Under the pieces are notes generated by a model. The model was not told the origin of the DNA. It saw nothing but the letters and a program-made list of their open reading frames with translations, and did no database searches. From positions 1 through 51,519 of the IMG/VR virus record IMGVR_UViG_3300040809_000756: 51,519 bases of DNA; one strand, given 5' to 3'. Source of the DNA: a virus. Both the position numbers and the translations under genes were made by a program. Shown here one piece after another: positions 1 to 51,519 of the stretch (positions are counted from its first letter, which is position 1; the number at the start of each line of letters is the position of its first letter).

Positions 1-1293
1 AGCACCAGCAGTATCAGTAGCACAAACAAGTGTTAATTCATAAGGAGTTCCAGTTAATCCATTTCTTTCTAACTGGAACTTAAAGAGTGCTTCTTTGAGA
101 ATATCTACTGATGCTTGTGTTTGATTATTTGATGAGAAAAATCCAGATGCTAATATTCTTCCACCACTCACAGTTCCACCATCAATCTTATATTCAACTG
201 CACTATCAACCCCAGCACTTACCCAAGTTCCACCTGATGTAGTTGTAGATGCTCTCATCTGCCAATTAAACAATGGTCCATTTCCTGTTCCCATAATTGA
301 TAATGCAGTCAAAATAATAATTCCATCTAATCTATTTGGTTGCCCATTGATAGGTGATTTGAGACGAATGGAAATGACTGGATAATAAGTTCCTGCTGGT
401 GAAGGTAAATCTACTGGTGCCGTAATTGGTGTTTGTACTGCCTGTTGCAATCCACGAAGTTCATAACCACCTTCTGAAATCACAGAAGAACAAACCTGTT
501 TGAGTGTGCTTGAACTTGTAGTAATTCCAGTATTACTAATCTCATATCTCAAAGGTAATGATGCTGTTGTAATATAAGTTGACTGAATAAGATTTGCGTG
601 ATGGAATGAATGGCAATGAACAAATTGACCATCAATCACAAAACCAATTCTTACAGTTCCAAGTCCCAACCACTCAATATCCATCCAAAGGATTTGTGCT
701 TTATCTTTGGATAGTGTAATACCAGATGGACCAGTTCCATCTAACTTATCAATATTCCAATCTGTCTGTGCTACTCTTTTTTCTGTTCCAGTTGATAAAC
801 TTCTTTCTACGAAATATGCAGTAGTTCCATCAATCTCAAAATACATTCCATTGTCGGCACCAAAATATCCAATTCTTTGCCTTAGATTTGCTTTTGGTGT
901 TGCGGGAACAAAAGTATTCAATACTAATAATGACTTTCCTGGTTGATATGAAAATACTTTTGTGGTTTCTCTAATTACAGAACATCCAGCAGTTGTTCCA
1001 ATACCTATGTTGATTAAACCTTGTGTAGTTGCAAATCCAACTGTAGAACCTGTTCCTACTAACAAACTATCCCAAAGATTGTTGTCTCTATATCTGTGAG
1101 ATGAATCAAAAAGAGTTAATGGACTTGATACTCTTGTTCTTCCAAAAGCATCTGCATTTGCTGGAAGAACATCAACTGGAAATCTATTAAATTTATCTAC
1201 AATCTTACCATCTCTGGTTGCAACACCATTAACCTCAAAAAGAGTTCTTTCCTGATTTAGATAATCTTGTTCATTTTTATTCCATTGAGCCAT
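1..1293 (-). CDS. Virion structural protein, 3' end beyond window
   Basis: An open frame of 431 codons runs from an ATG at 1293 to the window edge without a stop, so the C-terminus is missing. The N-terminus (MAQWNKNEQDYLNQERTLFE) and a following stretch with PANADAFGRTRVS and LFDSSHRYRDN look like a structural protein I recall from cyanomyophages near the terminase genes. The visible part is rich in beta-strand-like Thr/Ser/Gly/Val segments, has no membrane segment, and includes FVIDGQFVHCHSFHHANL, possibly a jelly-roll or lectin-like fold. It starts 2 nt after the stop of the CTS-like 105-aa gene, so it is probably co-transcribed with late genes. The exact virion location cannot be told from sequence. 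Confidence 0.75.
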   Translation of the reverse strand, partial: MAQWNKNEQDYLNQERTLFEVNGVATRDGKIVDKFNRFPVDVLPANADAFGRTRVSSPLTLFDSSHRYRDNNLWDSLLVGTGSTVGFATTQGLINIGIGTTAGCSVIRETTKVFSYQPGKSLLVLNTFVPATPKANLRQRIGYFGADNGMYFEIDGTTAYFVERSLSTGTEKRVAQTDWNIDKLDGTGPSGITLSKDKAQILWMDIEWLGLGTVRIGFVIDGQFVHCHSFHHANLIQSTYITTASLPLRYEISNTGITTSSSTLKQVCSSVISEGGYELRGLQQAVQTPITAPVDLPSPAGTYYPVISIRLKSPINGQPNRLDGIIILTALSIMGTGNGPLFNWQMRASTTTSGGTWVSAGVDSAVEYKIDGGTVSGGRILASGFFSSNNQTQASVDILKEALFKFQLERNGLTGTPYELTLVCATDTAGA

Positions 1294-1295
1294 AA

Positions 1296-1613
1296 TTAGT
1301 CAATCCACTCTAATTTTGATGGGTGATACCTTTTTGCATTTTTGATATTAAAATTCTTTTCTTGTACCGGATAAATTTGATGCACAACAACTCCAGGATA
1401 TTCACCTTGGAGTTGCTCTCCAAGCTCTTGCTTTGATGGCAAACCAGATTTGGTTACCATCTCAAGCCGATATAAACTTCCTTGCCACATTACATCTGCA
1501 ACATAACTTTCCCCAACCTGTTGTTGTTCTGGTTGAGAGTTGATGTAAAGATTTCCGTTAAAGTCTCCAGAAATAGTTACTGATTCTGATAAAAACTCTT
1601 TAAAACTTTTCAT
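1296..1613 (-). CDS. Small protein with T4 capsid-targeting-like N-terminus
   Basis: A 105-aa protein. The first residues, MKSFKEFLSES, resemble the capsid-targeting sequence of T4 internal proteins (MKTYQEFIAEA), and L-S-E followed by S fits the gp21 prohead protease rule (L/I-x-E, then cut). Residues about 38-80 (VMWQGSLYRLEM, then SGLPSKQELGEQL and EYPG) match a module in the neighbouring 397-aa protein (VIWRGKTYTLQM, SGKRPTRTEVQDQV, VYPD). I chose the ATG at 1613 over an upstream start at 1736 because the longer frame overlaps the 397-aa gene by 120 bases and adds its antisense-like tail. Inference: packaged in the head and possibly ejected with DNA; function unknown. Confidence 0.7.
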   Translation of the reverse strand: MKSFKEFLSESVTISGDFNGNLYINSQPEQQQVGESYVADVMWQGSLYRLEMVTKSGLPSKQELGEQLQGEYPGVVVHQIYPVQEKNFNIKNAKRYHPSKLEWID

Positions 1614-1614
1614 A

Positions 1615-2808
1615 CTAGCACTTCCAACGACGGCGGGCTTTACAGACTGGTTTATCTGGTGTGGATGAGCAATCAATGTTATGCATGTCTTGCTGACCCT
1701 TAGAGCGGGCGCAGAATGATTTACGACGCTTGGCATCCTTGCTTCCTGGTTTTGGATCGCCAGTTACGGCAGTCTTAAGTTTAGAACCTGGATTCTCTCT
1801 GCGATATGCTTTGACTGCGGCAGGACTCATACCATCAGTTTTATCTGACTTATTAACTTTCTGCCAGTCTTCAACTTGAAGAAGTGGTTGACCAGGCTCA
1901 TAATCTCTGATATTGAAGTAAGTAAGTCTAGAATCTGGATATACTTTTCTTACTTGATCTTGAACTTCTGTTCTTGTGGGTCTCTTTCCTGAGGGGAAGA
2001 ACATTTGTAATGTATATGTCTTACCTCTCCAAATAACCATTGCAACTATTATGTTTCCAGTTTTTGTTGGAAGTCTAGTTGCCTCCTCAAGATCACCCAT
2101 AGGTTTTACATAATTTTTATCTGGACCTGGTTTTGCTCCACTTCCACCATAAAATTTCTTTGTTTTACACTCGCAAGGATCCTTTCCACATTTTTTGCAA
2201 CACTCTTCGGAAATAATTGGTTCTGGTTTAATCAAATCAATGAACTCATATTCCATTGCCTTAAAATCTTCTCTCCAATTTGAAAACTGATACTCCTCAG
2301 TTTTATTTCCCCAATTTGCTGCTCCTTTTTTGCGACACTTAACCAATGCTCCAGAAGCGTATGCAGAAGGCCAAACTTTATATCTACTTTTTACTTTTTT
2401 GTAGCAGGCATCCTTTTCTCCAGCAGCCTCTTCTATTGCTGGTTTGGAGTAATCGTCCCAATATTTTGGTCCAAATGCACATTCAGATCTAGTCTCATTC
2501 TTCTTACACTTTGGACAATATCTGATAGTTTGTTTTTCTTCTGTAGCCACGTTTTTTGCCTTCCCTCTTCTATCTGGATTTGGATCTTGACGGTTTTTTC
2601 TTTCAAATGCTTTTTGCTCTTCCTCATCATCAAGATCTCTTTTCATTTTAGAAGACCCACATTTTGGTTTTGTTGTTTGACCTGGTTGCTTTGCACAAGG
2701 TTTACCTGCATACTTGCCACCAAGTTGAACCCAACCAGGTTTACCATCAGAAGACTTACTTTTGGTAAACCAATCATGTAATGAACTATCACCAGACTTG
2801 TTGGGCAT
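1615..2808 (-). CDS. DUF5872/DUF6321-type zinc-ribbon protein
   Basis: 397 aa, Lys-rich. The N-terminus (KSGDSSLHDWFTKS, PGWVQLGGKYAGKPCAKQPG) resembles DUF5872, and the C-terminus (AVKAYRRENPGSKL, KRRKSFCARSKGQ, CKARRRWKC) resembles DUF6321, both common in phages of this group. Between them are two Cys clusters, CPKCKKNETRSEC and ECCKKCGKDPCEC, which look like zinc ribbons, then a module shared with the next gene (VIWRGKTYTLQMFFPSGKRP). It follows gp16 behind a late promoter at 2830-2837. Family assignment is from memory of conserved motifs. The role is unknown; a late, possibly virion-associated, nucleic-acid-binding protein is the best guess. Confidence 0.75.
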   Translation of the reverse strand: MPNKSGDSSLHDWFTKSKSSDGKPGWVQLGGKYAGKPCAKQPGQTTKPKCGSSKMKRDLDDEEEQKAFERKNRQDPNPDRRGKAKNVATEEKQTIRYCPKCKKNETRSECAFGPKYWDDYSKPAIEEAAGEKDACYKKVKSRYKVWPSAYASGALVKCRKKGAANWGNKTEEYQFSNWREDFKAMEYEFIDLIKPEPIISEECCKKCGKDPCECKTKKFYGGSGAKPGPDKNYVKPMGDLEEATRLPTKTGNIIVAMVIWRGKTYTLQMFFPSGKRPTRTEVQDQVRKVYPDSRLTYFNIRDYEPGQPLLQVEDWQKVNKSDKTDGMSPAAVKAYRRENPGSKLKTAVTGDPKPGSKDAKRRKSFCARSKGQQDMHNIDCSSTPDKPVCKARRRWKC

Positions 2809-2828
2809 TTTTATAAATCATTCTTCTT

Positions 2829-3269
2829 TTATTTATCTTTTTGGGATTCATCTTGTTGTTTAATCAATTTTGCCAACTCTGCGGTAGATCCAACAAAAAG
2901 TGCATTTGTTACATTTGTTGGACCTTTTGATTCTTTAGTCTCCTCAATATCTTTTAATTTTTTCTGAACATCTATTAATTTTTCCGTTGCATCGGAAACG
3001 TTCTTTATAAGTTGGCCAGCAACCTCATATGCCCTAGGCAATTCAGTTTCCTGTGCCAGTTCCAATATACCATTAATTGCTTCTTGACCTTTTTCTATAA
3101 TAGAATATAAATTTGCCCTAGTATATTCGTAATCTTTTTTTAAGTCGGTTTTTTTATTCTCTTGTTGATTAGCCTCTACTACTTCTGGAATTATTGAAGT
3201 ATCTTCTTCATCAAAACCTTCAGTATTAAATTCTTCATTCAACTTCTCATATTTTTTTGTCATAATCAT
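2829..3269 (-). CDS. gp16: Small terminase subunit gp16
   Basis: 146 aa, highly charged and mostly helical. The acidic N-terminal third is followed by a coiled-coil-like core (YTRANLYSIIEKGQEAING, LAQETELPRAYEVAGQLIKN) and a C-terminal tail, as in T4 gp16 (164 aa), which oligomerises and helps the large terminase gp17 start packaging. Position directly after gp13-gp14-gp15 matches the T4 gene order. Two starts are possible, 3269 (overlapping the gp15 stop by 4 nt) and 3263 (MTKKYEK). Its TAA stop is part of a late-promoter-like GATAAATA. gp17 would be expected further downstream, outside the window or past the partial gene at 1-1293. Confidence 0.85.
   Translation of the reverse strand: MIMTKKYEKLNEEFNTEGFDEEDTSIIPEVVEANQQENKKTDLKKDYEYTRANLYSIIEKGQEAINGILELAQETELPRAYEVAGQLIKNVSDATEKLIDVQKKLKDIEETKESKGPTNVTNALFVGSTAELAKLIKQQDESQKDK
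2830..2837 (-). promoter_or_regulatory. Late promoter before the DUF5872-type gene
   Basis: GATAAATA on the minus strand, overlapping the TAA stop of gp16 (GAT AAA TAA), 21 nt before the ATG at 2808. Confidence 0.65.
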
Positions 3270-4279
3270 ACAAATCCACCACTAAATCCAAAATCATCAC
3301 CAACTTCAATTTGAGCGTTGTCGGAATCTGTTATTAATTTTACATCCGATCCTAAGACGTGATTGGAGAGAGTACTTCCATCAGCAGATCTTTCTACTGT
3401 AATTGTATCTGCAGATTTTGATGAAACCTTCATCTCTTCAGATCCGATCATAATATAATCGCCAGAAGAAATAGAAGATGCGTCATTTAAAGTGAATGAT
3501 TTTACTAGGTTGTCAATATCCTCAGCAAGAGTAGTAACTACCGTATGCGTATAACTCTTGGTTGCTCTTGGCTCTACAGAATATGACAAATCTCTTTCTC
3601 TTGTTTTGAGAGATCTTGCATCCGAAGAACCTGCAACGTAACCAATAGTAACTTTTTTGACAATATCGTTTGTGACAGAAGATACTGGACCAAAAAGGTA
3701 TATCTTAGCAGTAAATCTTAGAGTATAAATTAATGCTCTTCTTGTACTATAATCTCCTTCATAATCATCACTCATAGTTATTCCATCAAGAACTATGGGA
3801 ACATCTCTTTTTTCTGTAATATCATCAACCAAATTTATTGTTAAATTATATGATGGTTGGAAATATGGCAAAATCTGTTCCACGATTTGCAACATATCAT
3901 CATTCAACTTAGTCATAATACTAAGTTCAAATTGCATATTGTATGGAACTGGCATATATGCCTTTCTTGCTTCGGACTTATCAGTCGATAAAGAAGTTAA
4001 AAATGTTTGAGTTGAAGTTACTTTTCTTGTTGGATCGTAATTTAAACCAATAAATTCAAATGACATTCTTGGTAGAGTCATTTGAACAGACTTATTTAAA
4101 TTTGGCGACTGCTCAAGTCTAGCTAAAAACTTCTGAGTAGGTCCGTATGCCAATGGCACTTCAACCACACTAACAACTTGACCAGAAGAGTTTGTGTGTT
4201 TTATTGATATGTCATTGAATAATGTACCAAAACCAATAACAGTTTTTCTCAATATTTCGTGGTAAAAATATTCAAACAT
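3266..4279 (-). CDS. gp15: Tail sheath stabilizer / completion protein gp15
   Basis: 337 aa. It aligns by eye with T4 gp15 (272 aa): MFEYFYHEILR against MFGYFYNSSFR at the N-terminus, and DDMLQIVEQILPYFQP against DDMFQIVEQILPYFQP in the middle, with KRDVPIVLDG against KRDIKIVLMS after it. In T4 gp15 caps the tail sheath and joins tail to head. The extra C-terminal ~90 residues end in SGGDYIMIGSEEM-like and VERSADGSTLSNH-like strands seen in other structural proteins of this phage. It lies between gp14 and gp16, overlapping gp16 by 4 nt, and has a late promoter (CATAAATA at 4311-4318) just upstream. Confidence 0.93.
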   Translation of the reverse strand: MFEYFYHEILRKTVIGFGTLFNDISIKHTNSSGQVVSVVEVPLAYGPTQKFLARLEQSPNLNKSVQMTLPRMSFEFIGLNYDPTRKVTSTQTFLTSLSTDKSEARKAYMPVPYNMQFELSIMTKLNDDMLQIVEQILPYFQPSYNLTINLVDDITEKRDVPIVLDGITMSDDYEGDYSTRRALIYTLRFTAKIYLFGPVSSVTNDIVKKVTIGYVAGSSDARSLKTRERDLSYSVEPRATKSYTHTVVTTLAEDIDNLVKSFTLNDASSISSGDYIMIGSEEMKVSSKSADTITVERSADGSTLSNHVLGSDVKLITDSDNAQIEVGDDFGFSGGFV

Positions 4280-4310
4280 TTTTATTAATCAATAAAGTCC
4301 TTGATTTATA

Positions 4311-4318
4311 TATTTATG
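4311..4318 (-). promoter_or_regulatory. Late promoter before gp15
   Basis: CATAAATA on the minus strand, overlapping the TAA stop of gp14, 31 nt before the ATG at 4279. Confidence 0.68.
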
Positions 4319-5687
4319 GTGATCCAAATGGGTTCTTTTCTGTAAAATCTAATATTGCATCTGCCTCAGTTTCTATATCGATATTGTCTGCAAAAGGATC
4401 TGTAGTATCTGAATTAACACTTACTAATAGCAATCCAGCAGAACTTTCTGCTCCTAATATAAGATCTCCTTTCTTAAATTGCCCATTAATGTTGGCAACT
4501 TCCAATGCACCAGTAACAGAATTCCAATTTCTAACGATTGCTGTAGTTCCACTAATAGTGCCAGTTACTTTTTCATTAAATTGATAAGAACCTGTAGAAA
4601 TTCCTAGTTGGGGACTAGAAATTGTTATTATTGGAGCCTGAGTATAACCAAGTCCTGCATTAGTTATATGAATAGATTGAATTGTTCCTGCAGCAGACAC
4701 AACTGCTGTTGCTGCAGCAGATACTGAAGATATTCCAGAAAATGTAATGGTAGGTTGTGAAGTATAACCACCTCCACCATCAGTAAGTGTTACTATTCTA
4801 ACTACACCATCACCAATAGTTGTTTCCGCTTCAGCACCACTACCATAAAGACTTTCAAAAGAAACTTTAGGTGCTACAGTATATCCAAAACCACTATTTG
4901 TTAAACTTACACTCTGAACTCTATCAGATTCTACTCCATTACAATCAACTATTCCCGACAATAAAGTTGCCTTTGCCTCTGCATTCGATCCACCTGCGGG
5001 TGCTTTGGAAAGTAAAACTGTTGGTGCAGTTCTATATCCACTACCCCTATTTGTAAGCGTTATTGTCTTAACACCACCATTTGCAATACTTGCTGTAGCA
5101 GTTGCTGTAGATGCTGCTGAGACCAAAGTTAGAAGTTGTGTATATCCCTCATCCTGAATATTGTCATCAATTTCATGGAAGTCCGTATCTATAATTTCAT
5201 CTTCATATCTGAAGAGTTCACATGTTAATTGATAAACATAGTTTTTTTGTAGTTGATAAAATGGTTTTTCGTGCTCAACATATTTTATTTCAAATATTCT
5301 ATCTCCTAGTGGGAAGTATATTAAATCACCTTCCTTTGGCCTAGAACTTAATTTTATATCATCCTTCTGTTCTATTAGTGGTTGAATATAATTTTCATAT
5401 CTTTCCTTTGATATTGTAATAGTCAAATTGTCAATATCTTGTATTCCAAACTTAGAGAGTAGTGTTCCTAGACCACCATACCCATCATATGTTTCAACAT
5501 ATGCCTCTATTGGATATGCTGATGTAAATTTCGATTCTATAACTTCTTTAAGAACAGTCTTCTCTGTAGCAAAAATTCTAGGCAAATAATATACATCAAC
5601 ACCATACATTCTCAATTGTTCGTTTATTAAATCCTGAACTAAGGATTGCTCTCCTTGAGATCCTTGTGTAAAGAATGGATTAAGCAT
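4314..5687 (-). CDS. gp14: Neck protein gp14, enlarged by G-x-G-Y repeats
   Basis: 457 aa against 256 in T4. The N-terminal ~190 residues are the conserved gp14 part (MLNPFFTQGSQGEQSLVQDL, YGVDVYYLPR, FGIQDIDNLTITISKERYE, RPKEGDLIYFPLGDRIFEIK). In T4 gp14 joins gp13 on the completed head and lets the tail attach. The rest holds four copies of a strand-turn repeat centred on GSGYRTAP, GFGYTVAP, GGGYTSQP and GLGYTQAP, spaced about 45-50 residues apart, followed by a C-terminal beta domain. The same repeat occurs in gp7, gp8 and the 1513-aa protein. The insertion may build a collar or whisker-like decoration; that is inference. It starts 4 nt after gp13 stops. Confidence 0.9.
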   Translation of the reverse strand: MLNPFFTQGSQGEQSLVQDLINEQLRMYGVDVYYLPRIFATEKTVLKEVIESKFTSAYPIEAYVETYDGYGGLGTLLSKFGIQDIDNLTITISKERYENYIQPLIEQKDDIKLSSRPKEGDLIYFPLGDRIFEIKYVEHEKPFYQLQKNYVYQLTCELFRYEDEIIDTDFHEIDDNIQDEGYTQLLTLVSAASTATATASIANGGVKTITLTNRGSGYRTAPTVLLSKAPAGGSNAEAKATLLSGIVDCNGVESDRVQSVSLTNSGFGYTVAPKVSFESLYGSGAEAETTIGDGVVRIVTLTDGGGGYTSQPTITFSGISSVSAAATAVVSAAGTIQSIHITNAGLGYTQAPIITISSPQLGISTGSYQFNEKVTGTISGTTAIVRNWNSVTGALEVANINGQFKKGDLILGAESSAGLLLVSVNSDTTDPFADNIDIETEADAILDFTEKNPFGSP

Positions 5688-5691
5688 TTTA

Positions 5692-6534
5692 TTAACCTAT
5701 CATATCTAATGGTGGTAATTCATAAGTATTTGACATCTTTTCCATTATCATATCAATTTCTCTTTGAGCATCATCGTACATTTGCCTTCCATTCAATTCA
5801 ATTCCACCAGGAAGTTTAACTCCTTGGAATTTAATTAAATTTTGACCCCACTGCCTCTTTATTAAAGAAGTCAAGTATTGTTTTAACCAAGAGTCATTCC
5901 AAACTCTAGTAAAGTCGTTTGGATTTAAGGCTCTATAACAATCTATTATTAGATAATTTCCTGCAATAACTTCACCCCAATCAATATCAAGATACAATCT
6001 ATCCATTCTTTGATTGAATCTTATCTGTTTCTGAGTATTCAGTAAATAATCCAAATCTTCAAGATATGTTTTCGTCATTGCATAAGATAATATTTCAGTA
6101 GATCCCCAATAATATACATCATTTAAAAACAATTGATATTTCAAACTAAAAATATTGCTTGAAATGTTATTGGAACCATCGAATTGGTATATTTTATTAA
6201 TGCCTATTACTGAAGGTGGAATTTGTAAAAAATTACTATTTTCAGTATAAGTAAACGTTGTAGCAGTACCAACAATATTACTTGTAGCAGTGGTGGTTAC
6301 AATCCCCGCAGAAGAAGAGTTTGGTGCTCTTCCTCTATTGATATCATCTTGAGTTATTTTATATTTTAAGTATATTTGAGAAACTCCATCAAAATGTCTT
6401 TCTTGGAAAAACTGAATCGCATCATCAACTAAGTCGTCAATTTGCTCATCTGCGACATTTATTTCCAAAACTGGCGCACCCAGTTTTCTTTTGCAGTAAT
6501 CTATTAATTGTTGTCTAGAAGCTGGTTGCGCCAT
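5692..6534 (-). CDS. gp13: Neck protein gp13
   Basis: 280 aa against 309 in T4. The N-terminus (SRQQLIDYCKRKLGAPVLEI, then NVADEQIDDLVDDAIQFFQE) is characteristic of gp13, the head completion protein that forms the neck with gp14. The middle contains a low-conservation Ser/Thr/Ala loop, and the C-terminal half is helical (LNTQKQIRFNQRMDRLYLDI, WLKQYLTSLIKRQWGQNLIK). Gene order gp13-gp14-gp15-gp16 supports the assignment. A late promoter (CATAAATA at 6559-6566) overlaps the stop of the preceding 75-aa gene and lies about 25 nt ahead of this ATG. Confidence 0.93.
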   Translation of the reverse strand: MAQPASRQQLIDYCKRKLGAPVLEINVADEQIDDLVDDAIQFFQERHFDGVSQIYLKYKITQDDINRGRAPNSSSAGIVTTTATSNIVGTATTFTYTENSNFLQIPPSVIGINKIYQFDGSNNISSNIFSLKYQLFLNDVYYWGSTEILSYAMTKTYLEDLDYLLNTQKQIRFNQRMDRLYLDIDWGEVIAGNYLIIDCYRALNPNDFTRVWNDSWLKQYLTSLIKRQWGQNLIKFQGVKLPGGIELNGRQMYDDAQREIDMIMEKMSNTYELPPLDMIG

Positions 6535-6558
6535 ATATCTTATATTCTAGTATAAAAA

Positions 6559-6566
6559 TATTTATG
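6559..6566 (-). promoter_or_regulatory. Late promoter before gp13
   Basis: CATAAATA on the minus strand, overlapping the TAA stop of the 75-aa gene, 24 nt before the ATG at 6534. Confidence 0.68.
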
Positions 6567-6789
6567 AATGGTTATCTATTAGAACCCTTAACATAGACTT
6601 TATTTCATCCAATTCAGTTTTTACATTCTTTAATTCATCTTCCATACTATCAATTTTTTGTTTTTGATTTTTACTAGTATTTTTTCTAGCCAAATAAGCT
6701 TCATATTCTTGCTTATTTGTATTTACTATTGCGTTTGTATTTGAGTCTCTGTGAAGAGACTCAAATCCTTCTACTGGTATTAATGACAT
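6562..6789 (-). CDS. Small coiled-coil protein between tail fibre-like giant and gp13
   Basis: 75 aa. The C-terminal half (KIDSMEDELKNVKTELDEIK, then SMLRVLI) has a clear heptad pattern and should form a parallel coiled coil; the N-terminal half (MSLIPVEGFESLHRDSNTNA) is polar. It starts 1 nt after the stop of the 2513-aa gene, so it is translationally linked to it. Small coiled-coil proteins in this position could be trimeric structural pieces or assembly chaperones of the giant protein; the sequence alone does not decide. I do not recognise a T4 counterpart. Confidence 0.75.
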   Translation of the reverse strand: MSLIPVEGFESLHRDSNTNAIVNTNKQEYEAYLARKNTSKNQKQKIDSMEDELKNVKTELDEIKSMLRVLIDNHS

Positions 6790-6790
6790 A

Positions 6791-9700
6791 TTATGCTAAA
6801 GCAATTACTCTCAGATTTCTTATTGTTGGTACATAAGCCTGATTTTCGGAAGAACCAACTATCTTAATTCTAAATTTGTCAAAGGATGTTGGAAGATCAG
6901 TTGAGAATGTATATTCTTTGTAGTCGGAAATTTTTGGATTTCCAACATTCAGGTCCAATTTGACAGGCTTCTTATCTGGATTTCCATCACTATTTAATGG
7001 ATCTATTATGGTTCCATTTGAATCAATATTTAAATATCCTGGGAAAAGAACAAATTTATCGCTACCCTCTCCAATAGAATAAAGAACTCTAATATCACTT
7101 GAATTTGGGATATATGCATCAAGAATAACTTTTATTGAAGATGCTGGATTCTCCAGAGAAATTGGGTTTGTAATGTATCTAAACAAATGTGGATCTTGTT
7201 CTATAGTATTGACTCTAGAGTCATCTGCATAATTTTGAATAGGATTGTTTATCCTATTGCTAACAAGAGTCAAGGAAATGTTTGACAAATCTATAGTTGG
7301 ACTAATTCTACTATCTGAAGTAAACATTTTAACTGCAATATTTGCAGACTTATTTCCTGGAAGATCTGGGAGGAAATTCTCCTCATTTATTCTAGAAGCA
7401 ATAAGTCTTGGTGAATTGAAATACTGCATTTTTGCATTACTAATATCTTCAAAACCACTGTCTACAAAAGAAACTTCACTGCCACCCAAACTTGTTCCAG
7501 TAACAGATCTTAAGGATGTTAAAATACTTGTTCCAGTTGGCGTAGTTTGAGTTATATTTGGAATTATCATTTCATATTGAACATTATAAGATGCATCAGA
7601 TTTTGTTCCACCAATATTCTTAGTAGAATTGAACTTAAGTTTTCCAAATCCAGTGTTTACACTTCTATCAGTTCCATTAGTTGACATATCAACCTTAATG
7701 TAATAGGTATCAATGGTTATTGGATTTGCAATTGTAACTTCAGAAAGGTCATGATCTGTGTTTATTCTTCTCAGAGAAACGCCACCAACTTCATATTTTT
7801 CTACTTGTGTGCCAATTCTATATCCATATCCTTTTGTAAAATCAACCTCTCTTTCCACACCAGTTAAAGTTGTGGCCGTTACTCCAGTGTAACTTAGTAT
7901 TTCTTCATTTATTTTAATATATCCTTTGTTGGTTGGTCCAACGGGATAATTTTCAAATGTTGCAAATATACTAGTATTTGAAACAAAGATAGTATTTTCT
8001 ACACCAGATTCTGATGGATAGACTGCTTGTAAAGTCTGCTTTTCAATATCAGATTCGATATTTGAAATTCTAACGATGTTTGTTGATGAATGCATTCCAT
8101 GATTTCTGTGGAATACCTTAATATGATCACCATCACTCAAGGTTGAGATGTTGCTTATTGAAAGTGCAACTCCAACATTTGTAAAGTCGGTAGTAATACC
8201 TGAAGAATTTATAAATTTAATTGGCTCATTATTTGTGAATTTACCTTGAATATTATCAATAACCAATTCATTATTTCCTCTGACTTGAGAAACGCTGAAT
8301 CTCATTCCACTTCCAAGAGAAGAAGCTCCAATAGATATTGGTTCTAAAACATCACCAATAACATATCCATTTCCACCATTCGCTATTGTTGCACCACTTG
8401 CGACTACTCCACCATTGTTAATGGTAATGTCTGCAGTCGCATTGAATCCAGTTCCAGTTACACTCCTCAAGGCAACATTATTATATGTAAAATCTGTACC
8501 AGTATAACCAATTCCACTAGTAATGATTCCTAATGTTGAGAAGGCACTTCCAGCAAAACCAACCAGATAACCAGTAGCGGTTGATAATCCGGCGAGATTT
8601 TGTGTAACTGTTTGACCAATAGAAATCTCTGTACTTGTTATTGTAGATGAGAGAGAAATTCTCTCACTATTAGAGAATATTGTCAAAGGATTGGCAGTCA
8701 TGATATTTTTAGAATCATCAAGATCTGAATTAAAGAATTCTGTGAATCCTGTAGATTTAAAGTCGGCTCTATATAAATCAAATGTTAAATCTTCATATTG
8801 ACTTGGCGTCCAAGTTGATGCATTTTGGGATTTGAACAGTGAACCCAACAGTCTTTGGGTTGTTACAAGAACCTGACCACTTTCAGAACCTAATGTTTGT
8901 ACATCAGACTCACCCAATCTAGAAATCCACAAATTATATTCATTTGAGTTTGAAATTATAATTATTGCATATTCTCTTTGACCTTCCAGATAAACTGGGG
9001 ATTCGAAAGTAAATGTTGTCGCTACAGAAGCATCTTCAGAAAGATTTACTTTATCTGGAGAAAGTTCTACTTCAGAGAATGCTAATATTCTCTGTGAAGG
9101 AGTTCCCAATTCAACTTCTCTAATTTGAACTGTTACTGGCAGAGACTCATCCTTAGTTCTAAAGTACAAGTCCAGTTTTGTAACATATACTCCAGTCTTA
9201 TCATCAACCACAAATGATTGAGCAAGAGGATCTCTGTATACACCAGTCAGTCTAGAACTTGAAGAACTGGAAACTGAAGTTCTCGAATCTACAAGTTCAC
9301 TATCACTCAGGGTTCTATCTTCTTCAAAAGTATCATCAACATCAACTCTAGCATTTCTTAATGAAAGTGTTGTTTGTTGATATGTATCAACTTGGCCTTC
9401 AGAATAGAATGTTTCTTCTGCAGATGTAGTCACTACTCCAGGTATTCTGGAATTTGTTGAACTACTGGTAAGTCTTAATCTGCTTCTTCCAGTTTCAAAT
9501 TTAGGATCATTTACTCCACCAGGAATGAAGAATGAACCAATTAATGTACCTACTCTATCTGTTACAAGTTTAACATCAGTAACTGTTGCCTCAGCACCAG
9601 AAGTTAAACCCCTAATTCTTGCACCCTTAGATATATTGGCTCTTAGTGCAGAGGTTGCAAAATCTGATAAAGACTCAGTGTCAATATTCAATATTGTGCT

Positions 9701-12700
9701 TGATGAAGAATAGTTTGCAGGAATTGTTTCATTTCTATTGTATGGATTTCTGTCAAAAGTATCTGTTGGATTATTGTATGGACCATACTTATGGTTGGAT
9801 TTTGCAACTCTTACTCTATATGGTTTTTTATCTTCCAATATAATTGAAACATCTTCTCCAACCTGGAATGAACCAGAAACCATTTCAATTTCAACTAATT
9901 TGCTAAAGCAATACTTTGAAACTGCAGAACCATCAAAGAATGGATAGACTCTAGTGAATGGCTTCAATCTTCTTGCAATGAACTCAAGATTTCTTGAGCG
10001 TAAGAAATTAACAACATCCCTTCTGACAATTCTATCACCTAAAGATTCTGTGTCTATTGATTCATTTACAGTATACTGTACTCCACTTCTTCTCTGGTCT
10101 AAGTCAATATCAACAAATGTGTTTGTTGTAGTTCTTGTTGTACTCCAACTTGTAACCTCTTCCACTCTAAAGTTTGGAACTGCTGTTGTTCTATTTCTAC
10201 CTCTTAATTGATTGAATTCTGCGAGAGTTCCTTGTCTAGTACCAACACTAGAACCACTTGATGATGAAGAACTAGTTTCAAATCTTCTATCCAGATCTAC
10301 TCCAGTAGTCTCCCAAGAATTCCATATTACTGGACTTACTCCAAGTCTTTCTCCGTCTTCTGTTGTTTGAATTTCTGCCCTCAATGCCTCTGCAACACCA
10401 AGGAATGAACCTTCAAGATCAACATTTTTAGCTTCCATTCTCTTGGTATCAACCCAAACATCAACTGATGGATTAATTTGAATGGACCCTTCCCAAAGTT
10501 TTACAAAGAATGGAGTAACATTTTCAGTTCTTGTTGCGAAAGGTTGCTTCAACCAAGATTTTTCAGAATAGTCTAAAAGAAGAACATCACCAACTCTCTT
10601 TGTACTTGATCCAAGAATAGTAGAGAATCTCTTAGAATTTCTTAATTGTGTTGTATTTCCTATACCTGGAATAGTAGTATTAGCTATTTCCAGATTAATA
10701 TTAGTAGTATAGTGTGATGGTCTTAACTCACCCTTTCTGGTATCTACTGAATTCTTAGCACCCTTAGATAAATCTTGTCCAAGTAATGATGAGAAATTAT
10801 CTACATAGAATCCGGATTTGAACTTATTGCCTCCAGTTCCTGTCCCATCATCAATAAACAGGTTCTGAGTTGCTGATTCTAAAAGTGAAAGTGATGTGTA
10901 ATACTCAAGATTTTTAATTCTAGTTTCCAAATTAAAAATATCTCTCATTTGATATCTCTTGTGAGATACAAATTCGACCCGAGCATCTGATGTATTAAAC
11001 AAGTATGCGGGCAAATAAATGTTTGCAATGTTCATTGCACCAGAGACATCTTCTGGTAAAACTGGATTTTCTGATGGATTTCCAAATTTTACAACGAAAG
11101 ACCTATCCTTTGTTAAATAAACTCTATCTATTCTTGGGAGATAGAATGAATAATCCAAAATCAAAGGTTCTTCTGGAGAAATTACATTTTTTGCACTGTG
11201 TCTAGAATTATCGAATTTTCTACCGTCAAATTCTAGAGGTGATTTAGTATTTGGAGTTACAGTATAATCAGATACTCTTGGTCTATAATCAATAATATCT
11301 GTAAGTCTAGTACCATCTATTGAAGAAATATCTGAATTATAATCAAATGAATTATAAGAATTTACTGTAGTAATGTCACCATCATCGGAAATGTCATAGA
11401 AAAATCTCATAAAAACTGCCTTCAACTTTCTTGAAGGTGCTGGTGCATTGTCAATTCTTATGATTTTTGAGTAATCAAAATATGACAATTTTTGACCATA
11501 ATCCAGAATATAATTATCAATAATATTTTTGCTTCCAACGTTAATATTATTAATTACACCCCTTACCTTAGATTCTGAAAATTCAACTATTTCACCAGAA
11601 ATGAAATTTGTAGAATTTTGATAAATATACCCCACACTATTGCTAGATTTCTTTTCAACATATAATGCTTTGGCACCACTAGTTTGTCCAACTATAACTT
11701 CACCAACAATAATGTCTTCGGTGGTTGCAGTTGGCCCATCTAAGGAACCAAGATTTGCAGAAGGAACTTCTGGGTTTGATGAATTATTCGATTCAAAAAG
11801 ACCATATAAAACTCTAACTTCTGGATAATTTAAGCAAATTTCATTATCTTGAACTCGAGTTCCGTATGGATAGTTTCCATAAACCAATCCATCATTTAAA
11901 GTATCGCTTCCTGTTCCTGATGCTGAATTTGATGATTTATCAATTATTATGCTATCTACTACTTTCTTTTTCTTGGCCTTTGATTTTATTGAAGTTTTTC
12001 TCACAGAGGCAACAAGTATACCTCCCGTATCATCTGCAGAAAGATTATTAAACTTAATTCTTCTATTTCCTGTTCCAGCAACAAATTCTAGCTTGTCCGC
12101 AGACAATCTTTCTATTTGACCATTACTTCTTATCAGGGTATATCTTTCTTCATCAAAAGGTAAGAATAATTCATTAGTTTCACAATCAATGTTTCCAGTG
12201 GATCCATTTGTAATTGATATTGAAGTAAATTGTTTTCTTATTGTTATTTGAGACTTTTCTAAGGAAACTGAAGAAACATTTTGCTTTGGTAAAATGCTAA
12301 ACAGTGTTGTATCTGGAGCAATATTTCCACTAGATGGAATGGCTGGTATAATAGATCCACATCTAGCCAAGTCTACTACAGAAACTTCTTGAGTTGGAAG
12401 TTCACCGAAAACTTCTGTTCCAACATTTTCAACTGCCTCAATTTCAAATTCATTTTTATCATCATTAAAACTAACAACCCTACTAAATGTAAAAGTGCTA
12501 ATCCCAGCTCTTCCACATCTTATAATATTTCCAACCCTTAATTTATTTTTTATTCTACGACCTTGAACTCTAACAGTAGATATTCCTGCAGCTGCTGAGG
12601 TAATGGTAGCATTTCCAAGAACAAGATTTGGCAGTTGAATTACATCTGCAGAAAATGTTATTCCAGAACCAGTAGAAAATACTGATTTTACATCAGAAGT

Positions 12701-14332
12701 ATCATAATTTCTAATATCAACTACAAATCTTTCGTTATTATCTTGATCAGCATTTCCAAATTCAATTATTTCTTTTTCAGAAAACTTTCCATTTATTTGA
12801 TAGATTGTTATTGTACTTGAATTTGTTACACTGGTCTTAAGATATGCAGTTGCTCCAGTTGACTTTCCTTTAACATAAACTGGAGTTGTTAAAGTTACTG
12901 GTTCCTTTAAAGTTAATACTGAATATGTCTCTAAATCATAAAGCGAAAGATTCCATTTATTATTAGCTAAATTTCCAGTATAAGTTCCCTCATCCAAATA
13001 AAAATCATATACTCTTGCTTGTCCAATTTCATTGCCTTGAGCAACATTCGGATTTGTTCCTACCTTTAAATCCCTTAAACTTACAACAGTAGAGGTGTTA
13101 AAATCAATTAGTGGAGAACCTGTTAAATTATTAACATTAAATGTTGGAGCATAACCAAAGTTGACGCTTTGACTCTTTAAAGTCTTTGTGGTTCTTGGTT
13201 TTGGTACATCTAAAAATGTTGGCCCTTCAAAACCAACCTCATATCCTTTTACATATGCTTTTCCAGGACTAATTTTGTATATTCCTAAAGACTCTGCTGG
13301 CTTTGATCCGCCATAAGTTAATTGATTTTCTTCAAATATTCCACCGTTTCCATTTCCATTATCCAAACTTTCTCTTAAGAGTGTATTAAATGATTTTACA
13401 TAATAGTGTCCAGATTCGTCAAATGTTCTTCTTGCAAGTTCATCACCTAAGAAATTTAGATCACCATTATTATTAATTTCTCTCAGAACTCCACCTTGAA
13501 CTGTTGCTAACTGAACAAAATTTGTATTGTCAAAATCGTTAATGTCCTTTTTAGACAAAGTTGCTTCTATTTTTAATCTGTCTGCACCTGGTGCAGAAAA
13601 ATTACTAAATCCCTGAGAATTATCGTTCAGAGAGTCATCGAGATCTGCATTAATTATTTGCTCATCTATAGATAGTCCAACTCTATAACTTGGTTTATTA
13701 TCATATTGATCTAAAATTAATATCTGATCAGATACCTGAACAAAAGTTCCTCTTAAGAAATATACTCCATTTGATAATCCAAATGCAGATCCAGTTGAGG
13801 TTGCATTTGTCGATAAAGTCTGACAAATTCCTTCATTTGCAGAAATAAACGAAGTTCCAAAAGAAATTGTTGTTTCTGAAAGAAGAACCTCTCCATTAAA
13901 AAATTCTCTACTTTCTAAATTTTGTGTAGAAGATTCTAGATAATCTACATACAGAGTTATATTATTTCTCTCTGACTGATTTGAAGTTAAAACCTTTTTT
14001 ACTTTAGCTCTTACTCCAGAAGATCTTCCATATATTACTTTTCCAACTAAATTATTTAAGTATAGTGAAACTGGAATTCCTGAAAATTCTGCTTCAATTT
14101 CTACCGCATAAAAATTGCTAAAATATGTTAGTTGACCGGGAATTACCTTAGCACCCTCTTTAAATATATTTGTTCCAAACTGCTCAATTTGATTTTGCAA
14201 TATTGATTGCAAAGATGTAAGTTCCCTAGCTTGAATTGGGTATCCTGGTTTAAATAAGACTTTATAAAAATTTTTATCCTTATCAAAGTCGTCAAAATAA
14301 GGGGATACGTTGAGGTTCGTTTCTTGTGGCAT
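6791..14332 (-). CDS. Giant virion protein, DUF4815-type N-terminus
   Basis: 2513 aa. The N-terminus (NVSPYFDDFDKDKNFYKVLF, then KPGYPIQARELTSLQSILQN) is typical of DUF4815 phage structural proteins. The rest is a long run of beta-rich segments with Ser/Thr/Asn-rich linkers, a stretch from about 1090 resembling a baseplate-attached domain (TRIKNLEYYTSLSLLE, IQINPSVDVWVDTKRME), a poly-Ser patch (SSSSSSGSSVG), and two G-x-G-Y repeat-like units near residues 1940-2000 (GIGYTGTDF, GGNGYVIGDV). It occupies the place of gp9-gp12 in T4, which are not seen here. Likely a baseplate-peripheral or fibre-network protein. Start ATG at 14332 lies 9 nt after the gp8 stop. Confidence 0.85.
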   Translation of the reverse strand: MPQETNLNVSPYFDDFDKDKNFYKVLFKPGYPIQARELTSLQSILQNQIEQFGTNIFKEGAKVIPGQLTYFSNFYAVEIEAEFSGIPVSLYLNNLVGKVIYGRSSGVRAKVKKVLTSNQSERNNITLYVDYLESSTQNLESREFFNGEVLLSETTISFGTSFISANEGICQTLSTNATSTGSAFGLSNGVYFLRGTFVQVSDQILILDQYDNKPSYRVGLSIDEQIINADLDDSLNDNSQGFSNFSAPGADRLKIEATLSKKDINDFDNTNFVQLATVQGGVLREINNNGDLNFLGDELARRTFDESGHYYVKSFNTLLRESLDNGNGNGGIFEENQLTYGGSKPAESLGIYKISPGKAYVKGYEVGFEGPTFLDVPKPRTTKTLKSQSVNFGYAPTFNVNNLTGSPLIDFNTSTVVSLRDLKVGTNPNVAQGNEIGQARVYDFYLDEGTYTGNLANNKWNLSLYDLETYSVLTLKEPVTLTTPVYVKGKSTGATAYLKTSVTNSSTITIYQINGKFSEKEIIEFGNADQDNNERFVVDIRNYDTSDVKSVFSTGSGITFSADVIQLPNLVLGNATITSAAAGISTVRVQGRRIKNKLRVGNIIRCGRAGISTFTFSRVVSFNDDKNEFEIEAVENVGTEVFGELPTQEVSVVDLARCGSIIPAIPSSGNIAPDTTLFSILPKQNVSSVSLEKSQITIRKQFTSISITNGSTGNIDCETNELFLPFDEERYTLIRSNGQIERLSADKLEFVAGTGNRRIKFNNLSADDTGGILVASVRKTSIKSKAKKKKVVDSIIIDKSSNSASGTGSDTLNDGLVYGNYPYGTRVQDNEICLNYPEVRVLYGLFESNNSSNPEVPSANLGSLDGPTATTEDIIVGEVIVGQTSGAKALYVEKKSSNSVGYIYQNSTNFISGEIVEFSESKVRGVINNINVGSKNIIDNYILDYGQKLSYFDYSKIIRIDNAPAPSRKLKAVFMRFFYDISDDGDITTVNSYNSFDYNSDISSIDGTRLTDIIDYRPRVSDYTVTPNTKSPLEFDGRKFDNSRHSAKNVISPEEPLILDYSFYLPRIDRVYLTKDRSFVVKFGNPSENPVLPEDVSGAMNIANIYLPAYLFNTSDARVEFVSHKRYQMRDIFNLETRIKNLEYYTSLSLLESATQNLFIDDGTGTGGNKFKSGFYVDNFSSLLGQDLSKGAKNSVDTRKGELRPSHYTTNINLEIANTTIPGIGNTTQLRNSKRFSTILGSSTKRVGDVLLLDYSEKSWLKQPFATRTENVTPFFVKLWEGSIQINPSVDVWVDTKRMEAKNVDLEGSFLGVAEALRAEIQTTEDGERLGVSPVIWNSWETTGVDLDRRFETSSSSSSGSSVGTRQGTLAEFNQLRGRNRTTAVPNFRVEEVTSWSTTRTTTNTFVDIDLDQRRSGVQYTVNESIDTESLGDRIVRRDVVNFLRSRNLEFIARRLKPFTRVYPFFDGSAVSKYCFSKLVEIEMVSGSFQVGEDVSIILEDKKPYRVRVAKSNHKYGPYNNPTDTFDRNPYNRNETIPANYSSSSTILNIDTESLSDFATSALRANISKGARIRGLTSGAEATVTDVKLVTDRVGTLIGSFFIPGGVNDPKFETGRSRLRLTSSSTNSRIPGVVTTSAEETFYSEGQVDTYQQTTLSLRNARVDVDDTFEEDRTLSDSELVDSRTSVSSSSSSRLTGVYRDPLAQSFVVDDKTGVYVTKLDLYFRTKDESLPVTVQIREVELGTPSQRILAFSEVELSPDKVNLSEDASVATTFTFESPVYLEGQREYAIIIISNSNEYNLWISRLGESDVQTLGSESGQVLVTTQRLLGSLFKSQNASTWTPSQYEDLTFDLYRADFKSTGFTEFFNSDLDDSKNIMTANPLTIFSNSERISLSSTITSTEISIGQTVTQNLAGLSTATGYLVGFAGSAFSTLGIITSGIGYTGTDFTYNNVALRSVTGTGFNATADITINNGGVVASGATIANGGNGYVIGDVLEPISIGASSLGSGMRFSVSQVRGNNELVIDNIQGKFTNNEPIKFINSSGITTDFTNVGVALSISNISTLSDGDHIKVFHRNHGMHSSTNIVRISNIESDIEKQTLQAVYPSESGVENTIFVSNTSIFATFENYPVGPTNKGYIKINEEILSYTGVTATTLTGVEREVDFTKGYGYRIGTQVEKYEVGGVSLRRINTDHDLSEVTIANPITIDTYYIKVDMSTNGTDRSVNTGFGKLKFNSTKNIGGTKSDASYNVQYEMIIPNITQTTPTGTSILTSLRSVTGTSLGGSEVSFVDSGFEDISNAKMQYFNSPRLIASRINEENFLPDLPGNKSANIAVKMFTSDSRISPTIDLSNISLTLVSNRINNPIQNYADDSRVNTIEQDPHLFRYITNPISLENPASSIKVILDAYIPNSSDIRVLYSIGEGSDKFVLFPGYLNIDSNGTIIDPLNSDGNPDKKPVKLDLNVGNPKISDYKEYTFSTDLPTSFDKFRIKIVGSSENQAYVPTIRNLRVIALA

Positions 14333-14341
14333 AATTCTTAA

Positions 14342-15880
14342 TTAGAATTGCAAAATAACTTTGATATCTTCTTTTTGGTTTAATGATCTGGTAATAGAAG
14401 GTCTATTATCAATATAGATCATTTCTCCAGAATATTTTTTAACTTCAGGGTTGGATATACCTTGTGTAAAGGATTGTCCCAGATTATATGTCTTACTATT
14501 TATAGCAGTACTTACACCCGTGAATGTAGTTTGGATACCTAATGTTGAAGTTTCTCCAACGATTAAACCCCCCTCAGAAGAAAATCTATATTGGACGTAA
14601 CCATACTCTGGCTCATATGTCAAAGTAGTGGCTCCGGTATCAAATCCAACCATACTTCTATCTTGCCAATATTTTAAAACACCAGTTGTTTTATCGAAAG
14701 AAATTACTCTACCAACAGCAGTTTGGCCAGTTCCAACTTCTTGAACTATTTTTGAATTTGGTTCATATGTTGCATTACTTAAGTTACCTGTCAATTTAAG
14801 TGCATAAGATGCACTTGCTTTATCCGAAGTTAAAACTATTGAACTGTTTGATACTTCTGGATTTTTTATTATTCCAACTCTTGCAATCTTATTTCCAACT
14901 ACAAAATCTGGATTTAAATTATCATTTTCAATTCTAGTATAAACTAAAACATTTTTTGCACCGAGGTCTTTATATACATCAAATCCATGACCTTTTAGTG
15001 GTGGAATAATTACATCAAAGGTTGGATTTATATCTCCGTTTATTCCAGCAGACTCTATATCAACTCTACCAAATGTGTAACCAGTTCCACCTTCAATAAC
15101 ATCAATACTTTCAACTGTACCATCTGTTCCAACAACTATGGTTGCTGAAGCACCAGAACCGTCTCCAACAATTTTTACATTTTCATATACTTTTGCTGCT
15201 CCAAGATTATTTCCCCTATTTGTTATAAAGGCAACTTTTATTTGGCCACTAATTTCGGGGTTTGCATTTTCTCTAACTGCAGCATTATCAGTATCATTTT
15301 CCCAATCTATTGGCGTTACGATGTAATCTACAGAATCAAATTTTACAATCTCATTTGGTTTTATTGTATACATATATTTCCAAATATATCCATCACCACT
15401 AACACCAGCAGCTCTTGGTTCTAAGTCTGTAAAACGTGGTTCGTCCAGAGAAGGTTTTCCATCAATGTTATCTGGATCAAATCCGTTAGAAAGGCACATA
15501 TAAACTCTAAAATCACTATTAATTACATAATAATTTGATTCATATAAACTCGTCCTATCACTTGGGTTTGATCTTCTCAATCTACTTACATCTTGTCTAT
15601 ATGCGTCGTAAGTAGTTCCACTTTCCCAAGTATTTTTTCTGATGACCTTTCTTACATCACCGGCACTTATTTTTTTAAGTGCGATGATCGTATCCCACAC
15701 ATCATTAAAGTTATCAAAAGAGTCTACTGGAGATCTTGGAAGATCTTCCCAATCCGACTTGTAATCTGTTGAATTTGTCAATCCAACGAATGCATAATAT
15801 GAATTTGAGGTAGATCCTACCGAAGAAACAAAATTATCAGCACTCAAAATTCTGAATTGATCTGTTATAATAGCAGACAT
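14342..15880 (-). CDS. gp8: Baseplate wedge protein gp8
   Basis: 512 aa against 334 in T4. The end, SGEMIYIDNRPSITRSLNQK followed by EDIKVILQF, matches the T4 gp8 end (SGEMIYMENRPPII, EEINILFTF). The N-terminus (FRILSADNFVSSVG, SYYAFVGLTNSTDY), the segment WDTIIALKKI with NSDFRVYMCLSNG, and GDGYIWKYMYTIKPNE also fit gp8. An extra ~180 residues in the C-terminal half hold a single G-x-G-Y repeat (IDVIEGGTGYTFG) and beta segments. In T4 gp8 forms a dimer in each baseplate wedge with gp7 and gp10. A late promoter (AATAAATA, 15901-15908) lies 20 nt upstream of the ATG. Confidence 0.94.
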   Translation of the reverse strand: MSAIITDQFRILSADNFVSSVGSTSNSYYAFVGLTNSTDYKSDWEDLPRSPVDSFDNFNDVWDTIIALKKISAGDVRKVIRKNTWESGTTYDAYRQDVSRLRRSNPSDRTSLYESNYYVINSDFRVYMCLSNGFDPDNIDGKPSLDEPRFTDLEPRAAGVSGDGYIWKYMYTIKPNEIVKFDSVDYIVTPIDWENDTDNAAVRENANPEISGQIKVAFITNRGNNLGAAKVYENVKIVGDGSGASATIVVGTDGTVESIDVIEGGTGYTFGRVDIESAGINGDINPTFDVIIPPLKGHGFDVYKDLGAKNVLVYTRIENDNLNPDFVVGNKIARVGIIKNPEVSNSSIVLTSDKASASYALKLTGNLSNATYEPNSKIVQEVGTGQTAVGRVISFDKTTGVLKYWQDRSMVGFDTGATTLTYEPEYGYVQYRFSSEGGLIVGETSTLGIQTTFTGVSTAINSKTYNLGQSFTQGISNPEVKKYSGEMIYIDNRPSITRSLNQKEDIKVILQF

Positions 15881-15900
15881 TGATTTATATCTTTTTTCTA

Positions 15901-15908
15901 TATTTATT
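15901..15908 (-). promoter_or_regulatory. Late promoter before gp8
   Basis: AATAAATA on the minus strand, 20 nt before the ATG at 15880, in the 36-nt gap after the 1513-aa gene. Confidence 0.65.
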
Positions 15909-15916
15909 TAACTAAT

Positions 15917-18900
15917 TTATGTATCAGTATAGCTGGCAAATCTAAGTCGGTTAAATCTTCTAATAAGTGGTGTTGTATTCAATCCAATCACTCCATTTTC
16001 TGGATAAACATCATATTGCTTGTCTATAGTATTTGGAACTTCTATTATTCCCCAACTATAATCACCAAAATATGTCTCAGAGCCAAGGACAGAATTTAAA
16101 TTAGATGTATCAGAAACACTAACAGTCACTCTAGCAATATTTTTTGGATCACTCTCACCAAATACTGATGTAGTAGCAAAGGAAACTGAAATTGCTTGAT
16201 ATATATTGTCAATATAATTAGTTCCAATACCAATTATTGAACCATCTTGTCTGAAACTTGTAAGTCCAGAACCTACATTAGAATTTGAAACCTTGAAAAA
16301 GTATCCAGATCCAATTCCACTCACCGTAGTTGTTGGTGCATTTACGTTGAAATTTCTAAGATATGAATATGTTGGAATTAGTAAATCAAAAACAAGTCCT
16401 GTAGAAATTCCGACATTTGTAGTTCCTATTCCAGTTATTATTCCAAAGTCTCCCCTGTAGGAAACATTATTAATCAATGTTGACTTTGTACTTCTCTCTT
16501 CAATTAAGATTTTTGGTGGATTTGATTGACTATAACCAAATCCAGGAGAAACTACATCTATAGAATCTATAGATCCAGAAACTAAATTAGTTTTCAATTT
16601 AGCTACTCCCGTTTTACCAGCTCCTACTGGATATTGTATAGATGCAGAAATTTCTGGTTTTAAGGCACTGGTACTATACCCAACACCACCCCGAGATACA
16701 ACCACAGACTCAATTGTTCCTGCAATAGAAACAACAGCAGTAGCAGCTGCTGAAACTAATGGATTATCATCTATGATTTGAACAGTTCTTAATATTGGAG
16801 AATCTGACTGCAAATCCTCATTCTCAGGATCAAAAATAGTCTTAACAGAATCTACGTATATTTGAGTTGTTCCAATTCCTACAGATTCAATAATCCTACA
16901 TTCAGGATTTATGTATGGTTCATAAACTACTCTTGATTTATTTGCTTCAACTTTATTAACTATTAAATCATTTCTTTGTCTATACCAATTAATTGGTCTT
17001 CTAAAAGAATTATCACTAACAATTCCATCAGAAATATATGGATTTGTTTCTAAGACATCTGGTAAAATAATATCAGTAACCAATCTTTGTTCTTGTACAA
17101 GATTGGTCTTATCTCCAACCAATTTAACTTTATCACCAATCTGTATTGTTTCTAGTAAATCGACATCTATTACATCTATTCCGGGGGTTCCTTTATAGAA
17201 TAATATTCTTCCTTTATCTCCTTCTTTAGGAGCTTCTGTGAAAGTTATTGTACTTCCACCATCAAATCTGTAGGCAACATCTGGTTCTTGAAGAATGTCA
17301 TTGATGAATATCAACAATACCGCTTTTAAATCTATATTTCTACCTTTTCTTTTGATGATCGCAAATCTATTACCATCTCTTTGTATTGGGAAAGTTACCC
17401 TATCACCATTGAACAGATCATCTAATGGATCTAATGGCTCAAGTTCACCCAAAGACCATCCACTAAAATCATCAACAAAAACTCTCTCAACCGTTAGTTG
17501 AAATGGTTCGAATGGTAGTGAACTATCTGTAGGTATACCAGTGCTTCCACCACTCTCTACAGTTAAAACATCTCCAATATCATAAGAATAACCAAAGTTT
17601 TTAATATTAAAATCAATAACACTAGATCCTTGACCAACTACAATGTCAATAGTAGCTTCTGTTCCAATTCCAGAGTCTACGCTCAGGTTTAAATTTGAAT
17701 ATGCTAATGGTGCATCAAATACAACCTCTGGTGGGTTTGTTGATGTATATCCTGAACCTGGATTTGTTATAGAAATGCTTACGATATTGCCATTACTTAC
17801 TGCAGCAGTTCCAATAAATTCTATATTTGGAGTACCACCACTATAAGTTTGTACACCAACATTAATATTTGGTTGCAAACCAAATCTATATCCAGAACCA
17901 CTATTTCCTATGCTAATTGATTGAATAGTTCCTGCTAGGGAGACAATAGCAGTTCCTCCAGCAGAAACCAAAGGTTGATATCCAAATCCATTGCTTGTAG
18001 CTGCAGCAACAATTACACCACCTCTTGGTATTGACGCATTATTTACATCATATCGAATAGATGTTGCTGTACCCGTGAAATTAATTTCAGTTTGTCCTAA
18101 ATTCTCTGTAAAATTATAATCGTCTTGTGGTATTTGGAAGACATTATTGATCAAAACTACTCCAGCTTGAGTAGAAAATCCTGTAACACTTTGATTTTCT
18201 GAAGTTAGAGTAAAATCTTTAGTTTTCGCATCAAAAAGTTCGCTAATATCATCAAAAACATAATTTGTATCATAAGTACTCCTTCCAGTCAATATATCAC
18301 CAGATCTTAAAAATACTCTTCCCTGGAATGATGATCTTATATCAACATCACCATTTACATCATCTTTTATTGGACCAAATGGTGCTTCTGCAAGATGAAG
18401 TACATTTTTTCTGATAGTATAATTTCCTTTTAATTTTGTTATTGTTGCATTTTGACTGTGCTCATCTAAAACTGTCCCCAAAAATGGTCTAATAACACTT
18501 ACGGAAGTTCCTGCTACTCCAGTTCCAACAGCAATAACTCTCATTATTTCATTATCTACTTGAATTAGGTCTCCACTAAAGAATGAAGTTATACCACTAA
18601 ATGCCAAAGTAGTGTCTATGATACCTAAATCTGCAGCAAGAGATGATGTAATTGCTGTTGCAACTACTGGAGATTGTACTATATTATCAATGAGTATCAA
18701 TGATTTTGAATTTTGGTCAAAAGATCTAACAAAGTGATTAATTCCAATGCCAAGGTCTATAAATTTGATTAAATTTGGTGGAGAACTTAGTGCATCAGTT
18801 GGTGAAGTTGCAAAACCAATAAAATTATCGTCTAACTTATATGCATAAAGTTCTCCACTTAGTTTATTTGTGACTCCAACTCCAACAATAAAGGTATTTT

Positions 18901-20458
18901 CAATTGGAATTGCGCTTATATTATTGATTTCTCCAAATTGAAGTTCTGCATCAAATAGTCTGGAAAATGTTACAGCAACTCCAGAAGATATTGCTTGAGT
19001 TATTGTTCCTGCTAAAGAAACTGAATTTGCACCAACACCAGTCAATTTAATATAATCATTGTTGTTAAGAATATAATCATTTACTTGTAAAATACTAGTA
19101 TCATCGATTTGTACTAAAGTATCTCCTAAATTTACTGGTGATGTCGTTGTTGCAGTAACAATTTCAATATACTTGAATGGTTCTGGCTCATAATCTATTC
19201 TTTCACCACTAACAAAGAAGTGACTTGGCAAATATATTACATTTCTATCTAAATCAACACTTGCTGGGTTAGTTGCAGTTGACTGAAGTTGGGCATTAAA
19301 TCTTCTTTCAAAAATTGGAACATTATTATATGTTAAATTAAAATCTCTAGACAGTCCTTGACTCAATAATAGAGTAGATCCACTATTAACTGCACCACTA
19401 AGTAGATCTATCGAAGCATCAATATCACCAAAATTTGCATTTGTTAATAAATTTTTTAATATCGTAAACTCTAACTGTACATCCTCTATAGGAGTAAAGA
19501 TTAACTCTGTAATTGATGCTGAGTTTGATTCAAAAGTTCCCAATAAAACATCACTATAAACAACGCCATATTCAATAATTCTAGAATCTACCTCACCATT
19601 TAAAATAACAATTTCAGAAAATTGAATTCTATTATTTGTAACATCTGTTATCTGTACTGTCAGGTATGCATAATTATAGGTTGCACTGTAGTTAAAAAGT
19701 GCTGTAGGTACAGGATTTGTTGTTGAAGCTAATCCTACATTTTCTGTTTCAAAATCTCCACCAACAAGTCTTTTGCTATTTGTTACTGTTTTTGTAGTAT
19801 TTGCAATTGAAACTATTGTAGATGACGTAAGATAATCTAAATTTAAATTTGGATAAAATAAAATGTCTATATCGCTACCATTAAAATCTGCAGAATATGT
19901 GCCTATCCCATCAGTTTGAATGTCAATATCACTAGAAATTGTAATTCTACCAAATTCTGAGAAATATACTTCAGATCCGTTGTGGACTAAATTTATCTCA
20001 TTACATTCAAAAATTGAGTCATCTGAAGATTGTATAGAAATGTAAGCTTTTGCTGAAGTATATGTTGATGCATCAATAGTTGCTAGGGTTATAGTAGTCC
20101 CAATTCCAGCAGAAACACTAGTAGAATTAGATTCTAATTTCACAGTATTTCCAAAAAAATATTCTTCAGAACCAACAGCAACTTCTTTTTTTGTATCATA
20201 TGTTAAAAATCCATAAGTATATTCTGTAAGTCTACCATCTATAGGAACAAAATTAATATTTACTGATGCCTCACCATTAACAACAGTTCTATCAATACCA
20301 AAACTACCAATTTCATCTTTTGTAAAGGTTTTGCCATATTCATTTGAATATAGTTCATTTCCATCAGTCAAAAAATTTATGATAGAAGATTGTCTCCTAT
20401 CAAAATCTCTATCATCTCTTACATTTAAATATAATTTGCTTGATCTTACTTTTGCCAT
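15917..20458 (-). CDS. Large baseplate/tail structural protein with G-x-G-Y repeats
   Basis: 1513 aa, between gp7 and gp8. The N-terminus (MAKVRSSKLYLNVRDDRDFD, then RRQSSIINFL) is conserved-looking and soluble; the body is beta-rich. It contains about five to six G-x-G-Y units: GFGYQPLV, GSGYRFG, GSGYTSTNPP, FGYSYDIGD, GVGYSTS and GFGYSQSNPP. Two of these are preceded by a segment (LVSAAATAVVSIAGTIESV) almost identical to one in gp14 (SVSAAATAVVSAAGTIQSI), which points to intragenomic copying. No T4 counterpart was recognised. Its position in the wedge cluster suggests a baseplate component. It starts 2 nt after the gp7 stop. Confidence 0.85.
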   Translation of the reverse strand: MAKVRSSKLYLNVRDDRDFDRRQSSIINFLTDGNELYSNEYGKTFTKDEIGSFGIDRTVVNGEASVNINFVPIDGRLTEYTYGFLTYDTKKEVAVGSEEYFFGNTVKLESNSTSVSAGIGTTITLATIDASTYTSAKAYISIQSSDDSIFECNEINLVHNGSEVYFSEFGRITISSDIDIQTDGIGTYSADFNGSDIDILFYPNLNLDYLTSSTIVSIANTTKTVTNSKRLVGGDFETENVGLASTTNPVPTALFNYSATYNYAYLTVQITDVTNNRIQFSEIVILNGEVDSRIIEYGVVYSDVLLGTFESNSASITELIFTPIEDVQLEFTILKNLLTNANFGDIDASIDLLSGAVNSGSTLLLSQGLSRDFNLTYNNVPIFERRFNAQLQSTATNPASVDLDRNVIYLPSHFFVSGERIDYEPEPFKYIEIVTATTTSPVNLGDTLVQIDDTSILQVNDYILNNNDYIKLTGVGANSVSLAGTITQAISSGVAVTFSRLFDAELQFGEINNISAIPIENTFIVGVGVTNKLSGELYAYKLDDNFIGFATSPTDALSSPPNLIKFIDLGIGINHFVRSFDQNSKSLILIDNIVQSPVVATAITSSLAADLGIIDTTLAFSGITSFFSGDLIQVDNEIMRVIAVGTGVAGTSVSVIRPFLGTVLDEHSQNATITKLKGNYTIRKNVLHLAEAPFGPIKDDVNGDVDIRSSFQGRVFLRSGDILTGRSTYDTNYVFDDISELFDAKTKDFTLTSENQSVTGFSTQAGVVLINNVFQIPQDDYNFTENLGQTEINFTGTATSIRYDVNNASIPRGGVIVAAATSNGFGYQPLVSAGGTAIVSLAGTIQSISIGNSGSGYRFGLQPNINVGVQTYSGGTPNIEFIGTAAVSNGNIVSISITNPGSGYTSTNPPEVVFDAPLAYSNLNLSVDSGIGTEATIDIVVGQGSSVIDFNIKNFGYSYDIGDVLTVESGGSTGIPTDSSLPFEPFQLTVERVFVDDFSGWSLGELEPLDPLDDLFNGDRVTFPIQRDGNRFAIIKRKGRNIDLKAVLLIFINDILQEPDVAYRFDGGSTITFTEAPKEGDKGRILFYKGTPGIDVIDVDLLETIQIGDKVKLVGDKTNLVQEQRLVTDIILPDVLETNPYISDGIVSDNSFRRPINWYRQRNDLIVNKVEANKSRVVYEPYINPECRIIESVGIGTTQIYVDSVKTIFDPENEDLQSDSPILRTVQIIDDNPLVSAAATAVVSIAGTIESVVVSRGGVGYSTSALKPEISASIQYPVGAGKTGVAKLKTNLVSGSIDSIDVVSPGFGYSQSNPPKILIEERSTKSTLINNVSYRGDFGIITGIGTTNVGISTGLVFDLLIPTYSYLRNFNVNAPTTTVSGIGSGYFFKVSNSNVGSGLTSFRQDGSIIGIGTNYIDNIYQAISVSFATTSVFGESDPKNIARVTVSVSDTSNLNSVLGSETYFGDYSWGIIEVPNTIDKQYDVYPENGVIGLNTTPLIRRFNRLRFASYTDT

Positions 20459-20460
20459 TT

Positions 20461-23400
20461 TTAAATACTAAATGTAGTTACTGTTGTTGATACTGTTGTA
20501 GCCGTATTAAACTGAGAACTTATATTATCAATTAACAATACTCTGTTTCCTTTAGACTCTGCAAAATCAAGTAAAAATACAGAATCAAATGTAATCTCAT
20601 CGCTAGTAAGAACTCCTTCAACAAGGAAAGAATTCTCTGTTGCCAAATCATAATCATAAACTGCATCAATATTAGTTATACTAGTTAGATCAGCTAGTGC
20701 ACTAACATCACCTTCATTTTGGTCTGTTAAAAATTCAGTATTTATGGTGGAATTTAATTGAAGATCTCCAAATCTTCTATATCCTAAAGTGTGATTTAAA
20801 TTAGAAACAATACTATTCCAATCATTAAATTCTACTTCAGATCCCAATGAATAAGAGAATAATTGATAATAATCACTATCTTGCAATCTCTGAGAATTAT
20901 CATTTAAGAATCCAGTATTATTTTTCCAACCTTCAGTAACTACTGAAGACGAATCTATAGAATATGTTGTTTCATACTCAAGCACTTCTCTAACTGCGGC
21001 TAAAGAATCTGAACTCTTGCCAAGTAAAAGTCCGGTTGCAAAAAACTTATCCTTTGTTTTTACTGTCAAATATTCATTTATTTCTTCAAATTTTTGAACA
21101 ATCCCTTCAGAATCGTCCATCGTAACAGTTTCTCCAATGAAAAACTCATTCTTTTTGAGTTTTATGTCAAATTTTGGAAAATCATCCTCACTTATAACTC
21201 TTCCTGCAGAATTATCAACATCAAATTCGCCAGTAATTTCTGAGGATCCTAATAAATTTGCCATTGAATACTTTATAAATGCACCAGAACCACCAAGAGA
21301 TAGATTAATAGCACTAATTGTAAATAATGAATAATTATAATTTGATGAATTATATCCTTTAGTAGTAACTGAAGAATTTTGATTTGGTTTTATTGATATA
21401 CCCTCAACCAAAACTTTTTGGCCAACTTTAAATGGGAAAGATTCTGCAGTACTAAATTGTCTGGATAAGAATAAAGTAACCAATTTTGTTAGTTGATCAT
21501 ATTCAATACTTAAAATACCCACTCCATTACTATTATTTGTTGGAACTAATCTTGGTGTTGCATTATAGATTCCTTTAGTATTTCTTAAAATCTCAACAAA
21601 ATCTTTTTCTGGATCATACTTAAACAGAACGTCTGGAACTACTTTTTTGGTAAATCCATCAATTAAAATTAAATTTGGATTCGTTGAATAATCTTTTCCA
21701 ACCTCAATAACTTTAATTGATTCTATTGAAGTTAAAGGTTCAATTCTCAATATTGATGGGAACTTTAATAATGGAAGTAAAGTTTTATCCGAAGAGTAAT
21801 TTGCTCCAATGTCCTTTATTCCAGCCTTTTGAATTTTTCCTATTGTTTTTGATTGTGGAATTAAAATTGCATCAGTTCCACCAGCAGAAACTATTCTTTC
21901 GACATATGGAAGTTTTGTATAGGATTTTCCACCAGAAGTTATTGTAAATTCATTTATTGGTCCACTTTCAGTTTTGGAAGTAGTGTAATAATCTACAGAT
22001 GAATTTGATCCATTAAATGATGAATCTGGATAGTATATGTCGCTAAATTTAAATGTATTTGTAGTTACTCCAATAACTACTTTTTTACCACTTAATTTTG
22101 AATCAACAAATGATATTTTATTATAATTATCAACCTCTAGATCATTTGATATATTCTTCTGAGAATTATCTGCAGAATTTAATGGTTTTAAATTATAATA
22201 TAAATTTTTAGGAAACTCTTCATCTACAGTAAATGATAATGATGCTCCATTAAATCCTATAAAATTGTTTTTTAATATTTTTGATACACCACTAGAATTT
22301 ATTGGGAAATAATCGTTTTTAAAATTATTATCTGCATAAATTATAAATTCAAATGAAGTTGTCCTACCAAATCCAGTAGATTTTGATAATGAAGAATCTG
22401 AAAGATCAAAAAGTACTTTTTGATCCTTTTCGACCATTATAGGTGGATTTATTGGTGATATAGAACCATCAAATTGAGAAGAAAATTCTATATTTTTTAT
22501 ATTTGGAGAAATTGTGTTATATTTTGAAGTCGATAGCCTAATATGATCCTTATCAAAAACAATTACATAATAATTGTTGGAAGATGTTAACTCTGATGGA
22601 GAATTTGATGAATTGAATATGACTTTTTGGCCTTGATTATAACCATGATTCTCCAATCTTATGGTATCATTCAAAACACTAACATCAGAATTTGAAAACT
22701 GTCTTTCATTAATAACTAATCTTCTATTGTTTGTATCATATTTTACTGAAAAATTCAAAGTATCTTTCTTTTTCGCATTCAAATAAACGACATCATTTTC
22801 TTTCAAATTTATCTGAGTTAATCCTGTTGAAACTGTAACTATATTTGATGTCAATGATGCAGATAAAACATCATTGTAAATAGTTTTAAAACTATGATTT
22901 TTCCCAGAACCTGGATCGACAAAATATAAAGTTGTGTTGGTTGTTTGTATGCCAACGAAATCACCATCAGAACCAAATCCAACTTTTGTGGAAGATATAC
23001 CAATCAAATCATTAGAAATTCTAGCTACATACAATGTTTGATTATCTTCTAAAGTGAATGCATCATTTATGTCTACTGTATTGGATACAGTTATACCAAT
23101 TCCACTATTTGAGTTGTATAAAAGTCTATCTCCAGTTCTTAAATCGTGATCTTTAATGTAAATTGATTTTATTGGAACTATTACACTAGTTTCTCCAACT
23201 CCAGGATTTGAGAATGCAATTGTAATCCCAGCACCAACTGTTCCGATTCCCAATGATTCTTCGGGATCAAAGTAATATTCTTTGTTTAATCTAAAATTAA
23301 AAGATTCTAATTCATCGTTTACGTTTATGGTAAATTTCCTAGGATCTTCATATAGTACAGTGTATGCACTATGTGCTGAAGAAACAGTAGAATTTTGTTC

Positions 23401-26400
23401 TCTAAGAACTTTAATTCTAGAAGATTTTTTATCTACATTTAAAACCTTAACATCTTCCGATCCTATTTTCAGTATATCATTCTCCCTAATGTTGGGAAAG
23501 TCTAGAATACCATAGACATAAAAATATGTAGAAATTCCTGTAGCAGATGCATCACCTACACCAAGATTTAAGATAAAATTATCACTTCTTATCCCAACAG
23601 AAAATTGTTTGTTTAATTTATCTTTATAGTTTGATAATGAATTTAATAATACCAAATTTCCATTACCTAATTTATGTGGTTCTGTTGCAAACCCAATTAT
23701 TTTATTTGGTATATTGGTTTTATAAAATTCAACGCTATTTTTAACGTTTGTTATATTTGAAATTGAATCTACAAACTTTCCTTTAATATTCCTAACATTA
23801 GCCTGAGCACCACTACCATTAGTGCCTTTGTTATTGAATAATAAACTATCTCCAACTTTATATCCATCGCCAGAAGAAATTATCTTTATACTATCAATTT
23901 CTCCAGTTTCAACATTAATTACGTTAGACTCTTGAGTGATTAAGTCTTCATTATTTAAAAGATACTCGTATCTGGATGTTTTACTTCCAATATTTAATGA
24001 GAAAGTATTTCTTAAAATATTATTCTGATCCAAATTATAGTCTTCTTGGTTTGAATTTGGATCAAAATTAAATTCAAATGGTTTTGATTTATATGTGTTT
24101 CCTATAATGTATGGAAATACTGGTATCTTATCGCCATTAAATCCGGATAGTGAGCTATCAGATTCACTAATGGTTGTAAAATATGCATATATGCCTTGAG
24201 GGAATTCTGGAGTTATACAATATCTTCCATTATGAATATCCAAATCCCCAGAATTTGTATATTCGTAGTCTTCAACAAAAAATCCTGTTGGAAAATTGGA
24301 AAGTGGTGGTCTATTTTGAACTGAACTTGATCTTCCAATAAATGTCTTTGAAACTAATGCACCCAACTGCTGCTTTAATTCATATCCACTAGATATTCTC
24401 TTTACAGTTTTATCTGTCGTGGAATTAAATCCATATGGGCCATATATTGGATTTCCATCATAACCCCAACCAATAATTGGTGAATGATATTTTACTAAAT
24501 TTTTATCATTTTGATAATCGGATACATATCTAATTCCTGATGCGGTATTTGCCTTAGAAAATACAGTTTTTCTTAGGGGCCTTGGTGCATACCCATGGGT
24601 ATATTGTATTCCAAATCTTTCCTTCAATCCTCTGTACAGTATTCCATCATTTGGATTGATTTTTTTAGTAACAACTAATCGTTCAAACTGATTTATCTGC
24701 CAAGACTTTGGATAAAAGTTTATCGCACAATCTTTTTTGGGATCTAATATTTCAATAACAGTTTCTTTACCATATCCAGTTCCACCATTTATTACTTTTA
24801 TTTCTTTAATCTGACCATCTCTAACTATTGGTGTCAATATTGCACCAACACCAAAGCCTCTAAGTTTTACTAATGGAGCTGAAGTATATCCAGATCCTCT
24901 CTCATTTACTATTACGGCGATAATTTTTCCTTCAGATACTATAGGTTCAGCTATAGCATTTGAAGTAATTCTACCAAAAGTAAATTCTGGTTGTGGAATA
25001 TAATTTATAATTGAATCTGTGGATCCATATCCAGCACCACCATAGTATATTTGTGCGGAAGTTACTTCTCCGTAAAATATTGGATCTATTTTTGCAGTTA
25101 AATCTGCAGTCGATACTGTAGATACGCCAAGTATTCCATCAACAGTAACTTTTATTGGTTCTACTTGGAATTCGTGAAAATATTGTAAATTTTGGAAAGA
25201 AACTGATTTTAGATCGACATATTGATTTGTATTATAGAAGAAGTATTTGTCAGTTTCACCTATACCAACCTCAGATAATTTAAATGTTTCTGCATCTATT
25301 GTTGTTACAACGTATTTTTTGGATGTTGACAATCCAGCAATATTAAAGTTTGATGGCAAATATCCGCCATCAACAGAAATAACTCCATTGTACTGTATAA
25401 TTTCTTTGTCATTAAATTGTAGATTTTTTGCTTTTAATGTACGATTGGATGTACTTATTCCTGAAGAATTAACTACAATTTTTGAGTTCTTATATCCAGA
25501 TCCAGAATCAATAATTTTTATAGAATTTATCTTTTGCTTCCTCTCTGTGGACTGTATCTTATGATTTCCTACACCATAAGATGTTAAATTAATTGCATTA
25601 ATTCCATTTTCTGCATCTTTAAAATTATTATGAAGAGTTATTGTATTATCGTCTATAACATTTACATAATATTTTGCGTCCGTAGAAAGGCCACCAATAT
25701 TAGTGTTGCCTGAAGTTTTGTAAATTACAGATTCACTATCTCTAAATTTGTGATATGTTGAAAATCCAATTCTATTCAGAGATAAATCTAATCTTGAATT
25801 AGTTGCTGATGAATTTAAGTCTATTTCATAATCAAAAGATATCATATTGGGGATTGCCTTTGCACCAGAACCAGATCCTCCAGTTATAGTAATTATTGGC
25901 GTTCCAATATAATCAAAACCACCATCTATGATATTAATTCTATCTAAAGATCCTTCAATGGTTGGATATGCTCTTGGTGTTAGTTGTTTTTTATCAGATT
26001 CGGAAATATTCCTCAATTGTGTTGGTAACTGAATCTTTAATTCTGGTGGATTGATAATATCATAATTCTTGCCACCAGAAATTACATCTATTCTCTCCAA
26101 TTCACCATAATAAATTCTATCTTCGGTTTTATAGTTTTTAATTTCAACTCCATTTAAAAATATTCCAGTGCAACCAGGCTTTGTTTCATATGTGTTTTCA
26201 TCAAAAATTGGTGAAGAAAATAATCTTACGAGTTTTTGTGTATCTATTTTTGATCTTCTTTGAGATCCTGTTTTTGTTAAAGATTTTAATGATATTATTC
26301 CTGCATACAGTGGTTCACTGTTATTTCCAATACCTCCAACAAATTTAGCAGGTTCTAAAAATTTTTCTCTTGATATATCAGACCTACTTCTAGAAATTTT

Positions 26401-28305
26401 TATAACTTCATTGCTAATTCTCTTTACATAATATGTTCCACTTACAATAGTTGATCCAAGACCAACATCATTTGGATTATCTTCTGGAGATGAGTAATAT
26501 GTAATTTGATCTCCAGTTAAAAGTCCATGATTAGAACCAAATGGAACTATTTGCAATTCATTATTTACTGGAGTAAATGGATTTGTTAATACAATCTCAG
26601 AATTTCCAAAATCATCTGAACTCGAATATTGTGGAAGGGATGAAGCTGCAACATATTGAACATTGTTATCAAAATCTTTATAAACATTTGAAACATTAGC
26701 AATAAAATTATTATCAAATTTTGATATTAATCTTCTGACTTTGTATACTTCTTTTATTGGTATTCCAGATATTGTAAATGTAAAACCTGGAATATCTTGT
26801 GTTGAAATTTCTACGTTTTCTCCAGATACAATCAAATCGGATCTATTATTTGATGAATCGAGATAATCTATTTCGATAGAATCTCCATCTTCAATACCAT
26901 TAAAATCAAAAGTCTCTATTCTATAGCTATCATTTCCTTTAAGTTGTGTAGATTTTACGTCACAAGATACTGAAGCATTGAATTTCCAATTATTATCTTT
27001 TGTAGAATCTCCTACAAAACCTAGATTAGCAATAACAGCTTCGTCGCCCTTTTGATAATAAAAATTTGATCCTGAAGTGTCAACTTCAGATAATACTCCA
27101 GTTATTCTAAATCTTATTTCTGATTGACCATCTGATGATATACCATATGCAAAAGTATCTAAAGATACTTCAGACCCATCAGTAACAAAAACATCCTGAG
27201 ATGATGTACAATTCAAAAATTGATTAATAGTTTTTGATTTATAACTTACAGAATAATCTATACCATTTTGAGTTACTACTAGATTTCCAGATTGTTCAAA
27301 TCCAATAGTAGAATCTACTGTCAATATAAATTCTTGAGTTGAACTTACATTTGAATTGTCTATAAGTTTTGTTTTTGGATTTACTTTTAAATCTCCAAAA
27401 ATAGATCCAGAAACAATAATATCCTTATCAAAATCAAAGTCAATGCTTAAAGTATAGTATAATACACCATTTCTTAAATTTCTTTTAACATTATTTACAG
27501 TACCATAAGCCCTTGGTATGAATCCAAACTGATTTTGGAATATTGTTTTATTTTTTAAATCTTCAAGATTTCCTTGAATAGGTTCTACTACAAAATTTCT
27601 TGATACTCTATATGATGCATCTGAGGGTTTTAGTAGAAAATCCTTTGGTAAAATTACATTTACATCTTTTCCATAGAGAATTCTAAAAAGAACTTCAAAA
27701 GACTTTTCTGAACCCTTTGATGAATAAAAATCTTTAGACTGCTTTAATGCAATATTTTTATTGAGCCCAGAAAAAAGATCTCTATCCTCAAATCCAAAAA
27801 GATACTGTGATTTTGTCTTCTTAAAAAATTCTTTTAAAAATAGTGATCCTATATTAGTTACATTATTTGTGCCCGCAGAGTGAGATGAGATTAAACTATC
27901 AGAAAAAACTAAATCTTCGGTGTCATCTTGAGCATATGAAACTACAGAACTAAATCCCCTTTGACAGTCTATAAACTGAGTATTTGTCTTAGATTTATAT
28001 AATATTACTTCATTGTCTATACGAATGATTCCATATGTATCTGGAAATCCTTTCGTTGAACTTACGTCTATAGTTGTATCTATTGTGTCTAATGGATTTA
28101 TCAGAGACGTTTTTTCAACCAAATTTGTCAAGTTATTAACCTTGACATATTGATCTATGTTTTGGAGTATATCAAAAGAAGAACCTTTAGCCTCTAGAGA
28201 CTTGTAATACTCTCCTAGAAGTTCTGATACGAGAGGGTATGAATCCCTAACGAATGAAGGTAATTGAGATTCTACAATAGAACTAATCTTTACTCTGCTT
28301 TCCAT
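20461..28305 (-). CDS. gp7: Baseplate wedge protein gp7, giant form
   Basis: 2614 aa against 1032 in T4. Residues about 170-300 match the C-terminal part of T4 gp7: KDFYSSKGSEKSFEVLFRIL followed by YGKDVNV against YDFYSTKGIEASYKFLFKVL followed by YNEEVEI, with upstream LLGEYYKSLEAKG comparable to FCEAYIQYLSDGYG. After this core come about 2200 residues of beta-rich tandem modules with roughly ten G-x-G-Y-type units (e.g. GGFDYIGTP, GSGYKNSK, GGAGYGSTD, RGSGYTSAPLV, GGTGYGKET, SGDGYKVGD, GGKSYTKLP, VGKDYSTNP). In T4 gp7 is the wedge initiator binding gp10, gp8 and gp6. Position immediately after gp6 fits. The start at 28305 is 3 nt past the gp6 stop. Confidence 0.88.
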   Translation of the reverse strand: MESRVKISSIVESQLPSFVRDSYPLVSELLGEYYKSLEAKGSSFDILQNIDQYVKVNNLTNLVEKTSLINPLDTIDTTIDVSSTKGFPDTYGIIRIDNEVILYKSKTNTQFIDCQRGFSSVVSYAQDDTEDLVFSDSLISSHSAGTNNVTNIGSLFLKEFFKKTKSQYLFGFEDRDLFSGLNKNIALKQSKDFYSSKGSEKSFEVLFRILYGKDVNVILPKDFLLKPSDASYRVSRNFVVEPIQGNLEDLKNKTIFQNQFGFIPRAYGTVNNVKRNLRNGVLYYTLSIDFDFDKDIIVSGSIFGDLKVNPKTKLIDNSNVSSTQEFILTVDSTIGFEQSGNLVVTQNGIDYSVSYKSKTINQFLNCTSSQDVFVTDGSEVSLDTFAYGISSDGQSEIRFRITGVLSEVDTSGSNFYYQKGDEAVIANLGFVGDSTKDNNWKFNASVSCDVKSTQLKGNDSYRIETFDFNGIEDGDSIEIDYLDSSNNRSDLIVSGENVEISTQDIPGFTFTISGIPIKEVYKVRRLISKFDNNFIANVSNVYKDFDNNVQYVAASSLPQYSSSDDFGNSEIVLTNPFTPVNNELQIVPFGSNHGLLTGDQITYYSSPEDNPNDVGLGSTIVSGTYYVKRISNEVIKISRSRSDISREKFLEPAKFVGGIGNNSEPLYAGIISLKSLTKTGSQRRSKIDTQKLVRLFSSPIFDENTYETKPGCTGIFLNGVEIKNYKTEDRIYYGELERIDVISGGKNYDIINPPELKIQLPTQLRNISESDKKQLTPRAYPTIEGSLDRINIIDGGFDYIGTPIITITGGSGSGAKAIPNMISFDYEIDLNSSATNSRLDLSLNRIGFSTYHKFRDSESVIYKTSGNTNIGGLSTDAKYYVNVIDDNTITLHNNFKDAENGINAINLTSYGVGNHKIQSTERKQKINSIKIIDSGSGYKNSKIVVNSSGISTSNRTLKAKNLQFNDKEIIQYNGVISVDGGYLPSNFNIAGLSTSKKYVVTTIDAETFKLSEVGIGETDKYFFYNTNQYVDLKSVSFQNLQYFHEFQVEPIKVTVDGILGVSTVSTADLTAKIDPIFYGEVTSAQIYYGGAGYGSTDSIINYIPQPEFTFGRITSNAIAEPIVSEGKIIAVIVNERGSGYTSAPLVKLRGFGVGAILTPIVRDGQIKEIKVINGGTGYGKETVIEILDPKKDCAINFYPKSWQINQFERLVVTKKINPNDGILYRGLKERFGIQYTHGYAPRPLRKTVFSKANTASGIRYVSDYQNDKNLVKYHSPIIGWGYDGNPIYGPYGFNSTTDKTVKRISSGYELKQQLGALVSKTFIGRSSSVQNRPPLSNFPTGFFVEDYEYTNSGDLDIHNGRYCITPEFPQGIYAYFTTISESDSSLSGFNGDKIPVFPYIIGNTYKSKPFEFNFDPNSNQEDYNLDQNNILRNTFSLNIGSKTSRYEYLLNNEDLITQESNVINVETGEIDSIKIISSGDGYKVGDSLLFNNKGTNGSGAQANVRNIKGKFVDSISNITNVKNSVEFYKTNIPNKIIGFATEPHKLGNGNLVLLNSLSNYKDKLNKQFSVGIRSDNFILNLGVGDASATGISTYFYVYGILDFPNIRENDILKIGSEDVKVLNVDKKSSRIKVLREQNSTVSSAHSAYTVLYEDPRKFTINVNDELESFNFRLNKEYYFDPEESLGIGTVGAGITIAFSNPGVGETSVIVPIKSIYIKDHDLRTGDRLLYNSNSGIGITVSNTVDINDAFTLEDNQTLYVARISNDLIGISSTKVGFGSDGDFVGIQTTNTTLYFVDPGSGKNHSFKTIYNDVLSASLTSNIVTVSTGLTQINLKENDVVYLNAKKKDTLNFSVKYDTNNRRLVINERQFSNSDVSVLNDTIRLENHGYNQGQKVIFNSSNSPSELTSSNNYYVIVFDKDHIRLSTSKYNTISPNIKNIEFSSQFDGSISPINPPIMVEKDQKVLFDLSDSSLSKSTGFGRTTSFEFIIYADNNFKNDYFPINSSGVSKILKNNFIGFNGASLSFTVDEEFPKNLYYNLKPLNSADNSQKNISNDLEVDNYNKISFVDSKLSGKKVVIGVTTNTFKFSDIYYPDSSFNGSNSSVDYYTTSKTESGPINEFTITSGGKSYTKLPYVERIVSAGGTDAILIPQSKTIGKIQKAGIKDIGANYSSDKTLLPLLKFPSILRIEPLTSIESIKVIEVGKDYSTNPNLILIDGFTKKVVPDVLFKYDPEKDFVEILRNTKGIYNATPRLVPTNNSNGVGILSIEYDQLTKLVTLFLSRQFSTAESFPFKVGQKVLVEGISIKPNQNSSVTTKGYNSSNYNYSLFTISAINLSLGGSGAFIKYSMANLLGSSEITGEFDVDNSAGRVISEDDFPKFDIKLKKNEFFIGETVTMDDSEGIVQKFEEINEYLTVKTKDKFFATGLLLGKSSDSLAAVREVLEYETTYSIDSSSVVTEGWKNNTGFLNDNSQRLQDSDYYQLFSYSLGSEVEFNDWNSIVSNLNHTLGYRRFGDLQLNSTINTEFLTDQNEGDVSALADLTSITNIDAVYDYDLATENSFLVEGVLTSDEITFDSVFLLDFAESKGNRVLLIDNISSQFNTATTVSTTVTTFSI

Positions 28306-28308
28306 TTA

Positions 28309-30219
28309 TTAATTTCTAACTAGTTTACCATTTGAGTAACTTGAAGTAACGAGGTAGTTTGATCCAGAAGTGTCTGAACCAGACTCAATATTATCTGGTA
28401 TAACGTTAACTTTCACATTTCCTTTATTCTCATCACTATCTATCTGCAAATAAATGTCTTGAATTCCAAGAATATCATTAGATTCTGGAATTGCAGATAT
28501 CTCAATGATTGGTGTTCCTCCATCATTTTTTGAAGTTGATATAATATTTAATGGGGTTGTTCTTATTTCACCAATACTGTAATCTATAGTACCAACAGAT
28601 TTTTTAATGCTAATTGGATTTCCTGTAGAATCCAAATAGAATAAGAATATATTTCCAGTCTTTCCACCTGGATTTGGAGTATCTCCAAAATAAACAGTAT
28701 TAGATATTCCACTCACTTTAAATCCTGAAGATTTTATATTAAATCCAGAAAGTCTTTTTACATAGAATGCATTTCTAAAGCAAATTTCATATTGTGCAAA
28801 TTTATTTTGAGAAACTTTCAAGTCTCTTCTCATTTGCACTCTTGTAATATTTGAAGTAATGGAACTATCTGTTTTATCTACAATTGACTGATATCTACTA
28901 TACTTAAATCTTGCACCATACTTATTCAATTCTTCAGATTTTGAATACTTATTAATATTGTCTAAAATCTTAGTCTTTAAGGCCTCAGAACTTAATGTTG
29001 TATTTGTATTATAATATGCATTAGTTTCAATCTCAATGTACAAGAACTTAATGTCTAATATCTCAGGGGATATTCCAGCAACACTAAAGTTTTTAAGTTC
29101 TCTTTTTATATTATCTTTTACATTATTTGAAATAAAAGAACCAAATCTTGGTTTAATTGATATGAAAACTTTTCCGAATTGTGGTGGTTGTAAATCTTCC
29201 CCACCAAATGCACTAACAGAATCTGCTTCTGGATAAATTCTTGCAACTATTGTTTCATAGTCTGAAGCAGTTACTGCTCTATTTTGTGCTGCATACAATC
29301 TTGGAGCAAAATTTCTAATAGAATTTACTGATTCTATATTAGATCCAAGAGAAGAACCTACATTAGTTGTTACTAATGAAATATTTTCAGTAACATTATT
29401 TCCATTACTATCAACTAATCTTCCAGTGAAGGTAAAGTTTGAAACGCCATTAGATGACTCTCCAGAACTAATCAGATATGAAACCTCAATATAATTACGG
29501 TCTACCAATTTAGTTCCAAAAACACCATCACCAAAAATTAATTCATATCTTTCGTCTTCAATTTCTTGAAGGAAATATACTTTCGATGAAGATGTAACAT
29601 CTAAGATACTTGAAGAGTTTGTATATTTTCTAGAAGAACTAGAAGCCTCAGTATCTCTTACAGATACTAATAGTGTTGTGGTGTCTATTCCTCTGTTTTC
29701 AAGTATGAATCTTTGAGCTACATTTGTTGAATCTACAGTAAATGCAGTCTTGAATAATGAACCTTCCAAAATTTCAATAGAATCAAAGACTGCAGTACCA
29801 TTAACCACTGGTACTGTAATATCATTTAGAATCGAAAATACAAAAACAAGGTTTCCAAAAGATACACTTCTACAAACAGTTCCTGCTTTAAGAGTTACAA
29901 ATGATGCATTACTTGCTATGTCTACAGAAAATGAAATATTTGCTTTAGAAGATCTTACAGATTTTGGAACATATCCAATATTTCTTGCAAGTGATACGAT
30001 ATTTTCTCTTAATGTCGCACTATCAATAAAAACCTCATTACTTACCATATTGGCATTGTATGAGGCAATGTAGGTGTTGTAGGCTAGTGTATCAATTATA
30101 ATTGAAAGGTTTGAACCTTCAAAATCATAATCAGTAAAATTTGAATTCGATCTTAGATAATCTCGAATTGATGATTTTATTTGATCGAAATCTAAATTTG
30201 TAAAATTAACTAGAGACAT
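28309..30219 (-). CDS. gp6: Baseplate wedge protein gp6
   Basis: 636 aa, close to T4 gp6 (660 aa). The N-terminus (NFTNLDFDQIKSSIRDYLRS, DYDFEGSNLSIIIDTLAYNT, VSNEVFIDSATLRENIVSLA) is the conserved gp6/J-like wedge signature, followed by RNIGYVPKSVRSS. The central part has SFGGEDLQPPQFGKVFISIK, also typical. gp6 dimers form the continuous inner ring of the baseplate that links wedges. It starts at the last base of gp25 (1-nt overlap at 30219), so the two are translationally coupled, as expected for gp25-gp6 in T4-like phages. Confidence 0.96.
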   Translation of the reverse strand: MSLVNFTNLDFDQIKSSIRDYLRSNSNFTDYDFEGSNLSIIIDTLAYNTYIASYNANMVSNEVFIDSATLRENIVSLARNIGYVPKSVRSSKANISFSVDIASNASFVTLKAGTVCRSVSFGNLVFVFSILNDITVPVVNGTAVFDSIEILEGSLFKTAFTVDSTNVAQRFILENRGIDTTTLLVSVRDTEASSSSRKYTNSSSILDVTSSSKVYFLQEIEDERYELIFGDGVFGTKLVDRNYIEVSYLISSGESSNGVSNFTFTGRLVDSNGNNVTENISLVTTNVGSSLGSNIESVNSIRNFAPRLYAAQNRAVTASDYETIVARIYPEADSVSAFGGEDLQPPQFGKVFISIKPRFGSFISNNVKDNIKRELKNFSVAGISPEILDIKFLYIEIETNAYYNTNTTLSSEALKTKILDNINKYSKSEELNKYGARFKYSRYQSIVDKTDSSITSNITRVQMRRDLKVSQNKFAQYEICFRNAFYVKRLSGFNIKSSGFKVSGISNTVYFGDTPNPGGKTGNIFLFYLDSTGNPISIKKSVGTIDYSIGEIRTTPLNIISTSKNDGGTPIIEISAIPESNDILGIQDIYLQIDSDENKGNVKVNVIPDNIESGSDTSGSNYLVTSSYSNGKLVRN

Positions 30220-30620
30220 TATCGTACTGACTGTAGTGCAAATGTGAGTTGTTGAGGTTGTGCATCTATTCCAACAATATAATATCTAATAGTTACATTT
30301 AAATCATTGCTGTCAAATGGAGAACTAACATCAACATCAATAAGTTTTACCCTAGGTTCATAATTTTCTATAGTTTTTGTAATTTCATCCTGCAATTCTA
30401 TTTCTGTTATATCACTATAATTCTCAAAAAGACTCTGAGAGACTTTTGAACCAAGATTTTGGTTAAAAAATCTCTCTCCAGGTGAAGTTAGCACTAAATT
30501 GCGAACAGAGCGAGCAATAGCAGTCTCATTTTTAATGTCAATGAGATCAAAGGATATTGGATTAACCTGTAAAGACAAGCTAATATCCTTAAATTGTTTA
30601 CTAACTCGCTCCGCTGGCAT
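30219..30620 (-). CDS. gp25: Baseplate wedge protein gp25
   Basis: 133 aa, the same length as T4 gp25 (132 aa). It shows the gp25/W lysozyme-like fold signature: DIKNETAIARSVRNLVLTSP followed by GERFFNQNLGSKVSQSLFEN, and an acidic EDEITK-like helix before YEPRVKLIDVDV. gp25 joins gp6 and gp53 in the wedge core. A late promoter (GATAAATA, 30642-30649) overlaps the TGA of the preceding 83-aa gene and lies 22 nt upstream of this ATG. No lysozyme catalytic residues are expected in this structural protein. Confidence 0.96.
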   Translation of the reverse strand: MPAERVSKQFKDISLSLQVNPISFDLIDIKNETAIARSVRNLVLTSPGERFFNQNLGSKVSQSLFENYSDITEIELQDEITKTIENYEPRVKLIDVDVSSPFDSNDLNVTIRYYIVGIDAQPQQLTFALQSVR

Positions 30621-30641
30621 TAATAGGCTCTAATTCTATCT

Positions 30642-30649
30642 TATTTATC
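30642..30649 (-). promoter_or_regulatory. Late promoter before gp25
   Basis: GATAAATA on the minus strand, overlapping the TGA of the 83-aa gene (TGATAAATA), 21 nt before the ATG at 30620. Confidence 0.7.
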
Positions 30650-30899
30650 ACCCAAAAATAGGTTCTGTACCGTATTCCCAGTCGTCATAGTCATTATCAT
30701 TACGAATTTTTTCATGAATTTCTTTCTGAACAGCAAAATCATGCTTTTTGGGTGTCATATTGTCATTATTAATCTCACGAAGCATTTGTTTTTTTAAATC
30801 TCCAGGTGTTTTGCTCCAATAATCTGTAATTAATCCACTTGTACCCCACATTTCTCTCATATAATTTGAATCGCGGTCTGGATTGGGGTGAATTGCCAT
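30648..30899 (-). CDS. Conserved small protein upstream of gp25
   Basis: 83 aa, polar, starting MAIHPNPDRDSNYMREMWGT. It has a helical centre (SKTPGDLKKQMLREIN) and an acidic end (NDNDYDDWEYGTEPIFG), with no membrane segment and no recognised domain. The leader carries a usable ribosome site (AAGGAG, 8 nt before ATG at 30899). It sits between the 218-aa gene and gp25 with a late promoter on each side, so it is probably a late gene. T4 has gp53 near gp25, but this protein is too short and shows no gp53 similarity that I can see. Confidence 0.75.
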   Translation of the reverse strand: MAIHPNPDRDSNYMREMWGTSGLITDYWSKTPGDLKKQMLREINNDNMTPKKHDFAVQKEIHEKIRNDNDYDDWEYGTEPIFG

Positions 30900-30958
30900 C
30901 TGTTTTCTCCTTTAAGGGGTTGAACAGAACTTTTAAAGGGGTTTCTATCCCTTATTTT

Positions 30959-31615
30959 TTATTTATTTTCACGCTCTTGTGCTGTCTTCCAGTGATATTC
31001 ATCTTCATTACCCATTCCAAGGCGCTCATAACTATTTTCAACTTGGTAATATTGTGTTGAAACCTTAAAATCGGGTATTTTTGGTTCTGCAGGTGTCAGA
31101 CTATTGTCAAAAATACGCAATCTGTTGTTTGGATAGAGTGCAAATTGACCATTATTCAGTTCAATGAGATTATGAGATTTGTGTTCAGCAGGATTTTCAC
31201 TCGTAGCCCAATCAACATAGTCTGGATCATGATGATAATTATCGATTGTACAAATATAAGTACCTTTTTGAATGCCATAATCGCGGGTATAACATTCAAA
31301 ATCCATACTTCCAATAAATTTTTTATCAATACTCACTACACCATAATCCATACAATTCCAAAATTGCAAATTTGGTAGGTTTAAGTCTGGATCTGGAGTT
31401 TCTGGACGAGACAAAAAGGCACTAATTGGTAGTTTGTCATACATTGCAGCATATTCTGGTAAATATGTCTCAAAATAAAAAGCGCGTCCAGGAATCGACT
31501 TTGCCGAAACCCAAACGCCCTTTACAAATTCACCGTGCCCACTCTGATGGTCTGTAAGATATTCTTTACGGACCCATACTTCTTGTGATGGAAGATTGGT
31601 GATAAGACAACTCAT
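30959..31615 (-). CDS. Conserved cyanophage protein of unknown function
   Basis: 218 aa, no signal peptide or membrane segment. It is rich in aromatic residues (WVSAKSIPGRAFYFETYLPE, YAAMYDKLPISAFLSRPETP, FWNCMDYGVVSIDKKFIGSM, DYGIQKGTYICTIDNYHHD). I recall similar proteins in cyanomyophages near gp25 but cannot name a function. The ATG at 31615 follows an A-rich leader with no clear Shine-Dalgarno. The stop overlaps a late promoter (30960-30967). Late timing and position suggest a structural or assembly role. Confidence 0.75.
   Translation of the reverse strand: MSCLITNLPSQEVWVRKEYLTDHQSGHGEFVKGVWVSAKSIPGRAFYFETYLPEYAAMYDKLPISAFLSRPETPDPDLNLPNLQFWNCMDYGVVSIDKKFIGSMDFECYTRDYGIQKGTYICTIDNYHHDPDYVDWATSENPAEHKSHNLIELNNGQFALYPNNRLRIFDNSLTPAEPKIPDFKVSTQYYQVENSYERLGMGNEDEYHWKTAQERENK
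30960..30967 (-). promoter_or_regulatory. Late promoter before the 83-aa gene
   Basis: AATAAATA on the minus strand, overlapping the TAA of the 218-aa gene, 60 nt before the ATG at 30899. Confidence 0.6.
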
Positions 31616-31639
31616 TTTTTTTTTAAATGAATGTTTTAT

Positions 31640-31774
31640 TTAACCTTTACCCTGTCCACGATACTTCTTCTTCTTTCCATTACGAGATGTTGCTGAAAGC
31701 AATGTGCGAGAAGAACGGCCTTGACGAGTCTTTTTAGGCGCTCCTGGAACAAATGTAGTCTTATTATAAGCCAT
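31640..31774 (-). CDS. Very basic 44-aa protein
   Basis: MAYNKTTFVPGAPKKTRQGR, then a Ser/Thr patch and a Lys/Arg tail (RNGKKKKYRGQGKG). The codon frame is open from ATG 31774 to TAA at 31640 and sits tightly between the glycosyltransferase and the 218-aa gene. About a third of residues are Lys/Arg, so it should bind nucleic acid or the acidic head interior. I recall near-identical microproteins in other cyanomyophages, which supports it being real. Function unknown. Confidence 0.75.
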   Translation of the reverse strand: MAYNKTTFVPGAPKKTRQGRSSRTLLSATSRNGKKKKYRGQGKG

Positions 31775-31785
31775 AATGTTTTACC

Positions 31786-32562
31786 TCAAATAATACGAGT
31801 TTTTTCATGTCCAACGCGAATCCGAGGATCGCACCAGATCTCATAACCTGCTTCCTTAGCATCAAGACAGAATGATACGTCTTCTCCACACATATCCTGA
31901 ACATTACCAGATTCAAATTGTTGCATCTTAGGTGCAAACCAAGGATATTCGAGATTCTCAAAAACTCCCTTCTTAATCAATACCCATCCAAATCCAGTGT
32001 AATCAACAGTGAATGGCTTCTTACGCTTTGAAATACCATCAACCATCTCATGATTCATCACACCTCCATTGTTACGGAAATCATCTTCCTCCAACCAGTG
32101 TGCGACAGATGTTGTGCGTCCATCTTCTGTGGCATACCATCCTGCAACAATCTCCTTCTCCTCCTCTTCTTCATTCAGAGCAAGATCACAAAGTTGCCAG
32201 AACTTGTTTGAATCAAAGACAATATCCGAGTCAATCCAAAGTTGATAATCATAATCAAGTTTTCCATCCCAGGGTACTTGCTTTGGACCTCTCAATACAT
32301 TTGCTCCGAGACACTTGCAACGAGCAAAATTAACCATCGATGAATAATCTTGGCTAATCTGAATACTCATTCCATTCTGTACAATATCAAAACATAATTG
32401 TACAAATGCCTTCAGAAAAATATATGAACATCCACGACCTGGAAGACAGAATACAATGGACTTGCCTCGCATCCGCTCCTTAATTGCTGTATAATCCCAC
32501 TCCTCTTCTTGTGATTTCTTAACAGATGGTGGGTTTGCTTTTACTGTGAATCCTTTTGCCAT
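31786..32562 (-). CDS. Glycosyltransferase, GT-A-like
   Basis: 258 aa. The core has a DxD motif for metal/nucleotide-sugar binding in YDYQLWIDSDIVF (D111-S-D113), and later CGEDVSFCLDAKEAGYEIWC followed by DPRIRVGHEK, the typical acceptor/metal-binding ED...H arrangement of GT-A enzymes. The N-terminus is soluble. Such genes in cyanophages may modify phage proteins, DNA or host surface glycans; the substrate cannot be read from sequence. It has its own sigma70-type promoter (32586-32614), unlike the late genes after it, suggesting early expression or readthrough into the late block. Confidence 0.85.
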   Translation of the reverse strand: MAKGFTVKANPPSVKKSQEEEWDYTAIKERMRGKSIVFCLPGRGCSYIFLKAFVQLCFDIVQNGMSIQISQDYSSMVNFARCKCLGANVLRGPKQVPWDGKLDYDYQLWIDSDIVFDSNKFWQLCDLALNEEEEEKEIVAGWYATEDGRTTSVAHWLEEDDFRNNGGVMNHEMVDGISKRKKPFTVDYTGFGWVLIKKGVFENLEYPWFAPKMQQFESGNVQDMCGEDVSFCLDAKEAGYEIWCDPRIRVGHEKTRII

Positions 32563-32585
32563 AATTGAAATTTGGGTTCAGTTCA

Positions 32586-32614
32586 ATTTTACTCCCTATT
32601 TAGGGTCTTGTCAA
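32586..32614 (-). promoter_or_regulatory. Sigma70-type promoter for the glycosyltransferase
   Basis: Minus strand TTGACA, 17-nt spacer, TAAAAT, 23 nt before the ATG at 32562. The TGA of the 66-aa gene is inside the -35 box. The spacer holds an inverted repeat CCCTA-aa-TAGGG, which could be an operator. Confidence 0.75.
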
Positions 32615-32811
32615 TGTGACGAATTTAATTCTGCCATACGATTGACTGTGAGTTCCTCATATGATAGGTCATCTACACAATACTCAGTCTTGAGTAGGCC
32701 TACCATATTATTCAGTGTCTTCCATGTAACACTGAACTCATCCTCACTGATAGAATGAAATATACACCTATCCTTTGCATATATGTGATATACTTTGACT
32801 TGCTGGTTCAT
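32611..32811 (-). CDS. Conserved 66-aa protein
   Basis: MNQQVKVYHIYAKDRCIFHS followed by an acidic helix (ISEDEFSVTWKTLNNMVGLL) and CVDDLSYEELTV. It is soluble and compact, of a type I recall from cyanomyophages with the pattern KVYHIY-KD-C. The stop TGA at 32611-32613 lies inside the -35 box of the glycosyltransferase promoter. No domain name or function can be assigned. Confidence 0.7.
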   Translation of the reverse strand: MNQQVKVYHIYAKDRCIFHSISEDEFSVTWKTLNNMVGLLKTEYCVDDLSYEELTVNRMAELNSSH

Positions 32812-32844
32812 AAAAAATATCTGAAAATTTTTTTTCTTTCAGTC

Positions 32845-33000
32845 TTATTTCGATACTGCATTATATATCACAATAATACAAAGTCCCAGTGCCGTAAACA
32901 AAGGAAATCGAAATACCTCGAAGAATCTCCCCGGATACCTTATTAACCACCCCGCAAAGATTACCTTCCAGAAATTCCAATACGGTCGGGGTTTTCTCAT
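32845..33000 (-). CDS. Single-pass membrane microprotein
   Basis: 51 aa from the ATG at 33000 (MRKPRPYWNFWKVIFAGWLI). The Arg/Trp-rich N-terminus with RYPGRFFEVFR is followed by one hydrophobic segment (FPLFTALGLCIIVIYNAV). A longer start at 33030 would add ten Lys-rich residues; I prefer 33000 because of the motif and the GGAG upstream (CGCGGAGAAAAAATC before ATG). Likely an inner- or thylakoid-membrane protein with the basic N-terminus on the cytoplasmic side. Function unknown. Confidence 0.6.
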   Translation of the reverse strand: MRKPRPYWNFWKVIFAGWLIRYPGRFFEVFRFPLFTALGLCIIVIYNAVSK

Positions 33001-33092
33001 GATTTTTTCTCCGCGAAATTTTTTTTTCATTCTTTATATCTCTCTCGCGTTTTGTCACCTCTGTAGGTTAGGGTAGTGAGGGGTTTTTATAT

Positions 33093-33196
33093 ACGGCAGG
33101 GCGGCGCGACGGTATAAACGACGCGGCATAATAACTGCCGAATACGAACACGAATAAGACTGCCCTAAGTATCAACGAAGGGCAGTACAGTAAGCA
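33093..33196. other. GC-rich intergenic stretch with hairpins
   Basis: No gene is seen between the 79-aa and 51-aa genes. The stretch is visibly richer in G+C than the surroundings (e.g. ggcagggcggcgcgacgg). It holds two perfect stems, CTGCCCT/AGGGCAG (33160-33185) and CGGCA/TGCCG (33124-33140), so it may act as a transcription barrier after the 79-aa gene. A TATATAAAAA on the minus strand near 33083-33092 could be a weak late promoter for the gene at 32845-33000. Confidence 0.45.
33160..33185 (-). terminator. Hairpin after the 79-aa gene
   Basis: Perfect 7-bp stem CTGCCCT/AGGGCAG with a 12-nt loop, starting 12 nt after the TAA/TGA region of the 79-aa gene. The downstream minus-strand sequence (TCTTATTCG) is only mildly U-rich, so termination may be weak or factor-assisted. 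Confidence 0.45.
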
Positions 33197-33436
33197 TCAG
33201 AAATCGAACACGTCTGTGTTGAGTTCGATAGCGTTCACTGCGGGGTCAGCATACCTTACCCCATCAGGAGTTGCCACAATGTTCAACTCTTCGAGTACAC
33301 TCAGAAAGTTCTCATAAGAACCAGATTCATATGCGAGAGTGTTAAGACCCTGGTCATTTTGAATCCAGAGAGCAACATTCCAGGTCTGGAAGGTGGCCCA
33401 ACCATTGTAGGTTTCAGTTGCGAGAGTAGCAGTCAT
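33197..33436 (-). CDS. DUF7249-like small protein
   Basis: 79 aa. It contains NGWATFQTWNVALWIQNDQG, the hallmark of a small family (I believe DUF7249) common in cyanophages and some plasmids. The remainder (YENFLSVLEELNIVATPDGV, then AIELNTDVFDF) is acidic. It lies directly after a copy of the 28-bp repeat (33481-33508) and is the last gene before the hairpins that separate this unit from the late block. Function unknown. Confidence 0.75.
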   Translation of the reverse strand: MTATLATETYNGWATFQTWNVALWIQNDQGLNTLAYESGSYENFLSVLEELNIVATPDGVRYADPAVNAIELNTDVFDF

Positions 33437-33480
33437 TTAAGAACGAATGAGAGGTTAACTTAGTGGGGTTGTGCCCCTTA

Positions 33481-33508
33481 CACTACTAGGACACTTTAAG
33501 GGGCTCAG
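33481..33508 (-). repeat. 28-bp intergenic element, copy 1
   Basis: Core GAGCCCCTTAAAGTGTCC then TAGTAGTGTAAG in gene direction. Unlike other copies, the upstream 66-aa gene reads into it and ends at the TAG inside the element. The 79-aa gene starts 45 nt downstream. Confidence 0.9.
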
Positions 33509-33686
33509 TTACTGTTACCACTTCGGGGAACGTATAACGGAACTCATAAAGTAGCTGCTCATCACTGATAGTTTCCAGATTCTCACGCAGGTAATCAGAC
33601 AGTGCACATTCTAGATCTAGAGGTGTCATTCCTTCGATAGTTGCCTCGACGAGAGCATCAATCAAAATTTGACGATTAGCAAGCAT
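33486..33686 (-). CDS. 66-aa acidic protein ending inside the repeat
   Basis: MLANRQILIDALVEATIEGM, DLECALSDYLRENLETIS and DEQLLYEFRYTFPEV; helical, acidic, soluble, with no recognised domain. Its last eight residues (TEPLKVS and the preceding V) are encoded by the 28-bp intergenic repeat, because here the element is read in another frame and the gene stops at the element's TAG rather than the usual TGA. A hairpin and the 50-aa gene lie upstream. Confidence 0.7.
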   Translation of the reverse strand: MLANRQILIDALVEATIEGMTPLDLECALSDYLRENLETISDEQLLYEFRYTFPEVVTVTEPLKVS

Positions 33687-33721
33687 TTGAGTTAATTAAG
33701 AGGAAACGATTTAAGACTGTG

Positions 33722-33743
33722 AGAGGCACCTAGAAGCGCCTCT
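33722..33743 (-). terminator. Hairpin after the 50-aa gene
   Basis: Stem AGAGGC/GCCTCT around a 10-nt loop, immediately after the stop of the 50-aa gene. There is no long U tract behind it, so it could be an attenuator, an RNA-stability hairpin or a weak terminator. Confidence 0.4.
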
Positions 33744-33749
33744 AAGGTA

Positions 33750-33902
33750 TCAGAACTCCACGGGGAGTAGGGTAGGACCATCGGCGGCATAATTACCCGA
33801 TTCGCTACCCTCACCGTCGCTCACGAGTGCATTCAGAATCTCAAGGATTTGAGTGCCAGTGTTACTTTGACGCAGGGCGGAGAGCATCAGTGCCTTAGAC
33901 AT
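33750..33902 (-). CDS. 50-aa protein
   Basis: MSKALMLSALRQSNTGTQIL then EILNALVSDGEGSESGNYAA. The N-terminal half is helical and amphipathic, the C-terminal half is Gly/Ser-rich and acidic. The ATG at 33902 lies 18 nt after a 28-bp repeat copy, following the usual arrangement. It is too short for a domain call; the QSNTGTQILEIL pattern recurs in other cyanophage microproteins I remember. Function unknown. Confidence 0.65.
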   Translation of the reverse strand: MSKALMLSALRQSNTGTQILEILNALVSDGEGSESGNYAADGPTLLPVEF

Positions 33903-33920
33903 CTTTGAGTCGGTTGCTTA

Positions 33921-33948
33921 CACTACTGCTACACTTTAAGTGGCTCAG
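33921..33948 (-). repeat. 28-bp intergenic element, copy 2
   Basis: Core GAGCCACTTAAAGTGT, then AGCAGTAGTGTAAG. The upstream 57-aa gene stops 10 nt before it; the 50-aa gene starts 18 nt after it. Confidence 0.9.
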
Positions 33949-33958
33949 TAACTGCTAC

Positions 33959-34132
33959 TCACCAACGGTCGGGTGTACTCAAGTCCTCCACATATGCCTC
34001 ACACTTTTCTGCAGGTTCAAGTTTGAAGAGTTTCTCCCAATCAAGTTGATGTGGGTTAAAGTCTGCAAGTGCTTCAATCTCCAGAGTGATACGATAACGA
34101 TGCTTCTGGGCCTGAAGATAACTGAGAGACAT
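33959..34132 (-). CDS. 57-aa conserved protein, first gene of an early unit
   Basis: MSLSYLQAQKHRYRITLEIE, DFNPHQLDWEKLFKLEPAEK, CEAYVEDLSTPDRW. Soluble, mixed charge; the pattern HRYRITLE...FNPHQ-DWEKLFKLEP is one I recall in cyanomyophages. A strong ribosome site (AAGGAG) precedes the ATG at 34132, and a near-consensus sigma70 promoter (34160-34188) lies right upstream, so this is the first gene of a leftward early unit. No function is known. Confidence 0.75.
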   Translation of the reverse strand: MSLSYLQAQKHRYRITLEIEALADFNPHQLDWEKLFKLEPAEKCEAYVEDLSTPDRW

Positions 34133-34159
34133 GATTCGCTCCTTTGTTGTGACTTGAGT

Positions 34160-34188
34160 ATTCTAGGATATCAGTGCCGAAATGTCAA
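34160..34188 (-). promoter_or_regulatory. Sigma70-type promoter for the 57-aa gene
   Basis: On the minus strand: TTGACA, 17-nt spacer, TAGAAT. The -10 ends about 27 nt before the ATG at 34132. Same hexamers and spacing as the promoter at 51312-51340. Host RNA polymerase should read it early. Confidence 0.8.
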
Positions 34189-34260
34189 GAATCGTCGGAG
34201 TATTTATCTGGCACGGTGATAATTTGTGGACCTTATGTGTGGGATTTTTGACCTTGTGGG

Positions 34261-34289
34261 TTGACAAAGTGCGGTCCTTATGTTATGCT
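34261..34289 (+). promoter_or_regulatory. Possible plus-strand sigma70 promoter
   Basis: TTGACA, 17-nt spacer, TATGCT on the plus strand. No plus-strand gene follows, so transcription would yield only a non-coding RNA of about 140 nt towards the T run near 34440. Confidence 0.45.
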
Positions 34290-34309
34290 CGCTAAGATCA
34301 CAAGACTTG

Positions 34310-34347
34310 GAGGGCTTTATACAAGGTCCTCGAGGACTTTATACAAG
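34310..34347. repeat. Two 16-bp direct repeats around a palindrome
   Basis: GAGGGCTTTATACAAG and GAGGACTTTATACAAG differ at one base and are spaced 22 bp (two helical turns) apart; a decayed third unit may follow at about 34353. The palindrome GTCCTCGAGGAC overlaps the second copy. The two-turn spacing resembles protein-binding iterons or operators. Confidence 0.6.
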
Positions 34348-34461
34348 ATTTCAAGAGCTTTATGATACGAATTCATATCAGCAATCTACACAATTCATAT
34401 CATTATCAACACAATACAAAACGCTCAGCTATATTTTTTTAACCATTTATTAAATAAAAAC

Positions 34462-34488
34462 ATAAAAAAAACACCCTCTGGGGGTGTT
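34462..34488 (-). terminator. Rho-independent terminator
   Basis: Minus-strand stem AACACCC/GGGTGTT with a 5-nt loop followed by eight T. It overlaps the stop codon of the 50-aa membrane protein at 34487 and ends the unit that runs down from about 35,000. Confidence 0.88.
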
Positions 34489-34639
34489 ACTTAGGTCTTA
34501 TAATCTCCGAGGTAGTGTATAGTGCATCAGAGAGAAATTGTCTCGTTGGTGGTGACTTTGCAATCAACACAGAGACTAGAATAAGAATCAGAATCTTCAC
34601 TTGGTTAGCATAGAAGTTTGCAGATCTTGTCTTATTCAT
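34487..34639 (-). CDS. Single-pass membrane microprotein
   Basis: 50 aa: MNKTRSANFYANQVKILILI, then LVSVLIAKSPPTRQFLSDAL and a polar tail (YTTSEIIRPK). One hydrophobic segment at residues about 14-28 with a positively charged N-terminus. The ATG at 34639 lies 2 nt past the stop of the 110-aa gene, so the two are coupled. The stop TAA is the first base set of the terminator hairpin. It could be a membrane effector such as a holin-like or host-membrane-remodelling peptide, but nothing in the sequence proves that. Confidence 0.65.
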   Translation of the reverse strand: MNKTRSANFYANQVKILILILVSVLIAKSPPTRQFLSDALYTTSEIIRPK

Positions 34640-34641
34640 TC

Positions 34642-34974
34642 TCAACCCAGACGCATCGAAGAAAAGAAAGGAACGGTAGTTAATCCTTGAGCAGTGTTCA
34701 TATTAAGAAACCATTCTCCTGCTTTTTGGAATACACAATCACCATCTTCTCCGTGTGTCTGAAGAATAGCATTGAGGCGAGACTTAGTGGTTACTGATTG
34801 ATAACCACCATCGAATAAGCGAAGAAAAGTCTCACCAATCTCTGCAATCTTGTTACCGTGAAGAAATACTGTAGAGAGATCATTTTGCTCATCATAGGTA
34901 ACAACAGTATTAGCACTTTGCCAATTCTCGTTGTTAGTGATGGCATCATTCATTTGCTTTTCAATCTTACGCAT
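34642..34974 (-). CDS. Conserved 110-aa protein
   Basis: MRKIEKQMNDAITNNENWQS then NTVVTYDEQNDLSTVFLHGN, KIAEIGETFLRLFDGGYQSV, TTKSRLNAILQ and FQKAGEWFLN. I recall this family, with its VFLHGN-IA and GGYQS-TTKSRLNA patterns, in many cyanomyophages and some bacterial phages, always without known function. It is soluble. The first gene after repeat copy 3; a poly-A leader precedes the ATG and there is no strong Shine-Dalgarno. Confidence 0.78.
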   Translation of the reverse strand: MRKIEKQMNDAITNNENWQSANTVVTYDEQNDLSTVFLHGNKIAEIGETFLRLFDGGYQSVTTKSRLNAILQTHGEDGDCVFQKAGEWFLNMNTAQGLTTVPFFSSMRLG

Positions 34975-35005
34975 TTGGTTTTTTTTGTTTGAGGTTTGTT
35001 GCTTA

Positions 35006-35033
35006 CACTACTGGGACACTTTAAGGGGCTCAG
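35006..35033 (-). repeat. 28-bp intergenic element, copy 3
   Basis: Core GAGCCCCTTAAAGTGTCC then CAGTAGTGTAAG. The 81-aa gene stops 6 nt before it; the 110-aa gene starts 32 nt after it behind the usual leader GTAAGCAACAAAC. Confidence 0.92.
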
Positions 35034-35039
35034 TAAGCA

Positions 35040-35285
35040 TTAGGAAATCAAATCTTCTAGAATCTCATCACCATATAAATCTACAATTTCTTCCTTTAAT
35101 TGTTTCTCATCATAGTCATTCAGATTCTCCATGATAACATCATAGGCCATAATCATCAGAGTTTTAATATCCATATCATCCACAATCATCTGGGCATAAT
35201 TATCACGGAGATTGGAGAGTTGTTCTTGAGTAAGAGGCACGGGTTCAGATTTGAGGATTTCAGTGTAAAGATTAGAGTCAGACAT
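35040..35285 (-). CDS. 81-aa acidic helical protein
   Basis: LYTEILKSEPVPLTQEQLSN, DMDIKTLMIMAYDVIMENLN and KQLKEEIVDLYGDEILEDLI. Strongly acidic and mostly helical, with no known motif. It overlaps the upstream 63-aa gene by 8 nt (35278-35285), indicating coupled translation. Proteins with the pattern MIMAYDVI-ENL-DYDE occur in cyanophages as I remember them; function unknown. Confidence 0.72.
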   Translation of the reverse strand: MSDSNLYTEILKSEPVPLTQEQLSNLRDNYAQMIVDDMDIKTLMIMAYDVIMENLNDYDEKQLKEEIVDLYGDEILEDLIS

Positions 35286-35469
35286 TAGTCAGATCATTAA
35301 TAGTGAGAACATGAACATCAGGAACAGATTCATCAAAATGTTCGGACCATTCTTGATACAATGCAACAGCATCATCAAGAAGATTCTCATCTGTCAGTTT
35401 CATCACTTGTGCATGAATATCATCAAGAATCAGTGCCAACATATTGTCTTTTTGATTGTTGTTCATCAT
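35278..35469 (-). CDS. 63-aa acidic helical protein
   Basis: MLALILDDIHAQVMKLTDEN, LLDDAVALYQEWSEHFDESV. Acidic amphipathic helices, no membrane segment. It starts 6 nt downstream of the 52-aa gene and overlaps the 81-aa gene, within a four-gene unit begun by repeat copy 4. A second ATG two codons in (Met2) is equally possible. No family recognised. Confidence 0.68.
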   Translation of the reverse strand: MMNNNQKDNMLALILDDIHAQVMKLTDENLLDDAVALYQEWSEHFDESVPDVHVLTINDLTNV

Positions 35470-35475
35470 CAGAAA

Positions 35476-35634
35476 TTAGAGAACTTGAAAGTCAGTGAAA
35501 ATCTTAAGTTGTGTCGCAGTGAAGATTTTATCATCACTGCATTTTGAATACTTTTCGCGTTCTAGATCAACATATGTTTCGAGTGCACATTGTATTGCGC
35601 GATACTCAGCATTTGTCAATTCCAATTTCAGCAT
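35476..35634 (-). CDS. 52-aa conserved protein
   Basis: MLKLELTNAEYRAIQCALET, then YVDLEREKYSK and FTATQLKIFTDFQVL. The longer open frame from 35736 overlaps the 75-aa gene by 100 bases, so I chose the internal ATG at 35634, 1 nt after that gene's stop at 35636. The motif L-L-EY-AIQ-ALETY is one I recall in cyanophage microproteins. Soluble; function unknown. Confidence 0.7.
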   Translation of the reverse strand: MLKLELTNAEYRAIQCALETYVDLEREKYSKCSDDKIFTATQLKIFTDFQVL

Positions 35635-35635
35635 A

Positions 35636-35863
35636 TCAATCAAAACGGGATGAAATATCTTTTCCTGGGTTTTCATAGAATGAAACAGTCTCTGCAATCT
35701 GTGAAACATCATATGTGAATTGAACCATCTTTCCATCCTTGAGAATCTTATATTGAGTCAATTCTTTCCAGAATGGTTGACCATTATCATCCCAACTCTG
35801 ACGCTTTTCTTTGACAGGAACAATCTCATAATCCTGATTCGTTTTCAATGAGGTGTAAATCAT
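35636..35863 (-). CDS. 75-aa protein
   Basis: MIYTSLKTNQDYEIVPVKEK, WDDNGQPFWKELTQYKILKD and GKMVQFTYDVSQIAETVSFY. Beta-rich and soluble, with no named domain. It is the first gene after repeat copy 4; its leader (GTAAGGTTCAAACG, then A6) resembles that of the other genes after the repeat. Confidence 0.68.
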   Translation of the reverse strand: MIYTSLKTNQDYEIVPVKEKRQSWDDNGQPFWKELTQYKILKDGKMVQFTYDVSQIAETVSFYENPGKDISSRFD

Positions 35864-35883
35864 CTTTTTTCGTTTGAACCTTA

Positions 35884-35911
35884 CACTACTGGAACACTTT
35901 AAGTGGCTCAG
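35884..35911 (-). repeat. 28-bp intergenic element, copy 4
   Basis: Core GAGCCACTTAAAGTGTTCC then AGTAGTGTAAGG. The TGA stop of the 113-aa gene (35908-35910) is inside it; the 75-aa gene starts 20 nt after it. Confidence 0.93.
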
Positions 35912-36249
35912 TTACCCTTACTCATCAGAGTCATTGCATCATCTTCGGAGATGCAATCTTGTGGTAGAGTTACATTACGAGCACAATCAATCGCATCGGC
36001 AAAGTTATCGAAACTACCAAATGATTTCTGACTCCCAGACCAGAAGCCTTTGTACTCATAAATCATTGCTTCGACAGAGAATACATCCACTTTGGTATCA
36101 CGATTCACACCGTGCTTGATATAAACTTTTCCATCATTTCGGGTGTACTTATCAAAGGTGTTAGACTTGAAAGTACGCTCGAAATCAGTCACAAACTCTC
36201 TAGTGAGATCAGTATTCTGAGCGAAGAGATTAGCAAAGTGAATTGTCAT
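35908..36249 (-). CDS. 113-aa conserved protein
   Basis: MTIHFANLFAQNTDLTREFV, TDFERTFKSNTFDKYTRNDG, KVYIKHGVNRDTKVDVFSVE, FWSGSQKSFGSFDNFADAID. Mixed alpha/beta, soluble. The FGSFDNFADAIDCAR end is like small phage proteins of unknown function. Its stop is inside repeat copy 4 and its start follows repeat copy 5, so it forms a single-gene cassette bounded by repeats. Confidence 0.72.
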   Translation of the reverse strand: MTIHFANLFAQNTDLTREFVTDFERTFKSNTFDKYTRNDGKVYIKHGVNRDTKVDVFSVEAMIYEYKGFWSGSQKSFGSFDNFADAIDCARNVTLPQDCISEDDAMTLMSKGN

Positions 36250-36273
36250 TTTTTGAATTTCGTTTGTTCCTTA

Positions 36274-36301
36274 CACTACTGGTACACTTTAAGTGGCTCA
36301 G
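36274..36301 (-). repeat. 28-bp intergenic element, copy 5
   Basis: Core GAGCCACTTAAAGTGTACC then AGTAGTGTAAGG. The 82-aa gene stops 6 nt before it; the 113-aa gene starts 24 nt after it (leader GTAAGGAACAAACG). Confidence 0.93.
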
Positions 36302-36307
36302 TAGACA

Positions 36308-36556
36308 TTAGAGAGTGAACGTTTTCTCTTCAATCACATCAAAATCTTCAGTCATTTTGACATAATTCCACTCACCAACATCCTCTCCCTCCTGATAACA
36401 ATGAATCCGATGATTTCCATCAATCTTGACATAACAACCCTCATCAAAGTTATCCTCATCGAGAACATAACCAGATGCAATCAGTGCTTCAGTAAAAGTC
36501 ATTTTGTTGTGAAGATAAGTCTTAATCAGTGACATTTGATTCAGAATAGCAGACAT
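36308..36556 (-). CDS. 82-aa protein
   Basis: MSAILNQMSLIKTYLHNKMT, FTEALIASGYVLDEDNFDEG, CYVKIDGNHRIHCYQEGEDV. I chose the ATG at 36556 rather than a GTG at 36604 that overlaps the preceding gene. A helical N-terminus precedes a beta-rich, acidic C-terminal part. No family recognised. The spacing of 37 nt to the upstream gene is unusually loose for this region. Confidence 0.65.
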   Translation of the reverse strand: MSAILNQMSLIKTYLHNKMTFTEALIASGYVLDEDNFDEGCYVKIDGNHRIHCYQEGEDVGEWNYVKMTEDFDVIEEKTFTL

Positions 36557-36593
36557 TTTCTTTTGATTATAATTTAAGTGTTGAATTGTGCAA

Positions 36594-36845
36594 TCAGCAG
36601 GCACAGGTAAGTGCAGAATTGAACAGTTGCGGTTCGGTGTGCATATCAGTCACAATGTAACCATAACCCTCAACCCTTGAATCTACCTCATACTGGAAAT
36701 CTTTCTTGGTAATGTAGCGAATAGATTGTTTGCAGTTAGAGAAGGTCAGAACTTTGAGAATAAGACGATTGCTGATAGTTCCATCCGCATACTTTACGGG
36801 ATAGAAGTCAACAATCATGTTAGCATCTTTGGAAGTGAGTTGCAT
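36594..36845 (-). CDS. 83-aa protein sharing its 5' end with the 59-aa gene
   Basis: MQLTSKDANMIVDFYPVKYA, DGTISNRLILKVLTFSNCKQ, YEVDSRVEGYGYIVTDMHTE. Beta-rich, with four Cys including a CAC end. Its first 17 bases (ATGCAACTCACTTCCAA) are identical to those of the 59-aa gene starting at 37115, though the proteins then diverge. A decayed copy of the 28-bp element lies upstream (36859-36883). Function unknown. Confidence 0.68.
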   Translation of the reverse strand: MQLTSKDANMIVDFYPVKYADGTISNRLILKVLTFSNCKQSIRYITKKDFQYEVDSRVEGYGYIVTDMHTEPQLFNSALTCAC

Positions 36846-36858
36846 AATGAAGTGTGTG

Positions 36859-36883
36859 TTCCTTACACCATTTCTTTGGTCAG
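36859..36883 (-). repeat. Decayed copy of the 28-bp element
   Basis: In gene direction CTGACCAAAGAAATGG then TGTAAGGAACACAC. The first and last bases match the consensus and its leader, while the middle box is shortened and changed. It stands at the expected distance before the 83-aa gene. Confidence 0.5.
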
Positions 36884-36910
36884 ATTCTTGCGAGCAATCT
36901 TATTGCCATA

Positions 36911-36929
36911 TTTTAAAGGTCAACACCTT
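36911..36929 (-). terminator. Weak hairpin after the 59-aa gene
   Basis: Minus strand AAGGT-gttg-ACCTT followed by TTAAAATAT, 7 nt after the stop of the 59-aa gene. A short stem and an interrupted U tract make it a weak terminator candidate. Confidence 0.35.
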
Positions 36930-36935
36930 AAGAGA

Positions 36936-37115
36936 TTATCGCCCCCAAAATTCATCATCAGCATACATTTGATGCCAACCGTAGTTCAGTTCTTCAAAAA
37001 AAGCAAGACGGTCAATGTTGTCGTTATACTCATTGAACCTGAAGTAAAATACATTACGCCAATGCCAATAAGCATCACTAAACAATTCAGTCATCTTGTT
37101 GGAAGTGAGTTGCAT
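36936..37115 (-). CDS. 59-aa aromatic-rich protein
   Basis: MQLTSNKMTELFSDAYWHWR, NVFYFRFNEYNDNIDRLAFF, EELNYGWHQMYADDEFWGR. It has 15 aromatic residues in 59, with no hydrophobic run long enough for a membrane segment. The ATG at 37115 has a good ribosome site (AAAGGAG) and follows repeat copy 6. Its first five codons duplicate those of the 83-aa gene. Function unknown. Confidence 0.68.
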   Translation of the reverse strand: MQLTSNKMTELFSDAYWHWRNVFYFRFNEYNDNIDRLAFFEELNYGWHQMYADDEFWGR

Positions 37116-37140
37116 TTTTCTCCTTTGGGTTTCTGTCTTA

Positions 37141-37168
37141 CACTACTGGAACACTTTAAGGGGCTCAG
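37141..37168 (-). repeat. 28-bp intergenic element, copy 6
   Basis: Core GAGCCCCTTAAAGTGTTCC then AGTAGTGTAAG. It follows the frameshifted gene (end 37175) by 6 nt; the 59-aa gene starts 26 nt after it. Confidence 0.92.
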
Positions 37169-37174
37169 TAAGCA

Positions 37175-37358
37175 CTACTTGAAAACTGCTGTGCATCCTA
37201 CAATCTTTGCCTTAGGATTACGTGCTAATCTCGATAGTTTTTCATACTTTTGGAATTGAATGTGCTTTGTTGATGATTGTAACCCATTCGGTTGGGGGTG
37301 ATAGTTTGTTGGAAACTTTCACCCACCGACCCTTAAACTTAACGATTGTGTATTTCAT
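37175..37358 (-). pseudogene. Frameshifted small gene
   Basis: From ATG 37358 the frame gives MKYTIVKFKGRWVKVSNKLS then PPTEWVTIINKAHSIPK and stops at TGA 37242 after 38 aa. Removing one base from the A4 run at 37248-37251 joins it to a second open frame (YEKLSRLARNPKAKIVGCTA, VFK) that ends at TAG 37175, exactly 6 nt before a repeat copy, as intact genes here do. The restored product would be 60 aa. Either the gene is broken by a one-base insertion in a homopolymer, or the read has an error, or ribosomes slip. The second frame has no own start codon. Confidence 0.6.
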
Positions 37359-37361
37359 AAA

Positions 37362-37553
37362 TCACCACTCAGTTTGATGTGAACGATAGTTCATCAGATA
37401 AGTTAGACAATCATCTGCCTTTTTGAGTTCCTTTTCTTTCTGATACCTATCAGAATGATATACACTCAAACGGTCAACTTCTTTGAGGAGATTGAGACGA
37501 AAGAAAGTGAACTCATCATCAGCAAACAATGTGCGAGGGTCTTGTGCTTTCAT
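37362..37553 (-). CDS. 63-aa helical protein
   Basis: MKAQDPRTLFADDEFTFFRL, NLLKEVDRLSVYHSDRYQKE, KELKKADDCLTYLMNYRSHQ. Helical, charged; the coil-like centre has no recognisable domain. The ATG at 37553 follows repeat copy 7 by 18 nt, and its stop lies 3 nt before the frameshifted gene's ATG, so both would be on one transcript. Confidence 0.7.
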   Translation of the reverse strand: MKAQDPRTLFADDEFTFFRLNLLKEVDRLSVYHSDRYQKEKELKKADDCLTYLMNYRSHQTEW

Positions 37554-37571
37554 GTTTGAGTGTGTTTCTTA

Positions 37572-37599
37572 CACTACTGGGACACTTTAAGTGGCTCAG
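37572..37599 (-). repeat. 28-bp intergenic element, copy 7
   Basis: Core GAGCCACTTAAAGTGTCCC then AGTAGTGTAAG. The 64-aa gene stops 6 nt before it; the 63-aa gene starts 18 nt after it. Confidence 0.93.
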
Positions 37600-37605
37600 T
37601 AACTA

Positions 37606-37800
37606 TCAGGCAGCTGCATCCTCATCGCTCACCAGAGAAAGATCTGGCAGGTTATTTACACGGGACTTCATACGGTTGTGCTTAGAAATTGTCCATCCGT
37701 TAGCATCAGCATCGTGCAGAACTCCATCTAGTTGACGACGCTCAGATTCGGTGTGAAAATGCCTTTCTTGGTTCAAAACAAACCTCACATATTTACCCAT
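37606..37800 (-). CDS. 64-aa protein
   Basis: MGKYVRFVLNQERHFHTESE, RRQLDGVLHDADANGWTISK, NRMKSRVNNLPDLSL and an acidic end (SDEDAAA). Small and charged; no family recognised. Just upstream (37803-37831) is TTGCTT-17-TATAAT, but its -10 is only 2 nt from the ATG, so I do not count on it. An AT-rich 48-nt gap separates it from the ligase-like gene. Confidence 0.65.
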   Translation of the reverse strand: MGKYVRFVLNQERHFHTESERRQLDGVLHDADANGWTISKHNRMKSRVNNLPDLSLVSDEDAAA

Positions 37801-37848
37801 AAATTATATCACAACATAGAGACAAAAGCAATTCCTTTTTAATTTTAT

Positions 37849-38748
37849 TTAACTCCAAACCTTTTCCATGTTGAAGTTTGCATAACTAAACTCTTCACGG
37901 TCAACAACCTTGAAAGTCCCATATTTGTTAGTAATGCAATAACCTTCATGGCAAACAAACGTATCACCAATCATACAAGCAATGTCATCGGTTTCTTTAA
38001 TGAACAAGAACAAATCATCCTTCATAGATGCAACCAACTTCCAAAGCCGTAGCAGGTTGATGTCACATTCACATTTTTCTGCAATTTCATCCTCAACAAT
38101 GGGTTGACCCTCACGGATGCAGGCATTGATTGCTTTTTTGATTTGTGTTGCCTTGCGAGCACTTACAAACTCACATAGAGTGGACATTTGACGGGCAAAT
38201 GCTGCAACATCTGCCAAATCTTCACGGTATGGGTTTAACTCAACCTCAGGTCGAATAAAAAGACAATTTTGAGTGCTAGGCAGGTCAAGAACCAAAGGAT
38301 ACGCATCAACCTCACGCAAATCATTCCCACCACTATAAACAGTGTGTGGGGCTACAATTATATCTTGAGAGATAAACTCTGGGAAGACATATGTCAAAGT
38401 GTTGGGGCGATAGGTATCAGAACCACCGACACCAATCCAATCACCTTGGACAATAGTTTTGGTGCGAGGAAGATACTTGAAGCAAAGATGCAGAATATCT
38501 GCAACTCTACCCTCATAGAACTTATCAATCTCCTGATGAGAATGTGCAATGCGAATCTTTACCTTGTTGAACACAGCTTTGGTGCCAACAAAGAACTTAC
38601 CATTTGCAGGATTAGTTCCCCACACAATAGCAGGAGCACCATCAATTTTGGTGCTGATGATAGAATCAGGGTCCGAGAACCAATCAAGAACCGAAAGGTC
38701 ACCCGTTAAGATAGAATCTTCAGGGTGGTCAAGGTGGATATTTTGCAT
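37849..38748 (-). CDS. KxDG nucleotidyltransferase/ligase-like protein (DUF6267-type)
   Basis: 299 aa. The N-terminal segment DSIISTKIDGAPAIVWG holds K34-x-D-G37, the lysine motif of covalent nucleotidyltransferases (DNA/RNA ligases, capping enzymes), followed by NPANGKFFVGTKAVFNK and, further on, TIVQGDWIGVGG and KYGTFKVVDREEF, which could be the later motifs. The arrangement KxDG-x-PAI, then NP-G-FFVGTK-FNK, is one I recall in a phage family (DUF6267). The middle is beta-rich and the C-terminal third helical. The gene lies after repeat copy 8. Nucleic-acid ligase or AMP/GMP transfer activity is inferred, not shown; the true ligase motif V (KxK) is not clear. Confidence 0.7.
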   Translation of the reverse strand: MQNIHLDHPEDSILTGDLSVLDWFSDPDSIISTKIDGAPAIVWGTNPANGKFFVGTKAVFNKVKIRIAHSHQEIDKFYEGRVADILHLCFKYLPRTKTIVQGDWIGVGGSDTYRPNTLTYVFPEFISQDIIVAPHTVYSGGNDLREVDAYPLVLDLPSTQNCLFIRPEVELNPYREDLADVAAFARQMSTLCEFVSARKATQIKKAINACIREGQPIVEDEIAEKCECDINLLRLWKLVASMKDDLFLFIKETDDIACMIGDTFVCHEGYCITNKYGTFKVVDREEFSYANFNMEKVWS

Positions 38749-38762
38749 TTAGTTGTTTCCTG

Positions 38763-38790
38763 TACTACTAGGACACTTTAAGGGGCTCAG
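38763..38790 (-). repeat. 28-bp intergenic element, copy 8
   Basis: Core GAGCCCCTTAAAGTGTCC then TAGTAGTACAGG. It sits directly after a terminator (38795-38819) rather than after a stop codon; the ligase-like gene starts 15 nt downstream. That a full copy follows a strong terminator supports promoter function. Confidence 0.92.
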
Positions 38791-38794
38791 ATAA

Positions 38795-38819
38795 TAAAAA
38801 AGGCACCGATTGATGCCTT
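38795..38819 (-). terminator. Rho-independent terminator
   Basis: Minus-strand stem AAGGCA/TGCCTT with an 8-nt loop followed by T6ATT. It ends the transcript of the CAAD-like gene, 6 nt after its stop, and lies immediately before repeat copy 8. Confidence 0.85.
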
Positions 38820-38825
38820 CAATTA

Positions 38826-39119
38826 TCACTCAACAATGTCGTTGTAAGTATTTTGAACTTTACCAACAAACTCTTGACGCTGTTCGGGAGTCAGAAGATT
38901 GTTGCGAACAAAGTTAATCAAAGTGAAAAGTCCAACGAGTTGCATTACACCATTGAACACAGGAATTGCATCCACAACCATCACAACCTCATGAATCATC
39001 AGTTGTGCAACAATTACAACAAAGAGAATAGTTGCAGAGATTCCAACTTTTTTGAGAACATCGTTGGTAACATTCTCATTGACGAAGGTCTTAATTTGTG
39101 CGATTTTGTCGTTCATCAT
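38826..39119 (-). CDS. CAAD/CURT1-like membrane protein
   Basis: 97 aa. Two hydrophobic segments, about residues 25-49 (GISATILFVVIVAQLMIHEV) and 55-72 (NGVMQLVGLFTLINFV), are followed by RNNLLTPEQRQEFVGKVQNT. That layout (amphipathic helix, two membrane helices, then RNLLTPE-R-EF-KVQ and an amphipathic end) is the CAAD domain of cyanobacterial aminoacyl-tRNA synthetases and CURT1 thylakoid curvature proteins. Expected in the thylakoid membrane of the host. It is a single gene between repeat copy 9 and a terminator; its leader holds a stable hairpin (39144-39158). Starts at Met1 or Met2 are both possible. Likely remodels host membranes or recruits host synthetases; inference. Confidence 0.75.
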   Translation of the reverse strand: MMNDKIAQIKTFVNENVTNDVLKKVGISATILFVVIVAQLMIHEVVMVVDAIPVFNGVMQLVGLFTLINFVRNNLLTPEQRQEFVGKVQNTYNDIVE

Positions 39120-39143
39120 TTCAAAAGTTTAATAGTTTTTGTG

Positions 39144-39158
39144 GGAGCAGTGTGCTCC
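39144..39158 (-). promoter_or_regulatory. Leader hairpin of the CAAD-like gene
   Basis: Perfect 6-bp stem GGAGCA/TGCTCC with a 3-nt loop, extendable with GTG/CAC outside. It lies just after the presumed start of transcription at repeat copy 9 and 25 nt before the ATG, so it could stabilise the RNA 5' end. Confidence 0.45.
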
Positions 39159-39161
39159 TCA

Positions 39162-39189
39162 CACTACTGGAACACTTTAAGGGGCTCAG
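39162..39189 (-). repeat. 28-bp intergenic element, copy 9
   Basis: Core GAGCCCCTTAAAGTGTTCC then AGTAGTGTG. The dam stop TGA (39186-39188) is inside it; the CAAD-like gene starts 43 nt downstream. Confidence 0.92.
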
Positions 39190-40004
39190 TAGACAGCAAT
39201 CAATTCATTTGCTTTCTTTCTACTTCCACCATTTGCTGCAATAGTTCTAGACACTTGAATTGGATAAATTGTAGCATTTTTGTATAGTTCTCTGGTGATG
39301 GAAACGTCATGATTAGATACAATCACTTTAATACCCTTTGCAGCAAGAGATTCTGCAAGTTGTGCTAGTTTAACCTGCTGGTCTGATGTGAACCCATCAG
39401 TCGCATAGCTTGTGAAGTTTGATGTATCAGATGCAGGAACATATGGTGGGTCAAAATAGACAACATCACCTGCTTCCAAATCTTCATAAAGAGATAAATC
39501 TTCAAATGAAAGTGATGTGAACCGCACCAATTGTTTGGTGAGGAAATACATCCTAAATTTCATCATCTCTTCAGATGGACAAGTTGGTTTTTCATATTTA
39601 CCAAAAGGAACATTAAATCCACCATTTTTATTGTATCTTGACAGTCCATTAAAGCAATGACGATTCAAATAGATGAATAATCTTGCTCTCTCTGTTGAAT
39701 CTGTTGATTGATTGAAGTGTTCTCTCAAATCAAGATATGACTCTTTAGTATTATTCTCTGGAATGAACAGTTCTTCACAATACTGGATGAAGCTATCGTC
39801 ATTTGGATTCACCAGATTCTGATAGATTGCCACCAAATCTTTATTCACATCGTTGAGAATGTATTGCTCTGCTGATGTGTTCAGTGCAACAGCAAGGCTC
39901 CCACCAAAGGGTTCACAATAACGCTTTGGACTACCAATATGGGGAGTAAGATGGGGCAGAACCCGTGTTTTGTTTCCTGCCCACTTCAAGAAGGTTTTAT
40001 TCAT
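39186..40004 (-). CDS. dam: DNA adenine methyltransferase (Dam, D12 class)
   Basis: 272 aa, the usual Dam length. Motif X/I region FLKWAGNKTRVLPHL and EPFGGSLAVALN bind S-adenosylmethionine; DPPY (185-188, in YFDPPYVPASDTSNF) is the catalytic motif IV; LNRHCFNGLSRYNKNGGFNV with PFGKY is typical of GATC-specific Dam and phage T4 Dam. It transfers methyl to adenine N6, expected at GATC. It overlaps the stop of the 467-aa gene by ATGA, so the two are coupled. GATC is frequent in this window, so the phage does not avoid the site; protection of phage DNA from host restriction is the likely role. Confidence 0.93.
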   Translation of the reverse strand: MNKTFLKWAGNKTRVLPHLTPHIGSPKRYCEPFGGSLAVALNTSAEQYILNDVNKDLVAIYQNLVNPNDDSFIQYCEELFIPENNTKESYLDLREHFNQSTDSTERARLFIYLNRHCFNGLSRYNKNGGFNVPFGKYEKPTCPSEEMMKFRMYFLTKQLVRFTSLSFEDLSLYEDLEAGDVVYFDPPYVPASDTSNFTSYATDGFTSDQQVKLAQLAESLAAKGIKVIVSNHDVSITRELYKNATIYPIQVSRTIAANGGSRKKANELIAVY

Positions 40005-41404
40005 GCAAAAGAAGAAATCAAGGGGTTTGACGATTCTTTAATTTCATCAACAATTTTTTTCATAATACTATACTTTTGATCTGGTGTCTTTCTCCCTTCA
40101 TTGAAGGCAATTTCTCCAAGATATTCTCTATCTTCGGGTGGAATTTGTTTCATAGAGCAATCAATATTGGAACAATCCATCATTCTTTCAATATATCCTA
40201 AAAACAAAGATACATATACCTCTTCTTGATTTTTTACTACCGATCTCTGATATCCTCTACCTTTTTGATTTGGCAGGTCTTTTAGTTCTTCTTCAGTTTC
40301 TGCAGTGAAAGAATAGTTTTTTAGATAGGTATGAAGTCCTTTAGACTCTAATGCCAACCACTGTTGCCCTGTCATTTCATATCCTTTCCAGGTATTTTTA
40401 TCAAAAAATTTACCTTTTCTTTTTTTACTCATAAAATCCAAAGGATTTATTTCAAATAATGCAGACCAATAATCTAAAGGATCTTTACTAACTTTACCAA
40501 ATTCAACATCAATAGATTTTAAAACTTTTTTCAAACTTTCATTACCAACACCATATTTTTTTGCCGACAGAGAAAGTGATTGGAAGTAACATCCTGCGTG
40601 AGGATTAGATTTATTAAGAATATTATCCAGTTTCAAACTATCTAACCAGACAATCTCTTCACGAAAATCTTCAATAGCATCAATCAATTCAAATTTACCC
40701 TTTTTCCAACACTTAAACAAATGCCTCAAAGCACTACTGAATCCTGCTTCAACAAAGTACTTATGTGATATTTTTTTCTTTAATCCAGTAAGATTTAGAA
40801 TACCTTGAGTTTTGCATTTTACATTATCCACCGACGATTGAGAATCAAATTTGTCATAGATTTCTTGATATTCACTCACACCACCATCACAATCTGGAGC
40901 CCAAAGATAAAAATGAAATACCAAATTTTCATTCGGAACCATTTTAGAATAATCTTCCTCTTGCTCAATCAACCAATAATATAAATCTCTTCTGCGATGA
41001 AAATTTATAAGTGCAAGTGCAAATTTAGGATAGTGTTTTACTACTTCCTCTAGAGTTGTTTTCTTTTTAAGTTCTTCTACATTTATTGCAATATGAACTG
41101 TATTTGCAATTCCTTTTCTATATCCATCTCTATGAGAATCAAATAAACTCTTTGCCCAACTTGTAAGGTGTCCATCACCACCCACAACTTCATACAATCG
41201 TTCTGACGGACCTTCATCAATCAAATAACCCGAATTTGATTCGGGATTTTTCTCAAATAAAAATGAAAGTGCTTCTTCCGCACTTAAAGATATTTCAAGA
41301 AAGTTATCCCATTTATCGGAGCGTTCGGGATATTGATTGTAAGTATTTTTAGCGGTATCTACAATTTTAGACACCAATTCTGTGATAGAAAATTGTTTTT
41401 TCAT
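40001..41404 (-). CDS. 467-aa orphan protein coupled to Dam
   Basis: I do not recognise this protein. It is soluble and Lys/Glu-rich with many aromatic residues, no membrane segment and no Walker or metal-binding motif I can point to. Conserved-looking stretches are EGPSERLYEVVGGDGHLTSW, ALINFHRRRDLYYWLIEQEE, FHFYLWAPDCDGG and MTGQQWLALESKGLHTYLKN. Its stop overlaps the dam ATG by 4 nt, and the two-gene unit has its own sigma70 promoter (41472-41500) and no 28-bp repeat at its head. AT-rich codon use is stronger than in neighbours, which hints at a recent acquisition. A restriction, anti-restriction or DNA-modification partner of Dam is possible but unproven. Confidence 0.75.
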   Translation of the reverse strand: MKKQFSITELVSKIVDTAKNTYNQYPERSDKWDNFLEISLSAEEALSFLFEKNPESNSGYLIDEGPSERLYEVVGGDGHLTSWAKSLFDSHRDGYRKGIANTVHIAINVEELKKKTTLEEVVKHYPKFALALINFHRRRDLYYWLIEQEEDYSKMVPNENLVFHFYLWAPDCDGGVSEYQEIYDKFDSQSSVDNVKCKTQGILNLTGLKKKISHKYFVEAGFSSALRHLFKCWKKGKFELIDAIEDFREEIVWLDSLKLDNILNKSNPHAGCYFQSLSLSAKKYGVGNESLKKVLKSIDVEFGKVSKDPLDYWSALFEINPLDFMSKKRKGKFFDKNTWKGYEMTGQQWLALESKGLHTYLKNYSFTAETEEELKDLPNQKGRGYQRSVVKNQEEVYVSLFLGYIERMMDCSNIDCSMKQIPPEDREYLGEIAFNEGRKTPDQKYSIMKKIVDEIKESSNPLISSFA

Positions 41405-41471
41405 AATTACCTGTTTTAGTTGTTACTACACCAGTCCAGAAATCCTTTATGATGTATTGGCAGTGTTACTT

Positions 41472-41500
41472 AGTATAAACTATTTTCAGTTAGTTGTCAA
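41472..41500 (-). promoter_or_regulatory. Sigma70-type promoter for the 467-aa/dam unit
   Basis: Minus strand TTGACA, 17-nt spacer, TATACT. The -35 box lies inside the last codons and before the stop of the nuclease-like gene. The start of transcription would be about 60 nt before the ATG at 41404. Confidence 0.78.
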
Positions 41501-41971
41501 CTGTTGACGATATGTTTCTTCAGTAACGATTTCAACATCAGGAGCAATAAGTTTCATTTTGTTTTGAAACTCTTCACTAAGATAGTATTCCTTCAAAGTC
41601 CAACCAGATTCGCCACAGAGAACAATAACTCCACTACTGTAGCCATACTTATCAATGGCATCCTGAAGTTTAAGGAACTCAAAGGGAATTTTCTCTTCAG
41701 CAGTTCCATCAATCGCCTGATACTTGAAACTATCTAATCGACCTCCTTGATGATTAGAAGTCCATCGTTTTGCTTTTGGTTTTTTCTTGTGTGCTTCTCC
41801 ACCAAGAAGAACATCAACAATGTGTTGCTTCTTTGTGTTGAATTGAGTACCAACTACTGTTTGTGGATAGACTGGTCCATCAAAAGATTCATAGAGAAAC
41901 TTTTCAATAGAATCCTCATTGACCTTGCCTGTGGTAGTGTCACGAGGAGCATGATTGTCGCGATTAGACAT
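41486..41971 (-). CDS. PD-(D/E)XK-like nuclease
   Basis: 161 aa. A helix with Glu (VNEDSIEKFLYESF) precedes HIVDVLLGG (D53) and, after 26 residues, LDSFKYQAIDGTAEEKIPFE (S81-F-K83, then TAEEK). D...(S/E)xK spaced like this, followed by a GTAEEK-P-E helix, is the core of PD-(D/E)XK nucleases I recall from phages (usually D...SxKxQ and SGTAEQKVPFE). VIVLCGESGW is the following strand. It may cut host or competing DNA, or act as a repair/resolvase enzyme. It starts after repeat copy 10. Confidence 0.68.
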   Translation of the reverse strand: MSNRDNHAPRDTTTGKVNEDSIEKFLYESFDGPVYPQTVVGTQFNTKKQHIVDVLLGGEAHKKKPKAKRWTSNHQGGRLDSFKYQAIDGTAEEKIPFEFLKLQDAIDKYGYSSGVIVLCGESGWTLKEYYLSEEFQNKMKLIAPDVEIVTEETYRQQLTTN

Positions 41972-42008
41972 AATCAGTAAGCGAAAGTCAATGCAAGTTT
42001 GTTTCTTA

Positions 42009-42036
42009 CACTACTACAACACTTTAAGTGGCTCAG
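42009..42036 (-). repeat. 28-bp intergenic element, copy 10
   Basis: Core GAGCCACTTAAAGTGTTG then TAGTAGTGTAAG. The 72-aa gene stops 5 nt before it; the nuclease-like gene starts 38 nt after it. Confidence 0.92.
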
Positions 42037-42041
42037 TATTA

Positions 42042-42260
42042 TCAATCAATCGGAAGTTTAGCAACGCTCTTACCTCTACGATGCTTTTGAATAAACTTGC
42101 GGGCAGATTCCTCCGTTGTGCACACTTTAAGCTGCTTGCCATTGTGAATAATCATCAATCGGTTACAATAAGGAACTGCTGCATAGATTCCACCATCAAC
42201 AATAAATCCATTTTGGGGTGGGTTTGAGTCAAGAATGCTTGAATTAGTTGGTTGGTTCAT
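42042..42260 (-). CDS. Conserved 72-aa protein
   Basis: SSILDSNPPQNGFIVDGGIY, AAVPYCNRLMIIHNGKQLKV, CTTEESARKFIQKHRRGKSV. Beta strands then a basic helix (ARKFIQKHRRGK), a small DNA- or RNA-binding-like shape. I recall this kind of protein (VCTTEESARKFI) in cyanomyophages. Upstream are two hairpins (42291-42304 and 42331-42350) that separate it from the helicase gene. Function unknown. Confidence 0.72.
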   Translation of the reverse strand: MNQPTNSSILDSNPPQNGFIVDGGIYAAVPYCNRLMIIHNGKQLKVCTTEESARKFIQKHRRGKSVAKLPID

Positions 42261-42290
42261 GATACTTTCAAAAAAATCGTGATTTTTGTT

Positions 42291-42304
42291 GGGGCGGATG
42301 CCCC
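42291..42304 (-). other. GC-rich hairpin in the 72-aa gene leader
   Basis: Minus strand GGGGCATCCGCCCC folds into a 5-bp stem (GGGGC/GCCCC) with a 4-nt loop about 30 nt before the ATG, followed by AACAAAAATC. It could be a second terminator arm or a leader attenuator. Confidence 0.45.
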
Positions 42305-42330
42305 ATAGGGTCTGTGCAGTGAAATTGCAG

Positions 42331-42350
42331 AAAAATCGGGGTTTTACCCC
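42331..42350 (-). terminator. Rho-independent terminator after the helicase
   Basis: Minus strand GGGGT-AAA-ACCCC then GATTTTT, 28 nt after the helicase stop. A perfect 5-bp stem with a T5 tail. Confidence 0.78.
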
Positions 42351-42378
42351 TGATGGCCACTTGAGTCTTGGGTGAGAC

Positions 42379-43569
42379 TCACCGCCTCACCACAGAATCT
42401 AGCATTTCACCCTTTTCAAAAACAGCATCAACAACATTCTGCAATGCTCGCTCAGTAGCAATACCAACCTGAGAATAAACAGGTACAACACAGAGACCAA
42501 ACTTCTTGGTGTCGCTACCCAAACGCAGCACACGGCCGATAGTCTGAGTCATCTCAATCACATCCATATTGCGAAGGAAAACAACAGTCTCCAGTTCACT
42601 CACGTTGATACCCTCAGAGAGAATAGAGCGGTGAAGAACAACAAATTTCTTGCTGGGATCTTTACCCCAAGCATTGAGAGTGTTGAAGAACTCCTCTCGG
42701 TTAGCTTTCTTGCCGTCAATTACAGCACCAGTCTTGCTAGTGATGTAGAGATAAGAGTAACCGCGTTGTTGTAATTCAGAAGCAAAATCAGTATGACCCA
42801 TCAGGTTCATCAGTTGCTTGCTAGTCTTAACACAAACAAGAATCTTCTTGGTGTCAGTGTCATCAATCGTGTCCAAAACATTGGCACAATCAATGTTAGG
42901 ATTGATCTGTTTTGCCTTGTGAATGTCAAACTTCTTTGCCTGAATCTTAGGAGGAATGATGTAACCACCCTCCACCAGTTCAGGTGCAGAAACGCGACAA
43001 ATAATGTCACCATAAACCTCAGCATCGTTCATGCCAGGTTTGTTGATAGTGACAGAAGTCTTGCGGGTTGCAGTAAAGAAGTAGCAACGTTCTGCATCAC
43101 CAGAGAAGAACTCTGTAGGAGCAAAGAAGTTACGCTTTACAGAATTGTGTGCTTCATCGAAATAAATGGTGTTCACTTCAATGTCTGCTTGACGTACACG
43201 ATCAAGAGAATTGTAGGTCGTGAAGATAATGCAAGCATCACCAGCCGTGCGGGCAACATTAGCAAACATATGAATTTGCTTAGGGTTGGTGGTGCTGAAG
43301 TGATGAGTTTCACCACTGTGAACGTGCATCACATGAACATTCTTGGCGTCGATAACCTCAAGAAATTCGCTAGAGAGTTGCTCTGCAAGCAGAATGCGAG
43401 GGCAAACAACAACAATGGTGGTAGCACCAATGTTGTCAATCTGTGCCTTAGCATCAGTAATCATTGTGAGAGTCTTGCCTGCACCAGTAGGCATAATCAA
43501 CTGCCCCTTCATATGGGCAACCATTGCATCAACACCGCGTTGCTGATGTGGGCGAAGAAGTGGAATCAT
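42379..43569 (-). CDS. SF2 DNA/RNA helicase (UvsW / type III Res-like)
   Basis: 396 aa. Motif I is MPTGAGKT (26-33), Ia is VVCPRILLAEQL, II is DEAH (138-141 in IYFDEAHNS), III is FTAT (165-168), and VI is QTIGRVLRLGS near 345. Q-motif-like RPHQQRGVDAM stands at the N-terminus. It is a compact ATP-driven helicase/translocase, related to restriction-enzyme Res subunits and phage recombination helicases such as UvsW. Probably acts in replication fork or recombination-intermediate remodelling. It starts after repeat copy 11 and ends at a terminator, so it forms its own transcription unit. Confidence 0.9.
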   Translation of the reverse strand: MIPLLRPHQQRGVDAMVAHMKGQLIMPTGAGKTLTMITDAKAQIDNIGATTIVVVCPRILLAEQLSSEFLEVIDAKNVHVMHVHSGETHHFSTTNPKQIHMFANVARTAGDACIIFTTYNSLDRVRQADIEVNTIYFDEAHNSVKRNFFAPTEFFSGDAERCYFFTATRKTSVTINKPGMNDAEVYGDIICRVSAPELVEGGYIIPPKIQAKKFDIHKAKQINPNIDCANVLDTIDDTDTKKILVCVKTSKQLMNLMGHTDFASELQQRGYSYLYITSKTGAVIDGKKANREEFFNTLNAWGKDPSKKFVVLHRSILSEGINVSELETVVFLRNMDVIEMTQTIGRVLRLGSDTKKFGLCVVPVYSQVGIATERALQNVVDAVFEKGEMLDSVVRR

Positions 43570-43584
43570 TTAATCAATCGCTTA

Positions 43585-43612
43585 TACTATAGGGACACTT
43601 TAAGTGGCTCAG
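43585..43612 (-). repeat. 28-bp intergenic element, copy 11
   Basis: Core GAGCCACTTAAAGTGTCCC then TATAGTATAAG, the copy with the best -10-like hexamer (TATAGT). The 75-aa gene stops 6 nt before it; the helicase starts 15 nt after it. Confidence 0.92.
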
Positions 43613-43618
43613 TTGTTA

Positions 43619-43846
43619 TCAACCACCGAACATTTCATCGAAGAGATCGCCCATCTGATCCATTTCCAGTTTGCGATCCATTGCATTTCGCATTTCAATC
43701 AGAGCAATCTGCTTTGCTTTTAGTTTATCCATTTCAACATTCAAGGCGTGCAGTTTGTTGTTAATCTCAATGCGATCCAATCCATCAACAGTGGTAACAG
43801 TGATGGGAAATCCTTGGGAGATGATAGTTTTTTCAGAGATGACCAT
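43619..43846 (-). CDS. 75-aa coiled-coil protein
   Basis: MVISEKTIISQGFPITVTTV, RIEINNKLHALNVEMDKLKA, KQIALIEMRNAMDRKLEMDQ and MGDLFDEMFGG. A long central heptad-like helix, with a short beta-type N-terminus, suggests a dimeric coiled coil. It lies between the basic CTS-bearing gene and the helicase. Function unknown. Confidence 0.68.
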   Translation of the reverse strand: MVISEKTIISQGFPITVTTVDGLDRIEINNKLHALNVEMDKLKAKQIALIEMRNAMDRKLEMDQMGDLFDEMFGG

Positions 43847-43861
43847 TAAGTGTTCCGTATC

Positions 43862-43889
43862 TACTACTGGGACACTTTAAGTGGCTCAG
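43862..43889 (-). repeat. 28-bp intergenic element, copy 12
   Basis: Core GAGCCACTTAAAGTGTCCC then AGTAGTAGATAC. The 198-aa basic gene stops 2 nt before it; the 75-aa gene starts 15 nt after it. Confidence 0.92.
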
Positions 43890-43891
43890 TT

Positions 43892-44488
43892 TCAGCTCTC
43901 GTCGCCAGATGATGTGTACTTGTTCTTCAGTTCACTCTCTTTCTTTTTGCCTGTTGATTGAAGAACCAAATCTCTCAGTTTTCTTCTACCTTCTCTCTTA
44001 ATTCTTCTCTTCTCATCTCTAGTGTATTCTCCCCTTGTCATCTTTACCTGCTTCTCTCTTTCAGCAGTTGGTTTCTTCTTAGAAAGGAGTTTACTTCCTT
44101 CTTTATCTAAATCTCGTGATTTTGCTTTTGAAGATGTTGATGCAGTTCCTCCAGATGCCTTTTCCGCTGCTCTTTTTCTCGCTGCAGCTCTTCTTTCTGC
44201 CTTTACCTTATCTGCATATGATTGTTTAACCTCAGCAGAACCTCTTTCCTGTGTTGGTTGTTGCTGTCTTTCAGAACTTGATCTTTGGGTTCCAATATCT
44301 TTGCGGTCACTATATCTCTTTGCTGGTTCTGTTTTACCACCACCAACTCTCTTTCTTCTTCTAGTTTCTGCATCAGACAGTCTCCTGTCAGATCCTACTC
44401 TTCCACCTTCCCCAGTTTTTCTAATTTGGGAAGAACCCATTACATCAGCATCATATGCTTCGGCACAAAATTGAGAGAACGTCTTCAT
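43892..44488 (-). CDS. Very basic protein with capsid-targeting-like N-terminus
   Basis: 198 aa, about a third Lys/Arg. It starts MKTFSQFCAEAYDAD, which resembles the T4 capsid-targeting sequence (MKTYQEFIAEA) including a gp21-type cut after the Glu, although Cys replaces the usual Leu/Ile. The rest is Arg/Lys/Ser/Glu-rich and probably disordered (SDAETRRRKRVGGGKTEP, VKAERRAAARKRAAEKASGG, EYTRDEKRRIKREGRRKLRD). A terminator upstream (44538-44568) and a late promoter (GATAAATA at 44511-44518) set it apart from its early-type neighbours, as expected for a virion protein. I infer an internal head protein that coats DNA or is injected into the host. Confidence 0.72.
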   Translation of the reverse strand: MKTFSQFCAEAYDADVMGSSQIRKTGEGGRVGSDRRLSDAETRRRKRVGGGKTEPAKRYSDRKDIGTQRSSSERQQQPTQERGSAEVKQSYADKVKAERRAAARKRAAEKASGGTASTSSKAKSRDLDKEGSKLLSKKKPTAEREKQVKMTRGEYTRDEKRRIKREGRRKLRDLVLQSTGKKKESELKNKYTSSGDES

Positions 44489-44510
44489 CAGAATAAGAGA
44501 GATTTCTTAT

Positions 44511-44518
44511 TATTTATC
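44511..44518 (-). promoter_or_regulatory. Late promoter of the basic CTS-bearing protein
   Basis: Minus strand GATAAATA, one base from the T4 late consensus TATAAATA, 22 nt before the ATG at 44488 and just after a terminator. It is one of only two late-type boxes seen in the right block. Confidence 0.7.
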
Positions 44519-44537
44519 AATCCTAATTCATCACAAG

Positions 44538-44568
44538 CAAAAAAGAGAGGGACTGTGGACAGCCCCTC
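44538..44568 (-). terminator. Rho-independent terminator
   Basis: Minus strand GAGGGGCTG-tcca-CAGTCCCTC (9 bp with one G-T pair) followed by TCTTTTTTG. It lies 7 nt after the stop of the 64-aa gene and insulates the late gene behind it. Confidence 0.88.
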
Positions 44569-44575
44569 AACTGGC

Positions 44576-44770
44576 TCAATCTTCAGTTTTCTTTTCTTTC
44601 CTCGGACTTGCAACAAGTCCCTCATCATAAAAATACTTAACTCGTTCACGTCGTGCTACAACAAGCATATCATATTGCTCTTGTTGTTCTTTAGTGTACT
44701 TGAAGTTTTGCTTCCTCCAAGCATCACGAAGTTCAAACATGTGAGGCAGAACATTAACAGTGTCGGTCAT
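44576..44770 (-). CDS. 64-aa conserved protein
   Basis: MTDTVNVLPHMFELRDAWRK, QNFKYTKEQQEQYDMLVVAR and RERVKYFYDEGLVASPRKEK. Mainly helical, with a basic centre and a charged end. I recall similar proteins in cyanomyophages. The stop is followed by TGAGCC, the first bases of the 28-bp element, without the rest. Starts after repeat copy 13. Function unknown. Confidence 0.72.
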   Translation of the reverse strand: MTDTVNVLPHMFELRDAWRKQNFKYTKEQQEQYDMLVVARRERVKYFYDEGLVASPRKEKKTED

Positions 44771-44786
44771 TGTTGTTTGGTGATTG

Positions 44787-44814
44787 TAATACTAGAACAG
44801 TTTAAGTGGCTCAG
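44787..44814 (-). repeat. 28-bp intergenic element, copy 13
   Basis: Core GAGCCACTTAAACTGTTC then TAGTATTACAATC. The TGA of the 51-aa gene (44811-44813) is inside it; the 64-aa gene starts 16 nt after it. C replaces the usual G in the box, as in copy 16. Confidence 0.9.
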
Positions 44815-44966
44815 TTATCTTCTTTGTTGGTATTCACCCGAACGTTGTAAGGACTGTTGAAAAACCTACGGAAAGCAGTAACAACAATAACAAGCGCGGA
44901 AACCACGCCAACAAAACCAAGGATGGTGGTAGCATCACCAGTGAAAGTGTAGGTGTCAGGAGTCAT
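44811..44966 (-). CDS. 51-aa single-pass membrane protein
   Basis: MTPDTYTFTGDATTILGFVG, VVSALVIVVTAFRRFFNSPY and a polar tail (NVRVNTNKEDN). One hydrophobic segment at residues 15-32 followed by basic FRR, so the N-terminus probably faces the lumen/periplasm. The ATG at 44966 overlaps the stop of the 48-aa gene by ATGA. The shape resembles low-molecular-weight subunits of photosynthetic or respiratory complexes, but no match to a named subunit can be claimed. Confidence 0.7.
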   Translation of the reverse strand: MTPDTYTFTGDATTILGFVGVVSALVIVVTAFRRFFNSPYNVRVNTNKEDN

Positions 44967-45109
44967 TTTGCGTAGATACAGTTAGGATTGGAAACTTGTT
45001 CGGCACAGATTTTATCATATGCCTCAAGCATTTTACTATCTCGGTTTGCAAGAAAGGCATTATACATCAGAATGCCTATGAATGCAAGAAAGATGTAAGA
45101 GGTTTTCAT
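44963..45109 (-). CDS. 48-aa membrane or exported protein
   Basis: MKTSYIFLAFIGILMYNAFL, ANRDSKMLEAYDKICAEQVS and a Cys-containing end (NPNCIYAK). A hydrophobic N-terminus preceded by Lys and followed by a polar helix with two Cys could be a signal anchor or signal peptide; the Cys pair could form a disulfide outside the cytoplasm. Both ends overlap neighbours by 4 nt (ATGA). Function unknown. Confidence 0.68.
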   Translation of the reverse strand: MKTSYIFLAFIGILMYNAFLANRDSKMLEAYDKICAEQVSNPNCIYAK

Positions 45110-45309
45110 TTCAGTTCGATACGATCAAAGAGACACATTGCAAGGTCGAAATAGAGATCATCATCCATTTCACCCATCGTAGCATCAAGTGCCTCACACA
45201 CCAGTTGTTGCATCATAGAGGCATAAGTCTCATTTGCATAGATGTGTTCCAAAACATCATTCTTCAGAGCATCAGCAATGTTAGAAACTGTTTGATTGGA
45301 GAGTGGCAT
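45106..45309 (-). CDS. 67-aa acidic helical protein
   Basis: MPLSNQTVSNIADALKNDVL, EHIYANETYASMMQQLVCEA, LDATMGEMDDDLYFDLAMCL. Acidic, amphipathic helices. I use the ATG at 45309 because a longer start (45342) would overlap the 45-aa gene by 32 nt. Its stop overlaps the next ATG by 4 nt. I recall the pattern VSNIADAL--DVIEYI--DERY in cyanophage proteins; function unknown. Confidence 0.7.
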   Translation of the reverse strand: MPLSNQTVSNIADALKNDVLEHIYANETYASMMQQLVCEALDATMGEMDDDLYFDLAMCLFDRIELK

Positions 45310-45310
45310 T

Positions 45311-45448
45311 TTAGTAATCGTAGTTTCCGTTGATGTAATCATTCAGATTGAAATCGCTAGCATCTTCATAGAGTTCGGCAAAATCATCATCGGAGATGTA
45401 ATCAAAGTTTTCAAGCTCTTCAATTTGAATGTCGTCGAAAGGATTCAT
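45311..45448 (-). CDS. 45-aa highly acidic protein
   Basis: MNPFDDIQIEELENFDYISD, DDFAELYEDASDFNLNDYIN, then GNYDY. Fifteen Asp/Glu and no basic residue; it could be a DNA mimic or a protein-binding peptide. It starts 18 nt after repeat copy 14 and ends 1 nt before the 67-aa gene, heading a chain of four overlapping microgenes. Function unknown. Confidence 0.68.
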   Translation of the reverse strand: MNPFDDIQIEELENFDYISDDDFAELYEDASDFNLNDYINGNYDY

Positions 45449-45466
45449 AGTTTCGTTTGTTCCTTA

Positions 45467-45494
45467 CACTGTTGGTACACTTTAAGTGGCTCAG
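45467..45494 (-). repeat. 28-bp intergenic element, copy 14
   Basis: Core GAGCCACTTAAAGTGTACC then AACAGTGTAAGG. The TGA of the 83-aa gene (45491-45493) is inside it. The hexamer region is CAGTGT here, the weakest -10-like match of all. Confidence 0.92.
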
Positions 45495-45742
45495 TTTACC
45501 TTATCGTAGACTGATTCCCTAGACTTAACAAATTTTAAGTCTTTCCATGATTGATTGTAGCAGAGAATCAGGGTTCTTTCATTTCGATGGAATCCAGAAT
45601 GTACGAGATCTTCTTCAGGTTTTGGTTTTACATTGATTTCAATGGTTAGATAATCTTTGCATTTAAAGTAAATCCAACCTTCAATGTCAACACCAACACT
45701 CTGTTTCCACAGAACATAGTCATTTACTTTTGGTTCATACAT
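45491..45742 (-). CDS. 83-aa conserved protein
   Basis: MYEPKVNDYVLWKQSVGVDI, EGWIYFKCKDYLTIEINVKP, then HRNERTLILCYNQSWKDLKF. Beta-rich; the KVNDYV-W-(EGW-YFK) start is one I recall in cyanomyophages. I use the ATG at 45742, because the longer frame only gains a TTG start four codons earlier. It overlaps the end of the 106-aa gene by 8 nt. Possibly an SH3-like or OB-like small fold; function unknown. Confidence 0.72.
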   Translation of the reverse strand: MYEPKVNDYVLWKQSVGVDIEGWIYFKCKDYLTIEINVKPKPEEDLVHSGFHRNERTLILCYNQSWKDLKFVKSRESVYDKVN

Positions 45743-46055
45743 ATGCAAGTTCAAGTGGGGTTAGTTTTGGTTTCATAGCTGAGTATGGAGAAGTATTACC
45801 AAACTCTACCGAATCTCCACACTTGGAGGAGTTAATAGGGGCGTGATAGGATTCGGTTTTGGTGTTGAAGAATCCCCAAATACTTCGAGCACTAGCACCA
45901 TCGTTGTAAACAAATTGATAATGATTGCGAATCCAAATAGAAATGATGTTGCGTTTAAATTCTTCAACTTCATAACTGTAACCCTCTGGTGCTGTGTGCT
46001 TGAATGATTCAGGTAAGGAAAGAATCAACGATTCCGATTTCTTCGTTCGCTTCAT
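45735..46055 (-). CDS. 106-aa protein
   Basis: KSESLILSLPESFKHTAPEG, YSYEVEEFKRNIISIWIRNH, YQFVYNDGASARSIWGFFNT. Alternating beta strands, soluble, basic N-terminus. The start at 46055 lies inside the preceding gene (47-nt overlap, another frame). The middle (FVYN-GA-ARSIWGF) recurs in phage proteins as I remember; no name exists. Part of a three-gene unit with its own sigma70 promoter. Confidence 0.7.
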   Translation of the reverse strand: MKRTKKSESLILSLPESFKHTAPEGYSYEVEEFKRNIISIWIRNHYQFVYNDGASARSIWGFFNTKTESYHAPINSSKCGDSVEFGNTSPYSAMKPKLTPLELAYV

Positions 46056-46254
46056 TACTTAGTTCCAAACGTGTTGCTCGATAAACATTTTCCTGAATCC
46101 GATCATCATAAGAACTCTCACATTCATCACGCCAATCAATCAAAACATCGTGACATTGATTGTCATTTTCAGCAACAACTGCAATCAATCCTCCATACTC
46201 AGAACTTGGAAAAGGAACCCAGTAATTAACAAGATACAAATACTTTTGTGCCAT
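46009..46254 (-). CDS. 81-aa protein, first gene of an early unit
   Basis: MAQKYLYLVNYWVPFPSSEY, GGLIAVVAENDNQCHDVLID, WRDECESSYDDRIQENVYRA. A compact alpha/beta domain with an acidic centre; the first strand YLYLVNYWVPFPSSEYGG is a conserved-looking opening. It follows a sigma70 promoter (46278-46306) and overlaps the next gene by 47 nt. No function known. Confidence 0.72.
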   Translation of the reverse strand: MAQKYLYLVNYWVPFPSSEYGGLIAVVAENDNQCHDVLIDWRDECESSYDDRIQENVYRATRLELSNEANEEIGIVDSFLT

Positions 46255-46277
46255 TATCGAATAAAAATTACTTAATG

Positions 46278-46306
46278 ATTATATCAGAGATTGTAAAATT
46301 CTTCAA
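46278..46306 (-). promoter_or_regulatory. Sigma70-type promoter for the 81-aa gene
   Basis: Minus strand TTGAAG, 17-nt spacer, TATAAT. The -10 follows directly on the stop codon (CTC TGA TATAAT) of the 43-aa gene and lies 23 nt before the ATG at 46254. Confidence 0.75.
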
Positions 46307-46415
46307 GATAATAGTCGCAGGTGACTTCTAGTTTTGAAGATTCTTCTTCGATCATTTTCCAAAATTCAATTTCAGAATCTGTCGGTTGTTCTTTGTTCAA
46401 ATTTTCTTTCATCAT
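46284..46415 (-). CDS. 43-aa acidic protein
   Basis: MMKENLNKEQPTDSEIEFWK, MIEEESSKLEVTCDYYLEEF, then YNL. A single acidic amphipathic helix is likely. The pattern FWKMIEEES-KL-VT-DYYLEEF is one I recall in cyanophages, which supports a real gene. Met1 and Met2 are equally likely starts. It lies between a terminator/hairpin (46431-46478) and the promoter for the next unit. Confidence 0.65.
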   Translation of the reverse strand: MMKENLNKEQPTDSEIEFWKMIEEESSKLEVTCDYYLEEFYNL

Positions 46416-46430
46416 TTGGTCTAATTTTCT

Positions 46431-46478
46431 TAAAATAAAAACCTAGGATTAGTGACGTTTCTGACACAATTCCTAGGT
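46431..46478 (-). terminator. Long-loop hairpin with U tract
   Basis: Minus strand ACCTAGGA, 22-nt loop, TCCTAGGT, then TTTTATTTTA. The 8-bp outer stem is perfect and the loop has a smaller GTG/CAC stem. It lies between repeat copy 15 and the 43-aa gene, so it would stop transcription coming from cp12 or from the repeat itself, acting as terminator or attenuator. Confidence 0.7.
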
Positions 46479-46515
46479 ATATCATGCAAGCAAGAAGAAT
46501 GCTCATTGAACTCTA

Positions 46516-46543
46516 CACAATTAGAACACTTTAAGTGGCTCAG
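46516..46543 (-). repeat. 28-bp intergenic element, copy 15
   Basis: Core GAGCCACTTAAAGTGTTC then TAATTGTGTAGAG. The TGA of cp12 (46540-46542) is inside it. A hairpin (46431-46478) lies between it and the 43-aa gene. Confidence 0.9.
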
Positions 46544-46752
46544 TCATCATAAACTCTACATTCAAGTGCATCAGGATTTGCATCACAATAAAGTTCTAAT
46601 GGGGTTGGATCGTGGTCATCATTTGGATGATTCTTTTTGTATTCTTTAAGAGCTTCTAATTCCTCTTCAGTATGCCTGCGAGACTGTGCAGAAATCATTG
46701 GATTGTCAAGGATAGATTGATCCTTTTCAATATGTTTGTCGATGTTTTCCAT
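46540..46752 (-). CDS. cp12: CP12-like Calvin-cycle inhibitor
   Basis: 70 aa. The end PLELYCDANPDALECRVYDD with C56 and C65 is the C-terminal CP12 signature (host form: PLE-FCDENP-A-ECR-YED), the disulfide loop that docks on GAPDH. The N-terminal half is helical and acidic (EEELEALKEYKKNHPNDDHD) but lacks the AWD-VEEL motif and the first Cys pair of full CP12. CP12 shuts off the Calvin cycle by tying GAPDH to phosphoribulokinase; phage versions are known to redirect host carbon to the pentose phosphate pathway. A late-type box (AATAAATA, 46771-46778) precedes it. Partial motif set lowers certainty of full function. Confidence 0.82.
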   Translation of the reverse strand: MENIDKHIEKDQSILDNPMISAQSRRHTEEELEALKEYKKNHPNDDHDPTPLELYCDANPDALECRVYDD

Positions 46753-46770
46753 TTGTCTTTTTGTTTCTTA

Positions 46771-46778
46771 TATTTATT
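46771..46778 (-). promoter_or_regulatory. Late-type promoter before cp12
   Basis: Minus strand AATAAATA followed by TAAG, 18 nt before the ATG at 46752. Matches the box seen before structural genes. Confidence 0.55.
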
Positions 46779-46783
46779 TTTAA

Positions 46784-47005
46784 TCAACCACCTTTTTCTT
46801 TCATACTTCGCACCAAATACTCCGTAAACCTTTCCATTCTTGAAGGACAAACTGCCTGAGGATATTGATTGATTGCATTTTTGAGTGCAACCAATTCATT
46901 CCACTCTTCTTCTGAAAGTTCTGTTTTGCCGCTAGGAGGAGTAATTGTCATGGTTGTGTCAGAATACCCTAACATTCTATCATTATTTAATGCAGAACTT
47001 AGCAT
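46784..47005 (-). CDS. Conserved small protein
   Basis: The core is TPPSGKTELSEEEWNELVAL, KNAINQYPQAVCPSRMERFT, EYLVRSMKEKGG, an acidic helix followed by a helical tail that I recall in cyanomyophages beginning at MTI-PPSGK. Starts at 47005 (73 aa) and at 46951 (55 aa, MTITPPSG) are both possible; neither has a good Shine-Dalgarno. Function unknown. Confidence 0.65.
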   Translation of the reverse strand: MLSSALNNDRMLGYSDTTMTITPPSGKTELSEEEWNELVALKNAINQYPQAVCPSRMERFTEYLVRSMKEKGG

Positions 47006-47039
47006 TCTTAATGTTTTCTTTGGGATTGATTAAAATATC

Positions 47040-47264
47040 TTAATCAGTAAAGAATGGCCCAAAGTTTCCACTGCTGCCTGGTTTTCTGTCTTCAAGCATA
47101 TCTAAAATGTTTTCAAACTTTTTCAGTTTTTCAATATCATAAAGAACCTTTGAGATTTGTTGAATTACCAAAGGTTTTTCATTTGTTGCAGCTGATTTGA
47201 TTGCAGACCTGAGTGCAGATTCTGCATCAAGTAAATGGTCAAGTGTATTCTTTGAGAGTGTCAT
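47040..47264 (-). CDS. 74-aa helical protein
   Basis: MTLSKNTLDHLLDAESALRS, AIKSAATNEKPLVIQQISKV, LYDIEKLKKFENILDMLEDR, then a Gly/Phe end (SSGNFGPFFTD). Helical hairpin-like. The ATG at 47264 shares its A with the stop of the 42-aa gene (TAATG), so translation is coupled. No family known. Confidence 0.7.
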   Translation of the reverse strand: MTLSKNTLDHLLDAESALRSAIKSAATNEKPLVIQQISKVLYDIEKLKKFENILDMLEDRKPGSSGNFGPFFTD

Positions 47265-47392
47265 TAACTTTCAGTTTTCTGTTTGTTTAGTTCTACATTG
47301 TGCCAATAGATCTCAAGTGCTTTCACAGATTCGGGAGTTTCTTCCCATTCCCAAGTGTCACCTTTGGTACTTACATATGTACGTTTTGCCAT
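47264..47392 (-). CDS. 42-aa protein, first gene of an early unit
   Basis: MAKRTYVSTKGDTWEWEETP, ESVKALEIYWHNVELNKQKT, ES. A short strand pair and a helix; the KGDTWEWEETPE-V opening recurs in cyanophage microproteins as I remember. Follows a promoter with an extended -10 (47414-47443). Its stop TAA overlaps the next ATG by one base. Function unknown. Confidence 0.68.
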   Translation of the reverse strand: MAKRTYVSTKGDTWEWEETPESVKALEIYWHNVELNKQKTES

Positions 47393-47413
47393 AGTTTTTC
47401 AGTAGTTAATTTT

Positions 47414-47443
47414 ATTATACCACAAGTTAGAGTTTTCCGCCAA
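47414..47443 (-). promoter_or_regulatory. Sigma70-type promoter with extended -10
   Basis: Minus strand TTGGCG, 18-nt spacer, TATAAT with TGG directly before it (extended -10). It lies within the end of the 68-aa gene and about 22 nt before the ATG at 47392. Confidence 0.65.
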
Positions 47444-47633
47444 CTGTGCCTTCATGTTTTACAGTTTCAGGCCAACCTTCTTGAAGTCCTTTCAAATAAA
47501 ATCGAGTTGCCCTAACACACTGTTCTTCATCAAGTGCAGTGATAAGAGGTTTACCTCCTTTGTCGTAAGAATGCCACAATCCATATTTTTTCTCTTCAAC
47601 TCGAAAGGCATCATCAATCCACTTAAATTCCAT
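47427..47633 (-). CDS. 68-aa conserved protein
   Basis: MEFKWIDDAFRVEEKKYGLW, HSYDKGGKPLITALDEEQCV, RATRFYLKGLQEGWPETVKH. Beta hairpin plus a helix; the W-SYDK-GK-LITALDEEQC pattern is one I recall in cyanophages. It overlaps the end of the 54-aa gene by 11 nt. The -35 box of the next promoter lies in its last codons. Function unknown. Confidence 0.72.
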   Translation of the reverse strand: MEFKWIDDAFRVEEKKYGLWHSYDKGGKPLITALDEEQCVRATRFYLKGLQEGWPETVKHEGTVGGKL

Positions 47634-47787
47634 CAGTTTTCCTCAAGTTTGAAAGTTGGCGTTTCACTTCCACTTCAACTCCTACAAGTTTACTATGTAG
47701 AAACTGTTCATATTCATTCCCATCAAAGAGATTGCAGAGGTTATGAATCTGAATGAGTGCCAAATGAAGTTTCATTTCATCGTTCAT
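47623..47787 (-). CDS. 54-aa helical protein
   Basis: MNDEMKLHLALIQIHNLCNL, FDGNEYEQFLHSKLVGVEVE, VKRQLSNLRKTDGI. Amphipathic helices. Upstream genes overlap its ATG at 47787 (stops at 47784 and 47777), and it overlaps the 68-aa gene. The QIHNLCNLFDGNEYE-FL-SKL-VE-E-RQL pattern is typical of small phage helical proteins. Function unknown. Confidence 0.7.
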   Translation of the reverse strand: MNDEMKLHLALIQIHNLCNLFDGNEYEQFLHSKLVGVEVEVKRQLSNLRKTDGI

Positions 47788-47965
47788 TTTTTACCCATGC
47801 CCTTTCTCTTTCTTCCAGAAGTTTTGTCATTGCTGCTAGTGTTTCGAGTGGAATCCATGCGGGTTCCTCTTTTGCAAACTGGACTTGCACTTCTGTTACT
47901 TTTCGGTTGAGGCTTTTGCTCCAGGTTTCTCTTGTGAGTTTTACGTGTGCGATTGGGTTTTCCAT
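47777..47965 (-). CDS. 62-aa protein overlapping the 112-aa gene
   Basis: MENPIAHVKLTRETWSKSLN, RKVTEVQVQFAKEEPAWIPL, ETLAAMTKLLEERERAWVKN. It has a natural composition and strand-helix pattern, which favours a real gene in this frame. It lies in a different frame from the C-terminal half of the 112-aa gene for 182 bases. The start ATG at 47965 follows GATTACAAAG; an upstream ATG at 47977 adds four residues. One of the two overlapping frames may be the result of a frameshift. Confidence 0.6.
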   Translation of the reverse strand: MENPIAHVKLTRETWSKSLNRKVTEVQVQFAKEEPAWIPLETLAAMTKLLEERERAWVKNER

Positions 47966-48122
47966 CTTTGTAATCAAGTTTAATTTCTTTTGGCTTCAGT
48001 TTATGCCTCTCTATGTATTTGTCAAGATGTTCCTGACATGAGAACCAACAGACTTTACCATCATCAGTGTGTTCCAATCGGAACCCAAAGGTTTCATAAG
48101 GAAACAAATTAACCTCCTTCAT
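47784..48122 (-). CDS. 112-aa protein with basic tail
   Basis: The N-terminal ~55 residues (MKEVNLFPYETFGFRLEHTD, DGKVCWFSCQEHLDKYIERH, KLKPKEIKLDYKDG) form a coherent domain I recall from cyanophages. The rest is a Lys/Arg/Ser tail of low complexity (RTRKTHKRNLEQKPQPKSNR, KTSGRKRKGMGKK) that overlaps the 62-aa gene in another frame. The ATG at 48122 overlaps the previous stop by 4 nt (ATGA). The tail may be a run-on after loss of an earlier stop or a real nucleic-acid-binding tail. Confidence 0.62.
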   Translation of the reverse strand: MKEVNLFPYETFGFRLEHTDDGKVCWFSCQEHLDKYIERHKLKPKEIKLDYKDGKPNRTRKTHKRNLEQKPQPKSNRSASPVCKRGTRMDSTRNTSSNDKTSGRKRKGMGKK

Positions 48123-48568
48123 TTGTGCTCCCAAAAATCATCCCAATCTTTCTTGGTAGATGCAATATCAAGTCTAGCACGTTGATTATAGTATTCTGCT
48201 TCACGCAGATTATACTCATAACACTTTTGCTTTTCTTGGTCTGATGCTGCTTTGTCGCACATCGAGTTCAGTTCTTCTTCAGTGTAGTTTGTATTAGTAT
48301 TGAACTGAATGATACTCCTATCAGGATAACTGTAATCTCCTTTTATATGGTGAGAATGGCCAGTAAACATTTGTATCATTGCTGATACTTTTTCCAGTTT
48401 CTTTTTATGATAGTCTTGCCAAGTCTTAAGTTCATCAATCAAATCATTATAAAATATTAGAGCAGAATAGTTATCATCATCAAGATATTCTGCGATTGCG
48501 TCACCTATGTTGTCTTTCATTCGAATACGATGAAGATCAACATCACCATTACTAATTTCCTTTGTCAT
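48119..48568 (-). CDS. 149-aa conserved protein
   Basis: MTKEISNGDVDLHRIRMKDN, IGDAIAEYLDDDNYSALIFY, NDLIDELKTWQDYHKKKLEK then TEEELNSMCDKAASDQEKQK. Mostly helical. I chose the ATG at 48568, because the longer frame (48613) overlaps the 55-aa gene by 62 nt and adds non-conserved residues. It overlaps the neighbouring genes by 4-17 nt. The two Cys (in SMCDKAASDQEKQKCYEY) might pair. Function unknown. Confidence 0.7.
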   Translation of the reverse strand: MTKEISNGDVDLHRIRMKDNIGDAIAEYLDDDNYSALIFYNDLIDELKTWQDYHKKKLEKVSAMIQMFTGHSHHIKGDYSYPDRSIIQFNTNTNYTEEELNSMCDKAASDQEKQKCYEYNLREAEYYNQRARLDIASTKKDWDDFWEHK

Positions 48569-48719
48569 TGAGCTTCTCCTCAAGTTCTTCAATTCTAACA
48601 TAAAGATCTTCAATTAGTGAAGTGAGATTGTAAAAGTTGACTTTACCAAACTCATAGTATCCATTGTCTGCTGTAATTTCACTGAAGATTTCTCCCCATT
48701 TATGTGTTCTTTCAGTCAT
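48552..48719 (-). CDS. 55-aa protein
   Basis: MTERTHKWGEIFSEITADNG, YYEFGKVNFYNLTSLIEDLY, VRIEELEEKLNDKGN. Short strands, then an acidic C-terminal coil. The ATG at 48719 overlaps the upstream stop (TGATG), and it overlaps the 149-aa gene start by 17 nt. Function unknown. Confidence 0.66.
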   Translation of the reverse strand: MTERTHKWGEIFSEITADNGYYEFGKVNFYNLTSLIEDLYVRIEELEEKLNDKGN

Positions 48720-48847
48720 CACAAGTGTCCGTAGTTTTGTTGGTAATAAAGGAATCTTTGCATTGATGGTCTAACACCTAGACTCTCACAACATCTCAAA
48801 TAAGAGATGAATTCATACCAAGGTGCTGTAGGATCAGTGTCCGCCAT
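48719..48847 (-). CDS. 42-aa protein
   Basis: MADTDPTAPWYEFISYLRCC, ESLGVRPSMQRFLYYQQNYG, HL. Aromatic-rich, with a CC pair. It overlaps the 69-aa gene by 14 nt at the start and the next ATG at the end (TGATG). Such PWYEFI-YL-RC-LG--PS-QRF patterns occur in cyanophage microproteins as I remember them. Function unknown. Confidence 0.65.
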   Translation of the reverse strand: MADTDPTAPWYEFISYLRCCESLGVRPSMQRFLYYQQNYGHL

Positions 48848-49043
48848 ATCTACACCTCATTGTATGAAGATACTTAAGAACTTCTTCTCGAACTTCCATC
48901 AGTTCGTTGTAACACTTTTGATTGTGTGCACATTGGCGAAGTGATGAATCTGGTTTGTGAACAGATTCGATAAAGATGTCAAGTCCCCTCAACATCTTAT
49001 CTTCTTTAGATTCACCGTCAGGAATACTGTTCTGGTCTTTCAT
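48834..49043 (-). CDS. 69-aa protein
   Basis: MKDQNSIPDGESKEDKMLRG, LDIFIESVHKPDSSLRQCAH, NQKCYNELMEVREEVLKYLH. Helical with three Cys and an end TMRCRYGGH. Starts with a 4-nt overlap with the 53-aa gene and overlaps the 42-aa gene by 14 nt. Function unknown. Confidence 0.67.
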   Translation of the reverse strand: MKDQNSIPDGESKEDKMLRGLDIFIESVHKPDSSLRQCAHNQKCYNELMEVREEVLKYLHTMRCRYGGH

Positions 49044-49201
49044 TTGGATTCTAGTTCAATGGGACAATCTGAGTATTCCTTGAGAGTTTGTAGAATCTCT
49101 TGCTTTTCTGATTGGGTGATAGAATTGTTATCAAACATTCTGTTTGCAATTCTATTGAAATCAGAGCAAGAAAGTTCTAGAGACAGCATTAACTCTAACA
49201 T
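49040..49201 (-). CDS. 53-aa helical protein
   Basis: MLELMLSLELSCSDFNRIAN, RMFDNNSITQSEKQEILQTL, KEYSDCPIELESK. Helical. The ribosome site (TGGAGG) before its ATG is enclosed in a small stem (AATCC/GGATT at 49203-49216), which could tune translation. First of a chain of seven overlapping microgenes running down to about 47,620. Function unknown. Confidence 0.67.
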   Translation of the reverse strand: MLELMLSLELSCSDFNRIANRMFDNNSITQSEKQEILQTLKEYSDCPIELESK

Positions 49202-49222
49202 GGCAATCCTCCAGGATTACAT

Positions 49223-49417
49223 CTATTTAACAACCTCCCAATGGTCATCAGATCCCTCACTCATCCAGAACCAGTATTTGCCACTAATGGATGCAAGAAA
49301 CATCTTCCCATCTTTACGATTCTCCACTCTACATGTATGAAGGCTATTCATCATGTTAGCAAAACGATTTTTTGCCTTTGATGACTTCGGTTTGACGCAA
49401 ATTAGATCAGTTTTCAT
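49223..49417 (-). CDS. 64-aa conserved protein
   Basis: MKTDLICVKPKSSKAKNRFA, NMMNSLHTCRVENRKDGKMF, LASISGKYWFWMSEGSDDHW. A basic helix (KSSKAKNRFANMM) then four strands; the KAKNRFAN-M-S-H-C-VE-R pattern is a cyanophage microprotein type I recall. It follows repeat copy 16. Function unknown. Confidence 0.74.
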   Translation of the reverse strand: MKTDLICVKPKSSKAKNRFANMMNSLHTCRVENRKDGKMFLASISGKYWFWMSEGSDDHWEVVK

Positions 49418-49432
49418 TTGGGTGGTGGAATC

Positions 49433-49460
49433 TAATACCAGAACAGTTTAAGTGGCTCAG
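49433..49460 (-). repeat. 28-bp intergenic element, copy 16
   Basis: Core GAGCCACTTAAACTGTTC then TGGTATTAGATTC. The TGA of the DUF262 gene (49457-49459) is inside it. Like copy 13 it has C for G in the box. Confidence 0.9.
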
Positions 49461-50662
49461 TTTTCAAAACACCTGGTGAGAGTAGACAAATTATTAGTGT
49501 TAATACCAACAACTTTATCAATAATTTCACTCAACACAGTATGACGTGCTTTGAGATTTTCTGCACTCATGCCATTGCAGCACTCTTTGAATGTCTTTTC
49601 ATCTTCTCCACAAGTGAAAGTGCGATTTTTGTCACGATATGCTTCTTCATGAAGTTCAACTGCTTCAACAACTTGATCATAAGTTTCAAGTCCATTGCAC
49701 ATCATCCAGTACAGATTTTGCACTGCGGATGTGCGATTCAGAGACTTTTCTTCCAAAATTTCTTCTTGGTGCATCAGAGTGTTGAAGTCCATCAATTCAA
49801 CAAATTTGTCAGCGTAGAAGTCTGCATCTTCATCCACTGGGAAATCACTCTTATAGAGTTTATTCTTAGTGGTCTGACTCACACCACTAATCTTGGTTTC
49901 GTTCAGGATTGGGTCATGGTCAATGGCTTGAACTACCATATCGAGACAGTCTACAATCCATTCTTCACCACGAAGACGAGAACGGTGGTCCTTGAAGAGT
50001 TTAGCAAGGAGAGAACAAACCTCATCAGCAATATTACGAACATACCCAGCCCACACAGTTGAGTATGCATTGCGGAGTTCTTGTCCGTTAAGAGGAACAC
50101 CACTGTTCACATTTTGGAACACCTCAGACATACCTTCAAGGGTAATTTGAGTGTAGAGGCTAATTGCAGCTTGACGTTCTTCCAAAATCTCACGGACTCG
50201 TTCTGGTAGGTCGGAAAACTTTTGCTTTCCTTTCCGAACGGTGAAAGAAGAAATGGTGCCATTCAATTCATCGGTAATATATTCATACTTTCCTTCAGGA
50301 ATGGTGTAAGTGTCTTCAAACAGAGACTTAATGAAGCACATACGATTATTTCCATCAAGAATAACATACTTGTATCCTTCACTAAGGAAGCTCCTAAAGA
50401 ACTTGTATGTTTCGCTATCAACTTCACCTGCGGTTTCAAGACGACTGATACAAGATTTTACATCAACAAGAACATAAGTTCCTTCAACCCTATTCATTAG
50501 GATTGATTGGAAGAACTTCTTCCTATCTTCTGCTTTCCATGCGATAGGACGTTGGAATTGACGAGGTGCATTAAATGCTGCAAACTTTTGGAGCAAATAA
50601 GCATAGTCCAGGAGGTTAATACGTTCCTTCAGTGGGACAAGAAAATTTTGTTTGATTTTCAT
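49457..50662 (-). CDS. DUF262 (GmrSD/ParB-like) protein
   Basis: 401 aa. DUF262 signatures are in place: APRQFQRPIAWKAEDRKKFF (33-52; QR-x-x-x-W), YVILDGNNRMCFIKSLFE (99-115; DG-N-R, the catalytic-like motif), and VFQNVNSGVPLNGQELRNAY (181-200). This is the ParB-like nucleotidase fold found in GmrS of type IV restriction systems and in many defence and anti-defence proteins. No DUF1524 HNH nuclease half is fused, so it is a stand-alone DUF262 protein that might bind or hydrolyse nucleotides. The leader lacks a Shine-Dalgarno and has an A7/T11 pair. It starts after repeat copy 17. Confidence 0.85.
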   Translation of the reverse strand: MKIKQNFLVPLKERINLLDYAYLLQKFAAFNAPRQFQRPIAWKAEDRKKFFQSILMNRVEGTYVLVDVKSCISRLETAGEVDSETYKFFRSFLSEGYKYVILDGNNRMCFIKSLFEDTYTIPEGKYEYITDELNGTISSFTVRKGKQKFSDLPERVREILEERQAAISLYTQITLEGMSEVFQNVNSGVPLNGQELRNAYSTVWAGYVRNIADEVCSLLAKLFKDHRSRLRGEEWIVDCLDMVVQAIDHDPILNETKISGVSQTTKNKLYKSDFPVDEDADFYADKFVELMDFNTLMHQEEILEEKSLNRTSAVQNLYWMMCNGLETYDQVVEAVELHEEAYRDKNRTFTCGEDEKTFKECCNGMSAENLKARHTVLSEIIDKVVGINTNNLSTLTRCFEN

Positions 50663-50743
50663 TTAAAAAAAAAAATAGTTTGATTTTTTTGCAATTTTCT
50701 TCAGTATGTTAGAAGAACTTTGCTGATTGAACTGTGTTTCGTT

Positions 50744-50771
50744 CAATACTAAGACATTTTAAGGGGCTCAG
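50744..50771 (-). repeat. 28-bp intergenic element, copy 17
   Basis: Core GAGCCCCTTAAAATGTCT then TAGTATTGAACG. The 163-aa gene stops 9 nt before it; the DUF262 gene starts about 80 nt after it. The hexamer TAGTAT fits a -10. Confidence 0.88.
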
Positions 50772-50780
50772 TGAGATTTG

Positions 50781-51272
50781 TCAAGCATGTATGATTTCAT
50801 CTGTTAACAAACGCTCACCTAATACTCTCTTCATTAACTCCAAGGATATTTGTTGAGGACGTTCTTTCCATCCATACCAACGACTCTTCTTTCCTTGTTC
50901 ATGTGGTGGTAATTTTCCTACGGAAAAGTACTGCTCCGCAGTACAGTCATAAATTTTATCTCCATTCTGTACCCACCAGTGCTTTTCTCCTCTATAATCT
51001 TCAGCACTCATTGGGTATAACAAATCAGTATTCATCAGATAAACTAATGCTTGACTTGAATGATAGCAGTGACCATAACAACGATTAAACTTTATATCAT
51101 CAGGATACATTAAAGACTTTCTACCTTTAAGTAAATCTGGTGATAGATTCTTGCGAATCAAACCTATCACCAAACACATATTCTTTTCAGTATATTCAAA
51201 TGGTTCAAAAGTCAATCTTCGAGTCTGAAATATCTCCTTATCTTTATATCTATGTCTCTCTATAATCTTCAT
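50781..51272 (-). CDS. Cys-His-Asp protein, papain/transglutaminase-like
   Basis: 163 aa. RCYGHCYHSSQALVYLM (C69 at the start of a helix), then EKHWWVQNGDKIYDCTAEQY (H98 and D109) suggest a Cys-His-Asp triad in the order of NlpC/P60 or transglutaminase-like folds, where Cys caps a helix and HWW(V/L)...D-TAEQ(F/Y) forms the next strands. Helical C-terminus. It is the first gene after the strong sigma70 promoter at 51312-51340, so expression is early. Possible roles are cleaving or amidating host proteins or cell wall; sequence alone does not say which. Confidence 0.62.
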   Translation of the reverse strand: MKIIERHRYKDKEIFQTRRLTFEPFEYTEKNMCLVIGLIRKNLSPDLLKGRKSLMYPDDIKFNRCYGHCYHSSQALVYLMNTDLLYPMSAEDYRGEKHWWVQNGDKIYDCTAEQYFSVGKLPPHEQGKKSRWYGWKERPQQISLELMKRVLGERLLTDEIIHA

Positions 51273-51311
51273 ATAATCTTAGCTATAATTGACCTGAACC
51301 CTAACAAAGGT

Positions 51312-51340
51312 ATTCTATAGAGAAATTAGATGCTTGTCAA
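51312..51340 (-). promoter_or_regulatory. Sigma70-type promoter for the 163-aa gene
   Basis: Minus strand TTGACA, 17-nt spacer, TAGAAT, followed about 38 nt later by the ATG at 51272. A 12-bp palindrome CCCAAATTTGGG (51344-51355) lies just upstream of the -35 box, where an activator or repressor could bind. Confidence 0.8.
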
Positions 51341-51343
51341 TAG

Positions 51344-51355
51344 CCCAAATTTGGG
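51344..51355. promoter_or_regulatory. Palindrome upstream of the -35 box
   Basis: Perfect 12-bp palindrome CCCAAATTTGGG, 3 bp before the TTGACA of the promoter at 51312-51340 and 10 bp after the stop of the next gene. Operator, activator site or weak terminator hairpin. Confidence 0.4.
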
Positions 51356-51364
51356 TTATAATAA

Positions 51365-51519
51365 TCAAGCACTAGTTGTCTTTAAATTCTCTATGTAATT
51401 ATTGATTTCTTCATATCCACCATTATCAATATTAAGTTCTTCTAATGAACAATCTAAGTTTGCAATTAACTTAGATAGACTTTCTATACCCCTTTTGAGT
51501 GGAATAGTTATTGTTGGTG
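51365..51519 (-). CDS. 3' end of an acidic helical protein
   Basis: Open frame from the window edge to TGA at 51365, reading PTITIPLKRGIESLSKLIAN, LDCSLEELNIDNGGYEEINN, YIENLKTTSA. Only the C-terminal ~50 residues are visible: amphipathic helices, acidic. The promoter of the next gene starts within 25 nt of its stop. No identification possible. Confidence 0.55.
   Translation of the reverse strand, partial: PTITIPLKRGIESLSKLIANLDCSLEELNIDNGGYEEINNYIENLKTTSA

Follow-up and report, generated by a model that had tools for sequence, protein, structure and literature searches.

A T4-type capsid-targeting and gp21-cleavage peptide as the best reading of the N-terminus of the cyanophage protein family PHROG_1742

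The window analysed here is the whole stretch of 51,519 nucleotides of the IMG/VR virus record IMGVR_UViG_3300040809_000756, a contig from an uncultured phage. On its minus strand, an ORF running from 1613 to 1296 encodes a protein of 105 residues (105 codons plus the stop) with the N-terminus MKSFKEFLSESVTISG; its translation opens MKSFKEFLSESVTISGDFNGNLYINSQ, which includes the stretch MKSFKEFLSE|S, the bar marking a predicted cut. An alternative in-frame ATG at 1736 would give a protein of 146 residues, but it overlaps the upstream gene, and the first methionine of the homologues corresponds to position 1613 and not to 1736. The start was therefore placed at 1613, where the ATG lies one base past the stop of the upstream gene. 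The protein belongs to PHROG_1742 (E 6.2e-42; residues 1-99 aligned with positions 1-99 of the 108 in the profile), a family of T4-like cyanophages with no assigned function, and 135 phage records carry a relative at E<=1e-5. The copy present in a 112-kb contig (G001) is 98% identical to that of the window. The closest isolate is S-SCSM1, whose orthologue gp030 (79% identity; 44215-44535) lies after terS and before terL, and the orthologue in phage Syn33 is annotated as T4-LIKE GC 1019.

The setting of the gene is the terS-terL block (neck/terminase) of a T4-like cyanophage. Upstream of it are found a phrog_727/DUF6321 protein (1615-2808, minus strand; profile, Pfam and hhalign matches), the terminase small subunit gp16 (2829-3269, minus strand; phrog_445, PF11053), gp15, gp14 and gp13. 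The downstream gene (1-1293, minus strand) is open to the window end, and its first residues resemble those of the virion protein S-SZBM1_190 when the N-termini are compared by eye. The position between terS and terL fits the label of late protein that the first-pass annotation had given to the product. The late-promoter pattern [TC]ATAAATA has four minus-strand matches in the window (20746, 14504, 6566 and 4318), none of them close upstream of the 105-residue gene.

The first-pass annotation had likened MKSFKEFLSES to the targeting peptide of the T4 internal proteins, and had noted that LSE followed by S would fit cleavage by gp21. According to the accessible text of PMC9026906, truncation of the T4 protein IPIII indicated that its first ten residues suffice for head entry, amber-suppressor substitutions assigned residues 4 and 7 mainly to targeting and residues 8 and 10 to processing, and gp21 cleaves after L/I-x-E. 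In the T4 record, both ipII and ipIII begin with MKTYQEFIAE|A. The family bore out both likenesses. Of 204 body-homologous ORFs, a start and an aligned beginning of the body were available for 202; 148 of these were unique, and 97 remained at nr90. Among these 97 members, an aromatic residue (F/Y) is found at position 4 in 96 and at position 7 in 96, position 8 is L, I or M in 96 (L/I in 86 and M in 10), E10 is present in 96 and S11 in 92. The four positions conserved in PHROG_1742 are the four determinants of T4 IPIII. In the window, codons 1-10 (MKSFKEFLSE; 1584-1613, minus strand) thus correspond to a capsid-targeting-like peptide, and codons 10-11 (1581-1586, minus strand) to the gp21 cleavage site LSE|S predicted by the L/I-x-E rule, which would leave a mature protein of 95 residues with a pI of 5.3.

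The N-terminal tag of PHROG_1742 is not due to chance. The DNA of the window contains the tag pattern once, and none of 100 dinucleotide shuffles contains it. The 80 loci of our first scan are slightly biased towards the tag, because it was one of the six patterns used in that scan; the 68 members obtained from a separate, body-only pattern scan of IMG/VR are unbiased, and F/Y4, F/Y7 and E10 are intact in 67 of these 68 among the matches listed. Moreover, S11 is encoded by 51 TCN and 41 AGY codons, so that both serine codon classes are used and the conservation acts on the protein. The sole nr90 member that departs from the full tag, L265 (9284-9592, minus strand), lacks the targeting aromatics (MDAAAKRNNLGESVNISG), but its L-x-E|S is intact as LGE|S; a frameshift or an altered start is possible in this case.

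We then asked how specific the tag is, scanning 16 whole records with the exact pattern MKx[F/Y]xxF[L/I/M/V/F]xE and with the reversed pattern as control, and obtained 29 matches with the former and 1 with the latter. In T4 the exact pattern matched ipII, ipIII and gp61.1; in the T7 record it had no match. Since it misses ipI and alt, two of the four known head-internal proteins of T4, the pattern defines only a subset of such proteins. The gp61.1 gene (L218 18966-19130, minus strand), T4's only exact-pattern gene beyond ipII and ipIII, encodes 54 residues beginning with MKTFKEFIKED, and its product is on this basis a candidate internal protein. In nine isolate cyanophages, the 16 exact-pattern matches were distributed among 7 PHROG_1742 members (membership being assigned separately for RN05-S and Syn33 and by eye in the case of G010), 7 nucleotidyltransferases and 2 others, namely a 111-aa ORF of S-SKS1 that carries the linker of the nucleotidyltransferases and the SAM hydrolase of S-CREM2. 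In typical cyanophages, therefore, the tag marks the PHROG_1742 gene and one enzyme. A loose version of the motif was found at the annotated starts of 12 of the 719 CDS of three genomes, compared to 16 occurrences at about 16,100 other candidate starts (p 5e-10).

The tag is also modular. An IMG/VR pattern in which F4, F7, E10 and A11 were fixed gave at least 124 matches in at least 120 stretches, while a permuted pattern of similar content, used as control, was found in 1 stretch. The matches listed lie no more than 27 in-frame residues from the upstream stop of their ORF in 123 of 124 cases, the remaining one being at 70. Once their first 12 residues were removed, the 118 tagged proteins of at least 50 aa among the matches listed fell into 36 single-linkage clusters. 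Pfam searches with 19 of the listed tagged proteins and with the second tagged protein of the window identified nucleotidyltransferase, DPBB lytic transglycosylase, GNAT acetyltransferase, DUF5661, DUF6321 and DUF6267 domains. Contig L102 encodes a fusion of the tag with a KSGDSSLHDWF domain, and the same domain opens, untagged, the upstream protein of the window.

Some of these carriers deserve a separate description. The tagged DPBB lytic transglycosylase, GNAT, DUF6267 and DUF6321 proteins are encoded at L095 5138-5554, L185 4881-5270, L132 947-2098 and L141 8109-8393, respectively; the DUF6321 that occurs alone and tagged in L141 is, in the window, the C-terminal domain of the multidomain late protein encoded at 1615-2808 (minus strand). 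In the nucleotidyltransferases the tag is followed by a linker, GHG-W...AKT..GKLKFY (L084 7704-12846, minus strand; L085 19819-21048; L191 3514-4977), and stretches like this linker are also found in the Cas9-like gp12 and the kinase gp14 of S-CREM2, as a second module beside the tag. Tandem pairs of tagged genes occur on one contig in L154 (639-1591), L099 (3736-4532), L150 and L386, as do ipII and ipIII in T4. A set of small tagged proteins with an HGT/HYT...I...GF signature was found at L099 3736-4149, L154 1085-1591, L352 2001-2648 and L361 2001-2393. Their HGT..I..GF start recalls that of ADP-ribosyltransferases, and they are possible analogues of T4 Alt. When this was checked, the 3 proteins scanned had no Pfam match and no credible solved structure was obtained, and against PHROG the only match was a weak one to an RNA 2'-phosphotransferase (E 7e-4).

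Sought across the window, the same N-terminal pattern recurs in a second ORF, which runs from 44488 to 43892 on the minus strand and begins with MKTFSQFCAEA. The product has 198 residues, is rich in lysine and arginine, and has a mature pI of 10.4, being strongly basic like the basic internal proteins of T4. Relatives matching the first 90 residues were found in cyanophages (S-SM2, P-TIM68 and others), together with similar tagged proteins in IMG/VR.

Are the carriers of the tag found in virions? The tagged cytidylyl/NMN adenylyltransferase is, by published mass spectrometry, a virion protein in all 4 of the 4 phages for which both a proteome text and the N-terminus were at hand. These are S-SCSM1, where the virion NMNAT starts with MKSFLQFLKEA (published proteome text); S-CREM2, where virion ORF154 starts with MKNFSSFLTEA (published Table 3); S-SZBM1, whose virion protein S-SZBM1_140 (published Table 1) starts with MRFRQFIIEA, a tag one residue shorter; and S-SM1, where T4-GC190, a virion protein in the published text, starts with MKKFSAFLNEA. 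The same text on S-SM1 also states that the T4-GC190 enzyme had earlier gone undetected in S-PM2 virions. Additional tagged proteins in the virion table of S-CREM2 are the gp6 SAM hydrolase, gp13 (one peptide), the gp14 kinase (GTG start) and gp136, and the Cas9-like gp12 carries RFASFMAEA slightly inside its N-terminus; the tagged gp30 and gp175 are not in that table.

The association was quantified in three genomes. With the loose motif, 7 of the 12 tagged CDS are virion proteins, compared to 127 of 719 overall (p=0.0017), a value that is optimistic because the motif was widened after some N-termini had been read; with the strict motif, whose definition preceded the inspection of the N-termini, 4 of the 8 tagged CDS are virion proteins (p=0.036). 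For S-SCSM1 we counted 47 'virion protein' labels against the 45 given in the paper, and 45 were used in the test. Several cyanophage virion proteomes list enzymes and, as far as the accessible text of PMC9602691 and PMC10665884 goes, their authors weighed co-purification as an alternative and were unable to separate packaged cargo from co-purified protein.

For the PHROG_1742 protein itself, the virion check rests on the orthologues of S-SCSM1 and S-SZBM1. In S-SCSM1, gp030 is annotated as 'hypothetical' and lacks the 'virion protein' label that its neighbours gp029 and gp031 carry. In S-SZBM1, the orthologue S-SZBM1_191 is absent from the 30 virion proteins of Table 1, as is its tagged neighbour _192. 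The predicted mature forms would yield two tryptic peptides of 7-25 aa in S-SCSM1 and six in S-SZBM1, so the miss in S-SZBM1 is harder to excuse. Low copy number, loss or degradation could possibly account for the absence of the orthologues from the proteomes.

The protease that would process such a tag is encoded by these phages. The gp21 family (PF03420) was detected in 13 of the 15 records, among them the 112-kb G001; it was missed in two contigs, 39 and 64 kb long, and the window is a fragment that ends before the gp21 region. A motif of the same type is present in gp23 of S-SCSM1 (FLAE|A, residue 58), S-CREM2 (LLTE|A, 56) and S-SZBM1 (ILTE|A, 52). In T4 gp23 the motif is FLTE|A, at residue 65, which we take to be the site at which it is cut.

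Judged from sequence, a T4-type capsid-targeting and gp21-cleavage peptide is the best reading of the PHROG_1742 N-terminus. Its observed basis is the conserved tag and cleavage motif, their modularity, the link to proteins detected in virions, and the presence of gp21 with a matching gp23 site. These observations strongly favour the targeting and cleavage reading proposed in the first-pass annotation, while the presence in virions that it also implied has so far found no support in the reported proteomes of S-SCSM1 and S-SZBM1. Made late, the precursor would join the prohead core via F4 and F7. Cleavage after E10 (LSE|S) by the prohead protease gp21 would then leave the 95-residue mature protein loose in the DNA-filled head, from which, by analogy with the T4 internal proteins, it may exit along with the DNA and be active during the first minutes of infection. 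It seems to us highly probable that residues 1-10 are a working head-targeting peptide. By analogy with T4 we infer that the protein is probably packaged and cut, and we lean slightly towards its ejection into the host with the DNA, which is already a guess. An effector function on the host appears doubtful at this stage, and the 'early effector' role that the first-pass annotation had suggested is likewise a guess. In short, since its N-terminal label is the same as the head-loading label of T4, the particle probably contains the cyanophage protein, which may reach the host along with the DNA.

We also modelled the body of the protein. The AlphaFold model, built from an alignment of 81 sequences (the window and 80 of 87 references), has a pTM of 0.47 and pLDDT values below 50 at residues 6-32, indicative of disorder. 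Residues 11-33 (SVTISGDFNGNLYINS...; 1515-1583, minus strand) are conserved and mostly predicted to be disordered, and residues 34-105 (1299-1514, minus strand) are predicted to form a small folded domain, with beta-beta-alpha-beta at 35-83 (block pLDDT 84-91 over residues 41-80) and C-terminal strands. A second model, made for a distant family member with 46 sequences, agrees. The upstream phrog_727 protein holds a paralogue of this domain (about 1924-2070; hhalign, 47 columns, E 1e-5), and the domain is also present in S-SCSM1 gp029, labelled virion protein. Pfam gave nothing at E<=10 for the body of the window protein, and the weak, scattered matches in single members look like chance. RPA70, the only match in a profile search of solved structures, was rejected as not credible (E 0.14-0.19).

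The sharing of the domain with the upstream protein and with gp029 would suit a head-assembly or core component, which would enter the prohead by its tag, serve in assembly, DNA packing or neck closure and then stay in the head or be degraded, with no effector function. The location of the gene between terS and terL in the records inspected, with virion or structural proteins nearby, points in the same direction, as does its conservation across many cyanophages (the 135 records), whereas the T4 internal proteins change fast (accessible text of PMC9026906). In addition, gp21 might also cut within the folded domain, at L64-x-E66, which is invariant; this could let the protease destroy the protein, and such destruction would explain its absence from the two proteomes. 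However, this internal site sits in a confidently predicted helix, and the tag is also carried by clearly non-structural enzymes (nucleotidyltransferase, SAM hydrolase and kinase), so we consider a purely structural role unlikely.

The N-terminus could instead do no more than bind a partner or assist folding in a cytoplasmic late protein, its likeness to T4 being convergent. The lack of reports of the orthologues in two virion proteomes and a cleavage that is only predicted would be compatible with this, but the T4 determinants are matched exactly in 96 of 97 members, the pattern is specific in whole genomes and precedes 36 body clusters among the matches listed, and other carriers of the tag have repeatedly been detected in virions; we regard convergence as very unlikely.

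Structure comparisons raised one more candidate function. In Foldseek, the top match was YkzG (4njc, E 0.09) for one family model and Gp2 (4lk0, E 0.17) for a second one, neither being significant, and VIA-align placed 4lk0 first (Z 4.6, rmsd 2.3, 50 residues), on a par with phi29 p6 and ribosomal proteins (Z 4.5). T7 Gp2 is a host RNA polymerase inhibitor that is made after infection and is not known to be packaged. That the domain is a head-delivered RNA polymerase ligand, acting like Gp2 or YkzG right after DNA entry, is extremely improbable: annotated RNA polymerase inhibitors do figure among the BFVD matches, but hhalign of the family profile against the single T7 Gp2 sequence indicated no relation (probability 0.1), the small beta-beta-alpha-beta fold is common, and the weak likeness, tied with unrelated proteins, comes without sequence relation. 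A small fold in common shows no function.

Returning to the capsid-targeting reading, the wider pattern raised the possibility of a general 'address label' system in T4-like cyanophages, in which a portable 10-residue peptide would direct cargo to the head, where gp21 would trim it before its delivery along with the DNA. The labelled cargo, a preloaded set of ready-made proteins for host takeover and metabolism, would comprise the NMN/cytidylyl transferase, the SAM hydrolase, the kinase and possibly the Cas9-like nuclease, with PHROG_1742 as the widespread small cargo; for this proposal as a whole we see the chances as even. If true, the finding of metabolic enzymes in the virions of cyanophages, a puzzle that the tag may explain, would come down to a sorting rule. 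With a packaging signal that is short and can be tested, cargo could be told from co-purified protein, the proteins that many uncultured phages inject could be predicted from sequence, and the internal-protein strategy of T4 would be extended to the phages of cyanobacteria; T4-like cyanophages are abundant ocean viruses. That T4-like phages vary their cargo via capsid-targeting sequences (CTSs) has already been suggested, according to the accessible parts of PMC9026906 and PMC3012670. In the literature searched, which left most subscription papers outside its reach, we found no account of a CTS in cyanophages. Thus, the CTSs of T4 are known, and what is new here is the reading of the PHROG_1742 tag and the wider, testable pattern.

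Compared with known systems, PHROG_1742 is like T4 IPII and IPIII in having a ten-residue N-terminal peptide with aromatics at 4 and 7, I or L at 8 and E10, a small residue after the predicted cut, and a small size, in phages that bear gp21. It is unlike them in that P1' is a serine and not the alanine of ipII and ipIII, in that its predicted mature form is acidic (pI 5.3) and not basic, and in that its body is unrelated to the T4 internal proteins and broadly conserved, its packaging and cleavage being only predicted. The T4-GC190 cytidylyl/NMN adenylyltransferase is larger (about 290-440 aa), has a separate linker and has been reported in the virions of four phages, unlike PHROG_1742, but both proteins share the tag, and the enzyme is usually the only other exact-pattern gene of the genomes.

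Follow-up and report, generated by a model that had tools for sequence, protein, structure and literature searches.

Little is understood of the way in which T4-like cyanophages take over transcription, and the question raised by this locus is what a short element, repeated along a viral DNA stretch of 51,519 nucleotides (hereafter the window), does for the genes around it. A string search for CTGAGCCMCTTAAASTGT provided 17 matches (16 exact and one with one mismatch), all on the minus strand between positions 33491 and 50771, vs. a mean of 0.12 and a maximum of two in 100 shuffles of the window. When two mismatches were allowed, the same 17 copies were found, with none on the plus strand. The count of 17 given in an earlier note on this DNA is thus borne out, as is the absence of copies from the structural block. 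The copies are located as follows (string search, with gene calls or terminator detection where indicated):

33477..33510, minus strand: element copy 1 (13-bp box + 21-bp core), with an ORF through the box
33917..33950, minus strand: element copy 2
35002..35035, minus strand: element copy 3
35880..35913, minus strand: element copy 4, stop codon of the upstream gene in the box (gene calls)
36270..36303, minus strand: element copy 5
37137..37170, minus strand: element copy 6
37568..37601, minus strand: element copy 7
38759..38792, minus strand: element copy 8, intrinsic terminator directly before it (terminator detection)
38799..38820, minus strand: terminator-like hairpin and T run, upstream of copy 8
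39158..39191, minus strand: element copy 9, stop codon in the box (gene calls)
42005..42038, minus strand: element copy 10
43581..43614, minus strand: element copy 11, before a uvsW-like helicase gene (gene calls)
43858..43891, minus strand: element copy 12, directly after the candidate reader gene (gene calls)
44783..44816, minus strand: element copy 13 (AAACTGT variant), stop codon in the box (gene calls)
45463..45496, minus strand: element copy 14, stop codon in the box (gene calls)
46512..46545, minus strand: element copy 15, stop codon in the box (gene calls)
49429..49462, minus strand: element copy 16 (AAACTGT variant), stop codon in the box (gene calls)
50740..50773, minus strand: element copy 17, with one mismatch; a TTGACA-17-TAAAAT promoter match overlaps it

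Six copies (box starts at 35911, 39189, 44814, 45494, 46543 and 49460) have the TGA within CTGAGCC as the stop of the upstream ORF in our own gene calls, which agrees with the at least six mentioned in the earlier note. The same gene calls place copies at gene ends and in gaps, as had been described, but "always intergenic" is too strong: ORF 33486-33686 reads through the box at 33508 and ends inside the element. The copy said to follow directly on a terminator does so (box at 38790, terminator 38820-38799). As for the hexamer, TANNNT stands at a fixed place in 10 of the 17 copies, while the other seven differ (TAGTAG, TAGTAC, TATTGA, TATTAG, TTGTGT, CAGTGT and TATTAC). Ordinary TTGACA promoters are also present in part of the small-gene cluster.

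The window copies belong to an element family of T4-like cyanophages, with 681 copies on 131 contigs vs. five for the reversed control; near-identical contigs were retained in this count and in the box-selected count below, and contigs with fewer than two or three elements were dropped from counts. Two cultured phages, S-SM2 and SynMITS9220M01, carry it, with the boxes AGGGGGGTCGCCT and GTTACTCACCTCT. A 3' core, AAAGTGTCCC-(TA)TAGTRTRAG, is common to the family, whereas the 5' box of 13 bp is genome-specific: 1.2 mismatches on average within a contig vs. 7.0 between contigs, a contrast that the core does not display. Four strings of the element were looked for in a collection of papers, the sole match being a 12-base one in an unrelated paper.

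The box ends 12 bp before TAGTRT. A hexamer figure of 98-99% in copies chosen by the core is partly circular for that reason, and the count was therefore redone on copies chosen by each contig's box alone. Of these 551 copies, 491 carry TAnnnT at the fixed position (60 do not) and 542 have a purine after the T of TAGT; conservation fades 5-6 nt past the hexamer, and none lies on the opposite strand (the reversed-box control gave one). The idea of an activator box with a TAnnnT -10 thus gains from the box-selected copies, from the 12-bp spacing, from the copies directly behind terminators and from the box-tracking protein described below, although in the window itself the hexamer part applies to the ten copies only.

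The protein proposed to read the box is encoded between copies 12 and 13:

43892..44488, minus strand: candidate box reader, 198 aa, basic (55 K+R, 30 D+E), C-terminal part covarying with the box, N-terminus like that of T4 internal head proteins
44506..44518, minus strand: late-promoter-like GATAAATA upstream of the reader gene
44547..44568, minus strand: terminator-like hairpin between the preceding small gene and the reader gene

The reader is present in both element-bearing isolates (SSM2_065 in S-SM2, and a homologue in SynMITS9220M01) and in none of nine other isolates, and a wider search found 532 reader loci. G020 and G023 carry elements, in clusters at contig ends, and no reader was found there. 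Comparisons with Pfam (two members scanned), PDB, NCBIfam and PHROG assigned it to no known family, with one marginal PHROG match, and its structure model is poor except for a C-terminal helix (residues 157-179). Its N-terminus, MKTFSQFCAEA (MKTFxEFxxEA as the consensus of 43 homologues), resembles that of T4 ipII/ipIII, MKTYQEFIAEA, a type of stretch which we take to be a capsid-targeting sequence. TAAATA occurs within 60 nt upstream of the reader gene in 45 of 47 cases, vs. 280 of 2085 for the background, and upstream of 61 of the 68 new loci. From these features the reader is probably packed in the virion; a late-type TAAATA together with a head-targeting-like N-terminus means that it would act on early genes. 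The designation "middle-type" was consequently not upheld, the more so as searches of five element-bearing records detected neither MotA nor AsiA. A narrow-pattern search for head-targeting-like proteins in Syn9, S-PM2 and Syn19 gave none, but is uninformative since the S-SM2 reader was missed too.

The box version is largely predictable from the C-terminal tail of the reader. With the rest of the protein controlled for, the C part is correlated with the box (partial Mantel r 0.54, p 0.0001, n 40, after four partial readers and three duplicates were dropped from 47), vs. 0.11 (p 0.08) for the N part and 0.08 (p 0.12) for the middle part. The reader ranks first of 22 gene families for correlation with the box (r 0.51), ahead of neighbouring genes. 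Eight of the 21 other families are also correlated (p below 0.05, r 0.10-0.42), as are the whole N part (0.19) and middle part (0.30) before correction, so that some of the box-protein signal is shared history. The coefficient is 0.56 (n 35) without the elements that lie less than 700 nt from the reader gene, 0.58 (n 33) with helicase distance as covariate and 0.53 (n 28) with DUF6267 distance. In 61 new loci, boxes predicted from the reader had 2.2 mismatches out of 13, vs. 6.7 at random, and in the 37 non-redundant ones 2.7 vs. 6.8; six loci on contigs already in the element set had been left out, and 8 of 69 dropped for having fewer than two elements. The prediction fails in L318 and L263 (six mismatches) and in L262, L285 and L276 (five).

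At the residue level, residue 161 tracks box positions -8/-7 and residue 180 position -10. A strict two-half code was rejected: the partial r is 0.28 for the inner half-box with the first part of the C-terminus and 0.26 for the outer half with the second, and since the cross terms (0.20 and 0.13) are not zero, the code is only a tendency. The MATRSR... family, considered as an alternative partner (r 0.42, n 27), loses to the reader where both are present: across the 21 contigs that have the two genes it reaches an r of 0.14 (0.16 when the reader C part is controlled for), vs. 0.63 either way for the reader.

The explanation that we favour, and hold to be reasonably probable, is a phage-specific promoter in which a virion-packaged basic protein reads the -35 region, the box and the protein's C-terminus co-evolving. 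On sequence grounds, each copy in the window and in the family is probably such a promoter, probably an early one, and would serve a cluster of small genes, likewise probably early. The constant part would carry a sigma70-type -10 hexamer, TAGTRT, while the variable 13-bp box would stand in for the -35 element and be bound, as DNA rather than RNA, by the C-terminal part of the reader. The packaged protein would enter with the DNA and let the host RNA polymerase start at the element. Box and C-terminus would co-evolve into a pair private to each phage lineage, so that infection may be started by a private lock-and-key. The fullest form of this idea, a capsid-delivered sequence-specific activator whose recognition helix drifts together with the box, giving a private early-promoter key against co-infecting relatives and a recognition code readable from metagenomes, appears quite possible, if not yet probable.

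Concerning the start site, one expected 6-8 nt after the hexamer conflicts with genes whose only near start codon lies in the element. The downstream gene is in frame with the element's ATG, and its start codon at offset 0, in 120 of the 126 copies ending in TAGT-ATG, vs. in-frame fractions of 18/47 for ATA and 42/89 for GTA copies, whose offset is at least 15 in 129 of 136 cases; 265 of 347 copies were classed, the rest having been dropped because the downstream gene was unclear, and duplicate sequences were removed before these start-codon counts and before the terminator and covariation counts. In addition, among 153 genes that follow TAGT-ATG copies, 59 lack any further Met in residues 2-12, so an mRNA carrying the 3' end of the element must exist. 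In 11 contigs the box is preceded, at a distance of 8-19 nt, by a strong-looking terminator, and the space from there to the next gene holds little beyond the element; all 11 precede one gene family, DUF6267 (by eye), and are therefore not 11 independent cases. With our own detector, a terminator-like hairpin was found within 75 nt upstream of 18 of 464 copies. In contigs L068, L074 and L100, a strong terminator precedes a TAGT-ATG copy relying on that ATG; these genes could not be expressed from a start 6-8 nt past the hexamer.

These start codons, the three terminator-preceded copies and the purine after TAGT all favour a variant of the preferred explanation, not exclusive of it, in which transcription would begin at that purine and give leaderless AUG mRNAs, TAGTRT then not being a -10. 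However, no -10-like hexamer occurs at the place it requires (consensus TGTCCC), and a single-subunit, T7-type RNA polymerase (PF00940) was found in none of the five element-bearing records, the T7 control matching at 1e-109; we thus regard the variant as possible but rather unlikely.

Site and reader could also be as proposed with the sign reversed, the reader being a late-made repressor that shuts early promoters and is packaged incidentally or not at all. The late-type TAAATA upstream of its gene is in keeping with this, and a protein sitting on the box, which would overlap the -35 region, could also block polymerase. On the other hand, the boxes are unlike TTGACA, so that host polymerase would have only the -10 without an activator, and the likeness of the N-terminus to T4 internal proteins points to delivery with the DNA; a repressor seems improbable.

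An RNA element, acting in intergenic mRNA on translation start, processing or stability and bound as RNA by the reader, would account for the in-frame ATGs and the stop codons inside the box, and a small hairpin is possible by eye in the S-SM2 and window boxes. In-frame ATGs are, however, also expected if read-through mRNA punishes out-of-frame ones, and where a copy stands directly behind a terminator there would be little RNA for it to work on. The hairpin suggested by the S-SM2 copies was rejected: its seven pairs display no covariation over 77 distinct consensus elements, the paired fraction being equal to or below shuffled, and no Rfam match lies above cut-off. The RNA site named as an alternative in the earlier note thus found no support from compensatory change, and we judge it quite improbable. 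The other alternative named there, a recombination boundary moving single-gene cassettes with regulation as a secondary matter, is very unlikely: relatives do not always share the gene junction at an element (by eye) and pooled pairs keep their neighbours less at element junctions (1034/2948 vs. 3237/6811 elsewhere), but the difference vanishes per family (mean 0.49 in 32 families vs. 0.47 in 89, p 0.81), and the tracking of the box by a protein C-terminus is left unexplained.

As S-SM2 and SynMITS9220M01 are in culture, the candidate promoter family and its candidate factor are testable at once. A virion-borne sequence-specific activator would be unusual for a phage. Hundreds of natural box-protein pairs, from the 532 reader loci, would let a DNA-recognition code be derived from sequence, and a private promoter key, if true, would bear on how co-infecting marine viruses exchange genes and compete.

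Among known systems, passages of PMC2988021 describe MotA as basic, with 211 aa, and its box as lying 12 +/- 1 bp from the -10. Like T4 middle promoters, the present elements have a phage box in place of the -35, 12 bp before a TAnnnT -10, in many copies, and the proposed reader is, like MotA, basic and of about 200 aa. Unlike theirs, the box is unrelated and changes from genome to genome, and the reader has no Pfam match (two members scanned) and looks packaged rather than early-made. The MotA box centre TGCTT occurs in none of 93 consensus boxes, and motA (PF09114) and asiA (PF09010) in none of the five element-bearing records, the T4 controls matching at 3e-63 and 2e-43, respectively.

In the T4-like cyanophage Syn9, a novel element reportedly controls early-gene transcription (Doron et al. 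2016). Syn9 has TATTCTATAAGAG and TATACTA motifs before genes of the same locus, similar to TATAGTATAAG, whereas its upstream motif, GGTGGCAC / GTGTCCAC, is unlike the present element, of which no copy at up to three mismatches, and no reader homologue, was found in Syn9. PeSL, the promoter-terminator cassettes mentioned for T4-like phages in passages of PMC4503421, are likewise repeated regulatory elements between genes; here, only 18 of 464 copies have a terminator, and gene shuffling at elements is not raised per family. In halovirus HF2, 29- and 58-bp intergenic repeats are conserved in the viral genus and all nine cloned repeats had promoter activity, according to the abstract of PMC8707807; HF2 is an archaeal virus, and that abstract's description includes neither a genome-specific box nor a reader protein. 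Finally, while the remainder of the reader is unrelated by eye to T4 ipII/ipIII and its packaging is a prediction, its N-terminal consensus is like theirs.

The motif CTGAGCC(A/C)CTTAAA(G/C)TGT occurs 17 times in the window, all copies being on its minus strand, against an expectation of 0.12, which confirms the recurrent box of the earlier note. The copies lie at gene ends within a run of small co-directed ORFs, which flanks a uvsW-like helicase gene on both sides, upstream of the gp25/gp6 baseplate genes (names taken from the syntenic S-SM2 annotation and from resemblance). As also described earlier, the upstream stop codon is contained in the element (6 copies) and one copy is preceded by a terminator; the placement at gene ends has one exception, a copy traversed by an ORF reading through it. 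At 50740-50784, the last copy overlaps a TTGACA-17-TAAAAT promoter match (50784-50756), the AAAATGT variant supplying the -10.

The exact box is present in 28 IMG/VR stretches and, in three longer records, is limited to one stretch per record:
112-kb record, 52-75 kb, reverse strand: 18 copies
184-kb record, 156-169 kb: 11 copies, plus one forward site at 3 mismatches
67.5-kb record, 0.6-21.7 kb: 16 copies
Exact 18-bp boxes with no core behind them were seen in two compared contigs (L002, 3983-4000; L008, 13528-13545), apparently inside a reading frame by eye, and are probably due to chance. At the same locus, the copies of the cultured phage S-SM2 share the 3' half with the window and have a different 5' half (GGGGGGTCGCCTAAAGCGTCCCTATAGTGTAAG). 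The shared-half pattern AAAGYGTNCCNRTAGTRTRAG matches at least 120 IMG/VR stretches. On 131 contigs totalling 1.83 Mb, some of them near-identical, 681 copies were counted (≤3 mismatches) vs. 5 for the reversed-pattern control. All copies are on a single strand in each of the 93 contigs holding at least three. Among 11 isolates, S-SM2 has 11 copies and SynMITS9220M01 nine, the remaining nine having 0 or 1 copy at 3 mismatches, as in the control.

The 13-bp box differs on average by 1.2 positions within a contig vs. 7.0 between contigs, and the 21-bp core by 3.3 vs. 4.4; the box is thus a property of the genome, and the core varies between individual copies. Since the first set of copies had been selected by core, the count was repeated with copies selected by each contig's own box (≤1 mismatch). 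This gave 551 copies over 91 contigs; the opposite strand held none, and the reversed box scored one. AAA directly follows the box in 548 of these copies, T plus purine stands at +15/+16 in 542 and TAnnnT at +12 in 491, so that the hexamer proposed earlier is upheld by a count unbiased by core selection; conservation declines beyond about +22. We infer from this layout a sigma70-type promoter in which the variable box replaces the -35 element. The earlier promoter idea is supported in part, and it is extended by a candidate factor, the reader.

This reader came from ORF comparison across whole records: 24 S-SM2 ORFs are common to SynMITS9220M01 and the records G002 and G018 but absent from the isolates Syn9, S-PM2 and Syn19, and one of them is a basic protein of ~200 aa (in the window at 43892-44488, minus strand). 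Its profile has matches in S-SM2, SynMITS9220M01 and three large records with elements; no match was found in the nine element-lacking isolates, nor in two fragments that carry their elements in a cluster at the contig end. No match was found in Pfam (two members scanned), NCBIfam (40 members) or PDB, and PHROG gave a marginal match for 1 of 40 members. The AlphaFold2 model is low in confidence overall (mean pLDDT 67), with a confident C-terminal helix (157-179). The N-terminus, MKTFxEFxxEA, resembles the MKTYQEFIAEA of T4 ipII and ipIII, annotated internal virion proteins, and TAAATA lies ≤60 nt upstream of the gene in 45/47 cases vs. 280/2085 other windows; because of these two features, the reader is probably produced late and packed into the head. 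Other proteins starting with MKT(F/Y)xxF and with TAAATA upstream, in G002 (about 99343 and 166535) and G018 (about 203448), are possible further packaged proteins.

Over 40 contigs, the correlation with box distance is strongest for the C-terminal part of the reader (r = 0.60), compared with 0.30 for the middle and 0.19 for the N part; given the other parts, the C part keeps r = 0.54 (p = 0.0001) and the other two are no longer significant. Median C distance is 0.21 for same-box pairs (n = 36) and 0.81 for different-box pairs (n = 629). Among 22 cluster gene families, the reader ranks first for box correlation (0.51; helicase 0.04, DUF6267 0.06). Eight of the 21 others also correlate (p < 0.05; r 0.10-0.42), and some shared history is therefore present. 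The strongest of these (0.42) drops to 0.14 when only the 21 contigs that contain it together with the reader gene are considered; in this subset the C part of the reader reaches 0.63. The reader correlation persists when elements close to the reader gene are left out and when the distance of helicase or DUF6267 is entered as a covariate, the contigs being non-independent and partial tests correcting for relatedness only as far as covariates do. Natural swaps were also found: contigs L159, L128 and L146 share one box and near-identical C-termini, with N parts 42-61% different.

A reader-profile scan found 532 encoding stretches, 80 of which were kept, and each new locus with at least two elements was assigned the box belonging to the training C-terminus closest to its own. 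For 61 new loci, a mean of 2.2 of 13 positions was wrong, vs. 4.9 with the N part, 4.6 with the middle and 6.7 at random (37 non-redundant loci: 2.7, 5.3, 4.5 and 6.8, respectively); some predictions were poor, with up to 6 wrong (L318, L263). Tabulating 78 distinct C-termini against boxes gave pairings such as:
TRxEK-KxxVR: GGGCCC
ER-DxxxN/G: CTCACC
MxQQR: GTAACC
KALYK: GGGACG
Exceptions are the loci L319 (CTCACC-type residues, GTAACC box), L101 (KALYKK, GGGTCG) and L119 (KSLYKK, GGGGCC). Where the residues at this part are similar, inner hexamers match to within one base in 195 of 227 pairs; among the other pairs the figure is 355 of 2776. The strongest residue-base links join residue 161 with -8, -7 and -9, 164 with -8, 157 with -4 and 180 with -10; residues 161 and 164 show signal for outer positions as well.

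As for where transcription begins, 18/464 copies have a terminator-like hairpin upstream; 11 of these hairpins look strong by eye and are counted as one kind of case since all precede the DUF6267 family (by eye). In the strong ones the T run begins 8-19 nt ahead of the box, so that little besides the element remains from which the next gene could be started. The gene is in frame with the ATG in 120/126 ATG-ending copies (ATA 18/47, GTA 42/89), a second Met is absent from residues 2-12 in 59/153 genes behind ATG-ending copies, and in three contigs (L068, L074, L100) such a copy comes after a strong terminator. These observations speak against transcription simply starting 6-8 nt past TAGTRT: either the ATG-fused genes would be fed by read-through, or transcription would begin at the purine after TAGT. 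Concerning an element acting as RNA, no covariation of hairpin pairs was found across 77 consensus elements. As for a recombination boundary, pooled neighbour retention is lower at element junctions; per family it is equal at element and other gene junctions, on which count this reading was rejected. The DUF6267 gene itself (37849-38748) is often preceded by a terminator ahead of its element, in many phages has a start codon that forms part of the element, and encodes a KIDGAP motif resembling, by eye, nucleotidyltransferase motif I.

Part of the small-gene cluster may use host-type promoters, near-consensus TTGACA-17-TANNNT matches being found at (58 matches in all vs. 51 expected in shuffles, only 11-of-12 matches being notable):
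51340-51312, minus strand, before gene 50781-51272
41500-41472, minus strand, before gene 40001-41404
34188-34160, minus strand, before gene 33959-34132
In 39186-41404, a D12-class adenine methyltransferase (PF02086) adjoins a 467-aa protein behind its own TTGACA match, and the two may form a cassette for modification or defence; the phage gene at 49457-50662 matches the N-domain of GmrSD-type nucleases (PF03235, E = 1e-8).

With regard to known systems, profiles of MotA, AsiA and T7-type polymerase gave no match in five element-bearing records, T4 and T7 matching as controls. Literature searches found no earlier description of a genome-specific box, its reader or their covariation; the idea that cyanophages have an early element specific to the phage is not new, since Doron et al. 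2016 reportedly described a novel element controlling early genes in Syn9 and its kin. Syn9 has neither the present element nor the reader, but carries several copies of a TATTCTATAAGAG-type motif at this locus. There (L182, Syn9 42-54 kb), early-region genes are preceded by a repeated motif pair different from the present element, in which TATTCTATAAGAGTCAAAGG has either GGTGGCAC or GTGTCCAC upstream, and another reader may act at it.

Follow-up and report, generated by a model that had tools for sequence, protein, structure and literature searches.

A family of highly basic cyanophage proteins with a capsid-targeting-like start, probably carried in the virus particle with the DNA

Few viruses in the ocean are as abundant as the T4-like cyanophages. 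A gene for a highly basic protein lies in a virus record of 51,519 bases (the whole stretch analyzed, hereafter the window), a fragment of a T4-like cyanomyovirus, a virus of marine cyanobacteria. The minus-strand gene order comprises small early genes and a helicase, followed by gp25, gp6, gp7, gp8, and so on, and is the same as that of S-SM2 at 43-91 kb. A preliminary description of the sequence had read the product as an internal head protein that binds DNA or is injected and is expressed from its own late promoter inside the early region. In the literature searched, the terms "capsid targeting sequence" and "cyanophage" co-occurred only in a T4 review mentioning cyanophages once.

The gene (43892..44488, minus strand, stop codon included) encodes 198 amino acids and was identified by its open reading frame, purifying selection, and relatives in IMG/VR. 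Its dN/dS was 0.10 when compared with a 98% relative and 0.29 with an 84% relative, and a codon comparison with two close relatives revealed zero amino-acid changes in codons 1-13; the frame is therefore coding and under purifying selection on the minus strand. An antisense ORF of 150 aa (44022-44474, plus strand) was regarded as a shadow frame, because selection acts on the minus frame. The protein starts with MKTFSQFCAEA (given as MKTFSQFCAEAYDADV... and, elsewhere, MKTFSQFCAEAYDADVMGSSQIRK...) and, as had been noted, is rich in Arg and Lys (27 and 28 residues) and highly basic (pI 10.3, net charge about +24.5). The earlier description of its body as probably disordered held in part: the AlphaFold model was of low confidence overall (mean pLDDT 64, pTM 0.23) and for this reason too weak for a fold search, but charged helices were predicted at residues 85-111 and 157-179, the latter a C-terminal helix (43952..44020, minus strand) in blocks with pLDDT 79-89.

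The first ten codons (44459..44488, minus strand) encode MKTFSQFCAE, a propeptide resembling a T4 capsid-targeting sequence (CTS), on the evidence of its match to T4 IPIII and its conservation in 69 relatives. BLAST aligned it with T4 IPIII over residues 1-11 only, with 7/11 positions identical to MKTYQEFIAEA, and it conforms to the T4-spaced N-terminal capsid-targeting pattern, with the same spacing as in IPII and IPIII. All 69 distinct family members begin with an MKTF-, MKTL-, MKSF-, MKNF-, or MRTF-like start after start-site correction, so that the capsid-targeting start named in the preliminary description is both present and conserved. ORFs with this spacing are expected at about 0.08 per genome by chance, versus three in the complete S-SM2 genome. 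An apparent subgroup without the CTS (L053, L086, and L011) was a wrong-start artefact, the true starts lying further upstream and carrying the CTS.

Based on site conservation, the prohead protease is predicted to cut between Glu10 and Ala11 (44456..44461, minus strand), leaving the mature N-terminus AYDADVMGSS. P1 was Glu at 70/70 sites and P1' was mostly Ala or Val. Since the Met-to-Glu distance varies from 9 to 13 across the family, it is the cut site rather than an exact tag length that has been kept. The T4 prohead protease follows the rule L/I-x-E (PMC9026906). The Cys at P3, which had been called unusual, does depart from this rule but is not unusual within the family, where P3 was I at 20 sites, M at 12, V at 11, L at 9, C at 9, and F at 9. 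Candidate LTE/T and IAE/Q sites are also present in the N-termini of cyanophage gp23. The gene for gp21 was absent from the 51.5-kb fragment, and a gp21-type protease is annotated in the relatives S-SM2, S-SM1, S-SCSM1, and S-SZBM1.

The early-type surroundings of the gene (helicase, many small ORFs) were verified, as were the terminator and the late box ahead of it. An intrinsic terminator with a 9-bp stem, GAGGGGCTGTCCACAGTCCCTC-TCTTTTTT (44547..44568, minus strand), insulates the gene against the early unit that lies upstream; six terminator sites were found in the region versus 2.9 expected. The nearest upstream neighbour (44576..44770, minus strand) encodes a 64-aa protein of phrog_3262 and occupies the same position next to the S-SM2 relative, immediately upstream. 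The late promoter box GATAAATA (44511..44518, minus strand), corresponding to the cyanomyovirus late promoter consensus NATAAATA (PMC2984593), begins 29 nt ahead of the ATG, and the chance of a late box in such an upstream stretch is about 1.2%. In addition, 17 near-identical copies of an early-type element, ACTGAGCC(A/C)CTTAAAGTG(TNCCAGTAGTGTAAG), with the palindromic core CACTTAAAGTG, sit between the small early genes at 33492-50772 of the window in gene sense on the minus strand. One copy (43873..43890, minus strand) precedes the next gene (43846-43619), and none stands in front of the basic gene despite the 17 copies nearby. The terminator, the gene's own late box, and the lack of an early-type repeat before it make the basic gene look, from its sequence, like a late unit set within an early block. 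In T4, synthesis of the internal proteins takes place early as well. The repeat itself occurred in 0-1 copies in S-SM2, S-SM1, S-SCSM1, S-CREM2, and S-SZBM1, with exact full-length matches in only seven IMG/VR contigs, and is a candidate lineage-specific early promoter or operator.

In the annotated collection, tblastn recovered ten records of the family, all from cyanophages or marine single-cell virus contigs, of which about six are isolate phages. Among 144 relatives in IMG/VR, 80 loci were read; the comparisons cover 69 distinct members. True homologues include S-SM2 SSM2_065, SynMITS9220M01_053, P-TIM68 AIR93418, and S-B05 QCW23008, each annotated as a hypothetical protein and about 50-66% identical over the first ~85 residues; they differ in their C-terminal ends, which in the family as a whole are of several unrelated types. 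Profile searches of Pfam, PHROG, and PDB with the protein and a 20-member alignment gave no convincing match, weak Pfam matches to NES_C_h, XH, and SVIP resembled low-complexity matches, and C-terminal pieces searched separately matched solely within the same family. The family is thus cyanophage-restricted and previously undescribed, and no host origin is indicated, because the bacterial genome contigs scanned contained no relative. Every complete member is basic (pI 10.1-10.8). The conserved basic core, delimited by alignment column counts and invariant columns at residues 12-112 (44153..44455, minus strand), follows the pattern YDxxVMGSSQIRKTGEGGR...RKDIGxQR...QQPxxERGSAEVKQSYADKVKAER, and because certain Gly, Pro, Asp, and Arg residues are invariant in it, it is not a generic polycation.

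Late expression of the family is indicated by promoter sequence. In 57/69 distinct members a late box is located directly upstream, at -15 to -48. Each of the remaining 12 comes immediately after a 63-aa ORF, with the late box of that ORF 215-243 nt upstream, in a two-gene late operon. The three members with corrected starts carry an unrelated insert of 20-100 aa before the conserved core and retain both tag and late box, and in L063, L069, and L070 two CTS genes appear as one fused chain keeping the first tag only. Judging from these arrangements, the tag is modular and survives inserts and gene fusion that remodel the body, which is what a loading signal used once per polypeptide should look like. 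A second, very basic family with a CTS (MKTFQEFFSEAIEQQTQTSYGSG..., MKTFQEFFSEA..., 181 aa, pI about 11) was observed directly downstream of the basic gene in L042, L045, L046, and L078, and it is this protein that appears joined to the basic one in the fused chains of L063, L069, and L070.

The link between such a tag and presence in the virion was examined using published proteomes of S-CREM2, S-SM1, S-SCSM1, and S-SZBM1, which are from whole virions and do not resolve location in the head. None of these four phages had a relative of the basic protein in tblastn searches. In S-CREM2, the strict T4-spaced pattern occurred in 4/219 genes, all four encoding virion proteins (Fisher p=0.003), and across the four proteomes 7/9 annotated genes with the pattern were virion-detected (p=0.0003; counting each orthologue group once, p=0.002); these p-values are indicative, because the pattern, although based on the T4 spacing, was fixed when some of the S-CREM2 sequences were already known. 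The strict matches were SAM hydrolase gp6, gp13, the APH-like kinase gp14, and the cytidylyltransferase gp154, and a slightly wider pattern added gp136, likewise virion-detected, for a total of 5/5 (virion proteins according to PMC10665884, Table 3). The two misses form one orthologue group (SSCSM1_30 and SSZBM1_191, start MK(T/S)FK.F.SES), and the tag is therefore not a perfect predictor of virion presence. The window itself contains a second CTS-like start, MKSFKEFLSESVTISGDFNGNLY..., at 1296-1613 (minus strand) within a longer ORF (1296-1736); it belongs to this same orthologue group, which was undetected in the corresponding virion proteomes.

The cytidylyltransferase/NMNAT family (T4-GC190, SSM2_161, SSCSM1_91, S-CREM2 gp154) resembles the basic protein in its MKSFFQFLxEA-like start, found in 80/80 environmental copies, and in a late box at about -30, found in 79/80. 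It has been repeatedly reported in virions, namely those of S-SM1 (PMC3037559), S-SCSM1 (PMC9602691), S-SZBM1 (PMC9146016), and S-CREM2 (PMC10665884). NMNAT is a folded enzyme that is near-universal in cyanomyoviruses, whereas the basic-protein family is disordered or helical and accessory.

The closest known counterparts are the T4 internal proteins IPII and IPIII, which share the 10-residue CTS with identical spacing (MKTYQEFIAE/A versus MKTFSQFCAE/A). T4 IPIII has 193 aa compared with 198 aa here, and both are basic and accessory. In T4, ipI, ipII, and ipIII are dispersed between genes for non-structural products in the neighbourhood of denV, e, and the tRNAs, and the basic gene likewise lies in an early region. 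BLAST detected no similarity to T4 IPIII after residue 11. The basic protein also differs in its much greater basicity (pI 10.3, against 9.3-9.5 for IPII/IPIII and 8.9-9.5 for T4 internal proteins), in having Arg as frequent as Lys, in having Cys rather than Ile at P3, and in its own late box within 48 nt, whereas the same search pattern picked up no such box before T4 ipII or ipIII. In T4, propeptides of about 10 residues are sufficient for packaging of internal proteins, with the CTS acting as a head-core signal (PMC9026906), lysines of internal proteins contact DNA phosphates (PMC3012670), and IPI and IPIII counter host defences after injection (PMC9391042).

The reading as an internal head protein is supported because the family as a whole conserves the tag with its Glu site as well as the late promoter and because the tag is linked to virion detection in cyanophage proteomes, in addition to the analogy with T4. 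We consider it likely that the basic protein is an accessory T4-type internal head protein, which would be targeted to the core, cut after Glu10, packaged with the DNA, and probably ejected; its carriage in the particle with the DNA is, on the sequence evidence, probable. Unlikely in comparison is a role in head assembly only, with the protein forming part of the prohead core or scaffold, as T4 gp67/gp68 do, entering the core through the same N-terminus and being mostly degraded or expelled at maturation. Core proteins do have both gp21 sites and affinity for the core in common (PMC9026906), and the predicted charged helices at 85-111 and 157-179 could assemble, but the family is patchy, with ten records (about six isolates) against roughly 460 cyanophage records for NMNAT, whereas core parts are universal, and no run of repeated L/I-x-E sites was noticed by eye in the conserved core.

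It is also very improbable that the protein is virion-borne but outside the head interior, with the MKxFxxF start marking cyanophage virion proteins in general or proteins that attach to the tail. The proteomes, including those that report NMNAT and the S-CREM2 cargo, are of whole virions and not of heads, which leaves room for such a tag; against it, the T4 head CTS, a head-core signal, is matched residue by residue together with a Glu cut site, and the enrichment is on enzymes (SAM hydrolase, kinase, NMNAT) and not on tail parts. Extreme basicity would suit a late nucleic-acid-binding protein that never enters the virion and whose start is merely CTS-like; even so, start, Glu site, and late box are conserved together in 69 members, some of which have a rearranged body, and we give this explanation very little weight.

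On the internal-head-protein reading, the gene would be transcribed late in infection from its own late promoter by means of the phage late sigma factor, and residues 1-10 would act as a capsid-targeting sequence binding the prohead core. The prohead protease would then cleave after Glu10, as suggested by conservation of the site, and the mature Arg/Lys-rich chain might be held on the packaged DNA by its positive charge and conserved Gly/Pro/Asp motifs, by analogy with T4. On the same analogy, the mature chain would probably enter the host with the genome, where it could act early by protecting or organising the incoming DNA or by blocking a host enzyme, which is the least certain step. A broader proposal, which we regard as possible but rather doubtful, is that M-K-x-F-x-x-F-(hydrophobic)-x-E is a cyanomyovirus head-loading code for ejected effectors (NMNAT, SAM hydrolase, kinase, and possibly Cas9), and that the Arg/Lys-rich family is a histone-like cargo coating the incoming genome and acting in the first minutes, for example against host nucleases. 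If the tag is such a packaging code, proteins that enter the host could be picked out directly from sequence, the recurrent presence of NMNAT and SAM hydrolase in cyanophage virions would be explained, and a defined family of DNA-associated cargo would become available to test.

Related starts were observed at two other loci. In S-CREM2 (L182), an apparent operon gp15-gp14-gp13-gp12 (7704-13331, minus strand) has all four products virion-detected, with starts including MNFSEFNES, VKRFDAFLTE, and MKDLHSFLTE; the Cas9 gp12 carries LRFASFMAEA after a 16-aa extension and is possibly a packaged phage Cas9. In S-SM2, SSM2_108 (L089 41376-41804, plus strand) has a CTS start followed by PTNSVGNGGYTSAGGQTVAGYD, almost identical to the N-terminus predicted for mature gp23 of S-SM2 itself (PTNAVGNGGYTSSGGQTVAGFD), and thus appears to duplicate the N-arm of the major capsid protein.
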